Shown: positions 1 through 64,000 of the stretch, piece by piece
How positions within the stretch are numbered: position 1 is the first letter of the stretch
How the letters are laid out: each line of letters opens with the position of its first letter
Source: Asparagopsis taxiformis
Lineage: Eukaryota > Rhodophyta > Florideophyceae > Bonnemaisoniales > Bonnemaisoniaceae
Direction: 5' to 3'
Assembly (NCBI GenBank): GCA_030407315.1
Contig: JALQPE010000578.1
Span: 1 to 64,000, forward strand
DNA: 64,000 bases
Notes under the pieces: generated by a model
What the model saw: the letters and a program-made list of their open reading frames with translations, nothing else
Told to the model about the DNA's origin: nothing
The model's database searches: none
Position numbers and translations under genes: made by a program

Positions 1-629
1 ATGAGGGCGGAGGCGGTAAAAACGGCTTTCCCGTTTTCTGCTTTAGGTGGTAGTATTGTGGAACTGCATGTCACATCAGGGCAGCACGCCTCTTCTCTAG
101 ATCCTCCTCTCCAGTTCCCTTTCCAACATGAATCACTATCTTCCAGCATGAGTCGTTCAAAGCTATCACATCTTCTTCATGGATAAACTCCGGTGCCACA
201 TTTCATAGTAGGATTTCGGTCTCCCCGCATTCATATGGGTCCGCCTTCATCCTTCAGAAACAGTCGTTCGGGAATATGCTCGGCCGGGTGATCACCTGAC
301 AGTTTTATCACCCAGTCCTGAATGCAACCCTACCAACTCAAAATTGTGGTATACAGTTCTTCATTGGGCTTGTCGTCAGCTCTCCGGACCGCCAGGCCCA
401 TCACAAAAACTGCTCTTTCTCGTCAACTCTGAAGGGCATTACAAAGTTGTCGGCGGAACTCGTGCAATCAATAATGTCAAGTTATTGAAACCAGGCATGA
501 GCTCCAGCCACTTTCATCCTACACATCTCCGTGGGGTTCTCAGCTGCGGACCACATACTACGTCTATCCATTTCTTTTATACTGCGATGACTTCAATGAA
601 GCCTCTGGTAAGAAAGGGAGTGCTGGAGG
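1..629. other. No supported gene (left edge)
   Basis: Short open frames are present, including 344-718, but none has a recognisable domain. The stretch may be the 5' part of the decayed transposase that follows, since its later pieces also jump between frames. No RNA gene or repeat was recognised. Confidence 0.4.
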
Positions 630-2246
630 ATGCTATATGCTCCCAATGGGTCTTCCGCTGGACTGCCGCCGGAACAGTTCTGCTGTGCGCGTATCGGTGT
701 CACAGGTCCTGGTGTTAGTACAAACCATATCCTTCGACATATCTCTAGAGACATTATTCAAGGATGTACGTCGGGGTTTCGTGATGTCGATCCAGACGGC
801 AATGAATGTCTAATTTTCCTGGACTTTATTGGTTTCGTATCGGATTATCCTGCGTGTTCTCATGTGCTGGATGTCATGGGGCACAACGCAGACTGCCCAT
901 GCCATTTGTGTTTCTTTGTAAGAGGGGGGAATATGGGAAGAACTCGCAGTTTGGCTACGACACCTGTTTACATTCGAGCTCTGATACACACTTTCGCACA
1001 TCTCAGCGAACAGCTTCTGTTCAGTCATCGGAAAGTTCTGCAAACATGTTGAAGTATCTGGGTTTGAGAACAGTGCAAAATATCACAGACACTCTATTGC
1101 TTCTCATTGAAAGACTACTTCATGAAGCTAGGTCCAAAGGGCTGGTTCCAACCGGGCAACCGGGACACCACTCGGAAACGATGGTCTACGAATCCCTGTC
1201 GTGCCCGCTATTCTGGACCCATACCGTTCGACGTTTGTTGGAATTGACCATCTCCTCCACGAACTGGCAAAGGATGCTCTGGACAATGCTTTTTCAAGCT
1301 TGCCTAATGATGGTGTGAGAGGCTGGCCGACAGGTTCATGGTGGATGCCCTCCGTGTATTGGGCCTCGCAAATCAGAACAAGATATATAACTTCAACGCA
1401 GGTGAAACTCATACAATGGGAATCTCGGACAGATTTGCAGTTCTCCTCGTCGCCGAACACTGCTTCAGGTCTTCTCTGAAATTCCAATCGCAGACTACGA
1501 GGTCATCCGAAGGTAGCGGTTCAAGGTCACTCCAGGCTTCTGAAGAGTAACGTCATCTGTCTCTAGAACTTGTTCGTCTCCTGTCCTCTATATCTACAGC
1601 TACATACTTCCTACCACGAAAAAATATCGACGGTTCTGAGGCAGTACAGAGAGCTACAGGGAATTCTGCGCACAACGGTCTCCCTCGTCTGCAGCAGCTA
1701 TCGAAAGAATATGCTACTCTAGTGGATGAACTGCTCAGGACTGTTCCTACCAGACAGCGGAGCACAGCGGTCTCGAAGAAACGGAAGATGCAGACAGAAG
1801 GTATAGTAACGAATGATAATGACCACATTGAGATGGAAAACAAGACTGCTGGATTCCGGGCAAGGAAGATTCTTGACAATAAGCCAAACTTTCACCGTCT
1901 CATTGAGGCATTTGAACACACTGTTCCTCTGCTCGGACACGCTCGCCAGGTAACTGAGCTATCATTCGAAGCAACACATCAACAAATGAAACGAGGCCTG
2001 GAGCATTCCGGAGGTGCTGACAGACAGTTGGATGCTATGTTAGCGGCACTCGGAAACTATTGCAAAGGAAGCCTCCATCTTGCTTTGAAAAGTTTCTCCA
2101 ATTCTACTCCAGCATCTGTGGAGAGACAACGTTCTAAACGGTTCTCCTTCGTGTTCTATTCGGACGGGAGCACTGTAAATCCATGGAGAACCTCCCGGCT
2201 AGTACGCTGCATGACCTCTGTCAAGAACCCCTTCTCGAACATTTGA
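630..2246 (+). pseudogene. Decayed Plavaka/KDZ-like transposase
   Basis: Transposase-like pieces appear in the right order but in all three plus frames, so several frameshifts have broken the gene. The first piece (about 820-930) carries a DYPAC...GHNADCPCHLC segment. This resembles the aspartate plus Cys-x2-Cys block seen in Plavaka and Kyakuja-type transposases. Around 1,200-1,300 a segment with DPYRS and a following DHLL resembles the block after the catalytic core. The 1,722-2,246 frame ends with a FEATHQ-type helical segment. No single frame is longer than about 175 codons. It lies outside the terminal repeats of the large element to the right and differs from that element's transposase, so it is a relic of a separate insertion. 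Assignment to Plavaka rather than another KDZ branch is by motif resemblance only. Confidence 0.55.
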
Positions 2247-3710
2247 ATAGTTCTTCTTTACCATTCTTCTCTTCTCCATATTCATATTACTCGTGGACAG
2301 GAGTTCCCTCTTCATTACCACATCAGGATTTTTCCTGTGGGCAGAATTCGGATGCAGTCATGCTTCGTGGAAAAACTTGCAAGGGAGCACGTCTCAGTTC
2401 TGCCCACCCTGCCTGTACAGCTTCGCCCTCTGCTGCGTCTCGGGACTTTTCAAAGCCACAAGAAATAGCTTCTGGCTATGTAGTACAAGCTTGCTACTCA
2501 GCTTCCCCGTCTTCTAGAATTCTACAGAAGACCTGTTTGCCTTCTTTTTGGGCTGTTACCACCGTGTTTGACCTGACTATTGATGGAAACATTGCTTCAC
2601 CTGGAAACATTTGCATAGACGAATCTCACCAGGAAAACCTGTCTCCACCACACGCTATTGTTCTTCCCGTTATCAAGCAGCAGTCCTCCCCCACTACGTT
2701 TGCTCCGAACACCGATTCCGGCTCCTGGTTTCTCCCTCTCACTTCAGGGGTTCGTAAGGTTAGTCTCCTCCACAATTGTAGCCCTTCATTATGTTCTGTG
2801 GAGCAAGGCACTTCGAATGGAGGAATTACGCATGGAGGTCCTTCGTTTATGGATGGTGGTTCCTTCTCTATCTTTGCAAGAGAAGATGGATATCCGCCAA
2901 GGACTGCATAATACTCTAGGGTCTAGTACATAAGCTTCTCTACCATATTACTTCCCGTAAACAAACTTCCTCAAATTGTAGCCTTTCCGCCACATACATC
3001 CACCTTGACATTGGCCATACTTATGTCCCTTGTCCCAAAACCTGTGAGACACTATGTTCTATTCTATGTAACCATCTCTAATTCCTCGTTATACTCCATT
3101 CATACTTCTTCCAGAGCTTATCCATTCCTTGAATTGCCTCAAGCCTGAACAAGCTTCCTCAGGGCGGAACGTACCACAATAAAATTAAAGGCAAATTAAT
3201 TTTTTTACTGCAGTAAAAAGTGATCTACCAAATGCATCTTCCTAGATCACTTTTACTGCAGGAACTAGTCATTTTATCTAATTTTTCATCATTGGCTCCT
3301 TAGCCTGCAATACACGTTTCCGCTCACAAGTGTGCAGCTGCATGCCAGCTGTAATGAAATAGAACACTACCGAGTGTTCTATTCATTACGTGTTCATGAC
3401 GAGTCCATCTCGAGTCCATGACGTGTCCATGACGTGTCCATAGATCATCGATGATTTGTTTCTGATTTGTCAGTACGAAAAGCGCGCGCTTTCTCACTAC
3501 GCAAGTGAAATACGCGACCTCTGGGCTCACTCTGCAGCAGTATTTAAGCCTTGCGTCACACGGGCAACATCGCCAGCACCTGTCGCTCGGAGCACACCAC
3601 CTACGCAGGATGGGGCGGCGGAGTGCAACCACATCCCTACGGATGTGATTGTGCCCCGCCGCCTCCATCCTACGATAAGGTTTTCCAGCTCATTTAGTCT
3701 TTTAGCCATT
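2247..3710. other. Non-coding flank between two transposon relics
   Basis: No convincing gene. The stretch holds a stem-forming inverted repeat at 3,208-3,261 and a short tandem array at about 3,388-3,441 built on GTCCATGAC. A TATTTAAG box lies near 3,541, just before the large element, with no supported gene after it. Confidence 0.5.
3208..3261. repeat. Inverted repeat (hairpin or MITE end)
   Basis: Left arm 3,208-3,226 and right arm 3,244-3,261 are reverse complements apart from one extra A in the left arm, separated by 17 bases. Each arm starts or ends with CTGCAG. It could be a tiny hairpin element or the terminus of the decayed transposon to the left. Confidence 0.7.
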
Positions 3711-3757
3711 CGTCTGTGTTCTCGGAAATGGACGCGGACGTCCACAACCTCTAGTAC
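3711..3757 (+). repeat. Left terminal inverted repeat
   Basis: Starts CGTCTGTGTT and contains GGACGCGGACGTCC, then CTAGTAC. It matches the reverse complement of 23,032-23,078 at 41 of 47 positions. Homology stops sharply at 3,711. Confidence 0.75.
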
Positions 3758-3935
3758 ACCTAGTATTACTAGGCGGACGTCATGTTCTCCAGTATTTTTG
3801 GATGTCCGCCTAGAACCGGACGTCCATGCGGTCTAGTACGTCTAGTATTCCTAGGACGACATTCATTGTTTCTAGTACCACGGATGTCCCCCTCGGGATG
3901 GACTTCCGCCATGTCTAGGTCCACCTAGGACGGGC
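3758..3935. repeat. Left subterminal repeat cluster
   Basis: Several degenerate copies of GGACGTCC/GGATGTCCGC and of CTAGTATT or CTAGTAC in both orientations lie within 180 bp. Such clusters typically bind the transposase in CACTA-like elements. The same motifs recur at 22,896-23,031. Confidence 0.6.
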
Positions 3936-5339
3936 GCCGGTTCAGAAATTCAAAAATTTCGACCCCAGAAATTTCTGCCGCCGTGCTCGACTGGATGTCC
4001 GCATCCATCACGGCGACCACTCTATTTTTCCTTGTCGGTCGACTCCAATTTTGTCTTTAATTTTTTCATCCTCTCGCTCACACCCCCTTCCAGTTGGTGC
4101 TCACCTCCCCCGTACTGTACCTCAAACACCCCCAATACCACTCTAGCACGCATTTTCAGCTACCTATCCCCGCTTCCACGGTGCACACCTCCATTCCATA
4201 CCTACTTTTCTGCTCTACCGTACAGATTTCGTATAACCAGTCCTCATACTACCTCAGAATAGGGAAAAACACCCCCTATCTCCTCGACCATGCTCTCCCC
4301 CATCACCTTTGAAACGTATTGTTCTTCAATACCCTCTCTCCTCTACCCTCTACCCCTCTCCTTCGCCCTCTACACAAACTTCCCCTGCAGCTTACTCTTC
4401 CAAAACCTCTCACTCCCCATCCCGTACCCGACCTGCTCCACCCCTCCCTCCCTCAGCTGCTCCATGCCCCCACGCCATCCGCATCTTCCATACCGTATAC
4501 ACCACCACCACCGGCCCACGCTCCCGCACGCGGGGTGACACCCCCGCCGTCTCCCCAGAAACCTCCCCGCTCTGAAACACATATCAACCCCCCACTTCGC
4601 ACCCTTCCTCCCACTCCCCTCCCTCCCCAAATACAATAACCCCCTTCTTCTCCATCACATCCCCACTCACCACAGCCAGAACAGACGCCACCCCCCTCCC
4701 CCTCTTTCTCCTCACTTTCCTAAAACCCCCTCCTCTCGGCGCCTTCAACCGCACCCTCCTACGGTCCCACCTAAACACCTCCTCCGCCCTCACTACCCCA
4801 ACACCCCGCAGCGTCTCCCCAATCCCCATAATATGCTTGTCGGCACTCCTCTCCGAATCACACTCCATTCTAAACCCGCACTCCGTACATTTCCACCTCC
4901 CCCTGTACCATCCCGAGATTGCATCCCTCCACAGAACACATCCTCATACCACAGAACAATTTTCTTCCTCTCATACCTCATCCTTAAAACCTCCATCTGC
5001 TCCATGTAAATTTCGATGTAAATATTTTCTCTACTATGCAATCTCAAACATGTATGAACGTATGCCTTTCCGCTTTGTCACCCTTGAATATTGGTACTCA
5101 TGTATTCATAAAATAGGGCCACCCACATCCCTATCCCGTTCTGCAAGCTTTACAAACCACTAGACGCATACTCCACAACTATACAACAAACACTACTCGC
5201 TATTTCAGACGACGCGGTACACAAGTAGCGTAGTCTCAACCATCCGTGCAGCCTTCCCTGATGCGTACAAGTGCGAAACACGTCTAGACTACTACTACTA
5301 CGATATAGTATATCAGAAGTGACTGCGGGAATTTTCGGC
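3936..5339. other. G-depleted left arm of the large element
   Basis: From about 4,040 to 5,000 the plus strand is dominated by C, T and A with very few G, partly as long CCTCT/CCCTCTAC-like tracts. Minus-strand frames (4,370-4,636, 4,584-4,868, 4,793-5,047) are open but consist mainly of G-rich-codon residues and match nothing. They could be exons of an outward-reading transcript or only a by-product of composition. No RNA gene seen. Confidence 0.45.
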
Positions 5340-5370
5340 ACAGGAGATGCTGGGCCACCAAATTGATTTT

Positions 5371-5915
5371 TCGGAAATTTTAGAATTTCTGGGCTGGCCA
5401 GCAGTGCAATCGAGCTGGACATCCACCGGACGTCCATTTCAGGTTGGTCGTGAGAGAGTGGGGCGGGACCATGATGAAACAAGGACCAAGACCTGTCCCT
5501 GGCGTATTGAGCCTGAAATCGACCCGTCGTGAGACGCGATTTTGGCTTACAGTTGGTGCTTATAGAAGCCAGTGATAGCCCCGATCGGGGCGGCGGCCGG
5601 TTCGGCTTACAGTTGGTGCTTACAAAGCCAGTGATAGCCCCCGATCGGGGCGGCGGCTCCGGTTCCTGGGGCCGTGGTGGCCAAATTAGACACCCTGATT
5701 TGAATTAAAATTTGGGATATTCTCAAAAACATGCACATGTGAACATGTTTTTGAGATGGGGGTGTGCCGTACGGCACAATCGACCGCCCAAATCGATGTT
5801 TTTGCAATATTTTTTTGTGCCCGAAATTGTAGAATTTCTGGGCTGGCCAGCAATGCATCTGAGCTGGACATCCACCGGACGTCCATTTCAGGTTGATCGT
5901 GTATCGTGCACGTCC
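5371..5915 (+). repeat. Internal direct repeat block, copy 1
   Basis: Contains a partial 3' half of the palindromic repeat (5,371-5,465), a linker of about 220 bp and a fuller copy (about 5,687-5,905). The same order recurs at about 10,600-11,033, so the oxygenase gene lies between two direct copies. The linker holds a tandem duplication of about 60 bp (5,546-5,604 and 5,605-5,665). Within the full copy are a 12-bp-arm inverted repeat starting CTCAAAAACATG (near 5,720) and the perfect palindrome GTGCCGTACGGCAC at 5,764-5,777. Confidence 0.8.
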
Positions 5916-6203
5916 ACACATTACCGGAAGCAAGTAGGCGATGAAGCACGTACAAACCCAATTGTTCTGCTATTTCTACCATAGACCATCGAGTCTAGAG
6001 ATGTGAGGGAATCGTCCTGGAAATCATGCTCCAACCCACGAGGGAATGGACAATCTAGTTTGAAAGCATGGAACGGAAGTACATTATACTAGGTTCATAG
6101 ATTGAAAGTGATAAAGGAGATGATTATATTCTCGATAATTGTTTACCAAAGTAGTAGTTGTTAAGCTATCTAGCCGTCGGAAAATTGTTCTTCGTCTTCG
6201 TCC

Positions 6204-9200
6204 TCATCTATATTCAGGATCTCCCGGCAGAATAGGCGTTATCGGCAACTGTGGAGTTGATCTGCTCAAGATGAATTCTTGACCCGGTGTGAGGGTTCTC
6301 TTCTTGGGAGCTTCTGTCGTCTTCATCCGCATGATTCCGAGCTGCCCTGTCTTCGGCCTACGATCTTTCTTGACCGGGATGGGAACAACTGTCTTGTGGC
6401 GAACATTGACAGGTGCCGGTTGACTTTGCCTGGCAGACCGGCGCGGAGCATTGGCGATTACTTCTTCTTCGAATCCCAACCGCCTGATGAAACCAAACGA
6501 AACATTGTCGGGAATCGGATACGACGCATTCCTGAAATACGTGTGATACCTCGTTGTCGTGTGTGACACAACTCTGTCGACATGCCCTGCCCCGGCATGT
6601 TGTACATGGCCGTGACCGATGAAGACTGAACGTGGCGGAACGATTACCTTCTTCAGCTTCATCGTCTTGGCGTACATATCTAATTCCAGCGCTTTGGAAA
6701 AGACGTACTTGTGGGACCCTGGACACACCCAGATAGGGAATGGGTCATCTCCGTTGGCAATAACAAAGTAACCCGGAAGTTGATCTTTGCGGTCGCGAGG
6801 AGGAACAGGGAAATCATTGTGTGGGACCTGCCGAGGACACCCCTTTCCCGTTATCAAAAACCGTCCCCCAGATGCCGGCATGACAAGTTTTTCTCCCGGT
6901 AAACCGCACTCCTCCAGCCCTATCAGCCGGACAAGGATTCCCAACCACACATCCAGCAGGGCTCGCCGCGTCACAAACTTGAACCGGTCGATATGCGTCT
7001 CATCGTTCTCGGCATAGTCAACCAGGCAGTGGCGCGTAGACGTGAAGCGAGCCCTCCCCTCATTCCGGTTCTTCTCATCTGTTTCATCGTCCCCCGTATT
7101 GACAATGGGACTCCACAGCTGCCGGTTCCCAGGGTCCTTGTGCACCTCCTCCCCCTCCCATGTTCCCAAGAAGTACCGAAACAATTCCTGGTTAGGAATT
7201 TCTTCCATGAGACCCAAGTCAAATGGGAACTTGTCCGACGCATCGAGGTAGCTTACATCCGCGAAATTGTGCATCACCGTATACCCTCGCTCGTTGATTT
7301 CCGTTCGGCAATTGTGGAAGTACGCCATACCAGTGCCGGCCTCATACGAATCCTTCCAGCTTGTAGACATTCGCGCAACCTGGGCGAAGTCCAGCCTCGA
7401 GGGTAGAAACGTCGATGTAGGCTCACACATCGCCTTGGCAGCCATCTTCCACGCTGCGAAAAACATCGGATAGATGGTGTCGATCTCCAAAACAAGATGA
7501 CGAGCCCGATGTTGTTCCGGAATATGCAGCCCCTCAAACACAGGGTCCATCGCCACTTGCTTCAAATACCTCACCTCTCTGCCCTCCTCATCGATTTCCA
7601 CACTCTCCAATAACAACCTGAGCTCAATCGGGGGCAGACAGCCAACCCTCACCGATGCGATGACGTCCGCGGGACGCTGCGCCAGATGATGCCCTTCGGC
7701 TCGGTCTTTGACTTCGAAATCGTCAGGAAGAGATGGCATACGGTCGTCGAACAGGAGGTCGTGTTCAGAAGGAGAGTCACGAACGATGTAACCGTCTTCA
7801 TCGACTTCGACTCCTTCCGGAACAGTGAGTGTAATTGTCACTTCGCGGACCCCCTTGCTTTCGACATGGCCCTCGTCTGCACTGTTGTTTTCTTCCTCGT
7901 CCGAAGCGTTATGGACAGATTCTTGGTTGGAGGGAGTCGCACCAGCACGTTGGTTATCTTGGGGGACAATCTCAACGGCAGAATCGGGGGAACGGGCGGA
8001 GTCTTCGTCACCCTCATCACCGGAAGCAGTGGCTTGTTGTTGATCGGTGGGTTTATCAACAACGGCCTGCTCTTCTTCCCCGGCGGATTGTTGTACCACA
8101 ACCGGCTCTTCTTCCTCGAGGCGTGTGCTCCCCGTCGAGCGAAGTCGCTGTGAACGGCGGCGGATGCCATGCGAAGCAGGCTCATGTTCGACATTCCGCT
8201 GCTTCTTGTGAGTGAGTCTCACATTGGCAGCAGAAGGGCGGCGTTTGCGTCGAGCCTTAGTCTTCTTCTTCAATGTCGGATTGAAAAACTCTTTCAAGTT
8301 CGTTTCCAAATCCTGTAAACGCGTGGTTCTCCGTCGCATTCGAACCTCACTGCTCCGGTCGTCCCCTCTATACATTGCAATGGCATTGGTGAGATGCCAT
8401 TGCAACTCCTTCGGCTGCTTAACCGACCCAATTGCCATCTCTGTGCTCAGAAATGACTTGCGCATAATACTCTTTGGGCGCCCAAACGCAGCGTACAGAG
8501 AATTTGCTATTGCAGTCACGCGACGGACGTATGTATAGAAGTCGTTCACGTCAAAGCGTCCATCCGGACGTCCACCATGAGCAGGGTTCAAGTACTCCGA
8601 AAGACCACGCAAGACGAAGACAAAGTTTTCTTCCAGCAACTCGCGCACTATCTTGTGGTCCAGGTGCGTTATCCCAATCTCGTTGCGGCGCTCAGAATTG
8701 TTCAGCTCACGCAACACTTCGTCGAGAACAGGATGCTTCAGCGTTGCTATAGCCAAACGCGTCCACCGCCGGGCCGTGTTCGTTGAATTCATCATCCCCA
8801 TGAACTGCGCCTCGAACAATGTTCGGATGACATCAGACTCACGCAAGTCGCCAGCGTTTTCCACGTTATTTGCAACAGCAATCGTACGGATGAACTGCTG
8901 GATGGACGACAAGATTCGAACCAGGGAGCGCTCCGTCAGTTGCGTCCCAGTCGTATGGTTCGACTCTGCACTCTTGTGGATGATCTCATGAGGCTGAAGA
9001 TCACTGTCGTCCTTGCGGCGAAGGTAGTACACATCCAGAGGCTGAGTAACCCAGCGCAAGCGGTTTGCGTCCTGTGGCAGCTTGGTTCTGTGCATACGGG
9101 TGAGGCGCGTGAAGTCATCGGCAATGCTATGCATAGCATTGAGACGATGCAGTCCGTCGATCACGGTCACGTTCGCATTGGCATGGAATTTGCCATTCTG

Positions 9201-10127
9201 GAACAGACGCGTGTCGGCGGACAGATGCGTGTTCTGCGACCTCAGCACCGTCACAGTGATACGCGAAGAGCTCACATACCCCACAGCCAACATATTGTTG
9301 CGCAGGTCCTCCACGTGGTCTTCTTTCACATCCCGAAGGGTCACGGCCGGTTCCACTAGCTGCCTCACCAACACAGTCGCTCCTTCTCCGACGTAATCCG
9401 ACGTCACAAACTTGGGCACCGTAATTTGCGTCCCCTGCTGCTCACGAATGCTTTCCGCCACCTCCGGTTCGTCGTCCACCTCGGTTACGTCCTGCGTAGT
9501 AGCTTCGGTGACGTTGGAGCGAGCAGGGTGCTTCGTGCCTCCACTGGAGGCTCTAGCAGAGCGAGCAGGGCGCTTCGTGCCTCCCGAAACCGGGACGGAG
9601 CGTGCTGGATGCTTCGTACCCCCCGAACCAGTGATTTCGCCTGCCGGACCGGTACTGGGCATCCGTCCCGAGCTGGCCTGGTTCGTCGCTGCGTTGAAGT
9701 TTGACGCTGCAGCAGGGGTACGAATGTCGCTAGGGCCATCCTCCGCAGCGGGGCGCATCATCCGAGTATCCCAAGGGTAAAACGCCGCGGCGTATGCTCC
9801 ACCCATCGTCTCCGGCGGTCCCTCGGCGCCATCAAACATGTACGGGAACGGGAGGTCCTTGAACTTGTCCTTAGTCGCAATGTTGCGCACGACGATATAG
9901 TCCGCCTCGTCGGTTTCCGGCAGCTTGTGGTTGTGCAGCGTGCGCGGAAGGCCAACATCGCCACCAGCAGTGCTCACCGAAGCCGTCCCAATATGCACAG
10001 CCGCACCGTCCACGTCCGCAAACAAGTCGACATCGACGCCGCGCTTGAGTCCGCGCGACTCCGCTGACGCGCTCACTTGATCGCCGCAAACCGTTGAAAA
10101 CAAACTGCTGAAATGCGTATCCGCCAT
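6204..10127 (-). CDS. ParB/Srx-like domain fused to 2-oxoglutarate/Fe(II) oxygenase
   Basis: Intact frame of 1,307 residues from ATG 10,127, which has an AACCATGG context. The frame stays open 59 codons upstream, but the residues there look non-coding. Residues 1-245 are low complexity with three TKHPARS/TKRPARS repeats (about 171-204). Residues 260-345 form a ParB/sulfiredoxin-like domain with the signature IDGLHRLNAM at 323-332. An alpha-helical region follows to about 600, then a basic and acidic linker (600-760). Residues 850-1,215 resemble a phytanoyl-CoA/2OG oxygenase. They show H1103-x-D1105 for iron, PGSH at 1,136-1,139, distal H1177 in HAG, and R1193 in RYHTYF for 2-oxoglutarate. Family knowledge predicts an oxidised substrate, but whether that is DNA, protein or a small molecule is not visible. 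It is divergently transcribed from the methyltransferase-SET gene. No interrupting stop is seen. Confidence 0.8.
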   Translation of the reverse strand: MADTHFSSLFSTVCGDQVSASAESRGLKRGVDVDLFADVDGAAVHIGTASVSTAGGDVGLPRTLHNHKLPETDEADYIVVRNIATKDKFKDLPFPYMFDGAEGPPETMGGAYAAAFYPWDTRMMRPAAEDGPSDIRTPAAASNFNAATNQASSGRMPSTGPAGEITGSGGTKHPARSVPVSGGTKRPARSARASSGGTKHPARSNVTEATTQDVTEVDDEPEVAESIREQQGTQITVPKFVTSDYVGEGATVLVRQLVEPAVTLRDVKEDHVEDLRNNMLAVGYVSSSRITVTVLRSQNTHLSADTRLFQNGKFHANANVTVIDGLHRLNAMHSIADDFTRLTRMHRTKLPQDANRLRWVTQPLDVYYLRRKDDSDLQPHEIIHKSAESNHTTGTQLTERSLVRILSSIQQFIRTIAVANNVENAGDLRESDVIRTLFEAQFMGMMNSTNTARRWTRLAIATLKHPVLDEVLRELNNSERRNEIGITHLDHKIVRELLEENFVFVLRGLSEYLNPAHGGRPDGRFDVNDFYTYVRRVTAIANSLYAAFGRPKSIMRKSFLSTEMAIGSVKQPKELQWHLTNAIAMYRGDDRSSEVRMRRRTTRLQDLETNLKEFFNPTLKKKTKARRKRRPSAANVRLTHKKQRNVEHEPASHGIRRRSQRLRSTGSTRLEEEEPVVVQQSAGEEEQAVVDKPTDQQQATASGDEGDEDSARSPDSAVEIVPQDNQRAGATPSNQESVHNASDEEENNSADEGHVESKGVREVTITLTVPEGVEVDEDGYIVRDSPSEHDLLFDDRMPSLPDDFEVKDRAEGHHLAQRPADVIASVRVGCLPPIELRLLLESVEIDEEGREVRYLKQVAMDPVFEGLHIPEQHRARHLVLEIDTIYPMFFAAWKMAAKAMCEPTSTFLPSRLDFAQVARMSTSWKDSYEAGTGMAYFHNCRTEINERGYTVMHNFADVSYLDASDKFPFDLGLMEEIPNQELFRYFLGTWEGEEVHKDPGNRQLWSPIVNTGDDETDEKNRNEGRARFTSTRHCLVDYAENDETHIDRFKFVTRRALLDVWLGILVRLIGLEECGLPGEKLVMPASGGRFLITGKGCPRQVPHNDFPVPPRDRKDQLPGYFVIANGDDPFPIWVCPGSHKYVFSKALELDMYAKTMKLKKVIVPPRSVFIGHGHVQHAGAGHVDRVVSHTTTRYHTYFRNASYPIPDNVSFGFIRRLGFEEEVIANAPRRSARQSQPAPVNVRHKTVVPIPVKKDRRPKTGQLGIMRMKTTEAPKKRTLTPGQEFILSRSTPQLPITPILPGDPEYR

Positions 10128-10407
10128 GGTTGTTGAGTTGGAAAGGAAAAGAGATGGTTGACGTTGACGTATTCGAGTGATGTGGATGGTATGTTTCACG
10201 TTGAAGAATGTCGTGAACGCCAATCGCTGGAAATAATAACACAATACAACCGAAATTTTGTTAGGTACAGACCTATCGTGACCGCTGGAATGCAAGACAG
10301 GCAATCGAGATGTGAGTGTCCGTTCGGAACGGGCCCGAGTCGGGCTCTCGAAACCTGACGAGGTGGCGTGAAGCAGGCAGTGTCCTTGATGTGTAATGTG
10401 TTAAAAT

Positions 10408-10690
10408 TACAGCTGTCAAGCTAGGCGGCTTTTGGGGCGGCTGCGAGCACCCCTTTATCCGGGGAACACCCTGATTTGAGTTAAAATTTGGGCTATTCTC
10501 AAAAACATGCACATGTGAACATGTTTTTGAGATGGGGGTGTGCCGTACGGCACAATCGACCCGCCCAAATCGTTGATTTTTGCAAGATTTTTTGTGCCCG
10601 AAATTTTAGAATTTCTGGGCTGGCCAGCAGTGCAATCGAGCTGGACATCCACCGGACGTCCATTTCAGGTTGGTCGTGAGAGAGTGAGGC
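10408..10690 (+). repeat. Palindromic internal repeat, fullest copy
   Basis: Begins at a conserved ATTACAGCTGTC segment also found at the far edge of the inverted copy at 15,060. It contains GCGAGCACCCCT, the CTCAAAAACATG inverted repeat (12-bp arms), GTGCCGTACGGCAC, and ends near a CCGGACGTCCA segment that echoes the terminal repeat core GGACGTCC. It may be an internal transposase site, a MITE, or a control element. Confidence 0.75.
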
Positions 10691-10854
10691 GGGACCATGA
10701 TGGAACAAGGACCAAGACCTGTCCCTGACGTGTTGAGCCTGAAATCGACCCGTCGTTAGGCGCCATTTAGCCTTACAGTTAGTGCTTACAGAAGCCAGTG
10801 ACAACCCCACTCGGGGCGGCGGCCGGTGCCTGGGGCCGTTGTGGCCAAATTAGA

Positions 10855-11033
10855 CACCTTGATTAGAATTAAAATTTGGGCTATTCTCAAAAACATGCAC
10901 ATGTGAACATGTTTTTGAGATGGGGGTGTGCCGTACGGCACAATCGACCGCCCAAATCGATGTTTTTTGCAATATTTTTTCTGCCCGAAATTTAGAATTT
11001 CTGGGCTGGCCAGCAATGCATCTGAGCTGGACA
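10855..11033 (+). repeat. Palindromic internal repeat, 3'-shortened copy
   Basis: Matches the central part of the copies at 5,687 and 10,468 but diverges after GCTGGACATCC, so the CCGGACGTCCA end is missing. It lies about 350 bp before the methyltransferase-SET start. Confidence 0.75.
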
Positions 11034-11386
11034 TCCCCATGTCCAGTGGCCGTCCGGATGTCGCTCACCTGGTAAGCGTGATGCACCTGTGACAACCTAT
11101 GTGACTGCAGTCACAGCCGCCATGGCGGCCGTGCAGTACAACACTCAAAGACAGGGAATCACAATCTTTTTAAAATTTTTCTCTACCACGTATCCGTCAC
11201 AACTTATTACCTACACCGGTTACGGGTTTCAAGACCTTTCCAGTGCTGTGTACCCGTATACTCTGTTCCGTTCGATATCAACCAGTGTTCCTCACGAAAG
11301 AGTGCAAACGTCACGAGATACGTCGTCAAATTTGACTGTCTCGCCGAGCGGTCGCCATCCTGTACCGAATTTCCACTCATTCCATT

Positions 11387-14300
11387 ATGACGAATAAGCG
11401 CAGGCGCAACAGCAATCCGATCGTTGACGACGCAACCGTGCCAATTCTGCGCGAACCCGCTAGCCCTTGGGAGGATTCTAGTGACATGGGTACACGTCGA
11501 AACGTAGGTCGCGCCGCCCGCGAAACTACTCTCGCTGGCAAAGACTTCCTCCGCCTCTTGCTGGATTTATTCGCCCACTCAAGTTTCGCAGACTTGACGG
11601 ACAAGCCGGGAGGTTTCACATACGCGGACCTTGGCGCTTGGGTTGCGCAGGGCACGGAAGAACAATTTGCGGCGCTGCAAGGTCGACTCAGCATGGCCTT
11701 CAGCGGTCGTTCGAAGAATGCTGGAGTCGAGGCGGATGTTGCCGAAATCGTCATGGCAGAGATGAACGTTGAGCGAGCCAAGCAGATTGTTCGTCTGGCA
11801 TTACCGATTGCCGAGTTTTCAAGACAGGATGAGCGTATCGGGCAATGGGTTGAGCACTGCATCCTTTCTGGGATCGTGCCGCAGACCTTCCTTATTGGAT
11901 GTAACATGCTTCCTTCGCCACTACAGGCGCCGCAGCGCGGGGAACCAAGCGCCTTCGTTCTTGCTCCACCGGAAACGTTCGAGGTATTGATGTATTTCCA
12001 AGCGTTGTCTATCATCCGAAATCACAACAAGAACCTGCCGCGTCGCCGAATAGGCGACGCGGCCGAAGAGGGGAACGAAGCCGCACGCGTCCCAGCCCAT
12101 CGGAAAAGCACTAATCGAGCTTGTTACGTGGTTCAAGTTTTATACCATGCTTGGACCGATGTGGCCTTCGCCGCAAAGTTTTCCAGCTTCGAAGAGTTGA
12201 TGGCGCCGTACATCATTTTCGACAGCAGTGAGCATTGGTTTGACGTGCTCGATGAAGGTCTATTCGCACCGATGGAGCAGAAGCTAGATCTCTACCACGA
12301 CAAAGCTCCCCTATCTCATCCTGATGGATATGGTGGAAAAGTAGAGACAAGAACCAGTGCGCAGCACAGTGCATTTAGGGACCTTGTGAGGAAGTTCTTC
12401 GACCGGTTGCAGTTTCTTATCGTCAACCCGGACCTGTACACCTGGCCGGAGTCCGACCGCTGGGGGGCGCTGGAAATATACTTGTCAAGCGGAAATCCGG
12501 ACAAGCTGCCAGCGTACTTTGACACCCTCGACGAAGACGTTATGGCTGTCCTCCGCCCGGCACCACAAGCCGCGGACGCAGAAAAGGTCCCCAAGCCGGT
12601 TGATGACACTCCCACTCGTCGCAACACAGGAGGGAGAGGTTTGGTTCCGTCGACAAGACACACAACCAGGCTTCAACTTGGACCTGGGAGGACCAGTCTT
12701 ACTGCCCAAGGGCCGTCTCCCCCGTCACCGTCACCCCATGCGACAGAAGAGCAGGAAAGTGAAGGGCAGGCTCTCGCAAAGGACTTTCTTTCGAAAATGA
12801 GTCAGTATTGCCGGGTGTACGACGTCCCTTTCGAAGATTTGGTCAGTGCCGACGAGAGCCGAGAACACGTGCCCATCACGGGCAACGTTCAGCTCATTCT
12901 GACTGATCCGCCCTACAATGTTCGTCGTAAGAGGAACGATTCCAACTCTTCGTACGACAGGCTAACTGCAGAAGATATGCAGGCTAGCATCGAAGTGTTT
13001 GACGAGCTGTTGCGCCCCGGTGGCCACGGCATCGTGTTCTGCTCCGTTTTGCAGTTCTACGAATGGTTCCATTACTTGGAAACGTACAAAGGACCGCAGT
13101 CAGAAGGCCCAACCGATGCTGCTGCCAGTGATGACGGGTCGGATGAAGAAGAGGTTACGTCCATGAATTCGGACTCCGAAGCATCGCAGCACAGTGGCGA
13201 AGAAAGTGCGGATGAGGAGGATGACGAGGACGAGGAGGAGGAGGACGTCGTTCGGAATTCAGTTTTCTTCGTTGACGAGGTACCTCTGTTGTTTGTCCGA
13301 CTACCTGGGCACCTCTATCAAATGCCGGGGCGGAAGAGGTACCAACGCATGAACATGGCAGAGGTCGCTATCCACTTCTGGAAGCGAGGTGTTCCGTTCA
13401 AGACTGGAAGCGAGATGGTGGCCTATAGGAACCACGGATACATGGACGGCACGTACCCGGCGTGGTGCAACGTCACCATCAATATGCCCGCCATCGATTC
13501 GAATGAGATGGTGTGGCGAACAAGGAGCACAACCGGTGCTACGGTCAGAGTTCGTGCAGAGCAGAAGAGCGTCGCTCTCATGATGGAGTTGATCAGCCAG
13601 CATTCACAGCCTGGTGATATTGTTGTCGATCCATTCTCTGGCACTTTCGCAACGGGAAAAGCAGCTATGAGCTTGCCTGAGCACCGTGTTTTCGTCGGCA
13701 GTGACATGGACAAATTGTGTGTGGCACGATCGCTTCCAAAGCTGTGTGCAGTCATGTCACGTGTAATTCTTTCAAACAACACTGACATGAGGGTCACGAC
13801 AGAAGCGAAACAGAGTGCTGAGAAGTTCTTGGCGTCCCCCTCTGTCACGATGCGTACACAGAGGGAACGCAGGATCATCGAACCCCCACCTGGCCTTCCC
13901 CTGTACCAGAGGTTCCCGAAATATATTCGGCAGTACCTCTGGCAGCTGTGCCCAGAGTCGATTGCGTCGCACGAGCACATGGAAAAACCGGTACATTATT
14001 GGCCACCTTCCCTGCGCCGCTGGTTGCAAACTGAAAACCCTCGCGTGATGCGGGCACACGATTGTGTTGCGAAAAAATTGAGCGTTCGACCATCGCTGAT
14101 TAAGCATCCAAATGCAGGAAGAGGGCTCTTCGCTGAACAGACATTTAATGTTGGCGACGAAGTATGTGCATACTACGGAACTGTTGTGTACTCTGATATG
14201 AGCAAGGAGTCGATGAGGTTCGCGTACGGAGAGGGTCACATGGCGATAACGAAGGAAACATTCTTGATGTATGCCATCAAGCTGTATGCAACAGCGGAGG

Positions 14301-14590
14301 ACGACGAAAACATCGAGCATCCAATTTGGATTGTTCCGGCTCCGTTCTGTTCGGCGCAGTTCATCAACGACCCGCGGTATTTGCGAGGTGAGGACACTCC
14401 GGCGGAAGACACCAGGCGGATGGCCAACGTCGAGTTTGTCGAGAACTACAGCAGCGGTTCGACGGGGAAGAAGCTCAAGGCGAAGGACCTAGAAAATCCG
14501 AAGATCATTGTAGTACGTGCAATCCGCGATATCCGTCCGGGGCAGGAGCTCTACGTTCATTATGGGACAGCGTTTAGAGCATGGAATTAG
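11387..14590 (+). CDS. DNA amino-methyltransferase fused to SET domain
   Basis: Intact 1,067-residue frame. Residues 1-400 are largely unassigned and alpha-helical. The methyltransferase has motif IV LTDPPYN at 505-511 (catalytic DPPY). After an acidic insert rich in D and E (about 580-622) comes motif I VDPFSGTFATG at 747-757 (AdoMet loop). DPPY before DPFxG is the order of the beta class of N6-adenine/N4-cytosine DNA methyltransferases. Residues about 897-1,061 form a SET domain: GRGLFA 911-916, YYG 929-931, FINDP 992-996, NVEF 1,014-1,017 and a final YVHYG at 1,056-1,060. The usual NHSC-type motif is replaced by FINDP...NVEF, and no post-SET cysteines are seen. Joining a DNA methylase to a lysine-methyltransferase fold suggests coupled DNA and chromatin marking in the nucleus (inference). 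The specific base and lysine cannot be read. Confidence 0.85.
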   Translation: MTNKRRRNSNPIVDDATVPILREPASPWEDSSDMGTRRNVGRAARETTLAGKDFLRLLLDLFAHSSFADLTDKPGGFTYADLGAWVAQGTEEQFAALQGRLSMAFSGRSKNAGVEADVAEIVMAEMNVERAKQIVRLALPIAEFSRQDERIGQWVEHCILSGIVPQTFLIGCNMLPSPLQAPQRGEPSAFVLAPPETFEVLMYFQALSIIRNHNKNLPRRRIGDAAEEGNEAARVPAHRKSTNRACYVVQVLYHAWTDVAFAAKFSSFEELMAPYIIFDSSEHWFDVLDEGLFAPMEQKLDLYHDKAPLSHPDGYGGKVETRTSAQHSAFRDLVRKFFDRLQFLIVNPDLYTWPESDRWGALEIYLSSGNPDKLPAYFDTLDEDVMAVLRPAPQAADAEKVPKPVDDTPTRRNTGGRGLVPSTRHTTRLQLGPGRTSLTAQGPSPPSPSPHATEEQESEGQALAKDFLSKMSQYCRVYDVPFEDLVSADESREHVPITGNVQLILTDPPYNVRRKRNDSNSSYDRLTAEDMQASIEVFDELLRPGGHGIVFCSVLQFYEWFHYLETYKGPQSEGPTDAAASDDGSDEEEVTSMNSDSEASQHSGEESADEEDDEDEEEEDVVRNSVFFVDEVPLLFVRLPGHLYQMPGRKRYQRMNMAEVAIHFWKRGVPFKTGSEMVAYRNHGYMDGTYPAWCNVTINMPAIDSNEMVWRTRSTTGATVRVRAEQKSVALMMELISQHSQPGDIVVDPFSGTFATGKAAMSLPEHRVFVGSDMDKLCVARSLPKLCAVMSRVILSNNTDMRVTTEAKQSAEKFLASPSVTMRTQRERRIIEPPPGLPLYQRFPKYIRQYLWQLCPESIASHEHMEKPVHYWPPSLRRWLQTENPRVMRAHDCVAKKLSVRPSLIKHPNAGRGLFAEQTFNVGDEVCAYYGTVVYSDMSKESMRFAYGEGHMAITKETFLMYAIKLYATAEDDENIEHPIWIVPAPFCSAQFINDPRYLRGEDTPAEDTRRMANVEFVENYSSGSTGKKLKAKDLENPKIIVVRAIRDIRPGQELYVHYGTAFRAWN

Positions 14591-14810
14591 GGTCACGAAA
14601 GATGTTTTCATTTCGACTACAAATAAAGCTACGTTCCAGAGTTGAAGTATATCATATAATGCAGCATGTCCAGCCACCATTAGTCCAGGGTGAAACCTAT
14701 TGAGCAGTACTCGCCTGTCAAAAACCAATCGTTCACACTCTAGGTGCACTTCGTCCGAGCAGTGAACCTGACTGCTTGGATGCTGTTATGCGTGCAGATG
14801 CAAAATACAC
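14591..14810. promoter_or_regulatory. 3' end region with AATAAA signal
   Basis: AATAAA at 14,622-14,627 lies 32 bp after the methyltransferase-SET stop codon. It is a plausible polyadenylation signal for that gene. Confidence 0.45.
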
Positions 14811-15070
14811 GACCAAGTTGAAATGGACGCCCGGTGGATGTCCAGCTCAGTTGCATTGCTGTCCAGCCCAGAAATTCTACAATTCAGGGCAGAAAAAATA
14901 TTGCAAAAAACATCGATTTCAGCGGGTCGATTGTGCCGTACGGCACACCCCCATCTCAAAAACATGTTCACATGTGCATGTTTTTGAGAATAGCCCAAAT
15001 TTTAATTCAAATCAGGACGTCTTCCGGACATAGGGGTGCTCGCGGCCTAGCTCGACAGCTGTAATTGTAC
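14811..15070 (-). repeat. Palindromic internal repeat, inverted copy
   Basis: Reverse-complement copy of the repeat at 10,408-10,690, including the 14-bp palindrome at 14,933-14,946 and the AGCTGT edge near 15,060. It sits about 180 bp upstream of the coiled-coil gene, so every cargo gene has a copy near its 5' side. Confidence 0.75.
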
Positions 15071-15249
15071 CTCATTAAATACTGTTGATGACTGCCTACC
15101 GTATACAATCTGGGCTGTTGGCGTATTCTCCGGTACTTGACCTGACCTGAACGTTCATCGCAGACCGTTGTGGTTACCGACACTATACAGCAATCTTTTT
15201 TGTATCTCGTGCAACTCAATCGTTCCATCGCTTCCGGGAAGGCTTCATT

Positions 15250-17307
15250 ATGCCGCCGCGTATTGCGAAGAAAGCTCCAAAGCCTCCGGGCCTCCAGAAA
15301 AACCGGTCAGCAGCTGCTGTATCGAGTGCCCGACAATCCCGTGCGAAGAAGCGGTCTGGGCCTACCGGCAGCATTGAACCGCGGTCCGGTAGTCGCAAGA
15401 CGGACCGGCGCAGAACTGGGGATCCGCAGCGAGAAAGTGAGGAAGGAGGAACGGCGCGGAGAGAGATGGGGCTTGACCGAGGCAAGCGTGCTCGCAGGGA
15501 CAGTGAACATCATGATGATGACATGATAGTGGCTCAAAACATGTTGGAATTGCGGCAGAGTGCTATGGCAAAGGTAGTTCCTCCCGGGTTGGCAGATGCG
15601 GAGGTGCTGCAGACGGAGTCCCAGCCGGGGGTTCGCGAGACACTGGAGGCTGTGACCCCCACTGCGCCAACTATGCCGAGTACATCAGCCCCAGCAGGTA
15701 ATGCAGTCAGGGACCCGAGGATAGCGGCAAGGGATGTTGTTTCTGAGCAACGTTCACAGGATGCCAACTATCATCGGCGGTCAGGTGGTACTGAGGGGAG
15801 AGAGCAGCCGGAGTGCGGGCCTCGTCACAACAGACTGTCATTGGTGCCAAATATGCGCGTAACGCCCCCGCGACGTCAGGCTATTGCCGATGGAGGACAT
15901 CATAATCCCGATAGCGTGGGAGATGGGGGGACGGTGAGGGCAGAGAGGTTGCATCCGCCGGAATCCATCGATTTAATGGCGAGTCGCATCAATGCGCAGA
16001 AGAAGAAGATCGCGGAGCTGGAAAAAAAAGTGTTTAGCCAGGACATAGCAAACAAGGCGCTCACCACGGAGATAGTTGCGTTGGAGGCTAAGGTGAAAAC
16101 TCTGCAGGCGGAAAATGCCAGCCTTACTGCAATTGCGAGAACAGGTAGAATCAGTGATCACGGTGGCGGTAAGTCGAAAATACAGAAAGCCATTCCTGTG
16201 AAATACCTTGGAGTTCTTAGGGCGGTTGAGGAAAACCTGACAAAGTGGTGCAAGAACGAGACTATGGAGCTGGACCCTATAGCGGAACAAACGCAGAGAC
16301 GTTGGACTGGACGTACCATCGAGGTAGAGCCGGTAGAAGGGACACTTTGGAGCGAAAACGGTGTAGGATATATTGCTACCCCTCCGGGCTATATCATCAA
16401 GAATCTGCAGTGGTATACACCTTCGTACAGGGACGAGAGTGATCTGCTGAATGACTTGGTGCGACACGTACTGCGTCAAAGTCCGTGGTGTGATGTGTTT
16501 TCCGATGAGGAGCAGCGTGTGTGCTGTCAAGAGGCTGTGGCGGGGAGCAAGGAATTGAAAGTGAAGGTGACGCAGAAACTGTCCGACGTGATGAGTGCAC
16601 GGAAGCGTAATGCGAGGGACAGATTGTTCGGTTCGCTGGGGTACACGAAATTAATGTCTAGATGCACGATGCTGACGACGCGAGCTGAGATGGACGAGCG
16701 AGAGGATCAAAAGCGCGAAGCGTCTGAGAAGCTTTTGAAACGGGAAAGCAACGGTGATTTGGATATGGGGAGGTGGCGAACGGCACCGTTCTCAGAGCTG
16801 CGATACAGCAAAGGCTTGGTTCCTGACAGCTTCGAAATGGAAGTGAATGGTGATGCATGGTTTAACAACCGAGTAGCTGTGAATGTGCTGGACATCTTCA
16901 GGGGTTATTCGATACGACCAGAACAAGTAATGGACATAGAGACGAGCATACTAACGCTGGCGCGCCTGGATGCTTGGCTAGTGACTACTGTGGAGTGTTT
17001 GGATGAACCGAAGGGGAAAGGAGGTGCACGGCAGAAGGAGTTTACAAGGCGGTACAGTCAATATGTGGGGGTAGCTTTTCAGCAATTAGTTGGTATGGTG
17101 GTGTACTGCATGTCTTGTCTCCAAGGCTCGCAAGCAAGGGAAGAAACGGACGTTGTCGAGAGCGAACAGCGGACTAGTGCACAGTCACGGCATGTGTTTG
17201 CAAGCCGTACTGTGACGAGAGAGGCTGTTGAAGTGTGGCAAAGCGGAGAGGGGTCTGGAATTGTTCATGTCGTTGATGATGTAAACCGTGCTCATCACTT
17301 GTTCTAG
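15250..17307 (+). CDS. Coiled-coil protein of unknown function (transposon cargo)
   Basis: Intact 685-residue frame. The first ATG after the inverted repeat was chosen, and basic residues follow at once. Residues 1-235 are disordered and rich in R, K, S and G. A strong coiled coil runs about 240-297 with leucine and isoleucine heptads, such as IAELEKKV. Residues about 310-650 look globular with conserved-looking W, C and Y positions, but I recognise no domain. The last 40 residues are low complexity. Position between the methyltransferase-SET gene and the transposase pseudogene, with the same repeat upstream, suggests it belongs to the element. A DNA-binding or assembly partner is possible, but nothing in the sequence proves it. 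Confidence 0.7.
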   Translation: MPPRIAKKAPKPPGLQKNRSAAAVSSARQSRAKKRSGPTGSIEPRSGSRKTDRRRTGDPQRESEEGGTARREMGLDRGKRARRDSEHHDDDMIVAQNMLELRQSAMAKVVPPGLADAEVLQTESQPGVRETLEAVTPTAPTMPSTSAPAGNAVRDPRIAARDVVSEQRSQDANYHRRSGGTEGREQPECGPRHNRLSLVPNMRVTPPRRQAIADGGHHNPDSVGDGGTVRAERLHPPESIDLMASRINAQKKKIAELEKKVFSQDIANKALTTEIVALEAKVKTLQAENASLTAIARTGRISDHGGGKSKIQKAIPVKYLGVLRAVEENLTKWCKNETMELDPIAEQTQRRWTGRTIEVEPVEGTLWSENGVGYIATPPGYIIKNLQWYTPSYRDESDLLNDLVRHVLRQSPWCDVFSDEEQRVCCQEAVAGSKELKVKVTQKLSDVMSARKRNARDRLFGSLGYTKLMSRCTMLTTRAEMDEREDQKREASEKLLKRESNGDLDMGRWRTAPFSELRYSKGLVPDSFEMEVNGDAWFNNRVAVNVLDIFRGYSIRPEQVMDIETSILTLARLDAWLVTTVECLDEPKGKGGARQKEFTRRYSQYVGVAFQQLVGMVVYCMSCLQGSQAREETDVVESEQRTSAQSRHVFASRTVTREAVEVWQSGEGSGIVHVVDDVNRAHHLF

Positions 17308-17451
17308 TGTCCGAGGATTGGATTCAATCGCATATTACGTCAAACCTCGGTGCTGTAATGGATTGTGTGATTGCGCAAGGACTAATTGGCGCAGAACTTT
17401 TCGTCGTTGACCCATATGCTGGACACCTGAGTGCAAACCTGAATGTAGAAA

Positions 17452-20400
17452 TCAATGCCCCACAGTATGGGGGCATGGAGCGGCGCCATGCAGCCACTGC
17501 TGATAACAGTTTTGGCGTAATGGAGGATGGTTGAAATTAGTGCAGTAAATGTGACGTTGACTAGAAGGCTTATCATGTAGTACATTATCAATAGAGTGCT
17601 GCGATTTAGATTTATTCTTCTTCATTATCATCTGTGAACTGGTAATCAGTGTTGGTGTAGAAGCGGTTGAGATAGAAACGGTGGTCCGACCAGTGCATTT
17701 GTTTCGTAAATGGCTTGACTGGAAAGTTACTTCGTACGATGTGCACGGTGCCAGATATAGTAGATGCAGGAATGAGGACCAAGGACCACCTGCACTGTGG
17801 GATGCAGTGTCATTGCTGTCAACGGATCCGTTGTCCGGGTCCCATGTGGACCACTTTAAACAAATGCACCCAAGTGATTTTTCCACAGCGGTTTTCGGGG
17901 CAAAGCAGGTCATATACTGAACGAAAGCGAGTTCTACAGGTTGAAACAGGTTTGGAGACTGCAGGCGTACCAGTGCCAGGACGCGCCCTACCCATATGGT
18001 TCTGTAGTCATCGGCAGTTCTGGAGATGACGACAAAGGAGTACTGCGATCTCTTTGCGGGGCCGAATGATGAAGTTGCAAAGACGCGCTGCTGCTTGTGC
18101 CTCGACACGTTTGTGGGGCGAAGCATGCCACTGTGCGGGTCAAAGTCGTCAGCATATGGGACGTACCCTCATATGACGTAGGCGGACTTTACCACGGTGA
18201 CGGAAATGTCCATGTCATGTATTGGAGGGCCTTCTGCCGTGGCGCGCAGTCTAGCGAGGGTGAGGAACGCTTGTGCAGCTGTGTCACCGAGTTGCTGGAA
18301 TAGCGTTATGGTGCCAGACGGGAACGAGGAGTTGTGCAGAGGCAAAAGAGTGGCAGGATCGGGCTGTCCGTCGATATCTGCAACGAGGAGGGTTGCATCG
18401 GGCAGCAGGGAGGCAAAGTCGTGCAGTGCAACGGTGAATCCGTCGCGAACGAGTACTGCACCGTCTGTGGGCGATATCATGCGTGCGTTTCCCAATGTGT
18501 TCGATGGGGTATGACCAGTTGGAGTGGCCAAGGAGAATTCCATGTGGCGAATAGTCTCTTCCATGGCTGTGGAGCGCCTTCGAGAGGTTTTCCTATAACT
18601 CTGTTTGAACAGAAGATGCGAGTGTTAGTAGGGGCCTGCATCAATGTGTTCCAGGGCGCCATATCTCTGCAAGTCACCGGGAAGATGGTCTAGAAGATGG
18701 AACTTGAAAGTTTTGAGACCTGTGGTGTGGAATGGGCCGAGGGTGGAGAGCATTGATTGTTTGAAATAGGAAATGGAGTTCTGGAGGCTTTCGAGTTCGG
18801 CGGCAGTCCAGTGCTTGATGTGACCGCGTTTCATGACCCATGCGACGAGGTCAGAGTATTGTGTGCAGATGGAAGTGAGGGGGGCTGTCTCTACTTCGTC
18901 ACAGCATGTGTCAATGAATGCTGCGATGAAAGGGAACACCATGTCGACATGGTGATAGTCTTTGGCTGCGAGCATGCCGCGTATGCCGTCCTCCGTGAAG
19001 AGGCCGTTCAAATTGGTGCCCTTCTCATCCTTGGAGAAGTCGACATGAAGACCGGTGATGTAGTAGTCGCGATCGATAGCGGACAGAATGCTGTTTGAGC
19101 CGGCGAGGATGGCTTTTTTCACCTTCTTGAAGGTGCGAGGTGTCCCGGAACGGGAGGCAGTGGTGGTGGTGAGGTCTGGGGAGCTGAGGCGGTGGACAAT
19201 GCACTGTTTGGTGAGCTTTGAGATGCCGAGGTGGAGATTGTGCAGAGGCTCGAAGGAGAAAATGTTGTAGGGGTCTAGGGGACTGTTGATGGGTAAAAGA
19301 GCGGTCGATTCGAGGACAGAGTGTTGTTCGAGGAGGGAGAGAGCTTCGAGCGGAGCAGTTGTATGCTCCTGAGCGCTCTCCTGGCGTGCAGAGCGTGTAT
19401 CATCGAGGGAGCGGGGCTGGTGTGGCGCGGTGGATTCAAGTTGAGTGGCGTGGATGTAGCAGCGGTGGCAGGGATGTGTGGTGGTAGTGCTGTTGCGAGT
19501 GCATGAGAGCTCTTTGGCCTCTGGAAAGTCGCAGCAATAATTGGCTAGGATGGGAAAGCATTGGCGGGCAGTTGCAGTGGAGTCTGTGCAGGGGAACCCG
19601 GAAGAGAACGCGGTGGATAGGGACGAAAACACTTTTTCGAGTGCTTTATGAAGAATATCAATTTTGCGAGCGCGACTAGCAGAACTAGAGGTTGTCGGCA
19701 TTTCATCACCGAACAAGGCGTTGGACGAAGGGTTAACAATGTACGGAAGATACCCGACGATGGTGAGGCCGGTACGGATGCAGTGGCGACGGAGGGGGCG
19801 GAGAAGTTGAGCAGTGTGACGTGTATGGGGTATGCGACGATTGCGGAGCTCTTGAGGCTTGTGCTGCTCTTGTCGGAGTACACTTGGAGGAGGCCGGCAA
19901 AGGAGGAAGCGGTGGGATCATTTTCCTCTGCCCATACGACCTGTGGATCTTCCGAGAGCTGCACGCGCTGTCTAGTAACCTGGTGCAGCGTTTTCGCGAA
20001 TTCTGTGTGTAGGGGATGAGAAAATATTGCGGTGCCGTCTGGGGCGGTCTGTGGGGAGGGGTGGAAGAGAGTATTTTGGTCGTTAGCCAGTGCTAACTGC
20101 CTGCGGAGCATGTCGACTGGGTCGCGGAGGTACAGCTGTGCCGAGTACTTACCAGTTTTGTCTGGAATGATGTGGCTCTTGTAACCTTCGGTGCGGAAAT
20201 GTGTTTCGACCATGGAAGCGGTAACGTGGCGACATTCTTCTACGGTGCGAACGGCGCTGTTGAACTTTTCTAGGGAGAATGCGGGGTCTTGTAGGATGGT
20301 GATGACTTCGCTCACGCGGCCAGCGCCGGCCTTGTACTCGAGGGTTGTGAGACTGGCGGCGAGGGATTGCACGAGGAGGTCTGCGCGGGAGGGGGTTGAG

Positions 20401-20648
20401 GTTGGTGGCAGTGGAGCGTCACAGGGTGAGTCGCTGGAGGAAGCACGACCAGATTCTGGGTCTGGGGAGCTGGGTTGCGGGGAATCATGGTCGCCGTTTC
20501 GAGCAGGCTCATGGGTGACGGCAGGGACACGAGCGTTGTTGAAATGTTGGGGAGAGGGGTTGAAACGGTAGCGACACGTTCGCTCATGCAGCGCGAGCGC
20601 ATAAGCATCTACGCAGTAGTAGAAGCACCCTTCATACTTGCATTCCAT
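17452..20648 (-). pseudogene. Plavaka-like transposase, three lesions
   Basis: Reading starts at ATG 20,648 with a Cys-x4-Cys...His...Cys finger (CKYEGC...LHERTC), the usual N-terminus of Plavaka proteins. The frame then shifts near 19,770, just before VGYLPYIV, where one base appears lost. It continues with DFPEAKELSC...HPCHRCY, EPLHNLHLGISK, and a FHLLDHLPGD segment. An in-frame TAA lies at 18,625-18,627 after DAGPY. The same frame resumes with an FKQSYRKTSRR segment that is typical after this point. A TGA at 18,169-18,171 interrupts again. The frame then continues to 17,452 with WVGRVLALVR and a LAFVQYM segment, matching the C-terminal part of the family. All three downstream pieces share one frame, so these are point lesions in one gene rather than introns. 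It is convergent with the coiled-coil gene. Confidence 0.75.
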
Positions 20649-21320
20649 GTCGAGTTTTGACGGAAAAGGGAGGATTGCGAGCTGAACAGGGGAGACTGTG
20701 CCGTCCAGATGCGACCAATTTTATTTTTGTGGTGCTTTCGAGACTTGGAATGTAACGTGTTCGTAGTTTTGTGGGTAGTAGTTTTGTGCTCACTCCAGCT
20801 GACATCCCAACGGTGGAATTTAACCGAGAGTTCAATCATTTCCAACTGTTACATCACATTGCGTGCTGGCAACGTGTGCATGGAAGGACGAACGACCGGC
20901 CTGGGAGATGAATTTTCAATTAATTCATTTGTAATAATAAAATTTTTTATTTCCGAACTTCGTGTAATCTGAATATGCTTTACAGCGGATATGCCACGGA
21001 TCATGTAAGGAAAGCAAATGGATTCTCATATATATCATTATATGTTTATATTCGTTGTTCTCGATCCGGATCTCATTGTTCGGGGATTCAGAGACCATGG
21101 CTTGGGCCATACTCAATCTCACTGCCGGCGATGATTTCGAGTATGCACAGCAAGACTTAAGCGGACGCAGAAAGCTGTCCGGTCGACGCCGCAGGCTCCA
21201 CTCCGCCCTCATCACCGACTGAGATTCTTTGACCGCCTTTGCTTTGTACGTGTGCGAATCTTGATCAAGATTCGCGCACGTACCTTCGTTCCATCCTCTA
21301 CCCTCGAGGGTATGCATTGA
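20649..21320. other. Non-coding region upstream of the transposase, with long palindrome
   Basis: Promoter side of the transposase pseudogene. It includes an AT-rich stretch at 20,915-20,960 and a near-perfect 38-bp palindrome at 21,246-21,283. No gene supported. Confidence 0.5.
21246..21283. repeat. 38-bp near-perfect palindrome
   Basis: Centred on TTGATCAA, with ends GTACGTG and CACGTAC. Eighteen of nineteen base pairs match, and there is no loop. It could be a dimeric protein site or a hairpin in RNA or DNA. Confidence 0.85.
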
Positions 21321-22340
21321 GGTAAGCGTGGGTTTTGAGTTTGACTATTTCCGTTGATGCGATATTTTTCATTGGAAGCCTGTTGACTCATGGTGTGTAT
21401 TGAGCGGAGGATGGAAGAGAGGTACGTGAAGTTTTGAAAGTGTGCTGCGAGGGAAGGTTGGTTTTGAGTCTGACTGTTGTAGTTGATTCCGATGTTGTGT
21501 AGATGATGCAGGAATGTTGATGACGGAAGGTAAGTTTCATTGAGTGCCAGGATGTGTTTTGCGAAGATATGGACTGCTGACTATGATTATTATTCATTGC
21601 AAGGTTTTTGGATCATGGTTTGTATTGTGTGTAGGATGGATGAGAGGTACATTTGCGAGTTCTCAGGGTATGTAGCGAGGGAAACGTTGGTTTTCAATCT
21701 GACTGTTGCGATTGATTCCGATGTTGCGTAGGTGATGGAGGAATAGTGATGACGGAAGGTAAGTCACGTTGGGCGCCCAGACCGGTTGTGCGAAGATGCG
21801 GAATGCTGGCTACTTTTCTTGGCTACACGATTACGTGATTTATGGTTTTTATTGTGTGCAGGATGGAACAGGTAAGGTAAGTGTGCGAGTTTTGAAAGTA
21901 AGCAGCGAGGGAAGGTTGGTTTTGAGTCTGACTATTTCCGTTGATGCGATATTTTTCATTGGAAGCCTATTGAGTCATGGTGTGTATTGTGTGGAGCGAA
22001 GGTAAGTGTGCGAGTTTTGAAAGTAAGCAGCGAGGGAAGGTTGGTTTTGGGTCTGACTGTTGTGGTTGATTCCGATGTTGTGTAGATGGTGCAGGAATGT
22101 TGATGACAGAAGGTAAGTTTCACTGAGCACCAAGACTTGTTTTGCGAAGATATGGACTGCTGACTTTGATTATTCATTGCAAGGTTTTTGGATCATGGTT
22201 TGTATTTTGTGTAGGATGGATGATTCACTCATCCTCTCGGAGAGGTAAGTAAGGGAGTTTCTAGGATATCTGTCGTGGTAAGCGTTGCTTTTGAATCTGA
22301 CTGTTGGGGTTGATGTTTTATATGTGATGCAGGAGTGGTG
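21321..22340 (+). repeat. Degenerate tandem array with alternating splice-site-like borders
   Basis: Units of about 215-350 bp repeat segments such as GATTCCGATGTTG (21,485, 21,714, 22,069) and a 59-bp block at 21,343 seen again at 21,930. Within the array, 10-27 bp islands similar to GATGATGCAGGAATG or GATGGATGAGAG are preceded by TGTGTAG or TGTGCAG and followed by GTAAGT or GTACAT. This is the order acceptor, micro-exon, donor on the plus strand. The array reads outward toward the right terminal repeat. It is either duplicated splice-bearing sequence or a real multi-micro-exon transcript. Confidence 0.55.
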
Positions 22341-22895
22341 AAGCAGGAACGGCAGGACTCCAGACTCCAGGAGAGTGAAGAAGGGATCTAGGAAGATGGG
22401 GAATGAAGCTGTGAGGTGTTTCTGGTATGTGTATATTTTCGGGCATAGGATAGAACTGAGAGTGGGTTTCAAGTGGTGTAAGATTTTGCTGACCATGTTC
22501 GTGTTTGATTTCTTGATGATTTAATGGGCTGGGGTGGTGTCGAGGAAAGCGGGGATGGTATTGGGAAGGAGCGGATTTTTTGTAATCTAGGTCGTGAGGG
22601 TTCTTGAATTATGTGCAAATGGTGGTGCATGGCGTTCGGATGGTAGGGAGAACGCGATAGTGAGGGAGATGGGTGATCGACGATATTCTGACAGGTATTT
22701 TGTATTCTGGCTGGATACGTATTTCCTATTCTAACCGGGTATTTATTTCCTATTCTGACCAGATATGTATTCCCTATTCTAGAGAGACGTATTGTATACG
22801 AGCAGTTTCCTAAATGACAGAATAAAATACGGTCCGATATGGGCCCTGAATTTAACATCCGCTGTAATTTCTTCCCTCCCGGTTTTCGCTGATAT
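22341..22895. repeat. Right arm with short degenerate tandem repeats
   Basis: About four degenerate units of roughly 27 bp based on TATTCTGACCGGATA and TATTTCCTATTC occupy 22,684-22,785. The rest is G-rich and C-poor on plus, with no gene. Confidence 0.5.
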
Positions 22896-23031
22896 ATTGT
22901 ATACTGGATGTCGGGTCCTAGTATTCCGCCAAACGTACTAGAGAAAGTGGACGTCCGCATCCAAAATTTTTTTATTTTTTTGGACGCGGACGTTCATTTG
23001 TTCTAGTAAATCTCGGGGCCGACTAGGACCC
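22896..23031. repeat. Right subterminal repeat cluster
   Basis: Holds CCTAGTATTCC, CGTACTAGAG (twice), GGACGTCCGCATCC and GGACGCGGACGTTC. These are the same motifs as 3,758-3,935 in mirrored orientation. Confidence 0.6.
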
Positions 23032-23078
23032 GTACTAGAGAGACTGGACGTCCGCGTCCACTTCCGAAAACACAGACG
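23032..23078 (-). repeat. Right terminal inverted repeat
   Basis: Reverse complement of 3,711-3,757 with 6 mismatches, ending CACAGACG at 23,078. Composition changes abruptly to CpG-rich DNA immediately after. Confidence 0.75.
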
Positions 23079-23561
23079 TTAAAATTAGCACCGACGTGCT
23101 ACGCGTCAAAGAGCTCGAACGCTCAACGATATTCGGCACCCGACGGGGTTATTCGCACGAGAAACGACGGCGGAAACGATTTCCGAGTTAGTTACTAAAT
23201 GATACGCACGCCAACGGGCTCAACGATCGAGGTTAACGTACCACTCGCAGTGAAAAGCCGCCGCTACGCGCCGCCGCTTCGCCGAATAGTTACAATTTGT
23301 ACGAACCTGCCAACGGGCACGCGCCGTCGCGAACGCGAAGAACGAGCTACGTAAGCCATACGACGCCCAACGGGGCGGACGCGACAACAAAAAAATTGTG
23401 GGGAGGGGCTTAACGCTCACCCCTCCCCCAACGCAGACGACCTGCCAATACGAATTACGAAGCTCAACGGAGCCGTGCGGTTACGCAGAAAAAAAGACGA
23501 AGTTTACGAAGAAGCTCGATGCTAAAAGCCTACGAGGCCTACGTACTAACCTAGGAACGAC
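23079..23561. other. CpG-rich non-coding DNA downstream of gag-like ORF
   Basis: Very CpG-rich with repeated CCAACGGG-like words. It is continuous in composition with the gag-like gene to its right. If that gene belongs to a retroelement, pol would be expected here but is absent, so the element is truncated at the border of the large transposon. Confidence 0.45.
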
Positions 23562-25769
23562 CTAGTAGCGACGCGAACGCTTGCCCGCAGGGTCATACGG
23601 ACCAGGGCCTTCGCCGCGGCTATCGTGGCTGCGGCTGCGAATGGGCTGAACGAAGCCCGGCGCGTACAGATCGAAGGTCTGCGTGACCACGGGAGCTCTT
23701 TCGCGACGCGACGCGGGATCCCCAGCGTAAGGGTCCGCAGTCCCGTGACTGCGCGAATCCGAAGGGCGCGCCGAAGCGGGGTCGCGTGGTAGATACGCCG
23801 CCGCGTGGCCATACCCAACGGGGTTTCCGTAGCCGCCGCCACTCGCGTATCCGTAGGGATCGTTACGGCCACCAACGGACGGTGCGTAACCACGAGTCGC
23901 CGCGGCGAGACGTTCCGAAATCGCGCGTTCCGTTGCCAAGCGGGCAGTCAGATCCAACGTCTGGGCTCTGAAATCTTCGGCTGAGCGAGCCACGGACGTA
24001 ATAAGGGAACGAATAACCCAACCGTCCGCACGAGGCGGAGCGGCCATCGACGTACCGAGAAGCCGATGGGCATCCTCATCGGAGATACGGTCGTCCAAGC
24101 TCACGAAGCGAGGCATACGTTCGGCCAACGCGGCCGCTTCCGAACGACCGACACGGGCAACGTCGCCCCCTCCCGTAGCCTCACGTGGCACGATCTCCCG
24201 AGGATCCGGCGCACGCGGCGCCTCATCTTGATGGCCACGACGGCCAGAACGTGACCCGCGAGGTCGATTGCCGCCACCGAGGTCACCAATGTAGCCAGAA
24301 CGATTGCCACGACGGCGTTCGGAACGGGAAGCGTCCCGCGGTACGTACGCGCCGTCGTTGCGCACGGACACGAACTCTTGGTTGTCCCCGGTCGCGTAAT
24401 CCGGGCGCACGACGCGATACTCCGGCCCCAACGCGAAGGCGCCGCGAGTCTCCGCCACCACGCTGGTGACGGAGACGAACATGTCGGAACCTTCGACCGG
24501 CATTGCACGAAGCAATTCGTAATCTGCCAGGTAGTCCAGCGTGGACTCCGGCAGTAGGCGCGCGCGCCCAAACACACGCCGCTCCACGTAAAGCGAGCAA
24601 GCGAACATCGCTGCGTGTTCGACGTCCACCGCCGTGAGGAAACGTTCCTTCACCGCCGCAGGCGCGTCCTGCATGGCTCCGGTGAAATAGTGTACCACGC
24701 GAGGTAATAACGTAGAGGACCCGCGGGGATACGGATACGCGCCCACCACGTCTGGCAGCGTCGGGAAGTAATTCCCACCCGGAACACCTAGCGAGGTGGA
24801 CGCGTGCGACACACGAAAGTCGTCCGCGTTGGCGTAACGGAGCGCGAAGTAGTCGTCTTACGAAACGACCCGGTTGGCCATCACGCTCAACGATAGCGCG
24901 GTCTTCCACTCGGCACGCTGCCGCTCCGTCAATGTCCGCGGACACACGTACACGAACGCCAACGCAGTGAACGGCGGTTCCTCGGGCGTCCCCTTCCACA
25001 AGTACGCGTCCATAATGTCTACGTAGACTGCATCGTCAGCGTCGCGCAACCACGAGCGGTCGCAACGAATCGACGCCGGGATCTGGTAACGAACCGATCC
25101 CGCAGGCCCGTTGGCGAAACGACGCCCGGCACGACGCCCCCACGAATCTTCGGCAACGCCCATGTATTCGAGCACTGCGCGTGCGTCCAAACGATCTTTG
25201 GCCAGCGTGGCCACGTCCTCGTCCGACACAGCCACCCAAGGCAGCACCACCCACGCGTGGGATAGGGAACTCGCGTCGAGCGCGACTCCGTTACGGTCGG
25301 AGGTTCCGACGGTCCCCGCGGGAACGTCCAACCCCGACGAGTCCCGACGGGGAGACTGGGGCGAACCCTCACGACGAGGTTCTCCGGCGCGCAACTCTGC
25401 CTCGGCAAGACGTAAACGTGCGACCGCGGCCATCGCAGCCACTCCACGACCAGAGGGCACGACCTCCGGCACTATCGGTGACTCCGGACTTGAGACAGAC
25501 GCCGCGGCGTCGCCATCAGCAGGGGCAACGGCCCCTGCAGCCTCGACAGGCGGAACGGGAGCCGTCGGGCGCGACGATGAGGCAACGGCCTGCAGAGCCA
25601 CGGCTTGAACCGCCCCAACGGACGGGGCGGGCGCGACGGACGCTTCCGTCGCTGGCGGCACACCGACCCTGGCGAGGGAGGGAGCGCCCTGCGAAGGGTT
25701 CCTCGCTCCACCTCCAGCAGAGCCGGCGGGCCGCGGAGTGTTAGCATCGGTGCTACGAGTCGTAACCAT
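23562..25769 (-). pseudogene. CpG-rich gag-like ORF interrupted by one TAA
   Basis: One frame runs from ATG 25,769 (MVTTRST) to the stop at 23,562, broken only by TAA at 24,858-24,860. Sequence after the stop (DDYFALRYAN) continues in the same frame, so the two halves were one protein of about 735 residues. The first 190 residues are A, P, S and G rich. Residues about 190-400 look globular (WVVLPWVAV, then a WLRDADDAVYVDIMDAYLW segment). The C-terminal third is R, G and S rich and ends KRSRRY. There is no zinc knuckle or protease. A structural gag of a retroelement is the best guess from layout and composition, but I do not recognise the family. The open frame upstream of 25,769 (to 25,847) is hydrophobic and probably not used. 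Confidence 0.5.
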
Positions 25770-27838
25770 CGCGGTTACCCTGTACGCGATGTTTACGACG
25801 AGTGCAACGAACACGAAGACGAGAGCCACGCGGGCGAGACGGAACAAGAGAATGTAAAGAACGGAAGCAGCCAGGAGTACCCAGCGGGGGAAAGAGGTGA
25901 TGAAGAACGGAAAGGCAACGGCCTGGATGACGATGGTGAGGGGAAGGGTAAGCGACGATCGCTATCACGTTAAGTCGCGTCTTAAATAACCTTCGGACGA
26001 CCATTGTCGCAATGCCCGCTGGCAGATTCACGAAATGGCCGCGGCCTACGTGCGTATCACGCTGAATCGAAGCACACCCGCGTGGTGGAATTGGACACTG
26101 CATTCGATTGCAGGAAACGCCTAAGCGAGGCATTGACGAACGATGCCAACGGGCGGGCCTCGATGATTACGAAAGAGCCGGAGCGCACGCGCGCGCTCCG
26201 TCTCCGTGGCCAACCGATCAGCCAACCGGGCCGCGTACGTTTAAGCGAGATTTTTCGGGACAACTGCCACGTCCGCAGTTGTACCCGAAAAGGCGCCAAG
26301 GCCCCGTGTCTCAGACGCGTCCTGACGGGCCTCGCGTGGCCGGGACGTCCACGTGTGGGGGTGGGGCTGTGTAGTATACGTGGCAATTCCGAAATTGCAA
26401 ATAATTACGGTTTCCGCGGAATTCGAATTTCGGCGGACCCGAGCGATAACAGCAATGCACGAACATTGCTGGCGCATACGCGCGCGAGATAGGCACACGT
26501 GTGCAATGAACGTACTGGCAACGGCCACCGGACCAACGGGTCCCTACGTGCGACCCACAAGGTCCTTTCCCATTCGGGGACGTTACGAGCAGTGTTTGCA
26601 CTGTAAAGCGATGCCATCGTGGTTAAATAGGTATTGGCATCGTGCCGGGAGGGAAAGGGGACAATTATCGATCGGGCAACGTGCTCTAGTGTACGACTGA
26701 CTTCTACGTTTTATGTTTTCGCCTAACGAAGCTTCGTCTCCGTCGAGCTGCGCACTCCCTACCCATCGCCACACGTGAGGCTGATCGCGTGTAGTGCCTA
26801 AGGGCTTGGTTGAGAGCGCCTCCGGTGACGTACCACCTCGTTCGTTAACGTAATCCTCGCGTGGATCGTTCGTCGTGACGCTCGTGTCTACTCGCTAACC
26901 TATTCTCTACCTTCTACCTTTCTACCTAACATACAGTCAAACACCAGCGGGTGGCACTGTTCGTTCGTTTCGTAAGGACAGCGTGTCCACTAGCTCGTAC
27001 CAGCTACTTCGTCACCGAACTATCGTTCCACAGGTCCAATTGGAACGGACAGAACAGGAGAGTGACAGCTAGAGAAGCAAAATAAACAAGTCGTTACATG
27101 TGCCGCACAGGGAGTGAGTGACCACAATTAGATTCCAATCTATTGTTATCAGTGCTATTGCAGTGTACCAAACTAGTGTCAGTTTATGGATCCTGAAATA
27201 CAGGCTGTCTAATGGTATGATAAGTTGAGGTAAGCTCAATCGGCCTCAGTTATAATGTGCAGAACTTGGATTGACGATCGGAGTGGATTGACAGCCTGTT
27301 GTAACTCCACGCACTTATTTTTGCAGCACACATTGCCAAAAAGTGAACCCACCCTGGAAGCCCTCAGTGGCTCAGTAGCGTGAATATGGGACTCCAAAAC
27401 CTACCCTGAAGGCATGCTCGAGACAGCACCTGTGAATAATTTCAGTCTTATTCAAAGGTGAAAAAATTAGTATATATCCTTAATATGTTATTATAGCGCA
27501 ATCAGAAATACATTCATAGTAGTTAGTTGATAATCTAACTGAAGAAAACGGATAGTTTGCTTGCTACCTTTCAACTATCCGTTACTAGATCTATCTCTGC
27601 TGTTACGATTCTATTCTAAGCGTTGATTGTTACGGGCTCGTACTTTCGCGATAAATACCACTCATGAGTTTCTATTGAATTGATTTATTCTTGTTTGCTA
27701 CTCAACTAAAGCGTTTACAACTACATTCGGGGATAGGAGCGAAGGAATGAAAGTAAGCGAATTCAGTGTGGAGGCAGTGGAGAAGGATTCATTGAACCAG
27801 TACAAGTAAGGGCCGAGTCACTATCAGATCAGTTGTCT
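25770..27838. other. Gene-free stretch, probable leader/LTR of the CpG-rich element
   Basis: 25.8-26.7 kb keeps the CpG-rich composition and many short open frames without recognisable domains. From about 27.1 kb it turns AT-rich. An inverted repeat with 10-bp arms ACAGGCTGTC lies at 27,200-27,209 and 27,290-27,299. No LTR pair could be matched because only one end is in place. Confidence 0.35.
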
Positions 27839-28535
27839 ATGGAGGAAGATGCCCAGAAGCTGATCAACCAGTCTCTACATATGTACAAGGGGGAGGGCAA
27901 CAACGACGCAGAAATATGGACTAACCAGCTACTCTCTAGATTTGAGCTACTCCGGGACAGAAAAACTGAAAATAGTGGAAGAACAAGTGGAGGAGGTGTA
28001 CCAACTTTGGCAAGGTCCGTTGGGTTGCCCGCAAGAACAGGCCACGATACATCTGATGCGATAGGTCAGACTACGACACACTTTGGATCAGGGAGTGCGG
28101 ATCAGGCTACAATGGATACTCCTGGGCCATCTAATACACTTAAATCTGTGGGCCAAGTATTGGAAGCAACATATATTCCAAAAACACCGAAGGATGCATC
28201 AAGCCTCGTGTCATTATAGCGCCACGGAAGCGCTGCAGACGGGTTCCACCTAGTGCGTGTTTTCAACGACACAGACATGCGAAAAGTGATCGTTGATCAG
28301 TATACTGAGTCAAAATAGAATAAAACGGGCCACAAACGCAAGTTCCAGCGATACAAGCGGCTAATGCGTGAAATTTGTTCGTTTCATGATGATATACCAG
28401 ATATATTTAGTAGATCAGATGCCCAGTGGGGCACAGCAGTGGAGGCTTTTGAGGCCCGTTGGGAAGTCCTGGGTGGAAAGAGAAGAAAGACACTCAGTAC
28501 TATTTGTAGAACCAGCCGGGATGGCGGTCACTAAG
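27839..28535 (+). pseudogene. Unidentified transposon ORF fragment with two in-frame stops
   Basis: One frame runs from ATG 27,839 to the stop near 28,535, broken by TAG at 28,217-28,219 and TAG at 28,316-28,318. The text stays protein-like across both stops (KVIVDQYTESK, then HKRKFQRYKRLMREIC), so these look like nonsense lesions. No domain recognised. The protease pseudogene at 31 kb is on the same strand. The two may be parts of one element separated by the CpG-rich block between them, but this is speculative. Confidence 0.35.
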
Positions 28536-31019
28536 AGAGTTCTAGAATCGCTTGCCGTGTCAGGGCGTGTTGAACCGGATCGCGCAATTGAACTTGCGTT
28601 TTGCACGTCGCTCGGTCTCGGTGGCGATCGGGTGGTACAACGGCGGAACGCGCAGGGGTCGATCGCAACACGGGATTCGCGGGCCAGCGCAAGCCGTGAT
28701 CTCAGGGGGAGATCACCGAGTAAACTCGAGCTCAACACGATCCACGCAGGGGTCGTAAATCCCTGGCCTAGCGGTATGCGACGCAACGCGCGGTCTCACG
28801 GTGCGACGCAATTCGACGGTCGGTAAACGCGGCACGCGCGCACGTACGTCGGCGATCGTGAGCAATCCGCACGCAACGTCGTAACGCAATCGGTCCTCGC
28901 GACGCGCTCAACGCTTAACTCGTAGCTGCGAAAGTGCTGACCGTTTATTGGTAGGGTGCGAAGCAGTGCGACCACTAATAGCTAACTTACTTGGGACAGG
29001 CTGTCCTTGTGCGGCCGGCGGTCGCACGCTCGCACGCAAAAAAGGAAATATTTGGGAAAAGACTTTCGTCATAAAAACCCAAAAAGGGAAAATAAAGGGA
29101 AATTCGCGGAAATCGCTACACGTGGCGCGGCTCGCGGTTTCGTGGCAACGTTCGCGCGCACGCGCTCGCATCGACGCTCCGTGACACGTAATCAAGACGC
29201 CACGCGTACGCTCGCTTACTAACTAACTGAAACGGATGCTAGCGGACTTACGTAAACGCGCGCGCTCGCATCGATTTCGTCGACCAACTTAAATTGCACC
29301 ACACTATTGAGAAGCAGTTATCATAAATAAAATCGAGGTATATACTCATTTTGATGAATCTACTGGCTATTTTGCTAGAGAGCTGTTCAAATTACTGCCA
29401 AAATGTACATGATATAAATAGCAATAGGATGACTCCTTGTCCAATGAGAATTAAGTACTATTTTTGTACATGACATCAATTATTGTTGGATATTTTCATA
29501 CCCAATGAGAATTCAGTATGTGTATTTCTACGGTAATGAGGAAAATTAACAGCTCGATAGACTTGCCAAGATTATGCAGGGAGTGAGCAGGTCCGATAGA
29601 AGAACAACATGAAAGGGGCAGCTGAGAGAGCGTAACATCTACTATTACATCCTATCTATTACCGCCGCACCACGATGTCCCGAACTGTAGGACCTTAGCC
29701 CTTTTAGATAGATTGTACCTCCGAGGAGGATAAGAGGATAGGGATAAGGCTTCGAACTCACGAGTGAGAGCGCCGATTCCACGAGGCTGACGCCTCGTGC
29801 GATCCTAGTAGCCCGAAGGCTGTGTCGGGTGGATCGATCCCTCGGAGCCCGGACACCTGTCTCCCAACCCGGTAGCGGGTGGTAGAGCGGGGTCCGGGAC
29901 GGCTGGATCTAACCTGCCGGAGGGATCTATCGGCCGTGGCCGTCCTCAACCCACTTAAGGGTTAACTAGGCACTTAGCGCGATGGATCCCCGCGGGGAAT
30001 TGTGGTCGCCTCCACGCGTGGCTGCCCACACAGCGGATTCCGCAACTGTGATACCGCCGGCGGCTGCGGTCGAGACCGATTGAGAAGCCCACGGGCGTTG
30101 GCTCGGTTGACCGGCTGGGAGTGCCGAACCGACAGCGCTCCCAGTCGGTAGCCTTGTTCCGGTGGGCGGAAGGCCACTCCCGGTCGCCTGACGGCGTCGT
30201 TAAAAGAAGCGGGAAGGTGGTCCACTACCGCGGAGACGAAATGCCCTAGGGCAATCCACGTGCACTCCCGCCGGAGGAGGCTCGCGGCGGGCATTTGGGG
30301 ACGAGTGCGAGTGGTCCCCAATTAGAGATCGAAACGGAGCGGCTGGTATCCTGTGAAGGAATTGCTGCCGCCGTTAAGTTGTAAGTTAAACGACCACAGT
30401 CGAATGATTTGGAACCGAACCGATCTGCCTTTATTGTAGCTTAGTGGTCAGTCCGTTTACCTCAAATGGTCAACGAGACTGCCGGGACCGGACCAGGACC
30501 AATGGTCCCGGACCGGTGGCCTACGGCCCTTGTGGGGTCTTTATACGGCCCGGGGGCCAAATCAGGCTAGCTGCTATGTTGCTACGTGTATGCTAATGGA
30601 ACTGGCCAGACGTAACGTACACGTGCGCAGTTGTAACGGGAGAATCTTCCCGCTCGCACACGTGTGCGACTAATCGCGCCTATATCGCTACACGTTGCAC
30701 GCTCGCCGAAGGGTCCCGCGCAAGCAATGTGACCCGGTGCCAATGCGAGGCGGCACGCACCCATTCGCCCTTGGGCGACAATTCCTCTACCACGTCACCA
30801 CGGCTCATGGGCTAACGCCGCGACTCTTCGTGGCCAATTCTATTGCCGAACACCACTCACGCTCGCGAGCGTCACCCCCACGCGACCCTTCTCCAGGCAC
30901 CCTTTCGCCAGTCAATACGGGACGAGTCCCACATGAACTCCATCGCTGTCGCTCACTACACGTCGACTCCAGTCGCTTGGGGTCGACACGGATAACGAAT
31001 ATATCCGTCAATACGTGGA
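28536..31019. other. CpG/GC-rich block without recognised genes
   Basis: Two CpG-rich segments (28,540-29,300 and 29,740-31,000) flank an AT-rich part (29,300-29,740). Short frames have no recognisable domain. A perfect hairpin with arms CACGAGGC/GCCTCGTG and a 4-base loop lies at 29,780-29,799. The block resembles untranslated retroelement sequence. It is not rRNA as far as I can tell, and no tRNA was found. Confidence 0.35.
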
Positions 31020-32240
31020 GAGAAAATCTTCAAGAGTAGTGACAGCGCACAGAGCGCAAACGATCTCGTTCCTAATTGGCTACTTCAAGTGAGGAATGAT
31101 AACATGATGGATGACCACATCCTATTGGGTGCCCTGTCACAAATGGACTTTCCATTGAGCACTGTGGTCGTCCCGCCGTCGACATCAGTCAAGTTAATCA
31201 GTGCTGCTACGCAGGCAGACAAGACGTTAAGAGAAAACATCTTGTCTGGCCTTGTGGACGGTATCAGTCCACTTCTACGTTGCAGAGATACTCGTACCGT
31301 ACTCATTCCGATGGCCCATGAACGTCATTGGTGCCTCGTTGTTTCCAGTAACGACTCGTCGCTCCCAGGTTTCAGTTCTGCAAGAATCTATTGGGTCGAT
31401 AGCCTTGGTCAACAGTCGCCACAAGGTTTCGGAGACATGCTGTCAGTTGTGAAGTCCGTTTTAGATGCCATCACTGGCTCTACGTGGCAAATTATGAACT
31501 CGAACTACATGACCGACGTGCTACATTACAGGACCCAAGTGGGCGTTAATAGCTGTGGTTAGTATGTTATTTCAACTATCAGTCATTTTGCACTGACCGT
31601 TGGCGGCCTGACTACTTTTACATATATCGAGGACAAGAAATATCTTGAAGAAGATGACATGTCGTTCATGGACTACGCTAAGAAGCTGACAACTGATTTA
31701 CGCCGTGATGCTGTTTTGGCATTCTTCAAGTGCGTGGTGGCAACGTACGAGACGGCTTCGCGAAATTTGGCTCCTCATCGCCGCCTTCGCGTCTCTTATT
31801 TTGATTTTATACATCTAATCACTGTAAAAATACGTTTCCCCCTACCCCGTGACACTACCGACGGTGGCCGGAACAATCTACGTTTCGACTCGGATATTTC
31901 TTATATTCTCACATTTGGAGAACAAGTTGTTTCGGTGGAAGCTTTTCAGGCAGCTTGTGCGGCCAAAGGGGAGTACTTCCAAATCCATGCGAAATATGAG
32001 TACAAAAGGGGCCCGTTTGTGAAGCGTGTGGAGCTGAAATGTTTCAGACGCCTTGCAAATAAAAATAGGGCCGCGTGTAAGGTGAAAGCCAACCTCCGCT
32101 TGTTGCGCAATACGACACCAGAAGCCCCGGAAACTTGGGTTAGTGTGCGACAGGGGTGCCACAACCATGGAAAGGTCGTGCCCCGCGCCAGTCGCCGCTC
32201 AACGACTACAGAAGCTGGCCCTAGTGGAAGCCAGAATTAA
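31020..32240 (+). pseudogene. Ulp1/C48 cysteine protease plus FAR1/FLYWCH-like zinc finger, one stop
   Basis: Frame open from before 31,020 to 32,240 with a single TAG at 31,560-31,562. Taking codon 31,089 as 1, the C48 catalytic set is visible: H80 W81 (HERHW), D104 (YWVDS), Q150 and C156 (NSCG). The TAG falls one codon after that G, and the domain resumes at once with YVISTI, as expected for this family. Further on, ELKCFRR...RAACKV...QGCHNHG has the C-x11-C...C-H-x-H layout of the WRKY-GCM1/FAR1 finger found in Mutator-like transposases. Ulp1-like proteases are known passengers of MULEs and other DNA transposons. No transposase core was found nearby. Translation start unclear; first ATG in frame is 31,104. 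Confidence 0.65.
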
Positions 32241-32598
32241 TAGTTTGCTTTTGGCCCGTTTGAATGCATTGAATTACGCATAGTTTGAATATCATGCTAG
32301 CTGCTTGATTAAACGTCTTTGATTTTTTCTCGAATTTTCTGGTAAAAATAGATAAAACAGACTAGGAACAACAGGGCCCATACATTCGTCCAACAATGCG
32401 ATTTGATTCACTGTAAGCGTCCGGAAATAGCGTAGAATAGCATTGGCCCGATCTAGTTTGCAAGAACGGCACCGTACAGTACGACATCACCAGTTTTCTA
32501 GGGACCGGCTGCCTCTCTACCCGGCCATCACTCAGCGGGTCTGTCGCGCGCTGGCCGGCGGCGGCGAGCCGAAGAACAGCGTGTATTTCGACCCCCCC
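32241..32598. other. Short spacer before the copia element
   Basis: No gene seen. It ends in a run of seven C (32,592-32,598) into which the retrotransposon inserted. Confidence 0.5.
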
Positions 32599-33068
32599 TG
32601 TCACTCTTTACAGACTAGCTACTAAAATTCTTCACTACGACAAAATATTTTAGAAATAATTAGCTAGAAATTAGATTTGCTTTATTGGATCTACCACCGC
32701 CACCGCCGTGCAAATTAGCTCTACACTTGGTGAAGGAATTTTCCTCGCCAGTTGATGACTATATAACCGGCGGTGCCCAGCCGGTGCCTGTAAAATTCCA
32801 ACCATCATCATCCAACATATCAACCCCCCCCTCAGCGACGAATAAAAATTTCCCTCTGGCAATCCCCCGCCCTGCGCGTGCCCCGGTCGTCATTCACAGC
32901 CACACCCCTCGAGCCCGCGATCGGTAATCAAATCCTGCCCTCCTCGGGCAACAGCATCCGCCTCTTCAGAAGGCAACCTATCCCCACACGTGTCAGAAAT
33001 TCGAGAACTTTCTGGAAATCAAAAATATTCTGGAAATTTTTATTGGAAACTACTGAGTTTTTCTGACA
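32599..33068 (+). repeat. 5' LTR (470 bp)
   Basis: TG...CA ends. It includes a TATATAA box at 32,760-32,766. The 168 bp between two AAAATTC repeats (32,624 and 32,792), which include the TATA box, are missing from the 3' LTR. Confidence 0.92.
32760..32766 (+). promoter_or_regulatory. LTR TATA box
   Basis: TATATAA in the 5' LTR, the likely promoter core of the element's genomic RNA. Confidence 0.55.
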
Positions 33069-33416
33069 GTCTAGACTATACAAGGAAACTCGCATCTGGA
33101 AATTTGAATTCCAAATATTGCGCGACAGTTTCACTACAAATTTTTTATTTGAAACTGTGCGGAACGTTTGGCGGACTCCCGTCTGATTACTTCGGTAATA
33201 ATTCTCGAATCTAAAACAAAAAAGGGATCTAAAAAGGGGAAGAACCCCAAAACAAAAAAAGAAAAAAAAGGGTAAAGCCCAAAAGATAAAAAGAAAAGAA
33301 GAAAAGGGGAAGAACCCCAAAAAAAAGGTAAAACCAAAAAAAAGAAAGGAAAAGTAAGTAAAAAAACAAAAATACCCCCAAAAGAAGGAAAAAACTAGAA
33401 GCTAACGTAAATTACA
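33069..33416. other. Retrotransposon leader, A-rich
   Basis: From 33,215 an A/G-rich tract contains two copies of an AAGGGGAAGAACCCC segment. GTAAGT near 33,354 and a pyrimidine-poor ..TTACAG at 33,411-33,416 could mark a leader intron. No primer binding site matching a familiar tRNA was recognised right after the LTR. Confidence 0.45.
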
Positions 33417-34028
33417 GTGGCGAGAACTAAGCGTGCGTCAAACGACCCACAGGTCCTACAGGAGCAGGAGAGACGGGTCCAGCGGGCCTACCAAGCCACT
33501 AACGGACCAGGAAGTGCCCAGTCCGACTGTGCCCAAGCACCCATCAGGCCCAGTACCCCTGTCACCAATACAGGTTGGGAACATCTCGCTGATTCCGACC
33601 AGACCCCTCCCACTGCGCGCGCGAACCGTCCCTCATCCTCTTCCGACCGCCCCAAAGTCGGTGAGAGTGCAACAGGTCGCACTTTACAGCTTATGCCCCA
33701 CGCAGCCTCTGTCAACACTCATCGGGTCGCTCAATCACGAGTCAACAAGAGTATTAAGCCCCCATCTGACAAGCGCGTGTACAAGTGTAAAGTCTGTGAT
33801 ATCACTCTATCTTCGGCGTATCAGAAGCGCATACACGAAGGAGGCTCCTAGCACAAACGTGTGATTGAAGCAATAGAAGCTCGCAAGAACAACTTCTACC
33901 CTTGCGAGCTGTGCGACTTACACTTCCGCACACGCCTGGAAGCGGAAGCGCACGAGCATACACGTGGCCACCTGCGCAAAAAGCGCCAAGCAAGGGACAA
34001 GGAGTTTCTAGATAGGTTGAATAACTAA
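33417..34028 (+). pseudogene. Two-finger C2H2 ORF inside copia element, one TAG
   Basis: Frame open from 33,417 to TAA at 34,028 except for TAG at 33,849-33,851. Finger 1 is CKVCDITLSS...RIHEGGS, with its final histidine just after the TAG. Finger 2 is CELCDLHFRTRLEAEAHEHTRGH. Both have C-x2-C-x12-H spacing with a wide H-x5 to H-x6 end, like the U1/matrin (JAZ) type that binds RNA or double-stranded RNA. The first 100 residues are P, S and T rich. There is no ATG at the left edge; the frame begins at a GTG that follows a CAG, so a spliced start is possible. An ORF upstream of gag in the sense direction is not standard for copia elements. Confidence 0.55.
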
Positions 34029-34119
34029 GTTGTAATAGCTTGCAAAACTTCCAATTTTAGCTAAAGTGTTCAAACCTTTGAGATTTTCCTTCTGTCCATC
34101 ACCCCTCCATACTGCGACA

Positions 34120-35637
34120 ATGGCACCCTCACTGGAAAAGATCAGGTCCAATCTGAAGGACTACGCACCGATCTCATCCGCCCACGGTGGCATCAAAGCA
34201 GCTATGAGTGTCATCATCATGGCTGACCCTCAGCCCTCCGACGAAGCAGCCATCAGAGACCTGCGACAGGACCTACCCCCATCCGTTCTCTACAGCGAGG
34301 AATCTCTAAGTGGTCCGCATACCCTCTATCGGATTCTTCGCGACTACCTTGTCGTGAAGGGATGTCAATACAAGCAGCATCCTAAGAGCAATCGCATTAC
34401 GTACGGTCTACCATCAATCCTCTACAACCAGACGGTTGACCAGGACCTTACCATGAGTTTAATCGAGCGCTCAGAGGACAAGGCTCCCATACACCCCTCA
34501 CACGCGTCTGACTCCCAAAGTAACTCTGGAGGAGAAGAACCCTCTCGGAAACTGGCCCACAGCATTGCTACCCGATTCAAGAGTTCCGAAAAATTCAGCG
34601 GCAAATTGGGTGAGGATCTCACTGAGCACATCAACAACTATCTCGATGCAGCTAGTGAATACTCAATGGGTCAGGGAGAAAAGCTTCTTTTCATCCATCA
34701 CATCTTTGATGGCGAAGCGAAACGGTTCTACCGGACCAAGGTGCTCTCCGCCGTCAATGACTTCGCCAGCGCCTGCCAAATGATGCAGAAAGAGTTCAAT
34801 AGCATCACGAGGCAGAACAGAGTTCGCAAACACCTCCAGAAGCTGCGTCTCAATGCGATAGTGAAGACTAAGAATTGCTCAGTTTCCGAAGCTTTCGAGG
34901 AACGTAGAGAAACCATCACTAAGTTTGCACCACAGGGACCAATGACTCACCGGTCCGAGGAAGACAAAGTAGATTATCTCTACAAAGCTGTCGTTGGAGC
35001 AAATTGGGCAAGAGGACCACTGGCCGCCTCTCAGTCTTCTACCCCAACTTGGGATTTTCAGCAATTATACACCGCCCTCGACGCTGCCTGGCTCCAAGAA
35101 CAGGAAGAAGCAGAAGTGCGCCAACGGGATAATCGTGGATATCATACTCACAACTTTGGTGAGATGACATCGTCTAGAATCCATTACCAAGGACAAGGTA
35201 CTTATGGGAGACCTAGGAAGTTCAAATCAAAATCTTCCGCACCTTACCGTCCTCCAGTACATCAAAACGGTACCCCCAACCCCTCTGCTGGACGTAATGG
35301 AACTGACAGATTTGGCCATGCCCGCACCTGTCACAACTGCGGTAGCAAGGATCACTTCATTAGAGACTGCAACCAAAGGCCGAACGTCGTACAGAATGTC
35401 GCAAAAATGATCTCCAAGCATCCCAACCGCACGAAGCAGATTCTCTTCGAACTCTCCGTTCAAACTGAAGACGCTCTGGTCAACTATCAGGACGACGACA
35501 GGTTCAACGCGTTCTTCGCCGAAGAAGAAGAAGGTTCTGAATCTTCGAGTGAAAATGAACAATCAAACGAAGACCCGAAGAACTTCTACAGCTTCCACGA
35601 TCTTGAAACAGATGCAGTGGACCCCGAAGATTTTTAG
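34120..35637 (+). CDS. gag: Copia gag with zinc knuckle
   Basis: 505 residues from ATG 34,120 (MAPSLEK); an upstream ATG at 34,066 adds a proline/phenylalanine-rich leader that looks non-coding. The middle has the helical gag core. A CCHC knuckle CHNCGSKDHFIRDC (C-x2-C-x4-H-x4-C) near residue 405 binds nucleic acid. The tail is acidic (E, S and D rich) and ends PEDF. It forms the virus-like particle and packages element RNA. The stop is at a GAT-TTT-TAG site that allows a -1 shift into pol. Confidence 0.88.
   Translation: MAPSLEKIRSNLKDYAPISSAHGGIKAAMSVIIMADPQPSDEAAIRDLRQDLPPSVLYSEESLSGPHTLYRILRDYLVVKGCQYKQHPKSNRITYGLPSILYNQTVDQDLTMSLIERSEDKAPIHPSHASDSQSNSGGEEPSRKLAHSIATRFKSSEKFSGKLGEDLTEHINNYLDAASEYSMGQGEKLLFIHHIFDGEAKRFYRTKVLSAVNDFASACQMMQKEFNSITRQNRVRKHLQKLRLNAIVKTKNCSVSEAFEERRETITKFAPQGPMTHRSEEDKVDYLYKAVVGANWARGPLAASQSSTPTWDFQQLYTALDAAWLQEQEEAEVRQRDNRGYHTHNFGEMTSSRIHYQGQGTYGRPRKFKSKSSAPYRPPVHQNGTPNPSAGRNGTDRFGHARTCHNCGSKDHFIRDCNQRPNVVQNVAKMISKHPNRTKQILFELSVQTEDALVNYQDDDRFNAFFAEEEEGSESSSENEQSNEDPKNFYSFHDLETDAVDPEDF
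35629..35637 (+). promoter_or_regulatory. Candidate -1 frameshift site at the gag stop
   Basis: Gag-frame codons are GAT TTT TAG. Slipping back one base at T TTT gives TTA GCT GGA, the frame that runs without a stop into the protease. It is a homopolymer directly before a stop (shifty stop). Confidence 0.5.
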
Positions 35638-37133
35638 CTGGAGGCAGTACCCACCGTCGTTCGTGCTCTGAATCCCCCATCAACACGTCCGAATCTGTCC
35701 TCCATCAATCCCGGTGTATCTCCACTAAGAGAAGAAGCCAGGAGATCTTCGTCATAAAAGGGGAACGCAAAACCAGTGCCCTTGACCCAAAGTCATCCCG
35801 TCACATCCGCAAGGATCTATGGCACGGAGCATGCTTGGACACTGGAGCCCAGAAAACCGTCATAGGCAAACCGCAAGCACTTGCGTATTGCCGATTTATC
35901 GGCGTTAAATTCAAGCCCCGAAAAAACCGAAACTCCTACCGCTTTGGAGAAGACCTCCAACTATCTCTCGGCTACATAGAGATTAGGATCCCCTCCCCTC
36001 GAGATAGCTTCGTCTCTCTCAATGTTGACGTATTAAATGTCGACGTACCATTCCTCATCGGACTAGATGTACTAGACCAACTTGAGATGACAGTAGACAC
36101 GGTAGAAAATGCTTTAAAGTGCCCATCCTTAAAATGGAAAATACCTTTGTGTCGAAAGTTTGGACATGTTTACCTCGAATGGGAACACTCCCATCGCATC
36201 CTATTCACCAAAAACGAGCTGCTAAAGCTGCATAGAGGATTTCAACATCCAGCGGATGAAAGACTCTTAAAACTTATCAAACGCGCTCGTCCAAATGAAT
36301 ACAACGAAGAAACTACCAAACTACTTCGCGAAATCTCTGACAAATGCGAAATTTGTCAGAAAACTGCACACCCCCCGATTAGGTTCAAAACTTCAATGCC
36401 CCCTGAAAAAGACCTCGTTTTTGGAGAAGAAATTTCCATGGACTTAATGTTCATCGACTCCAACGCCATACTTCATGTCGTTGACACAGCTACCCGTTTT
36501 TCTTCGGCTACGTTCTTGGACTCTAACGGATCCACATACGGACAGACTGCCTATGGTGTCTGGTTGGCATTCCTAGAATGCTGGTGTACTCTGTACTCTG
36601 GTTACCCCAACCGTCTGAGGACCGACTACGGTTCAATTTTTACGTCCCCAAAATGGAAAGAGCTTACTACCGAGAACGGAATTCAACTCAGAATTTCCGG
36701 GATCGAAGCTCATAACTCCCTTGGGATTTGTGAACGACTTCACGACCCTCTCCGTCGAATCTACCGTAAAGTCCGGAAAGAAGTAAGCAACCTTAGTGAA
36801 CACATTACACTTCGACTCGCGTTGAAAGCAATGAACGATACTATGGGAGAAAATGGACTGGTTCCCTCCCTACTAGTGTTCGGGATCATCCCCAGATTCC
36901 CAATCATCAACAGCAATCTTCCAGTTCAAGCTGAACGGATGGAAGCGCTGTCGCTAGCTCAGCGTGAGATGAACACTATAATCGCCCAGAGAAGGATTCT
37001 CACTGCACTCACTAAGAATGTACCTTCTGCAACAGATGAAACGTACTCTATCGATGACGAAGTTCTGGTCTATCGAGAAAAAGAGAAGGAATGGATTGGG
37101 CCGTACAAAGTTGTTTTCGTTGACGGAAAATGA
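35634..37133 (+). CDS. pol: Copia pol part 1: protease and integrase
   Basis: Frame is -1 to gag and open from the gag stop to TGA 37,131-37,133. Aspartic protease active site LDTGAQKT begins at 35,835. Integrase zinc domain: HRGFQH then CEICQ (HHCC). Catalytic triad: D in SMDLMFID, D in RTDYGS, E in CERLHD. The end, near residue VYREKEKEWIGPYKVV, resembles the copia integrase C-terminus. It cleaves polyproteins and inserts cDNA into the genome. There is no ATG before the protease, which supports expression as a Gag-Pol fusion. The stop overlaps the start of the next frame as ATGA. Confidence 0.88.
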   Translation, partial: LAGGSTHRRSCSESPINTSESVLHQSRCISTKRRSQEIFVIKGERKTSALDPKSSRHIRKDLWHGACLDTGAQKTVIGKPQALAYCRFIGVKFKPRKNRNSYRFGEDLQLSLGYIEIRIPSPRDSFVSLNVDVLNVDVPFLIGLDVLDQLEMTVDTVENALKCPSLKWKIPLCRKFGHVYLEWEHSHRILFTKNELLKLHRGFQHPADERLLKLIKRARPNEYNEETTKLLREISDKCEICQKTAHPPIRFKTSMPPEKDLVFGEEISMDLMFIDSNAILHVVDTATRFSSATFLDSNGSTYGQTAYGVWLAFLECWCTLYSGYPNRLRTDYGSIFTSPKWKELTTENGIQLRISGIEAHNSLGICERLHDPLRRIYRKVRKEVSNLSEHITLRLALKAMNDTMGENGLVPSLLVFGIIPRFPIINSNLPVQAERMEALSLAQREMNTIIAQRRILTALTKNVPSATDETYSIDDEVLVYREKEKEWIGPYKVVFVDGK

Positions 37134-38827
37134 TTACCGTACAAAATTCTGAAAGGACTTATGAAGGATTTTTCAACTCGCAACAGGTAAAACGCTACCA
37201 AAAAGATGGTGAAGAAAATGGCCCTTACGCTCAGTCACCAAGTGTTCTTTACCAGATGTTGCAACCCTTCCGTTCCAAACAGAATTCACCTCCCCCGGAG
37301 TTCTCTACAATGATCACTGAAGTCATTCACCCCGGAGATCCTAGAGAAGCCCACTTCAATGAGGCTAAAAGGAAAGAAATCCAGGGACTAATTGATCGAA
37401 AAACATGGAGGGAAATTCCCAAATCCCTTGTACCGAAAGGTGCAAATATCCTTGGAGGTAGATTTGTACTTGCCATCAAGGACCCCGGGACTGACAAAGA
37501 AAAACTGAAAGCCCGATACGTGGTCCAAGGTCACCGTGACAAAATGAAGCTCTCACTAGTTCACGACACGGCGACTGCGAAACAGCATTCGACTAAAATC
37601 CTTGTTGCTATTTCGGCTATTTTTTGCTTTCGAATATTCTCGACAGACGTCACTCAAGCTTACCTACAAAGCGCAGAGAAACTGAATCGAGATGTCTTTG
37701 TCAAACCATCCAAAGATTTCGGCTTACCAGATGATATTGTACTAAAATTGGAAAAACCCTTATACAGACTTCCCGATAGTGGAGACTATTGGGGAAAAAC
37801 AATCTCCGATCACCTTGTCAACAACTTGGGCATGACAAAAACGATCGGCGATGAGGCCTTATTGTACAAGTCAGTACAAAATAAGCTGGTTGGACTGTGC
37901 GTCACTTACATGGATGACATCCTCCACGCAGGAAACGAAGAATTCTCTTCTACTTCCAAAGCGACTGAAAAGCGTTTCCAGTGTCGAAAACGCGAATGGG
38001 ACAACACCCAATTCGCCGGCGTTGAGATTGAGTCAGGAAACGGCGAGAAACTAATCCATCAAAGGAAGTATATCAACAAGCTTAAAATGCTTGAAAATAC
38101 TTCTTCTTTTAGTGAATACCGCTCTCTACGAGCACAACTCGCGTGGGTATGTCAAACTCGACCGGACATAGCCTGCTCCGTCGCTCAATCCACCCAGGTG
38201 ACAAATGAAAGATTTGAGAACAGTTCGCTAGAACATATCAAAGCTCTCAATTCCGTTATCACTCACTTGTCCAAAATGGAATATCTCCCGTTGCGATATC
38301 CAAAACTGGACGTTAAATCCCTTAGACTTCAGGTTTACTCCGACGCATCCTATGGAAACAACTATGATGGATCTTCTCAGATCTTATACATCATCTTTTT
38401 AGCTGATGGCGTAAACCGTTGTCAACCACTTTATTGGTCTTCTCGGAAGTCCAAACTAGTACGCAGATCTGTGCTCGGAAGCGAAGCTATGGCCTTTGCT
38501 GATGGCTTTGATATGGCATATATCCTCCAAGCTGACTTGCAATCAATTCTCCAGATTAATATTCCAATTGTCATGCTTACAGATAGCCTTTCTCTTTTCG
38601 ACGTTATATCGAAAGCAACTAATACTGCTGAGAAACGGCTCATGATTGACTTACAGGTCGTCAAAAGTGCCTATTCATCTCGAGAGATGGAGAAAATTTG
38701 CTTCATACGAAGTGAACATAATCCCGCCGACGCGCTCACTAAAGTTTCTAGGAAAGCTATCCTGGAATCTATTCTGACCGAGGCGAAACTTGACCATCCA
38801 ATCGAGCAATGGGTCGATAGAAAGTAG
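37130..38827 (+). CDS. pol: Copia pol part 2: reverse transcriptase and RNase H
   Basis: 565 residues. RT blocks: FSTDVTQAYLQ (first aspartate) and YMDDILHAG (catalytic YMDD). RNase H: YSDASYGNN, then SRKSKLVRRSVLGSEAMA, then MLTDSLSLFD. It converts element RNA to cDNA. The frame is -1 to the integrase frame, overlapping it by four bases (A of AAA plus TGA). Either one A was lost or a second -1 shift at GGA AAA TGA makes a continuous pol; in other copia elements integrase and RT are one ORF. RT also starts with an in-frame ATG, so reinitiation is possible. Confidence 0.88.
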   Translation: MITVQNSERTYEGFFNSQQVKRYQKDGEENGPYAQSPSVLYQMLQPFRSKQNSPPPEFSTMITEVIHPGDPREAHFNEAKRKEIQGLIDRKTWREIPKSLVPKGANILGGRFVLAIKDPGTDKEKLKARYVVQGHRDKMKLSLVHDTATAKQHSTKILVAISAIFCFRIFSTDVTQAYLQSAEKLNRDVFVKPSKDFGLPDDIVLKLEKPLYRLPDSGDYWGKTISDHLVNNLGMTKTIGDEALLYKSVQNKLVGLCVTYMDDILHAGNEEFSSTSKATEKRFQCRKREWDNTQFAGVEIESGNGEKLIHQRKYINKLKMLENTSSFSEYRSLRAQLAWVCQTRPDIACSVAQSTQVTNERFENSSLEHIKALNSVITHLSKMEYLPLRYPKLDVKSLRLQVYSDASYGNNYDGSSQILYIIFLADGVNRCQPLYWSSRKSKLVRRSVLGSEAMAFADGFDMAYILQADLQSILQINIPIVMLTDSLSLFDVISKATNTAEKRLMIDLQVVKSAYSSREMEKICFIRSEHNPADALTKVSRKAILESILTEAKLDHPIEQWVDRK

Positions 38828-38855
38828 AAATGAGAATCAAAATTCTTTGTCGAGC

Positions 38856-38872
38856 GAAAGAAAAGTAGGGAG
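38856..38872 (+). other. Polypurine tract
   Basis: Seventeen bases, all purine except one T, ending AGTAGGGAG immediately before the 3' LTR. This is the expected plus-strand cDNA primer site. Confidence 0.7.
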
Positions 38873-39174
38873 TGTCACTCTTTACAGACTAGCTACTAAA
38901 ATTCCAACCATCATCCAACAAATCAACCCCCCCCCCCTCAGCGACGAATAAAAATTTCCCTCTGGCAATCCCCCGCCCTGTGCGTGCCCCGGTCGTCATT
39001 TACAGCCACACCCCTCAAGCCCGCAATCGGTAATCAAATCCTGCCCTCCTCGGGCAACAGCATCCGCCTCTTCAGAAGGCAACCTATCCCCACACGTGTC
39101 AGAAATTCGAGAACTTTCTGGAAATCAAAAATATTCTGGAAATTTTTATTGGAAACTACTGAGTTTTTCTGACA
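38873..39174 (+). repeat. 3' LTR (302 bp, internally deleted)
   Basis: Matches the 5' LTR except for loss of 168 bp between AAAATTC microrepeats and a few substitutions, mostly C to T or G to A. The TATA box is gone. Confidence 0.92.
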
Positions 39175-40114
39175 CCCCCCCCCCCCCTATTCAACCTCAC
39201 GTTTAGCTACCCGAACTTTGCATACTTAAAATTATAATTGTAATTATTCCAAGTTACTAGTAATTCAAACCTACTTAAATTTATCTAATCTGTCTGTAAT
39301 TGAAAATTACATGTTCTGGCTGGCACTGGTGCTTTGATCAACTTTAGGTTGTGGTCTGGAAAAAATATCAGAGAACCAATATTAGTGTGGCCACCTGTCA
39401 CGCTACCTAAAATACTGTGGGTATGGGAAGGTGCGAATCCGAGGATAATCTAACATTAACACATGGTATATTGTTCACGAGCTGTCCAGGAACCAATCTT
39501 CATCGGACTGTGCCTATATCTAGTGTCTATCGCACAAGCAAATTTCCTCATATGAGGTCACCCCTGGCCTCATATGAGGCCGAGAAAATTGGCCAAAAAT
39601 TACGAAAAAAACAGCCTTTGTTCTGGCAGTTCAACCACAAAAAAAACTGTGCAACTTTTCTGCGTTTAATGGTGTTCAGGAGGCCATAAAGATAGAAGAA
39701 CCGATGATGTGATCTAGCGGCTGCAAAGTTTGACTTTCTCACAGTGTTCAGCCCTGCCAAACCATGAAACTCGCTGGGACGTCTTTCCGACAAAAACGTT
39801 CTCCATCTCAGAAGAAATTTACATTACTATAAGGGTGGTAAAAAGTGGCCTCATATGAGGCCACTTGTCTGATAGACACTAGTGTGAACTGCTTAGTTTT
39901 CAAACCTGAACCTAATTGTGCAAGTGCAGAGAGCAAGAATGAAGTATAATCTAGCTCGTGAGAGCTATTATTATTGTACATGCTGAGTCGCCGCTATATC
40001 ATGGCGGCACAAAAAAACTGTTTTGTAGTCACCCGCTCCAGTGTGTCAGACGAGCATTTGTCTTATGCAGTCTGTGTGCAGTGGAGGCGAGGACGCTGTA
40101 TTGTCGTCCTATCG
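39175..40114. other. Intergenic DNA with a MITE
   Basis: Between the copia element and the gene island. It holds the poly-C right flank, AT-rich DNA and the MITE at 39,524-39,878. No gene supported. Confidence 0.6.
39524..39878. mobile_element. 355-bp MITE with CTAG target duplication
   Basis: Ends TGTCTATC...GATAGACA are flanked by CTAG on both sides (39,520-39,523 and 39,879-39,882). The inverted ends extend about 35 bp with gaps and both include CCTCATATGAGG. Perfect 16-bp palindromes GGCCTCATATGAGGCC lie at 39,566-39,581 and 39,847-39,862, with a 12-bp core copy at 39,546-39,557. It has no coding capacity. Confidence 0.75.
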
Positions 40115-41662
40115 CTAACAACAGCCGAATACCTGTATATCACCTTCATTACTCGCAGTGACAATGACCAATCCACTAGTTCGCACACTATAATTTGCAG
40201 CTCGCAAGTTCAAAGCCTCCGGCGGGACAATTTCTGGAGCGAACAACGCCGCTGTAACCATGCCACTATCCTGTGCATGGAAGGCTTCGTACGCGATCCC
40301 GCTATCTTTCTTTGGGGCATGATCTGCAACTGGTTCGCGTCGTGGCGCTTCTTCGTTTTTTGCATTATCGGAGTAATCCACGTCCCAGATGTGCACCATT
40401 CGAGTTTCAGCAGCACAGAGCACAAAGTTACCTTTCGGGGAGAATGAGCCGTTTAAAAGTGACTCATTGTTTTGATGGCCGACAAATTTGGCTTGCACTG
40501 ACTTGTCATCCAGGCGATACAATCGCAAGCGCGAGTCATTGGATGAGATTAGTACGTTATCAGTTTGATTGAAGAACCGAAATCCACAGATTTTCTTTCC
40601 TTGTGCGTGCTTTGCACGTCGCGACCGGACGTCCAACTGTGTCGTGTGTTTGAACTGCCATTCAGCTTGAATTTCGTCAAATAGCGCATAAAACTTGCAA
40701 CGGCCATGATAGGTGCCGACTAGAGCGGTGGTGCCATCAGGCGTAATGGCGCACGAGGTGATCAGATCATCTGTTTCGGCCTGGCTGAGCATCTTTCGCT
40801 CTTTGAGATGCCACATGCGCACCATACCGTCTACAGCGCCGGAGATGCATATTTGCTCTGCGGTAGGATGGTATGCAACGCTTGTCACCATATCATTGTG
40901 CATCAATTTCCTTAAACATGCTTTCGCTCTCGGATGCCAGAGACGAATGCTTTTATCGAGAGAGCCCGATAGTAGAAAGTCATTTTGACTCCACCCGAGG
41001 GCCGTTACATCGGAGGTATGTCCACTAAAAGCGACCAGCGATGCGCCTTTTCTAATATACACAAATGATGAATGAACACGAGCGCCGGGGATTACAGATT
41101 CGGTCGCACCTGATGCGGATAAGCCTTTGGCAACGTTGACAGCACTATCCGCAAGTGTGGTGTCGATATCCCAAATCTTAATGATAGTATCTTCGCCAGC
41201 GGAAGCGAGAAAGGTGCCATTATTGTTGAATTCGATGACGCGGATAGCGCCTGTATGAGCGCGGACGCGCTGCCATCTGTAGAGATTTGCAAAATCGCGT
41301 TCGCGCTTCTTATGTGCAATGACCTTGACGTGATCTGAAGCGCGTAATGTGCGATGGGCGTTTTGTAATTCGTCAGAGCGGGAACGTTTGGATGGATTAG
41401 GTGGGCGGTCGTTGTGCCTTGTATCCGTAATGGTAGGCATGATTGGAGGCTTGGTGGAGGAGCCTGGACGCGTTTCGGACGGCTTGATTGTTGGTTTTTC
41501 GACCCACTCTTGATCTGTGATATACGATTTCATGCCCGTGTCGAGGTCTTTGAGCAGAAATTTTTCGTGGCCAGGCACGGGAAGTGCAACGTCCAACGCG
41601 ATGGGCTGCTGGGCGAGCGGGGGGTCTGATGGGTCGCGCCCAGCGGAAGGGTCGTCATCCAT
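40115..41662 (-). CDS. WD40 protein, WDR44/Dgr2-like
   Basis: 515 residues, single exon. An N-terminal disordered part contains VPGHEKFLLKDLDTG (29-43). At least six WD repeats follow from about 134: AHTGAIRVIEF...SAGEDTIIKIWD, GHTSDVTALGW...SLDKSIRLWH, HNDMVTSVAY...AVDGMVRMWH, TPDGTTALVGTYHGRCKFY, then ISSNDSRLRLYRL and a last AETRMVHIWDV (about 418-428). The order and the GTYHGRCKFY and SNDSRLRLY motifs match the WDR44 family, which in animals binds Rab11 on recycling endosomes. That role here is inferred. It is divergent from histone H3 with 440 bp between starts. Confidence 0.82.
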   Translation of the reverse strand: MDDDPSAGRDPSDPPLAQQPIALDVALPVPGHEKFLLKDLDTGMKSYITDQEWVEKPTIKPSETRPGSSTKPPIMPTITDTRHNDRPPNPSKRSRSDELQNAHRTLRASDHVKVIAHKKRERDFANLYRWQRVRAHTGAIRVIEFNNNGTFLASAGEDTIIKIWDIDTTLADSAVNVAKGLSASGATESVIPGARVHSSFVYIRKGASLVAFSGHTSDVTALGWSQNDFLLSGSLDKSIRLWHPRAKACLRKLMHNDMVTSVAYHPTAEQICISGAVDGMVRMWHLKERKMLSQAETDDLITSCAITPDGTTALVGTYHGRCKFYALFDEIQAEWQFKHTTQLDVRSRRAKHAQGKKICGFRFFNQTDNVLISSNDSRLRLYRLDDKSVQAKFVGHQNNESLLNGSFSPKGNFVLCAAETRMVHIWDVDYSDNAKNEEAPRREPVADHAPKKDSGIAYEAFHAQDSGMVTAALFAPEIVPPEALNLRAANYSVRTSGLVIVTASNEGDIQVFGCC

Positions 41663-42605
<943 letters not shown>

Positions 42606-42741
42606 GCACGCCGCGCCCGCAATCTACCCTGCCTGCTGCTTTATCATTCTACGCTAGTTGTTCTGTACATTATGGTAGCTAGCGCAAAACTCTCTTACTG
42701 TTACAATCTTGTTAAACTTGAGAATATCTTGCAGAATTTCG

Positions 42742-45700
42742 TCACAGTAGGCCTTGTAATTCCTCGTTATCTGCTGCTAGTTCGACTAGCAACGGGTCAT
42801 CAAAGTATTTGGTCAGAGATACATCGTCCGGCATTCCTTTCCTCCGCCGTGTCTTGATCATGCATTCTCTAGCGAGTTCCCTGCGCCCAGCCGGTTCCAG
42901 GATCCCTAGTTTCACCGATTTGTCCAATGGGTCCCCAGGCATAATCGCCCAATGATCAAATACCGATGTGCAAAAAGCCGCTCCGTTAGTCAAGCTGCGC
43001 AAGTCCGGTTCGAACCCAAACGAATCTAAACAAGGCATGTTCGCCATGATGCACGTCAACGCAGTCCCGGCAACACTAGTTTCTGAAAGCACAATCCCTC
43101 GCCGTCTCCCTATCAGCATGTAAACAGTTGACACCGACTCCTGGCTGCACCGAATTTCAACTTTGTACACAGGCTCCATGAGTCGTGGGTTTGCAGTCAA
43201 TATCGCCGAGTATGCAACACGCCGAGAAGTAGGAATAATCTGCGCGGGAGACCGTGCAATGATACTCTCCGCAACTTCCGTATCAAGAAGCCGTATTTTT
43301 ACCGCGCGCACAGGCTCGTCTGCTAGGGGGCCTTCTCGCACAGCCCAAGAGAACCCTTGTACGATCGATTCGCGTACGTCATCAGCCTTCCGTCGAGTTT
43401 CCTGAATCAACACATCGTTCAGTAATGCATTCGGTCCGCGCACAACATTTGGACCAAAAGTCCATAATGACTGAGCCGCGAGGGTGTCCCAACCACATTG
43501 ACGCAGAGCTTTCGGAGAATTCCCGCTCTTCTCCAAACTCCCATTTTCTAGTGCCGTCAAAACTTCTTCTTCAAGGGGCTCCGCAACCATCACAATCTTA
43601 TTTTGCCCGTTTGGTGTTTCTGCATAGCACTGCAATGCAGATGTCTCAGACACTGTTTCAGCAAACGGAACCACAGGGTCCGATACTTTCACCCTTATCT
43701 TTCCAAACGCTTCTCGAATGTCTCGTAATACACAGTCCATGTACAATTCACCAGATCCAATCACAGCATGCTCTCCGCTTGCCTCTACTTTTGTCGCCAG
43801 CCCCGGAAACGATTTCACACACTGCCTCAAAGAACTCACCATTTTTGGCAGTTCGGAAGGTTTCATAGGTTCAATTGCAACTTTAAGCACACCTGGAGAT
43901 AGATGTTCTGTGAGTGGTCGCAGAATCGATGCACTATTGCAAGCAGGGTGGTCGATAGATACCACAGTCGCAGATTTCATGACTGTCCGATCTATTCCTC
44001 GGACAAGAACAATTTGTCCTGCAGATGCCGCCTCGGTAGCAATTCTAAACCTCCCGCAGGGCACATATATTGCCTCAACGTTTGCTACAGCTTGATCCTC
44101 GTCGTTTGAATCAATATCGAACTCATCACCAAGTATTCGAACTTCGTCACCCTTCCTCAATTCACCACTTAGAACGCGAAGCAAACAATCAAACTGCATG
44201 CCTTTTTCATCCGGTACTAATTTCCCGATATAGGCTGTCATTGGCGAAGAGCGTTCAATCTGGCACTCCTTCATTGCTCTGTACCATTCGAACGAACCCC
44301 CTTCGTCATATCTGGATCTTGTGTTCTGTCGTAGGCTCATGGTTTCAACTTTCCTCTCAGCAGCTTCCGCAGGAGATTTGATGAAGTCCGCAATCATATC
44401 TGTGAAACCGGTTAAACTTCCCATGCCGAATGCTTTGCTTGTAACCTCCTTTAGCAGCCCTTTCACGTCAGATTTCAACTTTGATGGATTGACGGAGCCG
44501 AGTTGAGGCCTTGACGAGGTCCTGTTAGAACGACTAAAGAGGTTGTTTCGCTTCAGGAACTCAGTCACCCCTTTTTCATCCTCCGATACAACAATAGTAT
44601 GTAACTTATATATTGGTTCCAGCACGAATTCCACAAATGTCCGACGAGAAGATAGACCAACGCTCTTGTCTGAAAACCTTCGAGTTTTCCTGTTGTAGTA
44701 GTAGTTTCCCCAGAAGCGTTTTGCTAGCTGAAGAGCATTAATAGGAAACCTTTCTGCGCCACCATTTGCGTCGATGTAAGCGTTTGCAAATTGGGGTAGC
44801 GTGAAACATATTCCTTCTCTTGCGGAAGAGAAAGCCACATTGCCTTCGCCGGGAGACAATGACGGCACTCCCAGAGGCTCGATCACATCATTGACAGAAT
44901 CGACAATATTTCGGATCTTGTGATAGGCATCTGAAGGCGGTAATCGCAGCTCGAGACAAAGGCGATCCAACTTGGAAATTACGAGCACAATATCAAGGCG
45001 CATAGTTGCAGCTCGTTGCAATAGAATTTCGGTACTCATCGTGACACCCTCAGCAACATCCACAAATATCACAACGCCATCAACGAGATTCATTGCAGCA
45101 ATGGCTTCATCGCTGAAGTTGGCATGTCCAGGAGTGTCAAGCAGGTTGAAAGCATAAGATTTGTCGCGATGGGTTGTAAGCAGGAAAGAAGCAGCAGTTG
45201 TCTTTAAGGAGACATGGAGTTGTTGCTCATCGAGACGCATATCTGTGTAACGCACTGGAATTTGACGATCGTCCAGATCGTCCCATGGCATATGGTGAGT
45301 GGCTTCGAAGAGCATATCTACAAACGAGGTCTTGCCGTGATGTAGACTGCCAATAAGAGCAATGTTGCGATTCAAATATGGTGAAGGCAGGACGACTGAA
45401 GAAAAATAAGCGAGGTCATACTTTGAGGGCGGTATGGAATGTTCAGTCTCGTGCAAGCCTGATAATGACTCCACAACAGGGGCTATAATGGGCTCCGTAA
45501 TTGGTTGGGCATCTTCTTCCTCCACAAGGACTTCCCTCCCGGCTCCAAAGGCATCTTCCGCTGAGGGGTAATATTCTTTTTCTTCTGCTAGGACGATTTG
45601 GTTCTGTGGAGACTCTGGCGCATCTTGTTCAACGGCAACTAGCTGGTGAGCGGACGACTGCACATCCTGCTCGTGAGGTTTTTGCGGACTAGTGACAGAG

Positions 45701-45798
45701 GCAGGGAGGTTGGGGAGAACAAGAGAGTCAGAGTCGGAATCATCAAGCTCAGGGCCAATGTAGTTACCAAACTCATCGTAGAGGGCGTCATCATCCAT
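42742..45798 (-). CDS. EFTUD2: U5 snRNP GTPase Snu114/EFTUD2
   Basis: 1,018 residues, single exon, slightly longer than human EFTUD2 (972). An acidic N-terminus starts MDDDALYDEFGNYIGPE, typical of the family. The GTPase domain has G1 GSLHHGKTS (150-158), G3 DTPGH (221-225) and G4 SKLD (275-278). The remainder has EF-G-like domains II-V. It drives spliceosome activation and disassembly with Brr2 and Prp8. The G4 asparagine usual in NKxD is serine here, which may alter guanine contacts. Its 3' end faces H3 with 136 bp between stops. It is divergent from the 5-phosphatase gene. Confidence 0.95.
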   Translation of the reverse strand: MDDDALYDEFGNYIGPELDDSDSDSLVLPNLPASVTSPQKPHEQDVQSSAHQLVAVEQDAPESPQNQIVLAEEKEYYPSAEDAFGAGREVLVEEEDAQPITEPIIAPVVESLSGLHETEHSIPPSKYDLAYFSSVVLPSPYLNRNIALIGSLHHGKTSFVDMLFEATHHMPWDDLDDRQIPVRYTDMRLDEQQLHVSLKTTAASFLLTTHRDKSYAFNLLDTPGHANFSDEAIAAMNLVDGVVIFVDVAEGVTMSTEILLQRAATMRLDIVLVISKLDRLCLELRLPPSDAYHKIRNIVDSVNDVIEPLGVPSLSPGEGNVAFSSAREGICFTLPQFANAYIDANGGAERFPINALQLAKRFWGNYYYNRKTRRFSDKSVGLSSRRTFVEFVLEPIYKLHTIVVSEDEKGVTEFLKRNNLFSRSNRTSSRPQLGSVNPSKLKSDVKGLLKEVTSKAFGMGSLTGFTDMIADFIKSPAEAAERKVETMSLRQNTRSRYDEGGSFEWYRAMKECQIERSSPMTAYIGKLVPDEKGMQFDCLLRVLSGELRKGDEVRILGDEFDIDSNDEDQAVANVEAIYVPCGRFRIATEAASAGQIVLVRGIDRTVMKSATVVSIDHPACNSASILRPLTEHLSPGVLKVAIEPMKPSELPKMVSSLRQCVKSFPGLATKVEASGEHAVIGSGELYMDCVLRDIREAFGKIRVKVSDPVVPFAETVSETSALQCYAETPNGQNKIVMVAEPLEEEVLTALENGSLEKSGNSPKALRQCGWDTLAAQSLWTFGPNVVRGPNALLNDVLIQETRRKADDVRESIVQGFSWAVREGPLADEPVRAVKIRLLDTEVAESIIARSPAQIIPTSRRVAYSAILTANPRLMEPVYKVEIRCSQESVSTVYMLIGRRRGIVLSETSVAGTALTCIMANMPCLDSFGFEPDLRSLTNGAAFCTSVFDHWAIMPGDPLDKSVKLGILEPAGRRELARECMIKTRRRKGMPDDVSLTKYFDDPLLVELAADNEELQGLL

Positions 45799-46267
45799 AA
45801 CCCCTGCAGTTGGAAACCGGTTGCTGGACTGGCAGACGACAGCCCTATAGATGAGTTGCTGCTGAAGGGTTTAGCGTCGGAGCGGCCTTCTAATGATATG
45901 ACACGAATTTTGTTCGCAAATAGTTTACTATTTTGGCGCGAAGATGCAATCCAGACTAGAATCGCGATTTAGTTGAGCACAATCACAGCGTGATTAAAAT
46001 TATCATACTGAAACCATTCTGAGAGCCAAAGGATGCGAAGGCGTTGCCCACGTATTGATCGTCTTCTCGTTACCCCGTCTGGCCGCCAGCTATTTGCTAT
46101 CAGCAAACAGTACTTTACACAAAACTTAAGCGGCTGCCTACGCAGTTGCTCGTCAGCTTGTCCAGTGTTATCCTCTTCTCGCTACGTCGCTAACAACGTC
46201 ATAGCTTTCCTCATTGTCTTCAATTCGGTCCAGGTCGCGGCGCTGAAAATTGCCGCGGCCGCCAGTC
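45799..46267. promoter_or_regulatory. Divergent promoter of Snu114 and 5-phosphatase
   Basis: 469 bp between start codons; short frames only. No specific motif identified. Confidence 0.45.
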
Positions 46268-48691
46268 ATGTTCCCTTGGGGTATTCTCTCCAATCCGTAT
46301 TGGGTCTCTGCTCTGGCTGCTGCTGTCGCTTTCGTTATCTATCAGCTCTCTCATGACAGTAATCTGCTCAACCAGAAGCGCGATGCTAAGCGACGCATCA
46401 CTGCCCAACATGTCACTCGCGTCGGACCGTCATCGTTTCTATTCCACTCGGGTACCCGCACTTCTCCCGATGTACTTGTTAATACCGTTACTGGCGCTGT
46501 CTCTACTCTGCACCCGAAACAAACCCAGCAACAAACCGAACCTTCTGAGCTCCCTGACCCTCCATCCTGTGCTGAACAAATGCAACAACCACAGTCTAAT
46601 GGCCAGGTCCCGCTAACTGAACAGCTACAACCTGACACTGCTGGGGGTACGCGAGACATACAGCCAGAGCAACCTGTAGAATCGCAGAGGTCGGCTATGC
46701 GCTCGCTTTCTGTAACTATCCCTACCACTCGCGTCCCACCTCCATTTTCTATGGATCTGTACGAAGAACGCCCACTCGCCTCCGTTCCGGACATACGAAT
46801 TCTAGAACGCGGCCTTCACTTTGAAATGGGTCGCGCCTTGAACATAGCATTGGGTCCTTCTCAGGAAGAAACTACCCTGCACTTCAAATCACGAGCTGCC
46901 ACTCAAGCTTTCATCGACGCGTTGTATCACGCAGCTGGAAACACATCTCGTCCGTCTAATTTGTCTTTCTTTCTTACAACTTTCAATGTTGGTAATTCTC
47001 AGCCTCCCAATGACCTTTCCCCGTGGCTTGGAAAGGCGAACGGTGTTGATGTTGTCGCCATCGGTGCTCAGGAATGCTCTTACACTGCTAATTCGTTTGC
47101 CTCTGGTTCTGCACTGCGTGAACGTACATCATGGAACTCAACTCAAAGTGAAGGATCGTTGATGAAGGAAAATGTAATTAACCCTGCTACCGAAGCATCC
47201 CCCCTTCTCGAGATCGAGACCAAGAACGGCGCCCCGGGGCCCCTTGTTCGCTCATCCTCTTCAGATCTAAGCCGCACCTCACAGACATCAGCATCCACTT
47301 CTGGGAAGGAGCATTGGCAGTCTCTCATTGCCTCGCACTTCTCCGAGGACGAGTATGTTTGTATCACCAAGCAGTCTGCGTGGGATCGCTGTCTCACAAT
47401 TTTTGTCAAAAAGCATCTTCTTTCGGCAGTTTCCCGAGTACGTCATGATACTGCAAACGTCGGATTGGGCGGCGTTGCAGGAAATAAAGGTGCGATTGGT
47501 ACGCGGTTCTCCGTCTTTGATACTGATTTCGTCATCATAAACTCGCATCTAGCCGCGCACCACAAGGAAGTAAACCGGCGGAACGAAGATTTCACTTCTA
47601 TTGCAAACGGACTACACGCGCTTCGTGATGCAAACGAGGTCGACATTCTGGCGAGCAAAATCCATCACATGTTCTGGATGGGCGATTTGAACTACAGAAT
47701 CAATCTCACACGCGACGAGGTGCTGGATCGCATCAGCCAGCAAGACTGGAAACGTCTTCAAGAAGCAGACCAACTGCTGCAAGAAATGGCTAGCGGACGA
47801 GCGTTCCAAGGTTTTGAAGAAGGGGAAACCAATTTCTCGCCCACTTACCGATACGAATATGGGTCACGGAAATACTCCGAAGTAAAGCTCCGGATACCGT
47901 CCTATTGTGATAGAATACTCTACCGATCATTGCCAGGTTGTAAGCTGGAGCTGAAAGAGTACAAACCATCAGATGAAATACTAACATCGGACCACTCGCC
48001 CGTTTATGCATTATTTACTGCCTCATTGGTGCATACCAGTGGAATCCGCGACGTCAACAAGTTAACAGACCTGGGCGGTCCTAACTGCAGAGAGCAGGGG
48101 ATCATGTATTCAACGCTCTCGCCGAGAGCCCTAGCTGTTCGCTCCCTGATATCAAACGGTCTGCCGGGCTTTTCGGAGAGCCATGGCATCCAGCTCATAT
48201 TTAAGAACCTATCAGCGAAGGATATTCCGGAAATGCATCGCGGTGGCCGTCGAGTTGCAGTTGCGAAAGCTCTCAATATCCATGGCCACCTAGGGCTGAG
48301 AAAGCATGACGAGCTGGGACCAGGCCAGCATGCGGACCCGTATTGCGTCTTTCATGGAGATGCAGTCGCCGAATTGGACGAAGGAGTGTACAGAACGCGC
48401 ACAGTCACAGCGTCGCAAAACCCAACATGGGAAGCAAGCGCCATTCCATTCATAGATCTTATTGATACCGATTTAAGCATTTTGAGACGCAAGTACGTCA
48501 TCATCACTGTGAAAGATGAAGACATTCCGCGTCGCGATGACCTAATTGGTTCGGTTGTGTTATGGCTCGGCAGCGGAGACGTATCCGCGACTGGGACTGG
48601 CGAAGCGGTAATTGATTTTTCTATGCCTATCATGCAGGGAGGACGACAACAGGGGGAATTGAGCGGGTCGTACATTATCAAGAATTCGTAA
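46268..48691 (+). CDS. Inositol-polyphosphate 5-phosphatase with N-terminal membrane anchor and C2 domain
   Basis: 807 residues from ATG 46,268. A single hydrophobic segment (about 9-25, VSALAAAVAFVIYQLS) is followed by basic residues, suggesting a membrane anchor. The 5-phosphatase domain spans about 232-590: TFNVGNSQPP, AIGAQE (metal-binding E), then after a Ser-rich insert (about 275-345) GNKGAIG, NSHLAAH, WMGDLNYRI (471-478), SYCDRILYR (545-553) and TSDHSPV (573-579). Residues about 600-800 include a C2-like domain (ADPYCVFHGD, SQNPTWEAS). It removes the 5-phosphate of phosphoinositides at a membrane. Plant and yeast 5-phosphatases use other partner domains, so this combination is notable. 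Confidence 0.88.
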   Translation: MFPWGILSNPYWVSALAAAVAFVIYQLSHDSNLLNQKRDAKRRITAQHVTRVGPSSFLFHSGTRTSPDVLVNTVTGAVSTLHPKQTQQQTEPSELPDPPSCAEQMQQPQSNGQVPLTEQLQPDTAGGTRDIQPEQPVESQRSAMRSLSVTIPTTRVPPPFSMDLYEERPLASVPDIRILERGLHFEMGRALNIALGPSQEETTLHFKSRAATQAFIDALYHAAGNTSRPSNLSFFLTTFNVGNSQPPNDLSPWLGKANGVDVVAIGAQECSYTANSFASGSALRERTSWNSTQSEGSLMKENVINPATEASPLLEIETKNGAPGPLVRSSSSDLSRTSQTSASTSGKEHWQSLIASHFSEDEYVCITKQSAWDRCLTIFVKKHLLSAVSRVRHDTANVGLGGVAGNKGAIGTRFSVFDTDFVIINSHLAAHHKEVNRRNEDFTSIANGLHALRDANEVDILASKIHHMFWMGDLNYRINLTRDEVLDRISQQDWKRLQEADQLLQEMASGRAFQGFEEGETNFSPTYRYEYGSRKYSEVKLRIPSYCDRILYRSLPGCKLELKEYKPSDEILTSDHSPVYALFTASLVHTSGIRDVNKLTDLGGPNCREQGIMYSTLSPRALAVRSLISNGLPGFSESHGIQLIFKNLSAKDIPEMHRGGRRVAVAKALNIHGHLGLRKHDELGPGQHADPYCVFHGDAVAELDEGVYRTRTVTASQNPTWEASAIPFIDLIDTDLSILRRKYVIITVKDEDIPRRDDLIGSVVLWLGSGDVSATGTGEAVIDFSMPIMQGGRQQGELSGSYIIKNS

Positions 48692-49003
48692 CATCCGTAA
48701 GCAGTTTGCTGTTGAATTGTTCGCAAAAGCGGTCTGTCGCACGCGTAATGCTGTCAAAAAGTAAAGTCACATGCCATTGTTGTAGACCAACTGCATCTTC
48801 CTATCGAACGGACGTGCCGGCGCCAATTAGTAGCTACAACTTTGGTGTTAAAAGTTTGCTCTGTGCCCCTCGTCTTTCTTATGCGCTTCGATGAATGCGG
48901 CTGGGAAATTGAAATACAATAGTCGTGAACTGGAGTGTTTTAAACTTCCATACTTGACATCAGTATGCTATCATCTTGAGATGTACAATGAAAGGCCAAC
49001 CAA
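48692..49003. other. Convergent 3' spacer
   Basis: 312 bp between the stops of the 5-phosphatase and prefoldin 6. Nothing recognised. Confidence 0.5.
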
Positions 49004-49581
49004 TTATTGCGTTTGGGCAGTTGCTTGTTGCACTAGAGACTGGAACTTTTGTTGCTCAGCTAGAAGAGCCATTCGTCGCTCCTGTTGACCCTTTTCAATC
49101 TTTTCGACTTTGTCCTTTGCGGCGGCAAGCTCCTTTGAAATGAAATCGATTCGAGTGTTCACTGTGCTTTTTGCCTCATCTGCTTCCTGCGGTATAAGTA
49201 CAGGCCCTACCAATTTGAACACTTTAGAGTCTGGTTCAAGCTGGTCAAGTTCCTATTTCGGTCGGAATGATACGGCCGTTAGATGACTTGCTTACTGAGC
49301 AATAAACAGGGAAGGATACGTAGCCATTGTAAAATACTTACTTCTTTCACGAGTTTGTTCTCCGTGAGCTGGCTCTGTAGTCCATTTATACCATTGACGG
49401 CAACACCGATGTCTACAGCAGTTTTAGAGCAAGGAATACCAGACAGTTAGTGCAATTGAGCCACTAGAGCATGGACAGATGCGTTGAGCTGTAATAACTT
49501 ACCTTTCTGTACCTGTTGCACCTCACTCACCATCTTCTCGATCTTTTGTTTCATTCCGGACATGACTTCTAGTGCCGACAT
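49004..49581 (-). CDS. PFDN6: Prefoldin subunit 6, three exons
   Basis: Exons 49,503-49,581, 49,342-49,412 and 49,004-49,252 encode 132 residues. The introns (90 and 89 bp) both start GTAAGT and end TAG. Start is MSALEVMSG; longer upstream codons are not needed. Two coiled-coil helices flank a hairpin: QSQLTENKLVKEEL...FKLVGPVLI is the beta-prefoldin signature, as in human PFDN6 (129 residues). It is part of the hexameric chaperone that passes actin and tubulin to CCT. It is divergent from UBC9 with 321 bp between starts. Confidence 0.93.
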
Positions 49582-49902
49582 CTTGAATCCTCGTGTGGAG
49601 AGTCTGATCTCTAGTAGGAGGTTGCCTCGAGCAGGAATAGATCGATCAGTTGAGAGTGGAACCGTAATGAAGAACGCAGCCAAGTAGCAGTAGCCGCGGC
49701 TACCGCATGTGTACACGTCCTAGTTTTCTAATTTCGACCAGATACTTTGAGATACTGTAGAAGAATATGATATTTCCGTCACTGGACTTTGACGTTCGAA
49801 AAATTAATGGCTGGATCAAGCGGCCTTCATAACGCGTCAACAGCACTTGAAGAACGTCTCTTCTCTCTCTGTTCCACGCCGTGAATAGATTCCAGTCTCA
49901 AA
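49582..49902. promoter_or_regulatory. Divergent promoter of prefoldin 6 and UBC9
   Basis: 321 bp between start codons; no motif recognised. Confidence 0.45.
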
Positions 49903-50623
49903 ATGAGCGGGATCGCCAGGGGAAGGCTGCTCGAAGAGCGTAAGCAGTGGCGTCTTGATCACCCTGTTGGGTTTTATGCTCGCCCGGAGAAGAAGGATGG
50001 CCAAGCTAACCTGATGAAATGGGAGTGTGGAATTCCTGGAAAAGAGAATGTATGTGTCATGCAGGCGAAACTCAATCTTGTTTTGTTCCTCAACTAACAT
50101 TTGAAACAATTCTTGCTGCGCTTCTTTGCTGAACTGCAGACTTTGTGGGGAGGGGGCTTATATAAGCTTGTCCTTGAGTTTACCGAGGATTACCCGAGCA
50201 GACCTCCCAAATGTATGTTTCCTAACAGACTTCATACACTCCCTTCCCTATTATCTCATGGAAACTAACGTTTTCATCTGAATTCGTAACAGGCCGATTT
50301 GATCCACCGCTGTTCCACCCTAATGTCTACCCTTCTGGCACTGTCTGTCTGAGTATTATCGACGCAGACAAAGCATGGAGACCATCGATTACAGTCAAGC
50401 AGGTATGAGTTGAAATCGACTGGATTTGAAATAGGTCAAATCGCGCAAACTAACATCACGTCATTGCAACTGTAACTAGATTCTTCTCGGAATTCGAGAT
50501 TTACTCGACACCCCAAATGCGAGTGACCCAGCAAATGGAGAAGCATACGATCTGTTCATGAAATCGAGGTCGGCGTACAATACGCGCGTAAAGCAGATTG
50601 CCTTGCAGCATACTCCGTCTTGA
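49903..50623 (+). CDS. UBC9: SUMO-conjugating enzyme UBC9, four exons
   Basis: Exons 49,903-50,049, 50,140-50,212, 50,293-50,402 and 50,480-50,623 encode 157 residues, one fewer than human UBE2I. The introns are 90, 80 and 77 bp, with donors GTATGT, GTATGT and [23 protein letters not shown] matches the SUMO-E1/SUMO binding N-terminus. [16 protein letters not shown] contains the catalytic cysteine, and [21 protein letters not shown] is the diagnostic UBC9 segment. It transfers SUMO to lysines in psi-K-x-E sites. With three introns it is the most intron-rich gene of the island. Confidence 0.97.
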
Positions 50624-51258
50624 TTGAGTCGTGTGCGAATGTTCTTATCGAGCTCTACCAATCTTGCAAATGTAACCTGTAAAGCCATTGGTCGTTATGA
50701 ACGTACGGCTTTGGTTCATTACATACATCGCTGTCCTGTAGTTCTCTTATGTTGAGTGAGCACTGTAGCCACCACTGAATTTTCCAAACTGGTTTAGGGC
50801 TGAACGTAAAAGCCCAAGCATAAAAGCATTGTTTTGTGCAGAGAGTATTCACAGTTGTTCTTGCCAACTAGAGTGCTACTAGAGACCCATCTGGTTGTAT
50901 TTGTTGCCATCGTTCCCCATCATTTTCTTCACGAAAAAGAGTTGGGCGGCATAATGTTTGATATACGAATGGTGTATAAGAGGTGATTCGTTGTTACAGA
51001 ATAAGCAACTGTATCATGAGACTGAATAATTTTTAGTAACAAGTTTCAGTCGTATGGTGGATAGATAATATACAGAGCCTTTGACGACGACGAAGAGGGC
51101 GAACAAATCACTACTTGTTGGACCCGTGTAATTTCTGTCGCCTCAATTTTATCGAAAATTAACCAAGACTATCTGCTCAGTAACATACCTCCTGTTCAGG
51201 CTTCCTACTGATCCCTTCCCCGTCGACCCCAGACCTCGGCAACTTGATTTGCATTCAG
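50624..51258. other. Spacer between UBC9 and DDX54, same strand
   Basis: 635 bp without a gene; the 3' region of UBC9 and the DDX54 promoter. No motif assigned. Confidence 0.5.
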
Positions 51259-53967
51259 ATGGAATCCCCAGACGAAGGATTCCCGACAGTAAACCTCCCC
51301 AATGAATTGAAGGCCTTTCAAATTTTGCCTCAGTCTCGCCGCCAGCGACCAGAATCTACCTCAAGGCCAAAAGCTGCGGATCACAATGCGAAAGAAACCG
51401 CTCAGTCAATACCATTGCAACTTCCTTCAAAAGGGCGAAATGAAAAGCAAAAGGTGAGGCCGGGTTCCTACCAGGCTATGGGATTGAACAGCGAAATTTG
51501 TAAAGCATTATCCAATGCAGGCTATGGTTTCCCTACACCAATACAGAGAAAGGTTATCCCATGCATCCTATCCGGCAATGATGTCGTTGCAATGGCGCGC
51601 ACAGGCTCCGGAAAAACTGCAGCCTTTCTGGTTCCAATTTTGCATCGGCTAGCGGAATCACCATTGCGGATGTCAACTGCTACCAAACAAAACGGCCCAC
51701 GCGTGTTGGTAGTCGCCCCGACACGAGAGCTCGTAATACAAACACTCAAGTTCTGCCGTCTTTATTCCAAGCTCATGCGACCCGCGATTCGCAGTGCCGT
51801 TGTAGTTGGAGGAACGCCTCTTGAAAGTCAATTTGAGGCCCTCGCAGTATGTCCCGATATCATTTTCGCCACACCCGGTCGTCTGCTGCAGATTCTGGCG
51901 GAAATGGGTCCAAAAGGCGGATTGACATTATCCACTGCTGAAACTGTCGTTTTCGACGAAGCAGATCGTCTTTTCGAAGGAACATTGGCAGTTGAGACAG
52001 CATCGCTTCTCGCCAATCTACGCAATCGTTCAACTGAAAGCATGGAGAATCGTCAGACCATCCTTGTGTCCGCGACAATGCCTCATGCGCTTGCAGAGTT
52101 TTCGCGAAGTGGCTTGCGAAAGAGTCTGTCCGTTGTCCGCTTGGACGCTGACAAGGGCCTATCGCCTACCCTGGCTGTATCGTTTATTTCAACTCGAGGC
52201 GACAAAGAGAAGGATGCAACTTTGCAGATTATTGCCCGGCGCATCACTGGAGAAAACCAAACATTAGTTGTGTTTGCCGGTACCCATCGTCGCGTTGAAT
52301 ATTTAACTCAACTTCTTCGAAAATGTATTCATTGTGAAGTTTCTTGCATTCATGGCAACATGGATCAGCTGGCTCGCATTGAAGCTGTTTCAAAGTTCAG
52401 AAAGCGAATAACTAAGGTGCTCGTAGTAACCGATGTCGCAGCACGTGGAATTGATCTTCCAGACCTGGATGCTGTCGTAAACTATGATACACCTGCAACT
52501 CCAAAGCTGTTTATTCATCGCGTAGGTCGCGTTGGTCGCGCTGGAAGATTTGGTCTGGCTTTCAATCTTGTGACAAATGAGGAGGTTCCTTACATGCTTG
52601 ATGTTTTCCTTTTTGTTGGCAGGGGAGTTACCTTTGCAGAGAATAATGGACCACAACTACAAAGCGACCCCTTCCGATCACATGCATTTGCCATAGAATC
52701 GTCATTTGTCATCGGTGGGTTGCCGAAAAATATTGTTGATGAAGAAGTAGAGACAATTTCGCGAGCTCTGGAGGATTTTGATTTGAAGAAAGCACATCAA
52801 TCAGCGAAGAATGCGCATGGCTTGTATTCTAAAACAAGAGGGGTTGCAAGTGGGGAAAGTGTACGCAGAGGAAAAGAGTTGATGGCTACGTCAGATGGGG
52901 GTCGTCGAATTATCAGTGTACACCCTTGGTTTACGAATATGGAAACAAACATAGAACATAGAGCAACAGAGGAAGCATACCGTTTGTCTACATGGCGTCC
53001 GAAGGAATGTGCTGTGAAAGTTCCTACTGTCCTAGGTGACAGAAAAACGTTCAAGGAAGAGGCACAAATGAAGAACAATACGGAAAGCCCTTCAAATGTG
53101 GAAGATGGTGTGGTTACACAAGGTTCTATCTCAGAACCTGCAAGTATTATGCAAACGACAAATGATATGTCCGGCAACGTAATTACTACCACCCGTGCCA
53201 AGCTTTCCGCTCGACAAATCGCACTAGAAGAGGAGAGGAAGCAGTTCTTTTTACCTGCCACTCAAGACACTTCTCGGAAACATGAGGAAACAGCGCTCAA
53301 GGTCGGCAGAGGTGGTTCAATGGGTAACAGTCTAAGAGCATTCAAAGAACTGCAAGATGCAGCTATGGACCTCACAGCAGACATCAATTCAGATCTATTG
53401 CGTTCAAAGCATACGGGTTCTTCTACTGCAAAATATTGGGACAGAGTATCGAAAAAGTTTGTGAAAGGAGGGGTGACATCTAGTACATCGAAAAGAAATT
53501 TGCATGTAGCAACGAGAGAAGCAAAAGCTCGTGCAAATGGGGGCAATTCTTATGGTTCAGGTGATGGGGTTATGTTTAAGAAATGGTTGGCCAAGAACCG
53601 AAAGGCTGTTGAGCAATTAGCGGAACGCGTAGACGAAGGGGCCCAATCGAATGGATCACGTTCCACCACTGGACTCGGCCTCGGCAGTACGGATTTCAGG
53701 AAAGGAGCGTTCGGTAGAAGGGCTCGCATTGCAGCCCTTGGGCGAAATCGCGAGGGCATGTCCGGTGCGGATCCGAAATCGCAGCAGAATACAAAGTCTG
53801 AATTGAAGAGCACAGCGGAAATTAAGAAAATGCGCAAGTGGAAGGCTAAAGCGGATAGCCGGCGGGCCAAAAAACCAGGAAAAGGGAACAACAGGGGGAA
53901 GAATTCATCTCAAGGGATGGCTCAAGTGAGACCATCAAAGACTCGAATGGTAGTGAGGAGAAAATGA
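51259..53967 (+). CDS. DDX54: DEAD-box RNA helicase Dbp10/DDX54
   Basis: 902 residues from ATG 51,259, single exon. Helicase core: Q motif GFPTPIQ (about 90-96), ARTGSGKT (113-120), PTREL, DEAD (233-236), SAT (271-273), then ARGIDLPDLD and HRVGRVGRAGR. The C-terminal third is basic and contains YWDRVSKKFVKG and GAFGRRARIAALGRNREG, the DBP10 C-terminal domain. It acts in the nucleolus in 60S ribosome assembly. A long insert around 560-690 is lineage-specific. It is the only gene in the island not in a head-to-head pair. Confidence 0.94.
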   Translation: MESPDEGFPTVNLPNELKAFQILPQSRRQRPESTSRPKAADHNAKETAQSIPLQLPSKGRNEKQKVRPGSYQAMGLNSEICKALSNAGYGFPTPIQRKVIPCILSGNDVVAMARTGSGKTAAFLVPILHRLAESPLRMSTATKQNGPRVLVVAPTRELVIQTLKFCRLYSKLMRPAIRSAVVVGGTPLESQFEALAVCPDIIFATPGRLLQILAEMGPKGGLTLSTAETVVFDEADRLFEGTLAVETASLLANLRNRSTESMENRQTILVSATMPHALAEFSRSGLRKSLSVVRLDADKGLSPTLAVSFISTRGDKEKDATLQIIARRITGENQTLVVFAGTHRRVEYLTQLLRKCIHCEVSCIHGNMDQLARIEAVSKFRKRITKVLVVTDVAARGIDLPDLDAVVNYDTPATPKLFIHRVGRVGRAGRFGLAFNLVTNEEVPYMLDVFLFVGRGVTFAENNGPQLQSDPFRSHAFAIESSFVIGGLPKNIVDEEVETISRALEDFDLKKAHQSAKNAHGLYSKTRGVASGESVRRGKELMATSDGGRRIISVHPWFTNMETNIEHRATEEAYRLSTWRPKECAVKVPTVLGDRKTFKEEAQMKNNTESPSNVEDGVVTQGSISEPASIMQTTNDMSGNVITTTRAKLSARQIALEEERKQFFLPATQDTSRKHEETALKVGRGGSMGNSLRAFKELQDAAMDLTADINSDLLRSKHTGSSTAKYWDRVSKKFVKGGVTSSTSKRNLHVATREAKARANGGNSYGSGDGVMFKKWLAKNRKAVEQLAERVDEGAQSNGSRSTTGLGLGSTDFRKGAFGRRARIAALGRNREGMSGADPKSQQNTKSELKSTAEIKKMRKWKAKADSRRAKKPGKGNNRGKNSSQGMAQVRPSKTRMVVRRK

Positions 53968-54174
53968 TATGGAAATCCGCAAGTAGATATAATGCAATTC
54001 ATAAAGATTGTTCGCCCGGTGTAAATGTTACTGCCACATCTTCCAAGACTACTTTGCTACCAGACGAAATACAAAAGTAGCGTTGTTGGTTCAGCTTTAG
54101 TATTTCGTTGGGTAGGACCTATATAGGCATTGCACTAGACAGTCATAGGATGATGAGACCACAATATTAACAAA

Positions 54175-55101
54175 CTATTGTTTTGTGAGATCGTCATCTG
54201 CACATAGAACCTTCTGTCCTGACAAAAAGGTGGGAACCATCAATACGATGATTGCCTTCCATGTTGTAACAATGTTCCATTGCACCCAGAACATCACAAG
54301 TACTCCTAGATGTCCCACGAGGCATAACTGGAAAATAGCTGTTGAAGCTCGACTACTCTTGTCGCTTGACAGAGTCAAGGGGAAAACACCGAGTTTGGTC
54401 CATGCGAAGATCAGCAGAGGAAGCGGGATCAAAACAAATAGCAGAGCAGCCAGAACGGCTGCTGGGTGTGCACGCTTTTCTGCCTCGGGTATTGGGGAAA
54501 CAAATTCTGGTAATAGTGTCTTCTTGACAGAAACATCAAAATCAAAGACTGTACGCGCCTTCTTCGCAAAAGAACCCTTCGACTCGCGTGTAAACTTCAT
54601 GGCTTTTGTGATCGTCCATGATGCAGAATTGGTAAGCGCAGGATCACCCATGATCAATTGAACCATATAGGTGTCATTCACAGTCCAGAAATCGAGGTCG
54701 GAACGAACTTCGTTATAGAACTTCAACTCGAATCGCATTTCTCTAAGCTTCTTCTTCACGATGTAGAGATTGTCGAGACCAGTACGAAGATTTGTAAATC
54801 TCAAGAACAATTGTTGCACAAATGCCGGATCACCGTCTTCGTCTACGAATGATGCCTGTACAGATAATGAGTCCGTGGTGTCGATTTCGAAGCCCGATGG
54901 ATCTGAGACGTCATTGATATTTTCATCACTGACTGTGAACTTGACGCGCTGCACCTTCTCTCCGTCTTTTACGAAGTTTACTTTGAATATTGCCCGCTCC
55001 AGTGATATTGATGATGATAGTACAGGTGAAAAGAGTAGAACAAGAACAAGACAATGGCAGAACACAGCGGCCCTCGAGAACATTATGGATGTTGATACCA
55101 A
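54175..55101 (-). CDS. Oligosaccharyltransferase subunit Swp1/ribophorin II
   Basis: 308 residues, close to yeast Swp1 (286) and much shorter than animal ribophorin II (about 630). A signal peptide (about 1-30, VFCHCLVLVLLFSPVLSSS) precedes a lumenal beta-rich domain. Three hydrophobic segments follow at about 219-240, 255-275 and 280-300. The PEAEKRAHPAAVLAALLF and FAWTKLGVFPL regions match the conserved C-terminal part of the family. It stabilises the complex that N-glycosylates proteins in the ER. M7 is an alternative start. It is divergent from EMC4 with 206 bp between starts. Confidence 0.85.
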   Translation of the reverse strand: MVSTSIMFSRAAVFCHCLVLVLLFSPVLSSSISLERAIFKVNFVKDGEKVQRVKFTVSDENINDVSDPSGFEIDTTDSLSVQASFVDEDGDPAFVQQLFLRFTNLRTGLDNLYIVKKKLREMRFELKFYNEVRSDLDFWTVNDTYMVQLIMGDPALTNSASWTITKAMKFTRESKGSFAKKARTVFDFDVSVKKTLLPEFVSPIPEAEKRAHPAAVLAALLFVLIPLPLLIFAWTKLGVFPLTLSSDKSSRASTAIFQLCLVGHLGVLVMFWVQWNIVTTWKAIIVLMVPTFLSGQKVLCADDDLTKQ

Positions 55102-55307
55102 TGCTCACCCCCCTTGGAGAAAATGACGACAACAGAAAGATGATTGTATTGTGTGTCATAGATCGCAAATGTAAAATAGACTGAAAAATATAAATCGACC
55201 CTTGAGACTTTGAAGCGAAAGAAACAACTCTCGTATGACTCAGGTCGTCTCCATTACTCCCAAGTTCTCATTGAATTTGCTCCCCTCGGTTCGCAGCAAA
55301 CGCAACA
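55102..55307. promoter_or_regulatory. Short divergent promoter of Swp1 and EMC4
   Basis: 206 bp shared by two ER-membrane biogenesis genes. No motif assigned. Confidence 0.5.
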
Positions 55308-55955
55308 ATGGAGACGTCGTCACGAGCTCATCGATGGCATCTTGATTACTTGGATGATGCTACCGACGTCTCCGCCCATTCTCAAGCAGCCCGATTACCC
55401 TCCGTACGTACAGCGGTAGACCAATATGCAGCACCGCCTGGTTATCCACCAAATATATCTTCACGTAATCCGTTCGTTCTACGTGACCGCTTCACTCCAT
55501 TGCGAGGAGCCGCACAGAAAAGCGAGAAAACCGCTCAGCAAGCTCTTGACGCCCTCACAGCCGCATATAAGTCGTCCTGGTCTATTGCATTTTCACCTTT
55601 CCGCACCGTTGTAACTTCGGGCTTCGCGTTGTTTATGACGGGCTCCACCGTTCAGTTCTTCAGCGTCATGACAACTCTAACTGTGTTGTTCATGCAACTG
55701 CGCACTCTGTTTTCATTGCGCAGTGCATTTAGTCCCATTCTGCAAAATGAACCACATTTCGCAAGTAACCCCGGTCGAATTATTCCTCAACTTCTAGTTT
55801 ACGTATTAGTCTGCTCACTTGGAGTAGCGATCGCTCTCTACAAATGTCAGCTTCTCGGGTTTCTCCCAACAACCCAGAGCGATTATATTAGTCTACTTCC
55901 ATCCAGTGAAGCGCCGCGCTCCATCGTGTTCGAAACTAGGATGTTTCATGGCTAA
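55308..55955 (+). CDS. EMC4: ER membrane complex subunit 4
   Basis: 215 residues, single exon; human EMC4 has 183. After a polar N-terminus, KSSWSIAFSPFRTVVTSGFALFMTGSTVQFFSVM and a later VYVLVCSLGVAIALYKCQLLGFLPT segment match EMC4 (TMEM85). The KCQ-x-x-G-x-LPT ending is diagnostic. Two to three membrane segments lie at about 107-128, 130-145 and 168-190. It is part of the EMC insertase that places tail-anchored and multipass proteins in the ER. Confidence 0.92.
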   Translation: METSSRAHRWHLDYLDDATDVSAHSQAARLPSVRTAVDQYAAPPGYPPNISSRNPFVLRDRFTPLRGAAQKSEKTAQQALDALTAAYKSSWSIAFSPFRTVVTSGFALFMTGSTVQFFSVMTTLTVLFMQLRTLFSLRSAFSPILQNEPHFASNPGRIIPQLLVYVLVCSLGVAIALYKCQLLGFLPTTQSDYISLLPSSEAPRSIVFETRMFHG

Positions 55956-56189
55956 GTTGTGATGCTCTGCCCAAAATGGAGATAATATCCCAACATCCTC
56001 CCGAGGCCTGTTACTTTGATGAGCACTGCATGCCAACTTCCGTCAACTCCAAGGTTGTTTTCCTATTTTCACCTAAATCTGTGCTTTACTTTGAAAGTCA
56101 TCTAGGCTTGGACTACAGAAACGATACACAATATATTTCAAGCTGAGAACAACGGCAAAGGCCCAACCCCTGAACAAACTAAACACAAC

Positions 56190-57635
56190 TTACTCACCAG
56201 CATGAATCTCGACGGACTGTATTGGAAGAGCTTCGCACAATTCATCAACACCAAGATCTCTGGAATTTCGCTCCACTTCAATGGCGACTCGACATGATCT
56301 TCGCTTTTCAGCATATGAATCAAGTATTTGAGCCAATCGCTCTCGTGCCTCAATTAAGTGTTGTCGAGACTCGTCGATGGGACTGTCTCCGCTAGAACCG
56401 TCTTTGGTTGAATTAGCGTCATCGTATCGGCGAATTGCTTTTGGCGTGGATGGTCGAGAATCCGACGTTTCCATCCATAGGATACAATGAAAATGGGCAC
56501 ATGACACGCGTGCAACTCTTGCCGTGGAATTGATTAAGACTCTAACAGGAACATCGCTTTTCCCATTTCCATTGTTTCCTAGTTGACCGTAGGTGTTGTT
56601 TCCCCAAGCGTACACTTCATGGTTCGATGTCATTACCATTGTAAAGTTGTGGCCACATTTCACGTCGGAAACAAACTTGCCCACCAACTGCTCCACAAGC
56701 TTCGGCCGCACGACATCTCTGAAGACGGAATGGCCACATTGTCCATCGGAGCCGCATCCCCATGTGTAAACAGCACCGGTATTTGTTACAGCGGCGGAGT
56801 GACGATCACCACTCGAAATTGCAACAACCATAAGGCCTTGCAGACCCTCAATAAGTTGTGGCCTTAATATAGTGTCACCTTTTCTTCCGCAGCCAAGTTG
56901 GCCAAACTCGTTTGATCCCCAACCAAAAACTCTCCCGTCACGTGTTATAGCAAATGAATGGCGATCACCACATGATAGGGAACAAATTCGCTCGGATGAA
57001 AGTTCAGGAATTACCGTTGGCACGTCTCGATCTTTGGTATCTCCCAAGCCTAGTTGTCCGTGAGCACCCCATCCCCACGACCATACTTCTCCATTTGCAG
57101 TGAGGACGAGATTGTTGTGATAGCCAGCGGTGATGGCAACTGCTTCATATTTGACAAGACTTTCGACACAAGTAGGTTGAGCCCGTATTTTCTCATCGCC
57201 ATGTCCGAGTCTACCATTCTTGCCACCACCCCACGTAAACACTAGTCCTGATGTAGTCTTCGCAATCGTGTGGTATCTGCCGCAGTACACGTCGGCAACA
57301 GGGAGAGGATTGCTGTTATTGGCAGCATTGGGGTCGGCGTCATCGGCGTGATGGGAAGATGTGGGAGGAATGAGAAAGACTTGGGTGGCGTCACACATGT
57401 CTGTGCGATCACCGAGCCCGAGTTGCCCATATTGACTATAGCCAAAAACAAAGAGTCGATTGTCGGCAAGTACAACAGCGGTGTGACCACCACCGCATGC
57501 AGCTTGGCGCACGGCTACGCCCTCAAAGCCGGTTACTTTTTCAGGTACGCGAGCATCAGTTCCAACAAAGGCGCGACCGAGACGATAGTTCTTCGCTCGG
57601 CCCCAAGTCCACACGGTGCTTTCCGCGGCTGCCAT
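56190..57635 (-). CDS. RCC1-repeat protein
   Basis: 481 residues from ATG 57,635 (MAAAESTVWTWGRAKNYRLG); an upstream frame extension of 18 codons looks like leader. Seven RCC1-type blades are visible through WGxGxxGQLGxG motifs: FGYSQYGQLGLG, WGGGKNGRLGHG, WGWGAHGQLGLG, WGSNEFGQLGCG, WGCGSDGQCGHS and WGNNTYGQLGNN, plus the first blade. A C-terminal tail of about 90 residues is charged and helical. It could be the Ran exchange factor RCC1, a UVR8-like photoreceptor or another RCC1 family member. The WRWGG-type UVR8 tryptophan motifs are not evident. Confidence 0.8.
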   Translation of the reverse strand: MAAAESTVWTWGRAKNYRLGRAFVGTDARVPEKVTGFEGVAVRQAACGGGHTAVVLADNRLFVFGYSQYGQLGLGDRTDMCDATQVFLIPPTSSHHADDADPNAANNSNPLPVADVYCGRYHTIAKTTSGLVFTWGGGKNGRLGHGDEKIRAQPTCVESLVKYEAVAITAGYHNNLVLTANGEVWSWGWGAHGQLGLGDTKDRDVPTVIPELSSERICSLSCGDRHSFAITRDGRVFGWGSNEFGQLGCGRKGDTILRPQLIEGLQGLMVVAISSGDRHSAAVTNTGAVYTWGCGSDGQCGHSVFRDVVRPKLVEQLVGKFVSDVKCGHNFTMVMTSNHEVYAWGNNTYGQLGNNGNGKSDVPVRVLINSTARVARVSCAHFHCILWMETSDSRPSTPKAIRRYDDANSTKDGSSGDSPIDESRQHLIEARERLAQILDSYAEKRRSCRVAIEVERNSRDLGVDELCEALPIQSVEIHAGE

Positions 57636-58952
57636 GGTGAGATTCAGGCTTGATGGCGGGAGCGGAGCAAAGTTAAGATGCAGTGGCATTCGATATTGCG
57701 ACTGTCATTCCTAGTAGCTGTGGGGAATGGAGCACAAACAAAACATTGTGAAAGCCAGAGCCGGCAATGTGCAGGATTGCTGTTGGGGACCACAAGGGCA
57801 GAGAGGGCACAATGTCGCGTCTAAAAACAGTAGCACTTGGAAAATAAGCAAATATCAAACTTTTTGGGCAGAAAATTGCTTCTATCCATCACATAAAAAC
57901 GATTACGGCAACAAACTGTGTGACAATAGATCGCCGTTGTATTACAGAGATGTCTCACATCCATGGTGAGCAATTGCTGTGGAGGACGAGCAAGTGGTGA
58001 AATAGTTCGAGACAGTGGGACGCAATGGTATCGGTTGAGAGATATGCTGCATGATGTACTTTTTCATTGCTATGAAATGTTGTTGGCGTCCCTATAAGAA
58101 TGAGAACGAGAGTGCTGCGGCGTTGATCAGCAAGAAAAGAAACAGTTGTTGTTGTGCACTGGAAGCTAGCTGCACAACAAAGTTGTTGGTTCAATTGTAA
58201 TTGCTCTGCGTTGCGTTGTGTTGGTTTGTATCACTCTCCACTCCATTACTCTGGGTCGCGCAGATTCCGACATATACAGACTTGAACATCCATGCATCAT
58301 GCACAACGTTCCACTTTGCTCAGTATTCGTACGACTTTCGAAGCAAGCCCCATCAAAGACCATTCGCAACTGAAATAACTGTGAAACACACGAACATTAA
58401 ACGTGTTTCTGTCCCTAAAAATTTCCCTGTCTTCCAGTCCGTCCGTCCATCTGTCATATTTTCGATCCCGAGTGACTCGATAAAGTTATAGACGACCCCG
58501 GACGATGATAGCCATGCATAGATAGATAGAACATGAACAGGCAAGACAGAGCCGGTCCAGGCGCTGAGGTGACCATTTCTCTACCAATGCTTTCCAAATT
58601 CGAAATGGCAGACGTACCCGCCAAAAACTGAAGCAGACGAGAACCTCGAAATTTTTCAGTCAGCACAAACGCAGCAGAAACAAACAAACGAACAAACAAA
58701 TTACTTCCCTACTCGACCGATCCGCCTACCCAGAGGTCCGCTCGCCTCTTTAATCAGTCATTCGCTCAATTCATCCCTTGCTGCCACTCACCATCGTCCA
58801 GTCCACCAAACTAATCACTCTCCCTACCTTCCTAGTTCAGCTCGCCTCGTCTAATAAGGCATCAATCAACTCTCCCAGAATCTGACTCCTCCAATGCACA
58901 CCAGTGCGTCTCAACATCGCCAACAAAAAACCCGCCCAAATCCCGTTTGAAA
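57636..58952. promoter_or_regulatory. Divergent intergenic region of RCC1-like and APC5
   Basis: 1.3 kb, the longest spacer in the island. Only short frames; an AAACAAACAAACGAACAAAC run lies near 58,680. The last 200 bp before APC5 are C-rich. No gene or RNA recognised. Confidence 0.5.
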
Positions 58953-61388
58953 ATGGACCCCACCATCGCTATTCGATACTTGCAACCGCACAGATTCTGC
59001 GTAGCACTGGCCGTGGCATCCGGCAGTCTCGGTGAACTCGGTGTTGGCGCATACCCACTCCTGTACGCACTCGTCGCCGATGAAGTCGGAATCCCGCATG
59101 CGATCGACTTGCAATTTCAGCGTTCACAATATGCCCGATGTGCACCCGTCAAATCGCTCTCCGATATGCTGCAGGTTCTGCGTCACGTCCCTTTCCTCCC
59201 CAACGAAGCAACAGCTCAGCAGCTAGGAATCCAAACCACCCCAGCACAACCTGCAGATCTCGCTCAGTTTCTCGTCGTTATTCTCGACATTATCATGCAA
59301 TCTCCCGACGGCCTCGGATGTGCAGTCGACCTCATGGAGCCGCAATCCGATCCAGCCATGCACACCGCGTACGAACCGGACGGAGTTATTTCGTGCTACA
59401 TGCGTACTGTTTGTGTGGCCTTCTCATCCGTCAATTTCGAGGCGCTCAATAGGTTGCATCTCGATCTTCTCCAGTATGCGCAGTTGCATTTGCCACACAC
59501 TTCAAAGTTGTGCACAAATAGGAAGCAACTACCAGATCTCACCCGTACGCGCAAGCTGGCTCTGGATCTAGGAAACGGCCTCCCGATGGAGAGTAAGCGC
59601 GATTTCGAAACTGTCAGTAACATGTATATTGCGGCGCGAGACACAGTCTCCGCCACTAATGTTGCCATCCAATCCATGTCGCTCAACGGACAGGAAAGGG
59701 GAACTGACATGAGCGTGCCAACTGTTGAGTACATTGTGCATTTAGAAGCACAGCGTCGTCGCGATTTTGCTACAGCCGTCGATGCTCTCCATCGATACTT
59801 TGATCTGTCCCTGGCGGAAATTGGCAGGCAAAGTGCCGCAGCGAATAGCAATCGACAAGGCTCAGATAGAACGGGGAGGGAAGGTGCGCAAACCGAAGCA
59901 GCACGCAGCGACATTCAAGGGCACCAATATGCCGCTTTATCTTTAGGTGTGCTGCATGCGCAATTTGGAAATATGAAGAATGCGTCTATCTCCCTGCATG
60001 ATACCATTCGCGCTGCTCAGCAATGTAGTGATGACGCATGTCAGGCGAGGGCTCTGAGCTGGATTGCTCGTACATCACCCGTGACGAAACGCCACCAACT
60101 CCTCCTCCACGCAAATGACCCACTTGCTCTGGCACGTGAAGAGTTGTGCACCGTTTTCACACCTGTGTCGGAGAGCGTACCGGAGAGCATCCATCTTGAT
60201 GCGTTTGGTGTGAACGGAAAGAGAGCTGATGGTTCCAGTTCCGACAACGTTCGCGCAGATGTAGCTGCGGCAAGGTTTTCTCGTATTCAAAGCAGAATTG
60301 CATTCAAGAATTCACAAAACCGCGTAGATGCACTTCTCATGTCAGCAGCGGCATGGGAGTCGCATGCGGCATCACCAACTGCCTTGACGCTGGCACGAAT
60401 GGCTCTGCTTGTGGCTGAGAGGTTGCACCCTGGACGAATAAGCATGGTAAAAGCACATGCTTTGATTTCAGTGGCATCTCTCATGGCGATAGAGGGAGAG
60501 TACGAGGGAGCGATAAGATTGTTGAAGGAATCAAGAACCAAATATATGCCGAAGCTGGTAGAGTCTACAGAACAATCGTGTACTGCACCAGAAGATGAAC
60601 TAGTTTCCAGATGTGAGACTTGGATCGAATTTGAACATAGTTTGCGCAAGGGCGAGACACGAAAAGCGGGCAAATTGTGCGAAACTCTCACGGCTCTTGC
60701 GGAATCGAATATGAACAGCACTGTGATTTTCAGTCAAGAAGACCTCATCCTAGATTCTCTCGAGGCGAAATGTAGATGGCATCTTGCAAATCAGGCCACA
60801 ACAGAAGCTGCCCGCGTAGCAGACATGCTATGTCAGCGTGCGGCAGGATTTGCACGCCCGGTGCGAGTGATAGAAGGTCTGCGCTTGCGAGCTGAGGCAC
60901 ATCTAATGGCAGGATCTAGCAACACAGCATTGCCCGTGGTTCTTGCTTCTGTGTCTCTTAGTCAAGGGCTCGGTCTAGAGACGGCGCACGTCAAAAGCGT
61001 GCTGACGCTCACAGAGACCATGTTGCATCTTGATGAGGGGGTAGTTGCTGTTTCGGGCGCTCATGCGCTACAGGCTTTGCTCCCTGTACTTGGTAAAGCG
61101 CTCGAAGGGCTGGGTGTGCATGTGAGAGCCCGGGCGTATAGATTGCATGCGGAATGTTTACTGGCTGTGAGAGATGGAATGCCGGGAGATGAGATTGTAC
61201 GGCTACTGGAACATTCAAGGGAGGCGTATGAGTGTTGTGAAGACGCTGTAGGTGTACGGGATGTGTGTTACATGGCGGCAAGGGTGCGGCATATGAGGGG
61301 GGAGGTCGCGGAGAGGAATGCTGTAGCTGGTGGGTTTAAGAAGATGGTGCAGTTACTTTCGAGACGGCAGTCGCAATTGTCTTACTGA
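58953..61388 (+). CDS. APC5: Anaphase-promoting complex subunit 5
   Basis: 811 residues from ATG 58,953, single exon; human APC5 has 755. The TPR signature RRDFATAVDALHRYFDLSL is followed by HQYAALSLGVLHAQFGNMKNA, and then IRAAQQCSDDACQARALSW. These are the most conserved blocks of the family. Further TPR-like helices fill the rest (about 430-800). It is a scaffold subunit of the ubiquitin ligase that triggers anaphase. A hydrophilic N, R, Q and G-rich insert (about 290-320) splits the first conserved block. Confidence 0.92.
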   Translation: MDPTIAIRYLQPHRFCVALAVASGSLGELGVGAYPLLYALVADEVGIPHAIDLQFQRSQYARCAPVKSLSDMLQVLRHVPFLPNEATAQQLGIQTTPAQPADLAQFLVVILDIIMQSPDGLGCAVDLMEPQSDPAMHTAYEPDGVISCYMRTVCVAFSSVNFEALNRLHLDLLQYAQLHLPHTSKLCTNRKQLPDLTRTRKLALDLGNGLPMESKRDFETVSNMYIAARDTVSATNVAIQSMSLNGQERGTDMSVPTVEYIVHLEAQRRRDFATAVDALHRYFDLSLAEIGRQSAAANSNRQGSDRTGREGAQTEAARSDIQGHQYAALSLGVLHAQFGNMKNASISLHDTIRAAQQCSDDACQARALSWIARTSPVTKRHQLLLHANDPLALAREELCTVFTPVSESVPESIHLDAFGVNGKRADGSSSDNVRADVAAARFSRIQSRIAFKNSQNRVDALLMSAAAWESHAASPTALTLARMALLVAERLHPGRISMVKAHALISVASLMAIEGEYEGAIRLLKESRTKYMPKLVESTEQSCTAPEDELVSRCETWIEFEHSLRKGETRKAGKLCETLTALAESNMNSTVIFSQEDLILDSLEAKCRWHLANQATTEAARVADMLCQRAAGFARPVRVIEGLRLRAEAHLMAGSSNTALPVVLASVSLSQGLGLETAHVKSVLTLTETMLHLDEGVVAVSGAHALQALLPVLGKALEGLGVHVRARAYRLHAECLLAVRDGMPGDEIVRLLEHSREAYECCEDAVGVRDVCYMAARVRHMRGEVAERNAVAGGFKKMVQLLSRRQSQLSY

Positions 61389-61526
61389 AAGATTGAAAGG
61401 AGGCTTCGACAATATAATCCAAACGACTAGAGTAGCATGCGACGAGGACGTTTACAAAATGCGAGCTATGGCAATAACGACAACCGTGATAGCAAAAGCG
61501 CACGCGAACGGGCAACTGTAAAAGCA

Positions 61527-62111
61527 TTACTCCTGAACAAACCACTTGTTGTTCTCAATGTCATTAGCGATCGACTTCTTAACAGATGGATACCTGTCCA
61601 GAAACTCATCAATTGGCATTTCTTTCAAATTATCCTCCAGAAAAGTGACTTCTCCCAGTCTTTTCTCAAGCTCCTCAACCTCTTTCTCAGTCTTCTTCGC
61701 CATTTCCGCAAGGTTGCTCATAATCGGCTTGAAGGTCTCCTCAATCTTCGCATGCATCGCCGCAGTTTCGGCCTCTACATCAGGGAGGGGCATGGTGGCG
61801 TAAATTTCCTTGAGCTCCTTCAAAAGGGTCGGATGCCTGATCTGCTTTTCCCATGCGTCCCAATCTATCGGCGCAACCTTCACATCGACGGTAGCGATGA
61901 GCTCTGCTTCCAGGTCGCGCAGTTTGTTCAGCTCACCGCGAATGGCCGGATTGGTGAATTCCGGGAACCATTCCGACGGCTCGAAACGCTTGAGCGATGC
62001 CAGGTCGCTCGGCGCATCAGATTTCTTCGTGCTCAGCGTCGCCGATGTGCGCAGTGCAGGCGCAAACGTCGCGCCGCGTGTGCGCACAAGTCGGGCAGCC
62101 GTGGAGAGCAT
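61527..62111 (-). CDS. ATP5PD: Mitochondrial ATP synthase F0 subunit d
   Basis: 194 residues. The N-terminal 25 residues are rich in R, A, S and T without acidic residues (MLSTAARLVRTRGATF), a mitochondrial targeting peptide. IDWDAWEKQIRHPTLLKELKE matches the conserved start of subunit d. A long coiled coil (about 115-160, KKTEKEVEELEKRLGEV) forms the peripheral stalk. It links F1 to F0 on the matrix side. It is divergent from UFL1 with 391 bp between starts. Confidence 0.88.
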   Translation of the reverse strand: MLSTAARLVRTRGATFAPALRTSATLSTKKSDAPSDLASLKRFEPSEWFPEFTNPAIRGELNKLRDLEAELIATVDVKVAPIDWDAWEKQIRHPTLLKELKEIYATMPLPDVEAETAAMHAKIEETFKPIMSNLAEMAKKTEKEVEELEKRLGEVTFLEDNLKEMPIDEFLDRYPSVKKSIANDIENNKWFVQE

Positions 62112-62502
62112 TTTGACGCTGTGGTAACTTCGTTTTTCTCAATGTGTGTGCGCGTGGGTCGGCTATTGAGTCGTGGATGATGCAATGATCGATTGATCAA
62201 CGTCACAGCGCGAATCGCATTGATAGAGATCGATGATGAAAGTATGCGAGCGATTGGTATTGACCAGTTTTGCAAAAAGCAGAATCGAAAATGTGCCTCG
62301 AAATACTCGATGTTCTTACAGTGTAAGGAGTTCTTGCTCGTTGTAAAGAGAACAGCCAATCGATAGGTGCGAATCATGATATCAGCCAACTTTAGTGACG
62401 TCATTGTCATGAACGGAATGTGAAGTCAATTTGGCGGAAAAGCTGGATCGTCTCGGTCAACCTCGTCGGATTCCCACGTTCTATCTCGTTGCAACGTGAG
62501 TC
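62112..62502. promoter_or_regulatory. Divergent promoter of ATP synthase d and UFL1
   Basis: 391 bp between start codons; a TTTGGCGGAAA segment near 62,430 resembles an E2F-type site. No functional evidence. Confidence 0.4.
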
Positions 62503-64000
62503 ATGGATGAAATTCTCGAGTTGCAACGTCAGCTCGCGCTGGCGCAGCAAGGAACTGCTGCTCAGAAACTATCAGACCGAAACTGCGTAGAACTCGTCAT
62601 GAAATTGCAATCGCTCAACCTAATTGAACTGATATTCACCAGAACCGGAAAGGAATATCTAACTCCCGCCCAACTGAATCTTGAGATTCGTGACGAGGTC
62701 CTTGCACGCGGAGGCCGGGTAAACATCATCGATCTTCCAGACGCGCTCAACGTAAACCTCTCCTACATCGAATCTCAATTGCCACAAATCCTCGACGAAG
62801 AAACCCAGCTTATCCGCGGCGAAATACTGACAGATTACTATCTGAACTCTCTTGCTGAAGAAGTGAACGATTCCCTGTCCTCATCCGAAACTGGTACAGA
62901 TTCAGTCGGGTCCATCGCTACCCGCTACTCCCTTCCCGTTTCCATCATTCAGAGTACAATCTCGTCACATGTCGGCACAACGATCCATGCTACACTTGAC
63001 GATTCCGGAGAACTACGTTCTTTCGCTTCAATTGCCCGTCATCGAGCCGCCGCACGCGGTCTCCTACGCGCTTTGTCTGCTCCGACCAACATTACCGATC
63101 TGGCACAAGCCCATGCGCTTCAGACAACACTCTTGTTGGAGGTTGCAAATGAAATGATAGCCACTACACGCATCTCTGGGACGATCTCTGGTCGTTCTCG
63201 CCCTGTGTTTACACCGCGCGTATTTTCAGACGCGGCCACCGCAGCTGTAGTCTCTACGTTTACTTCCGATGGTTTTATTTCATACGATAAGCTTTCCGCC
63301 TCGTATATCCCGGACGTAGACACTTTCATTGACCAACGACTTGAGGGTTGTCTGAAATTTGCAAATTGCGTAGTGTCCCCAGTGCTTTTAGACACACTCG
63401 CCACATCTGCAAGTGAGGCACTTGAAAATAGTAGCTGGTTGGATATTGTGACTGCACTTCCAGCAAACTTTCCACCAGATGACGTCGGAGATATTGTTCA
63501 GAAGCTGTCAAGCACGTTGGAGGAGCCCGGTGCAGAGAAAGAGAGCGGAAAAACGGCGCGGCGACGAAAAGGGAAGACGACTGGTTCGAAGGATGCAAAA
63601 AAGAAGCTTCCGCGTGTATTTGGTAATCGCTTCGTGGTATCTGAAGCGTTTACGGAACGATATTCAAAGCTAATCGTTACAGATGCAGATGCAAAAGCCA
63701 TGCAAAGAGCAAAACTGATGACAGAAAGGATGGCCATGATTGTCAGCCATACTGAAACTACAACGGAAGCGCCGGCGCAGACTGAAATGAAGAAGACGAA
63801 GGGGAAGGGAAGACGAAGAGCTGGTGCGAAGGACAAAAATACAAGCCGTGCAAATGGTGGAGATAAAGGAATCGACAATGAGCAATCAGAGTTTCCAGTC
63901 GTCGTTCCTTCCGTCGATGAAATTCTAGAGATTGTGTTGGCGGACAAGGAATTGATGGATGTGTGCGAGACTGACTATCTGGGTTCTTCGACAGCCGGTG
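62503..64000 (+). CDS. UFL1: UFM1-protein ligase UFL1, 3' truncated by window
   Basis: ATG 62,503 opens a frame that runs 499 codons to the window end without a stop; human UFL1 has 794. LSDRNCVELVMKLQ, GKEYLTPAQLNLEIRDE and RGGRVNIIDLPDALNV match the conserved N-terminal winged-helix region. LAEEVNDSL and ARHRAAARGLLRAL follow in family order. A lysine-rich stretch (about 345-370 and 425-450) lies where human UFL1 is also basic. It joins UFM1 to ribosomal and ER proteins during ER stress and ER-phagy. Its partner DDRGK1 is not in this window. Confidence 0.93.
   Translation, partial: MDEILELQRQLALAQQGTAAQKLSDRNCVELVMKLQSLNLIELIFTRTGKEYLTPAQLNLEIRDEVLARGGRVNIIDLPDALNVNLSYIESQLPQILDEETQLIRGEILTDYYLNSLAEEVNDSLSSSETGTDSVGSIATRYSLPVSIIQSTISSHVGTTIHATLDDSGELRSFASIARHRAAARGLLRALSAPTNITDLAQAHALQTTLLLEVANEMIATTRISGTISGRSRPVFTPRVFSDAATAAVVSTFTSDGFISYDKLSASYIPDVDTFIDQRLEGCLKFANCVVSPVLLDTLATSASEALENSSWLDIVTALPANFPPDDVGDIVQKLSSTLEEPGAEKESGKTARRRKGKTTGSKDAKKKLPRVFGNRFVVSEAFTERYSKLIVTDADAKAMQRAKLMTERMAMIVSHTETTTEAPAQTEMKKTKGKGRRRAGAKDKNTSRANGGDKGIDNEQSEFPVVVPSVDEILEIVLADKELMDVCETDYLGSSTAG

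Follow-up and report, generated by a model that had tools for sequence, protein, structure and literature searches.

A probable giant Plavaka-clade DNA transposon with a fused methylase-SET cargo gene in the red alga Asparagopsis taxiformis

The window analysed here is a 64,000-nucleotide stretch of the Asparagopsis taxiformis genome (contig JALQPE010000578.1, assembly GCA_030407315.1), in which positions 3711 to 23078 are framed by inverted ends and hold several long reading frames. The locus raises the question of whether these genes form the cargo of a mobile unit, as the original prediction proposed, and what use such a unit might have for a DNA methylase and a SET domain. The interval very probably represents a giant Plavaka-clade DNA transposon of high copy number, and this particular copy may be recombinant. 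Judged from its sequence, the element might place marks on its DNA and its chromatin by means of a bacterial-type methylase fused to a histone-methylating domain. The features of the interval are collected in Table 1.

Table 1. Features of the element and its immediate flanks (positions in the window)
Feature	Position	Strand	Basis
Left flanking TT, candidate target duplication	3709..3710	.	Flanks of the window copy mismatch as one site
Left terminal inverted repeat, starts CGTCTGTGTTCTCGGAAATGGACGCGG	3711..3757	+	41/47 against right end; boundary in 7/7 other copies
Left subterminal region, repeated GGACGTCC / CTAGTA	3711..4110	+	Motif density, repeats
C-skewed segment adjoining left end	4111..5610	+	Skew; also in other copies, including 10.6-11.7 kb ones
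Internal dispersed repeat, intergenic	5601..5911	+	Copy comparison
Large accessory gene, about 1308 aa from first Met	6204..10127	-	Frame open to 10400
Internal dispersed repeat, direct relative to 5601-5911	10466..11036	+	Copy comparison
N6/N4 DNA methyltransferase fused to C-terminal SET	11387..14590	+	Pfam domains; DPPYN precedes DPFSG
Internal dispersed repeat, inverted relative to other two	14734..15047	-	Copy comparison
Third accessory gene, predicted coiled-coil protein, about 685 aa	15250..17307	+	Open frame; coiled-coil matches below cut-off
Plavaka transposase gene, broken in window copy	17608..20720	-	PF18759; left limit estimated from other copy
Right subterminal region, same motifs mirrored	22679..23078	-	Motif density, repeats
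Right terminal inverted repeat	23032..23078	-	41/47 against left end; 190-bp right end elsewhere
Right flanking TT, doubtful candidate target duplication in window copy	23079..23080	.	Flank comparison

Ends, copies and target sites

The left terminal repeat and the reverse complement of the right one are identical at 41 of 47 positions, with no further length added by local alignment, and the element termini read CGTCTGTG..CACAGACG. A genome pattern search with a 34-base core of the ends returned 2,734 occurrences in the 141.5-Mb assembly and none for the reversed control, which bears out the predicted transposon-like unit with inverted ends. The 190-bp right end was scored at no fewer than 40 genome places, of 168 candidates. 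In all seven other copies fetched the left boundary falls at the base corresponding to 3711, within one base, and the flanks of these copies differ, except for two contig pairs that share one site each. Among 100 end places listed of the 2,734, 12 adjacent pairs face inward, 11 of them consisting of one left and one right end, and the ends of such copies are spaced 10-29 kb apart. Several copies with the same ends were thus found, as had been anticipated, and these 100 ends did not lie at the unrelated spacing that the original prediction had named as evidence against a unit.

The terminal regions also agree with the prediction in their mirrored composition. The motif GGACGTCC occurs twice in each terminal 400 bp, as against 0.09 times per 400 bp in the interior, and CTAGTA occurs six times on the left and four times on the right, as against 0.04 per 400 bp; these subterminal repeats are likely to be binding sites of the transposase. 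Base skew is -0.45 in a 1.5-kb stretch whose outer limit lies 400 bp in from the left end, and +0.43 in its mirror counterpart on the right, and positions 3711-5603 were recovered at 93.0-94.5% identity in seven of ten fetched genome stretches. As expected of a Plavaka DNA transposon, 11 of the 15 independent end pairs are bordered by a 2-bp target duplication (expected 1/16 each; p=6e-11). In a first set they were present at 6/6 pairs, representing five sites, and in a second at 6/10, the four pairs without a 2-bp duplication being those of C88, C67, a second C12 pair and C11.

The short target duplication that had been predicted therefore holds for copies elsewhere, but the TT/TT of the window copy cannot count as one, because the sequences on its two sides do not fit as halves of one site. 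Contig C892 matches the left flank (1-3711) at 95.9% identity and runs past the insertion point without an element; the uninterrupted 22-base left site has 150 genome occurrences with up to two mismatches (control, 0), and the right window flank is a different sequence. An empty site made by joining both flanks occurs nowhere in the genome with up to three mismatches. The window copy may thus be a recombinant or an assembly join instead of a simple insertion. It is an even call whether it is a chimera in which recombination among copies, or the assembly software, joined two differently inserted elements, with the TT/TT arising by coincidence (1 in 16). The assembly was made with Canu from PacBio reads (PMC12115072), for which 20-kb repeats of ~99% identity would be difficult. 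The gene order and spacing of the window copy nevertheless agree with those of many other copies, and the same picture would arise if the right flank had been deleted or rearranged after insertion.

Genes carried between the ends

The prediction of a Plavaka-like transposase relic was correct as to the Plavaka identity and the broken state of the gene in the window, where a 430-aa frame matches PF18759 with 62.8 bits (cut-off 26.3) and the remainder is split into other frames, one of 391 aa; its left limit in Table 1 is an estimate based on another copy, 98.7% identical, with a frame of 769 aa. In many other copies the frame spans at least 1036 aa. A genome search with PF18759 scored at least 123 places, of 1,208 candidates, at 83.3-91.4 bits, and frames of this length were present in 80 of the 123 by hand count. 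In another search at least 98 Plavaka copies were scored (of 2,576 candidates), 45 of the 98 having a frame of at least 1037 aa. Because long open transposase frames are common, the term relic does not describe the family overall.

The methylase and SET domains had been taken for a pair of genes; instead they lie in one fused protein, encoded by a single open frame of 1084 aa (11336-14590, + strand). The methylase domain matches PF01555 (N6_N4_Mtase) with 57.1 bits (cut-off 26.7) and the SET domain matches PF00856 with 29.5 bits (cut-off 22.4). The nearest solved structures to the methylase part are DpnA (E 4e-8) and CcrM, and that to the SET part is KMT5A, a weak match (E 0.001); by eye, the SET active-site residues read ND and HY, not the canonical NH...DY. 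The first 500 residues of the protein have no Pfam match, and a diverged ParB could escape detection there. Frames of at least 1075 aa were found in 64 of 140 scored genome copies of the SET protein. Prokaryote-type methylases with open frames, apparently borne by transposons, are very numerous in this genome; in one group, located within a mobile unit, the methylase is joined to SET.

The large accessory gene occupies a single open frame of 1398 aa (6204-10400, - strand). A ParB-like GLHR motif near 9150 and an oxygenase-like HxD...H...R motif at 6824-6551 were recognised by eye only, and the protein has no Pfam or NCBIfam profile match at E<=1, so that the name ParB-oxygenase was not confirmed. 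A diverged ParB could be overlooked, because PF02195, with one match in the whole genome, does not detect the GLHR-type motif of this gene. Single-sequence structure prediction gave a pLDDT of 31 for the oxygenase-like part and 34 for the ParB-like part. Of 4,369 candidate copies at least 36 were scored; all of these reach 99% identity or more and have frames of 1364-1417 aa, with stops in two and none in the other 34. The third gene (open frame 15151-17307, + strand, 718 aa) gave only weak coiled-coil matches, below the Pfam cut-off. Its region is 99.0% identical in contig C52, where the reading differs near both protein ends; the claim of three intact cargo genes thus stands for three single open frames in the window, with this reservation for the third.

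The predicted placement of the cargo inside the ends was supported by its arrangement elsewhere. Contig C52 holds a 20,044-bp copy with TA/TA flanks, in which the SET gene (1084-aa frame), the large accessory gene, the third gene and Plavaka all lie between the ends. It is 98.7% identical to the window in the large accessory gene and 99.0% from the third gene through Plavaka, and in this copy too the frames of Plavaka and of the large accessory gene are broken. On contig C123 the large accessory gene follows each of two left ends, at 98.7-99.1% identity. SET and Plavaka are convergent and 4,509-4,524 bp apart in 19 of 20 shared contigs (about 4,511 bp in the window). Measured to the Pfam match, the convergent spacing is 5,090-5,110 bp in 25 of 41 shared contigs and 5,287 bp in one; the other 15 have no convergent arrangement, SET lying on the same strand 9.7-10.0 kb off in nine of them. 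Twelve of 15 Plavaka-bearing contigs (up to C102, among the end matches listed) have a correctly oriented right end at a distance of 3.8-4.8 kb from Plavaka. The large accessory gene and Plavaka are far apart in two of the six contigs with both (C1833 and C2426; best 98 of 2,576 Plavaka matches). The cargo travels with Plavaka-clade element ends, and the interval is read as a giant transposon on the strength of the end-core count, the inward end pairs, the 2-bp duplications, the content of C52 and the fixed SET-Plavaka spacing. A host chromosomal block was rejected, because ends and cargo turn up at unrelated sites.

Possible function of the cargo

The Plavaka transposase would bind the ends and the subterminal motifs and move the element by cut and paste, and it may also mobilise shorter copies in trans. 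The methyltransferase-SET protein could place N6-methyladenine or N4-methylcytosine on element DNA and methylate a histone or another protein on the same chromatin, while the second large protein might bind or edit the modified DNA; in this way the element would regulate or shield its own transposition. We offer only tentatively the proposal that a transposon family of roughly a thousand copies may use one fused enzyme to write on its chromatin both a prokaryote-type base mark of this kind and a methyl mark on protein, with a companion protein binding or editing the mark, as a self-contained epigenetic system over a sizeable part of the genome.

The cargo genes may instead be passengers without a role in transposition, amplified merely by their position between active ends, as in captured-gene elements; we regard this as possible but somewhat doubtful. 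Shorter copies (10-12 kb) with these ends are frequent, making up six of the 12 inward-facing pairs among the end matches listed, and neither of the two such copies with frames listed (C1583 and C468) contains a 200-aa frame in its central part. Parts of the cargo also evolve at a dN/dS of about 1, on few changes between very similar copies (nine in the methylase N-part, 13 in the third gene). The large accessory gene gave 0.67 against C123 (p=0.20) and 0.39 against C52 (p=0.004), and selection on the cargo is barely testable because the copies are too young and too similar. It speaks against mere passengers that the same cargo is retained with open frames across many copies, and that methylases, SET proteins and oxygenases recur as cargo of unrelated transposons (PMC12730594, PMC12477816). 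It is highly improbable that we are dealing with an endogenous virus or a virus-like element, even though the unit is large and carries a prokaryote-like methylase and Plavaka giant repeats occur beside viral insertions in Amoebidium (PMC11244446). No capsid, polymerase or packaging family was present among the eight frames scanned, the transposase and 2-bp target duplications are hallmarks of a transposon, and a viral contig collection had no match to six exact peptide words from each of two cargo proteins, a weak test; on the absence of viral families from the scanned frames and the transposon hallmarks, the viral reading was rejected.

For the proposed marking of the element by its own enzyme, the status of N6-methyladenine and N4-methylcytosine as genuine eukaryotic DNA marks is disputed. 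The PacBio reads of the sequenced strain are deposited as PRJNA809757 (PMC12115072) and, if their kinetic data were kept, would allow a direct look for the mark. Its presence would mean that a transposon brings its own DNA-plus-protein methylation machinery; its absence would argue that the methylase-SET cargo is carried without a marking use.

Comparison with known systems

In 2025 Petroll et al. reportedly described giant DNA transposons of the Plavaka/EnSpm type, with accessory genes and high copy number, from the red alga Bostrychia; these would share with the present element a red algal host, giant size, a CMC-type transposase and several accessory genes. The study is cited in PMC12477816, PMC13062707 and PMC13182070. 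According to a 2025 Ectocarpus paper, both giant EnSpm elements with accessory genes and proteins combining ParB with an N4/N6-methyltransferase are known from red algae (PMC12477816). The original statement that such a unit was not described can thus hold only for the exact cargo combination, in which alone novelty can lie. The 21.5-kb Ectocarpus DNA transposon Sola1-1_Ec32 encodes a 1104-aa accessory protein with ParB-like and N4/N6 methyltransferase parts, on the strand opposite its transposase as in Asparagopsis (PMC12477816); it has a Sola-1 transposase, whereas in the Asparagopsis unit the transposase is Plavaka, SET is joined to the methylase, and a different protein contains the ParB-like motif.

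Fungal Plavaka elements resemble the Asparagopsis unit in transposase family, 2-bp target duplications and base-modifying cargo (Kojima 2025, PMC12730594). The Asparagopsis termini fit neither PlavakaA (5'-TGT..ACA-3') nor PlavakaB (5'-CATCA..TGATG-3') as given there, and the cargo of fungal TET+ Plavaka is a TET/JBP dioxygenase, in contrast to the methylase-SET protein. The Plavaka giant repeats of Amoebidium form tandem clusters in which many genes are tyrosine recombinases, whose sole other matches are stated to include red algae and dinoflagellates (PMC11244446); no tyrosine recombinase family was present among the eight Asparagopsis frames scanned. Transposon-borne SET methyltransferases are also found in the HarbingerS and MuDR elements of Phytophthora (cited in the introduction of PMC12730594), which belong to other transposase families than Plavaka and for which that passage mentions no DNA-methylase fusion. 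Bdelloid N4CMT is a host gene that helps to silence transposons, with a chromodomain fusion and SET on a separate protein, and it shares with the Asparagopsis protein a prokaryote-type permuted N6_N4 methyltransferase in a eukaryote, fusion to a chromatin domain and a link to a SET protein (PMC8885841).

Ends and target duplications

Taken alone, the assignment of the window unit to a transposon family is held with great confidence; across the family, common ends, target duplications, a recurring gene order and open transposase frames are observed. The inverted ends of the original prediction align at 41 of 47 positions with no extension beyond, and the mirrored subterminal motifs and mirrored base skew were both seen as described. 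In the 141.5-Mb assembly searched (3,156 contigs, the window being part of C578), the left 190 bp of the unit gave 40 scored places among 463 candidates, and the right 190 bp gave 40 among 168. The boundary at base 3711 is common, within one base, to all seven other left ends fetched, the flanks of which differ except in two contig pairs, each at one common site. A 34-base end pattern (up to two mismatches) occurs genome-wide 1,352 times forward and 1,382 times reverse (control 0), for an upper estimate of ~1,370 elements if every end were paired. The 100 end places listed include 12 adjacent inward-facing pairs, of which 11 comprise one left and one right end, six measuring 10.0-12.0 kb and the others 15.6, 20.0, 20.8, 27.2 and 29.1 kb; the predicted multiple copies with the same ends are thus present. 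At C11:21781-21880, an element end abuts sequence equal to window ~11868-11887, within the methylase-SET gene, a hint that family members insert into one another.

A short target duplication had also been anticipated. Both ends were present in six of ten 20-kb stretches fetched (the right end was not seen in the other four stretches), and the 2-bp flanks are identical in all six end pairs (TA, AT, AT, AT, AG and TT), two of which occupy the same site. Identical 2-bp flanks were found at six of ten further pairs (C52 TA, C12 AA, C14 TG, C49 GA, C90 TT and C20 AT) and were absent at C88, C67, a second C12 pair and C11. The expected duplication is therefore seen at 11 of 15 independent sites (p=6e-11 against a 1/16 expectation), a count that leaves out the window copy's own TT/TT.

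The left flank of the window copy (1-3711) is a repeat, 95.9% identical over 3.7 kb to contig C892, which runs on past the insertion point, and the uninterrupted 22-base insertion site occurs 150 times in the genome at up to two mismatches (control 0). Frames are present in window 1-3710, three of which gave no convincing match in a Pfam scan. The right flank is not the continuation of this repeat, and the two flanks joined have no genome occurrence at up to three mismatches. Because the flanks do not continue, the window copy arose by recombination, was rearranged on the right, or was joined by the assembler; the reality of the transposon family is independent of this copy.

Features of the window
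Feature	Position	Strand	Remark
Left inverted end	3711-3757		47 bp
Large accessory gene	6204-10400	-	1398-aa frame
Methylase-SET gene	11336-14590	+	1084-aa frame
Third gene	15151-17307	+	718-aa frame
Plavaka transposase	17608..20720	-	broken
Right inverted end	23032-23078		47 bp
G+C-rich block	23562-25961	-	directly right of unit; two long frames, no convincing match in Pfam scan; perhaps part of another mobile element
Ty1/copia-type retrotransposon look-alike frames	34039-38827		gag, integrase, reverse transcriptase by eye

Cargo genes and their association with the ends

The three long cargo frames and broken Plavaka frames proposed originally are all present in the window. Of the proposed methylase-SET pair, both domains score above Pfam cut-offs, but they reside within one frame. 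The N6_N4 methyltransferase has the permuted motif order (DPPYN before DPFSG), with DpnA (E 4e-8) and CcrM as nearest solved structures, and the SET domain is C-terminal, with KMT5A as its nearest, weak match (E 0.001). The ParB-oxygenase label of the large accessory protein is a reading by eye of GLHR-type and HxD...H...R motifs and is putative; the whole frame had no match in Pfam, NCBIfam or PDB sequences at E<=1 or, as a whole protein, in PHROGs at E<=10, and its ParB-like and oxygenase-like pieces had chance-level matches only.

A second cargo-bearing copy, C52, spans 20,044 bp between TA/TA flanks and contains SET in a 1084-aa frame. Over the fetched parts it is 98.7% identical to the window in the large accessory gene, which has a frameshift near its C-terminus, and 99.0% from the third gene, read differently near both ends, through Plavaka, which is split over 629- and 327-aa frames. 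On contig C123, a copy of the large accessory gene (98.7-99.1% identity) follows each of two left ends; one copy is open over 1340 aa and the other is split.

When 98 Plavaka rows were compared with 140 of 150 SET rows (the ten best, other-type SET proteins, being dropped), the two genes converged at 4,509-4,524 bp in 19 of 20 common contigs, versus ~4,511 bp in the window. With 111 of 123 Plavaka family-search rows (the last 12, partial matches, being dropped), convergence at 5,090-5,287 bp was found in 26 of 41 common contigs, while in nine SET lies on the same strand at a distance of 9.7-10.0 kb and six show neither arrangement; the two Plavaka lists overlap partly, with C192, C366 and C519 in the results of both. 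The same-strand contigs (C358, C436, C480, C495, C503, C110, C135, C138 and C213), seven of which have a 1154-aa frame, could reflect inversion of the methylase-SET segment between the mutually inverted internal repeats at ~10.5-11.0 kb and ~14.7-15.0 kb.

A correctly oriented right end lies 3.8-4.8 kb from Plavaka in 12 of 15 Plavaka-bearing contigs numbered up to C102, and is missing at that distance on C11, C21 and C69. Of 4,369 candidate places for the large accessory protein, 36 were scored; all of these show at least 99% identity, and 34 have a stop-free frame. Its gene shares six contigs with the 98-row Plavaka list, on the same strand and 12.03-13.77 kb apart in four (window, 12.42 kb) and far apart on C1833 and C2426. 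On C254, C364 and C474, read by hand, it accompanies SET and Plavaka in window order. The distance to SET is 5.69 kb there and 3.99 kb in the window, which shows that copies differ in spacing on this side.

Candidate N6_N4 methyltransferases numbered 2,605 at first look in a PF01555 search of the genome, and 150 of them were scored. Several groups are present: the largest (78 rows by hand count, E 3.8e-16, 65.6 bits) often has a 1186-aa frame, others have frames near 943 and 1106 aa, and 25 rows are of the window's type. Inspected by eye on the few contigs common to both lists, the largest group was not found between the listed ends (100 places); on C116 and C421, however, such a domain lies, by hand calculation from SET or Plavaka, where the unit's left part would be.

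State of the family

The window's own Plavaka is broken, as the term transposase relic implied, but long open frames exist elsewhere: at least 1037 aa in 45 of 98 scored rows and at least 1036 aa in 80 of 123 family-search rows (hand count). Of 140 SET-protein rows, 64 have frames of 1075 aa or more. The six end pairs from the 20-kb stretches span 10.6-11.7 kb, of which ~1.9 kb on the left and 2 kb on the right correspond to window sequence; C1583 and C468, whose frames were listed, look non-autonomous because no 200-aa frame occurs in the middle. Selection could be gauged only tentatively, the copies differing by few changes: dN/dS of the large accessory gene was 0.67 (C123, p=0.20) and 0.39 (C52, p=0.004); it was ~1 for the methylase N-part on 9 changes and the third gene on 13, and 0.11-0.44 for Plavaka on few changes, in six comparisons all containing one common copy. 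Judging by their long frames, the host genes of the window seem to contain few introns. An Asparagopsis taxiformis L6 assembly is given as 142.47 Mb in 3,308 contigs with 33.48% DNA transposons (PMC12115072).

Possible mechanism and known systems

By analogy with the Plavaka family, cut-and-paste transposition would act on the ends and subterminal motifs. The methylase-SET protein might mark DNA and a protein, and a companion might bind or edit that DNA, although we regard this self-marking reading as rather doubtful. Petroll et al. are said to have described giant Plavaka elements in Bostrychia in 2025. A methylase-SET fusion in a Plavaka element was not found in excerpts of the open-licence PubMed Central literature searched. 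According to Kojima 2025 (PMC12730594), fungal Plavaka elements have duplications of 2 or 3 bp, TGT..ACA or CATCA..TGATG termini and TET/JBP cargo; HarbingerS and MuDR elements are cited there as carriers of SET genes. A paper on Ectocarpus (PMC12477816) presents a 21.5-kb Sola1 element that encodes a ParB-methyltransferase protein. It attributes similar proteins in green and red algal transposons to Iyer et al. 2011 and Petroll et al. 2025, and for giant red algal EnSpm elements bearing accessory genes it refers to Petroll et al. 2025. Plavaka giant repeats of up to 50 kb are reported from Amoebidium (PMC11244446), and in bdelloids a methylase of bacterial type, with links to SET proteins, serves as a host system (PMC8885841).
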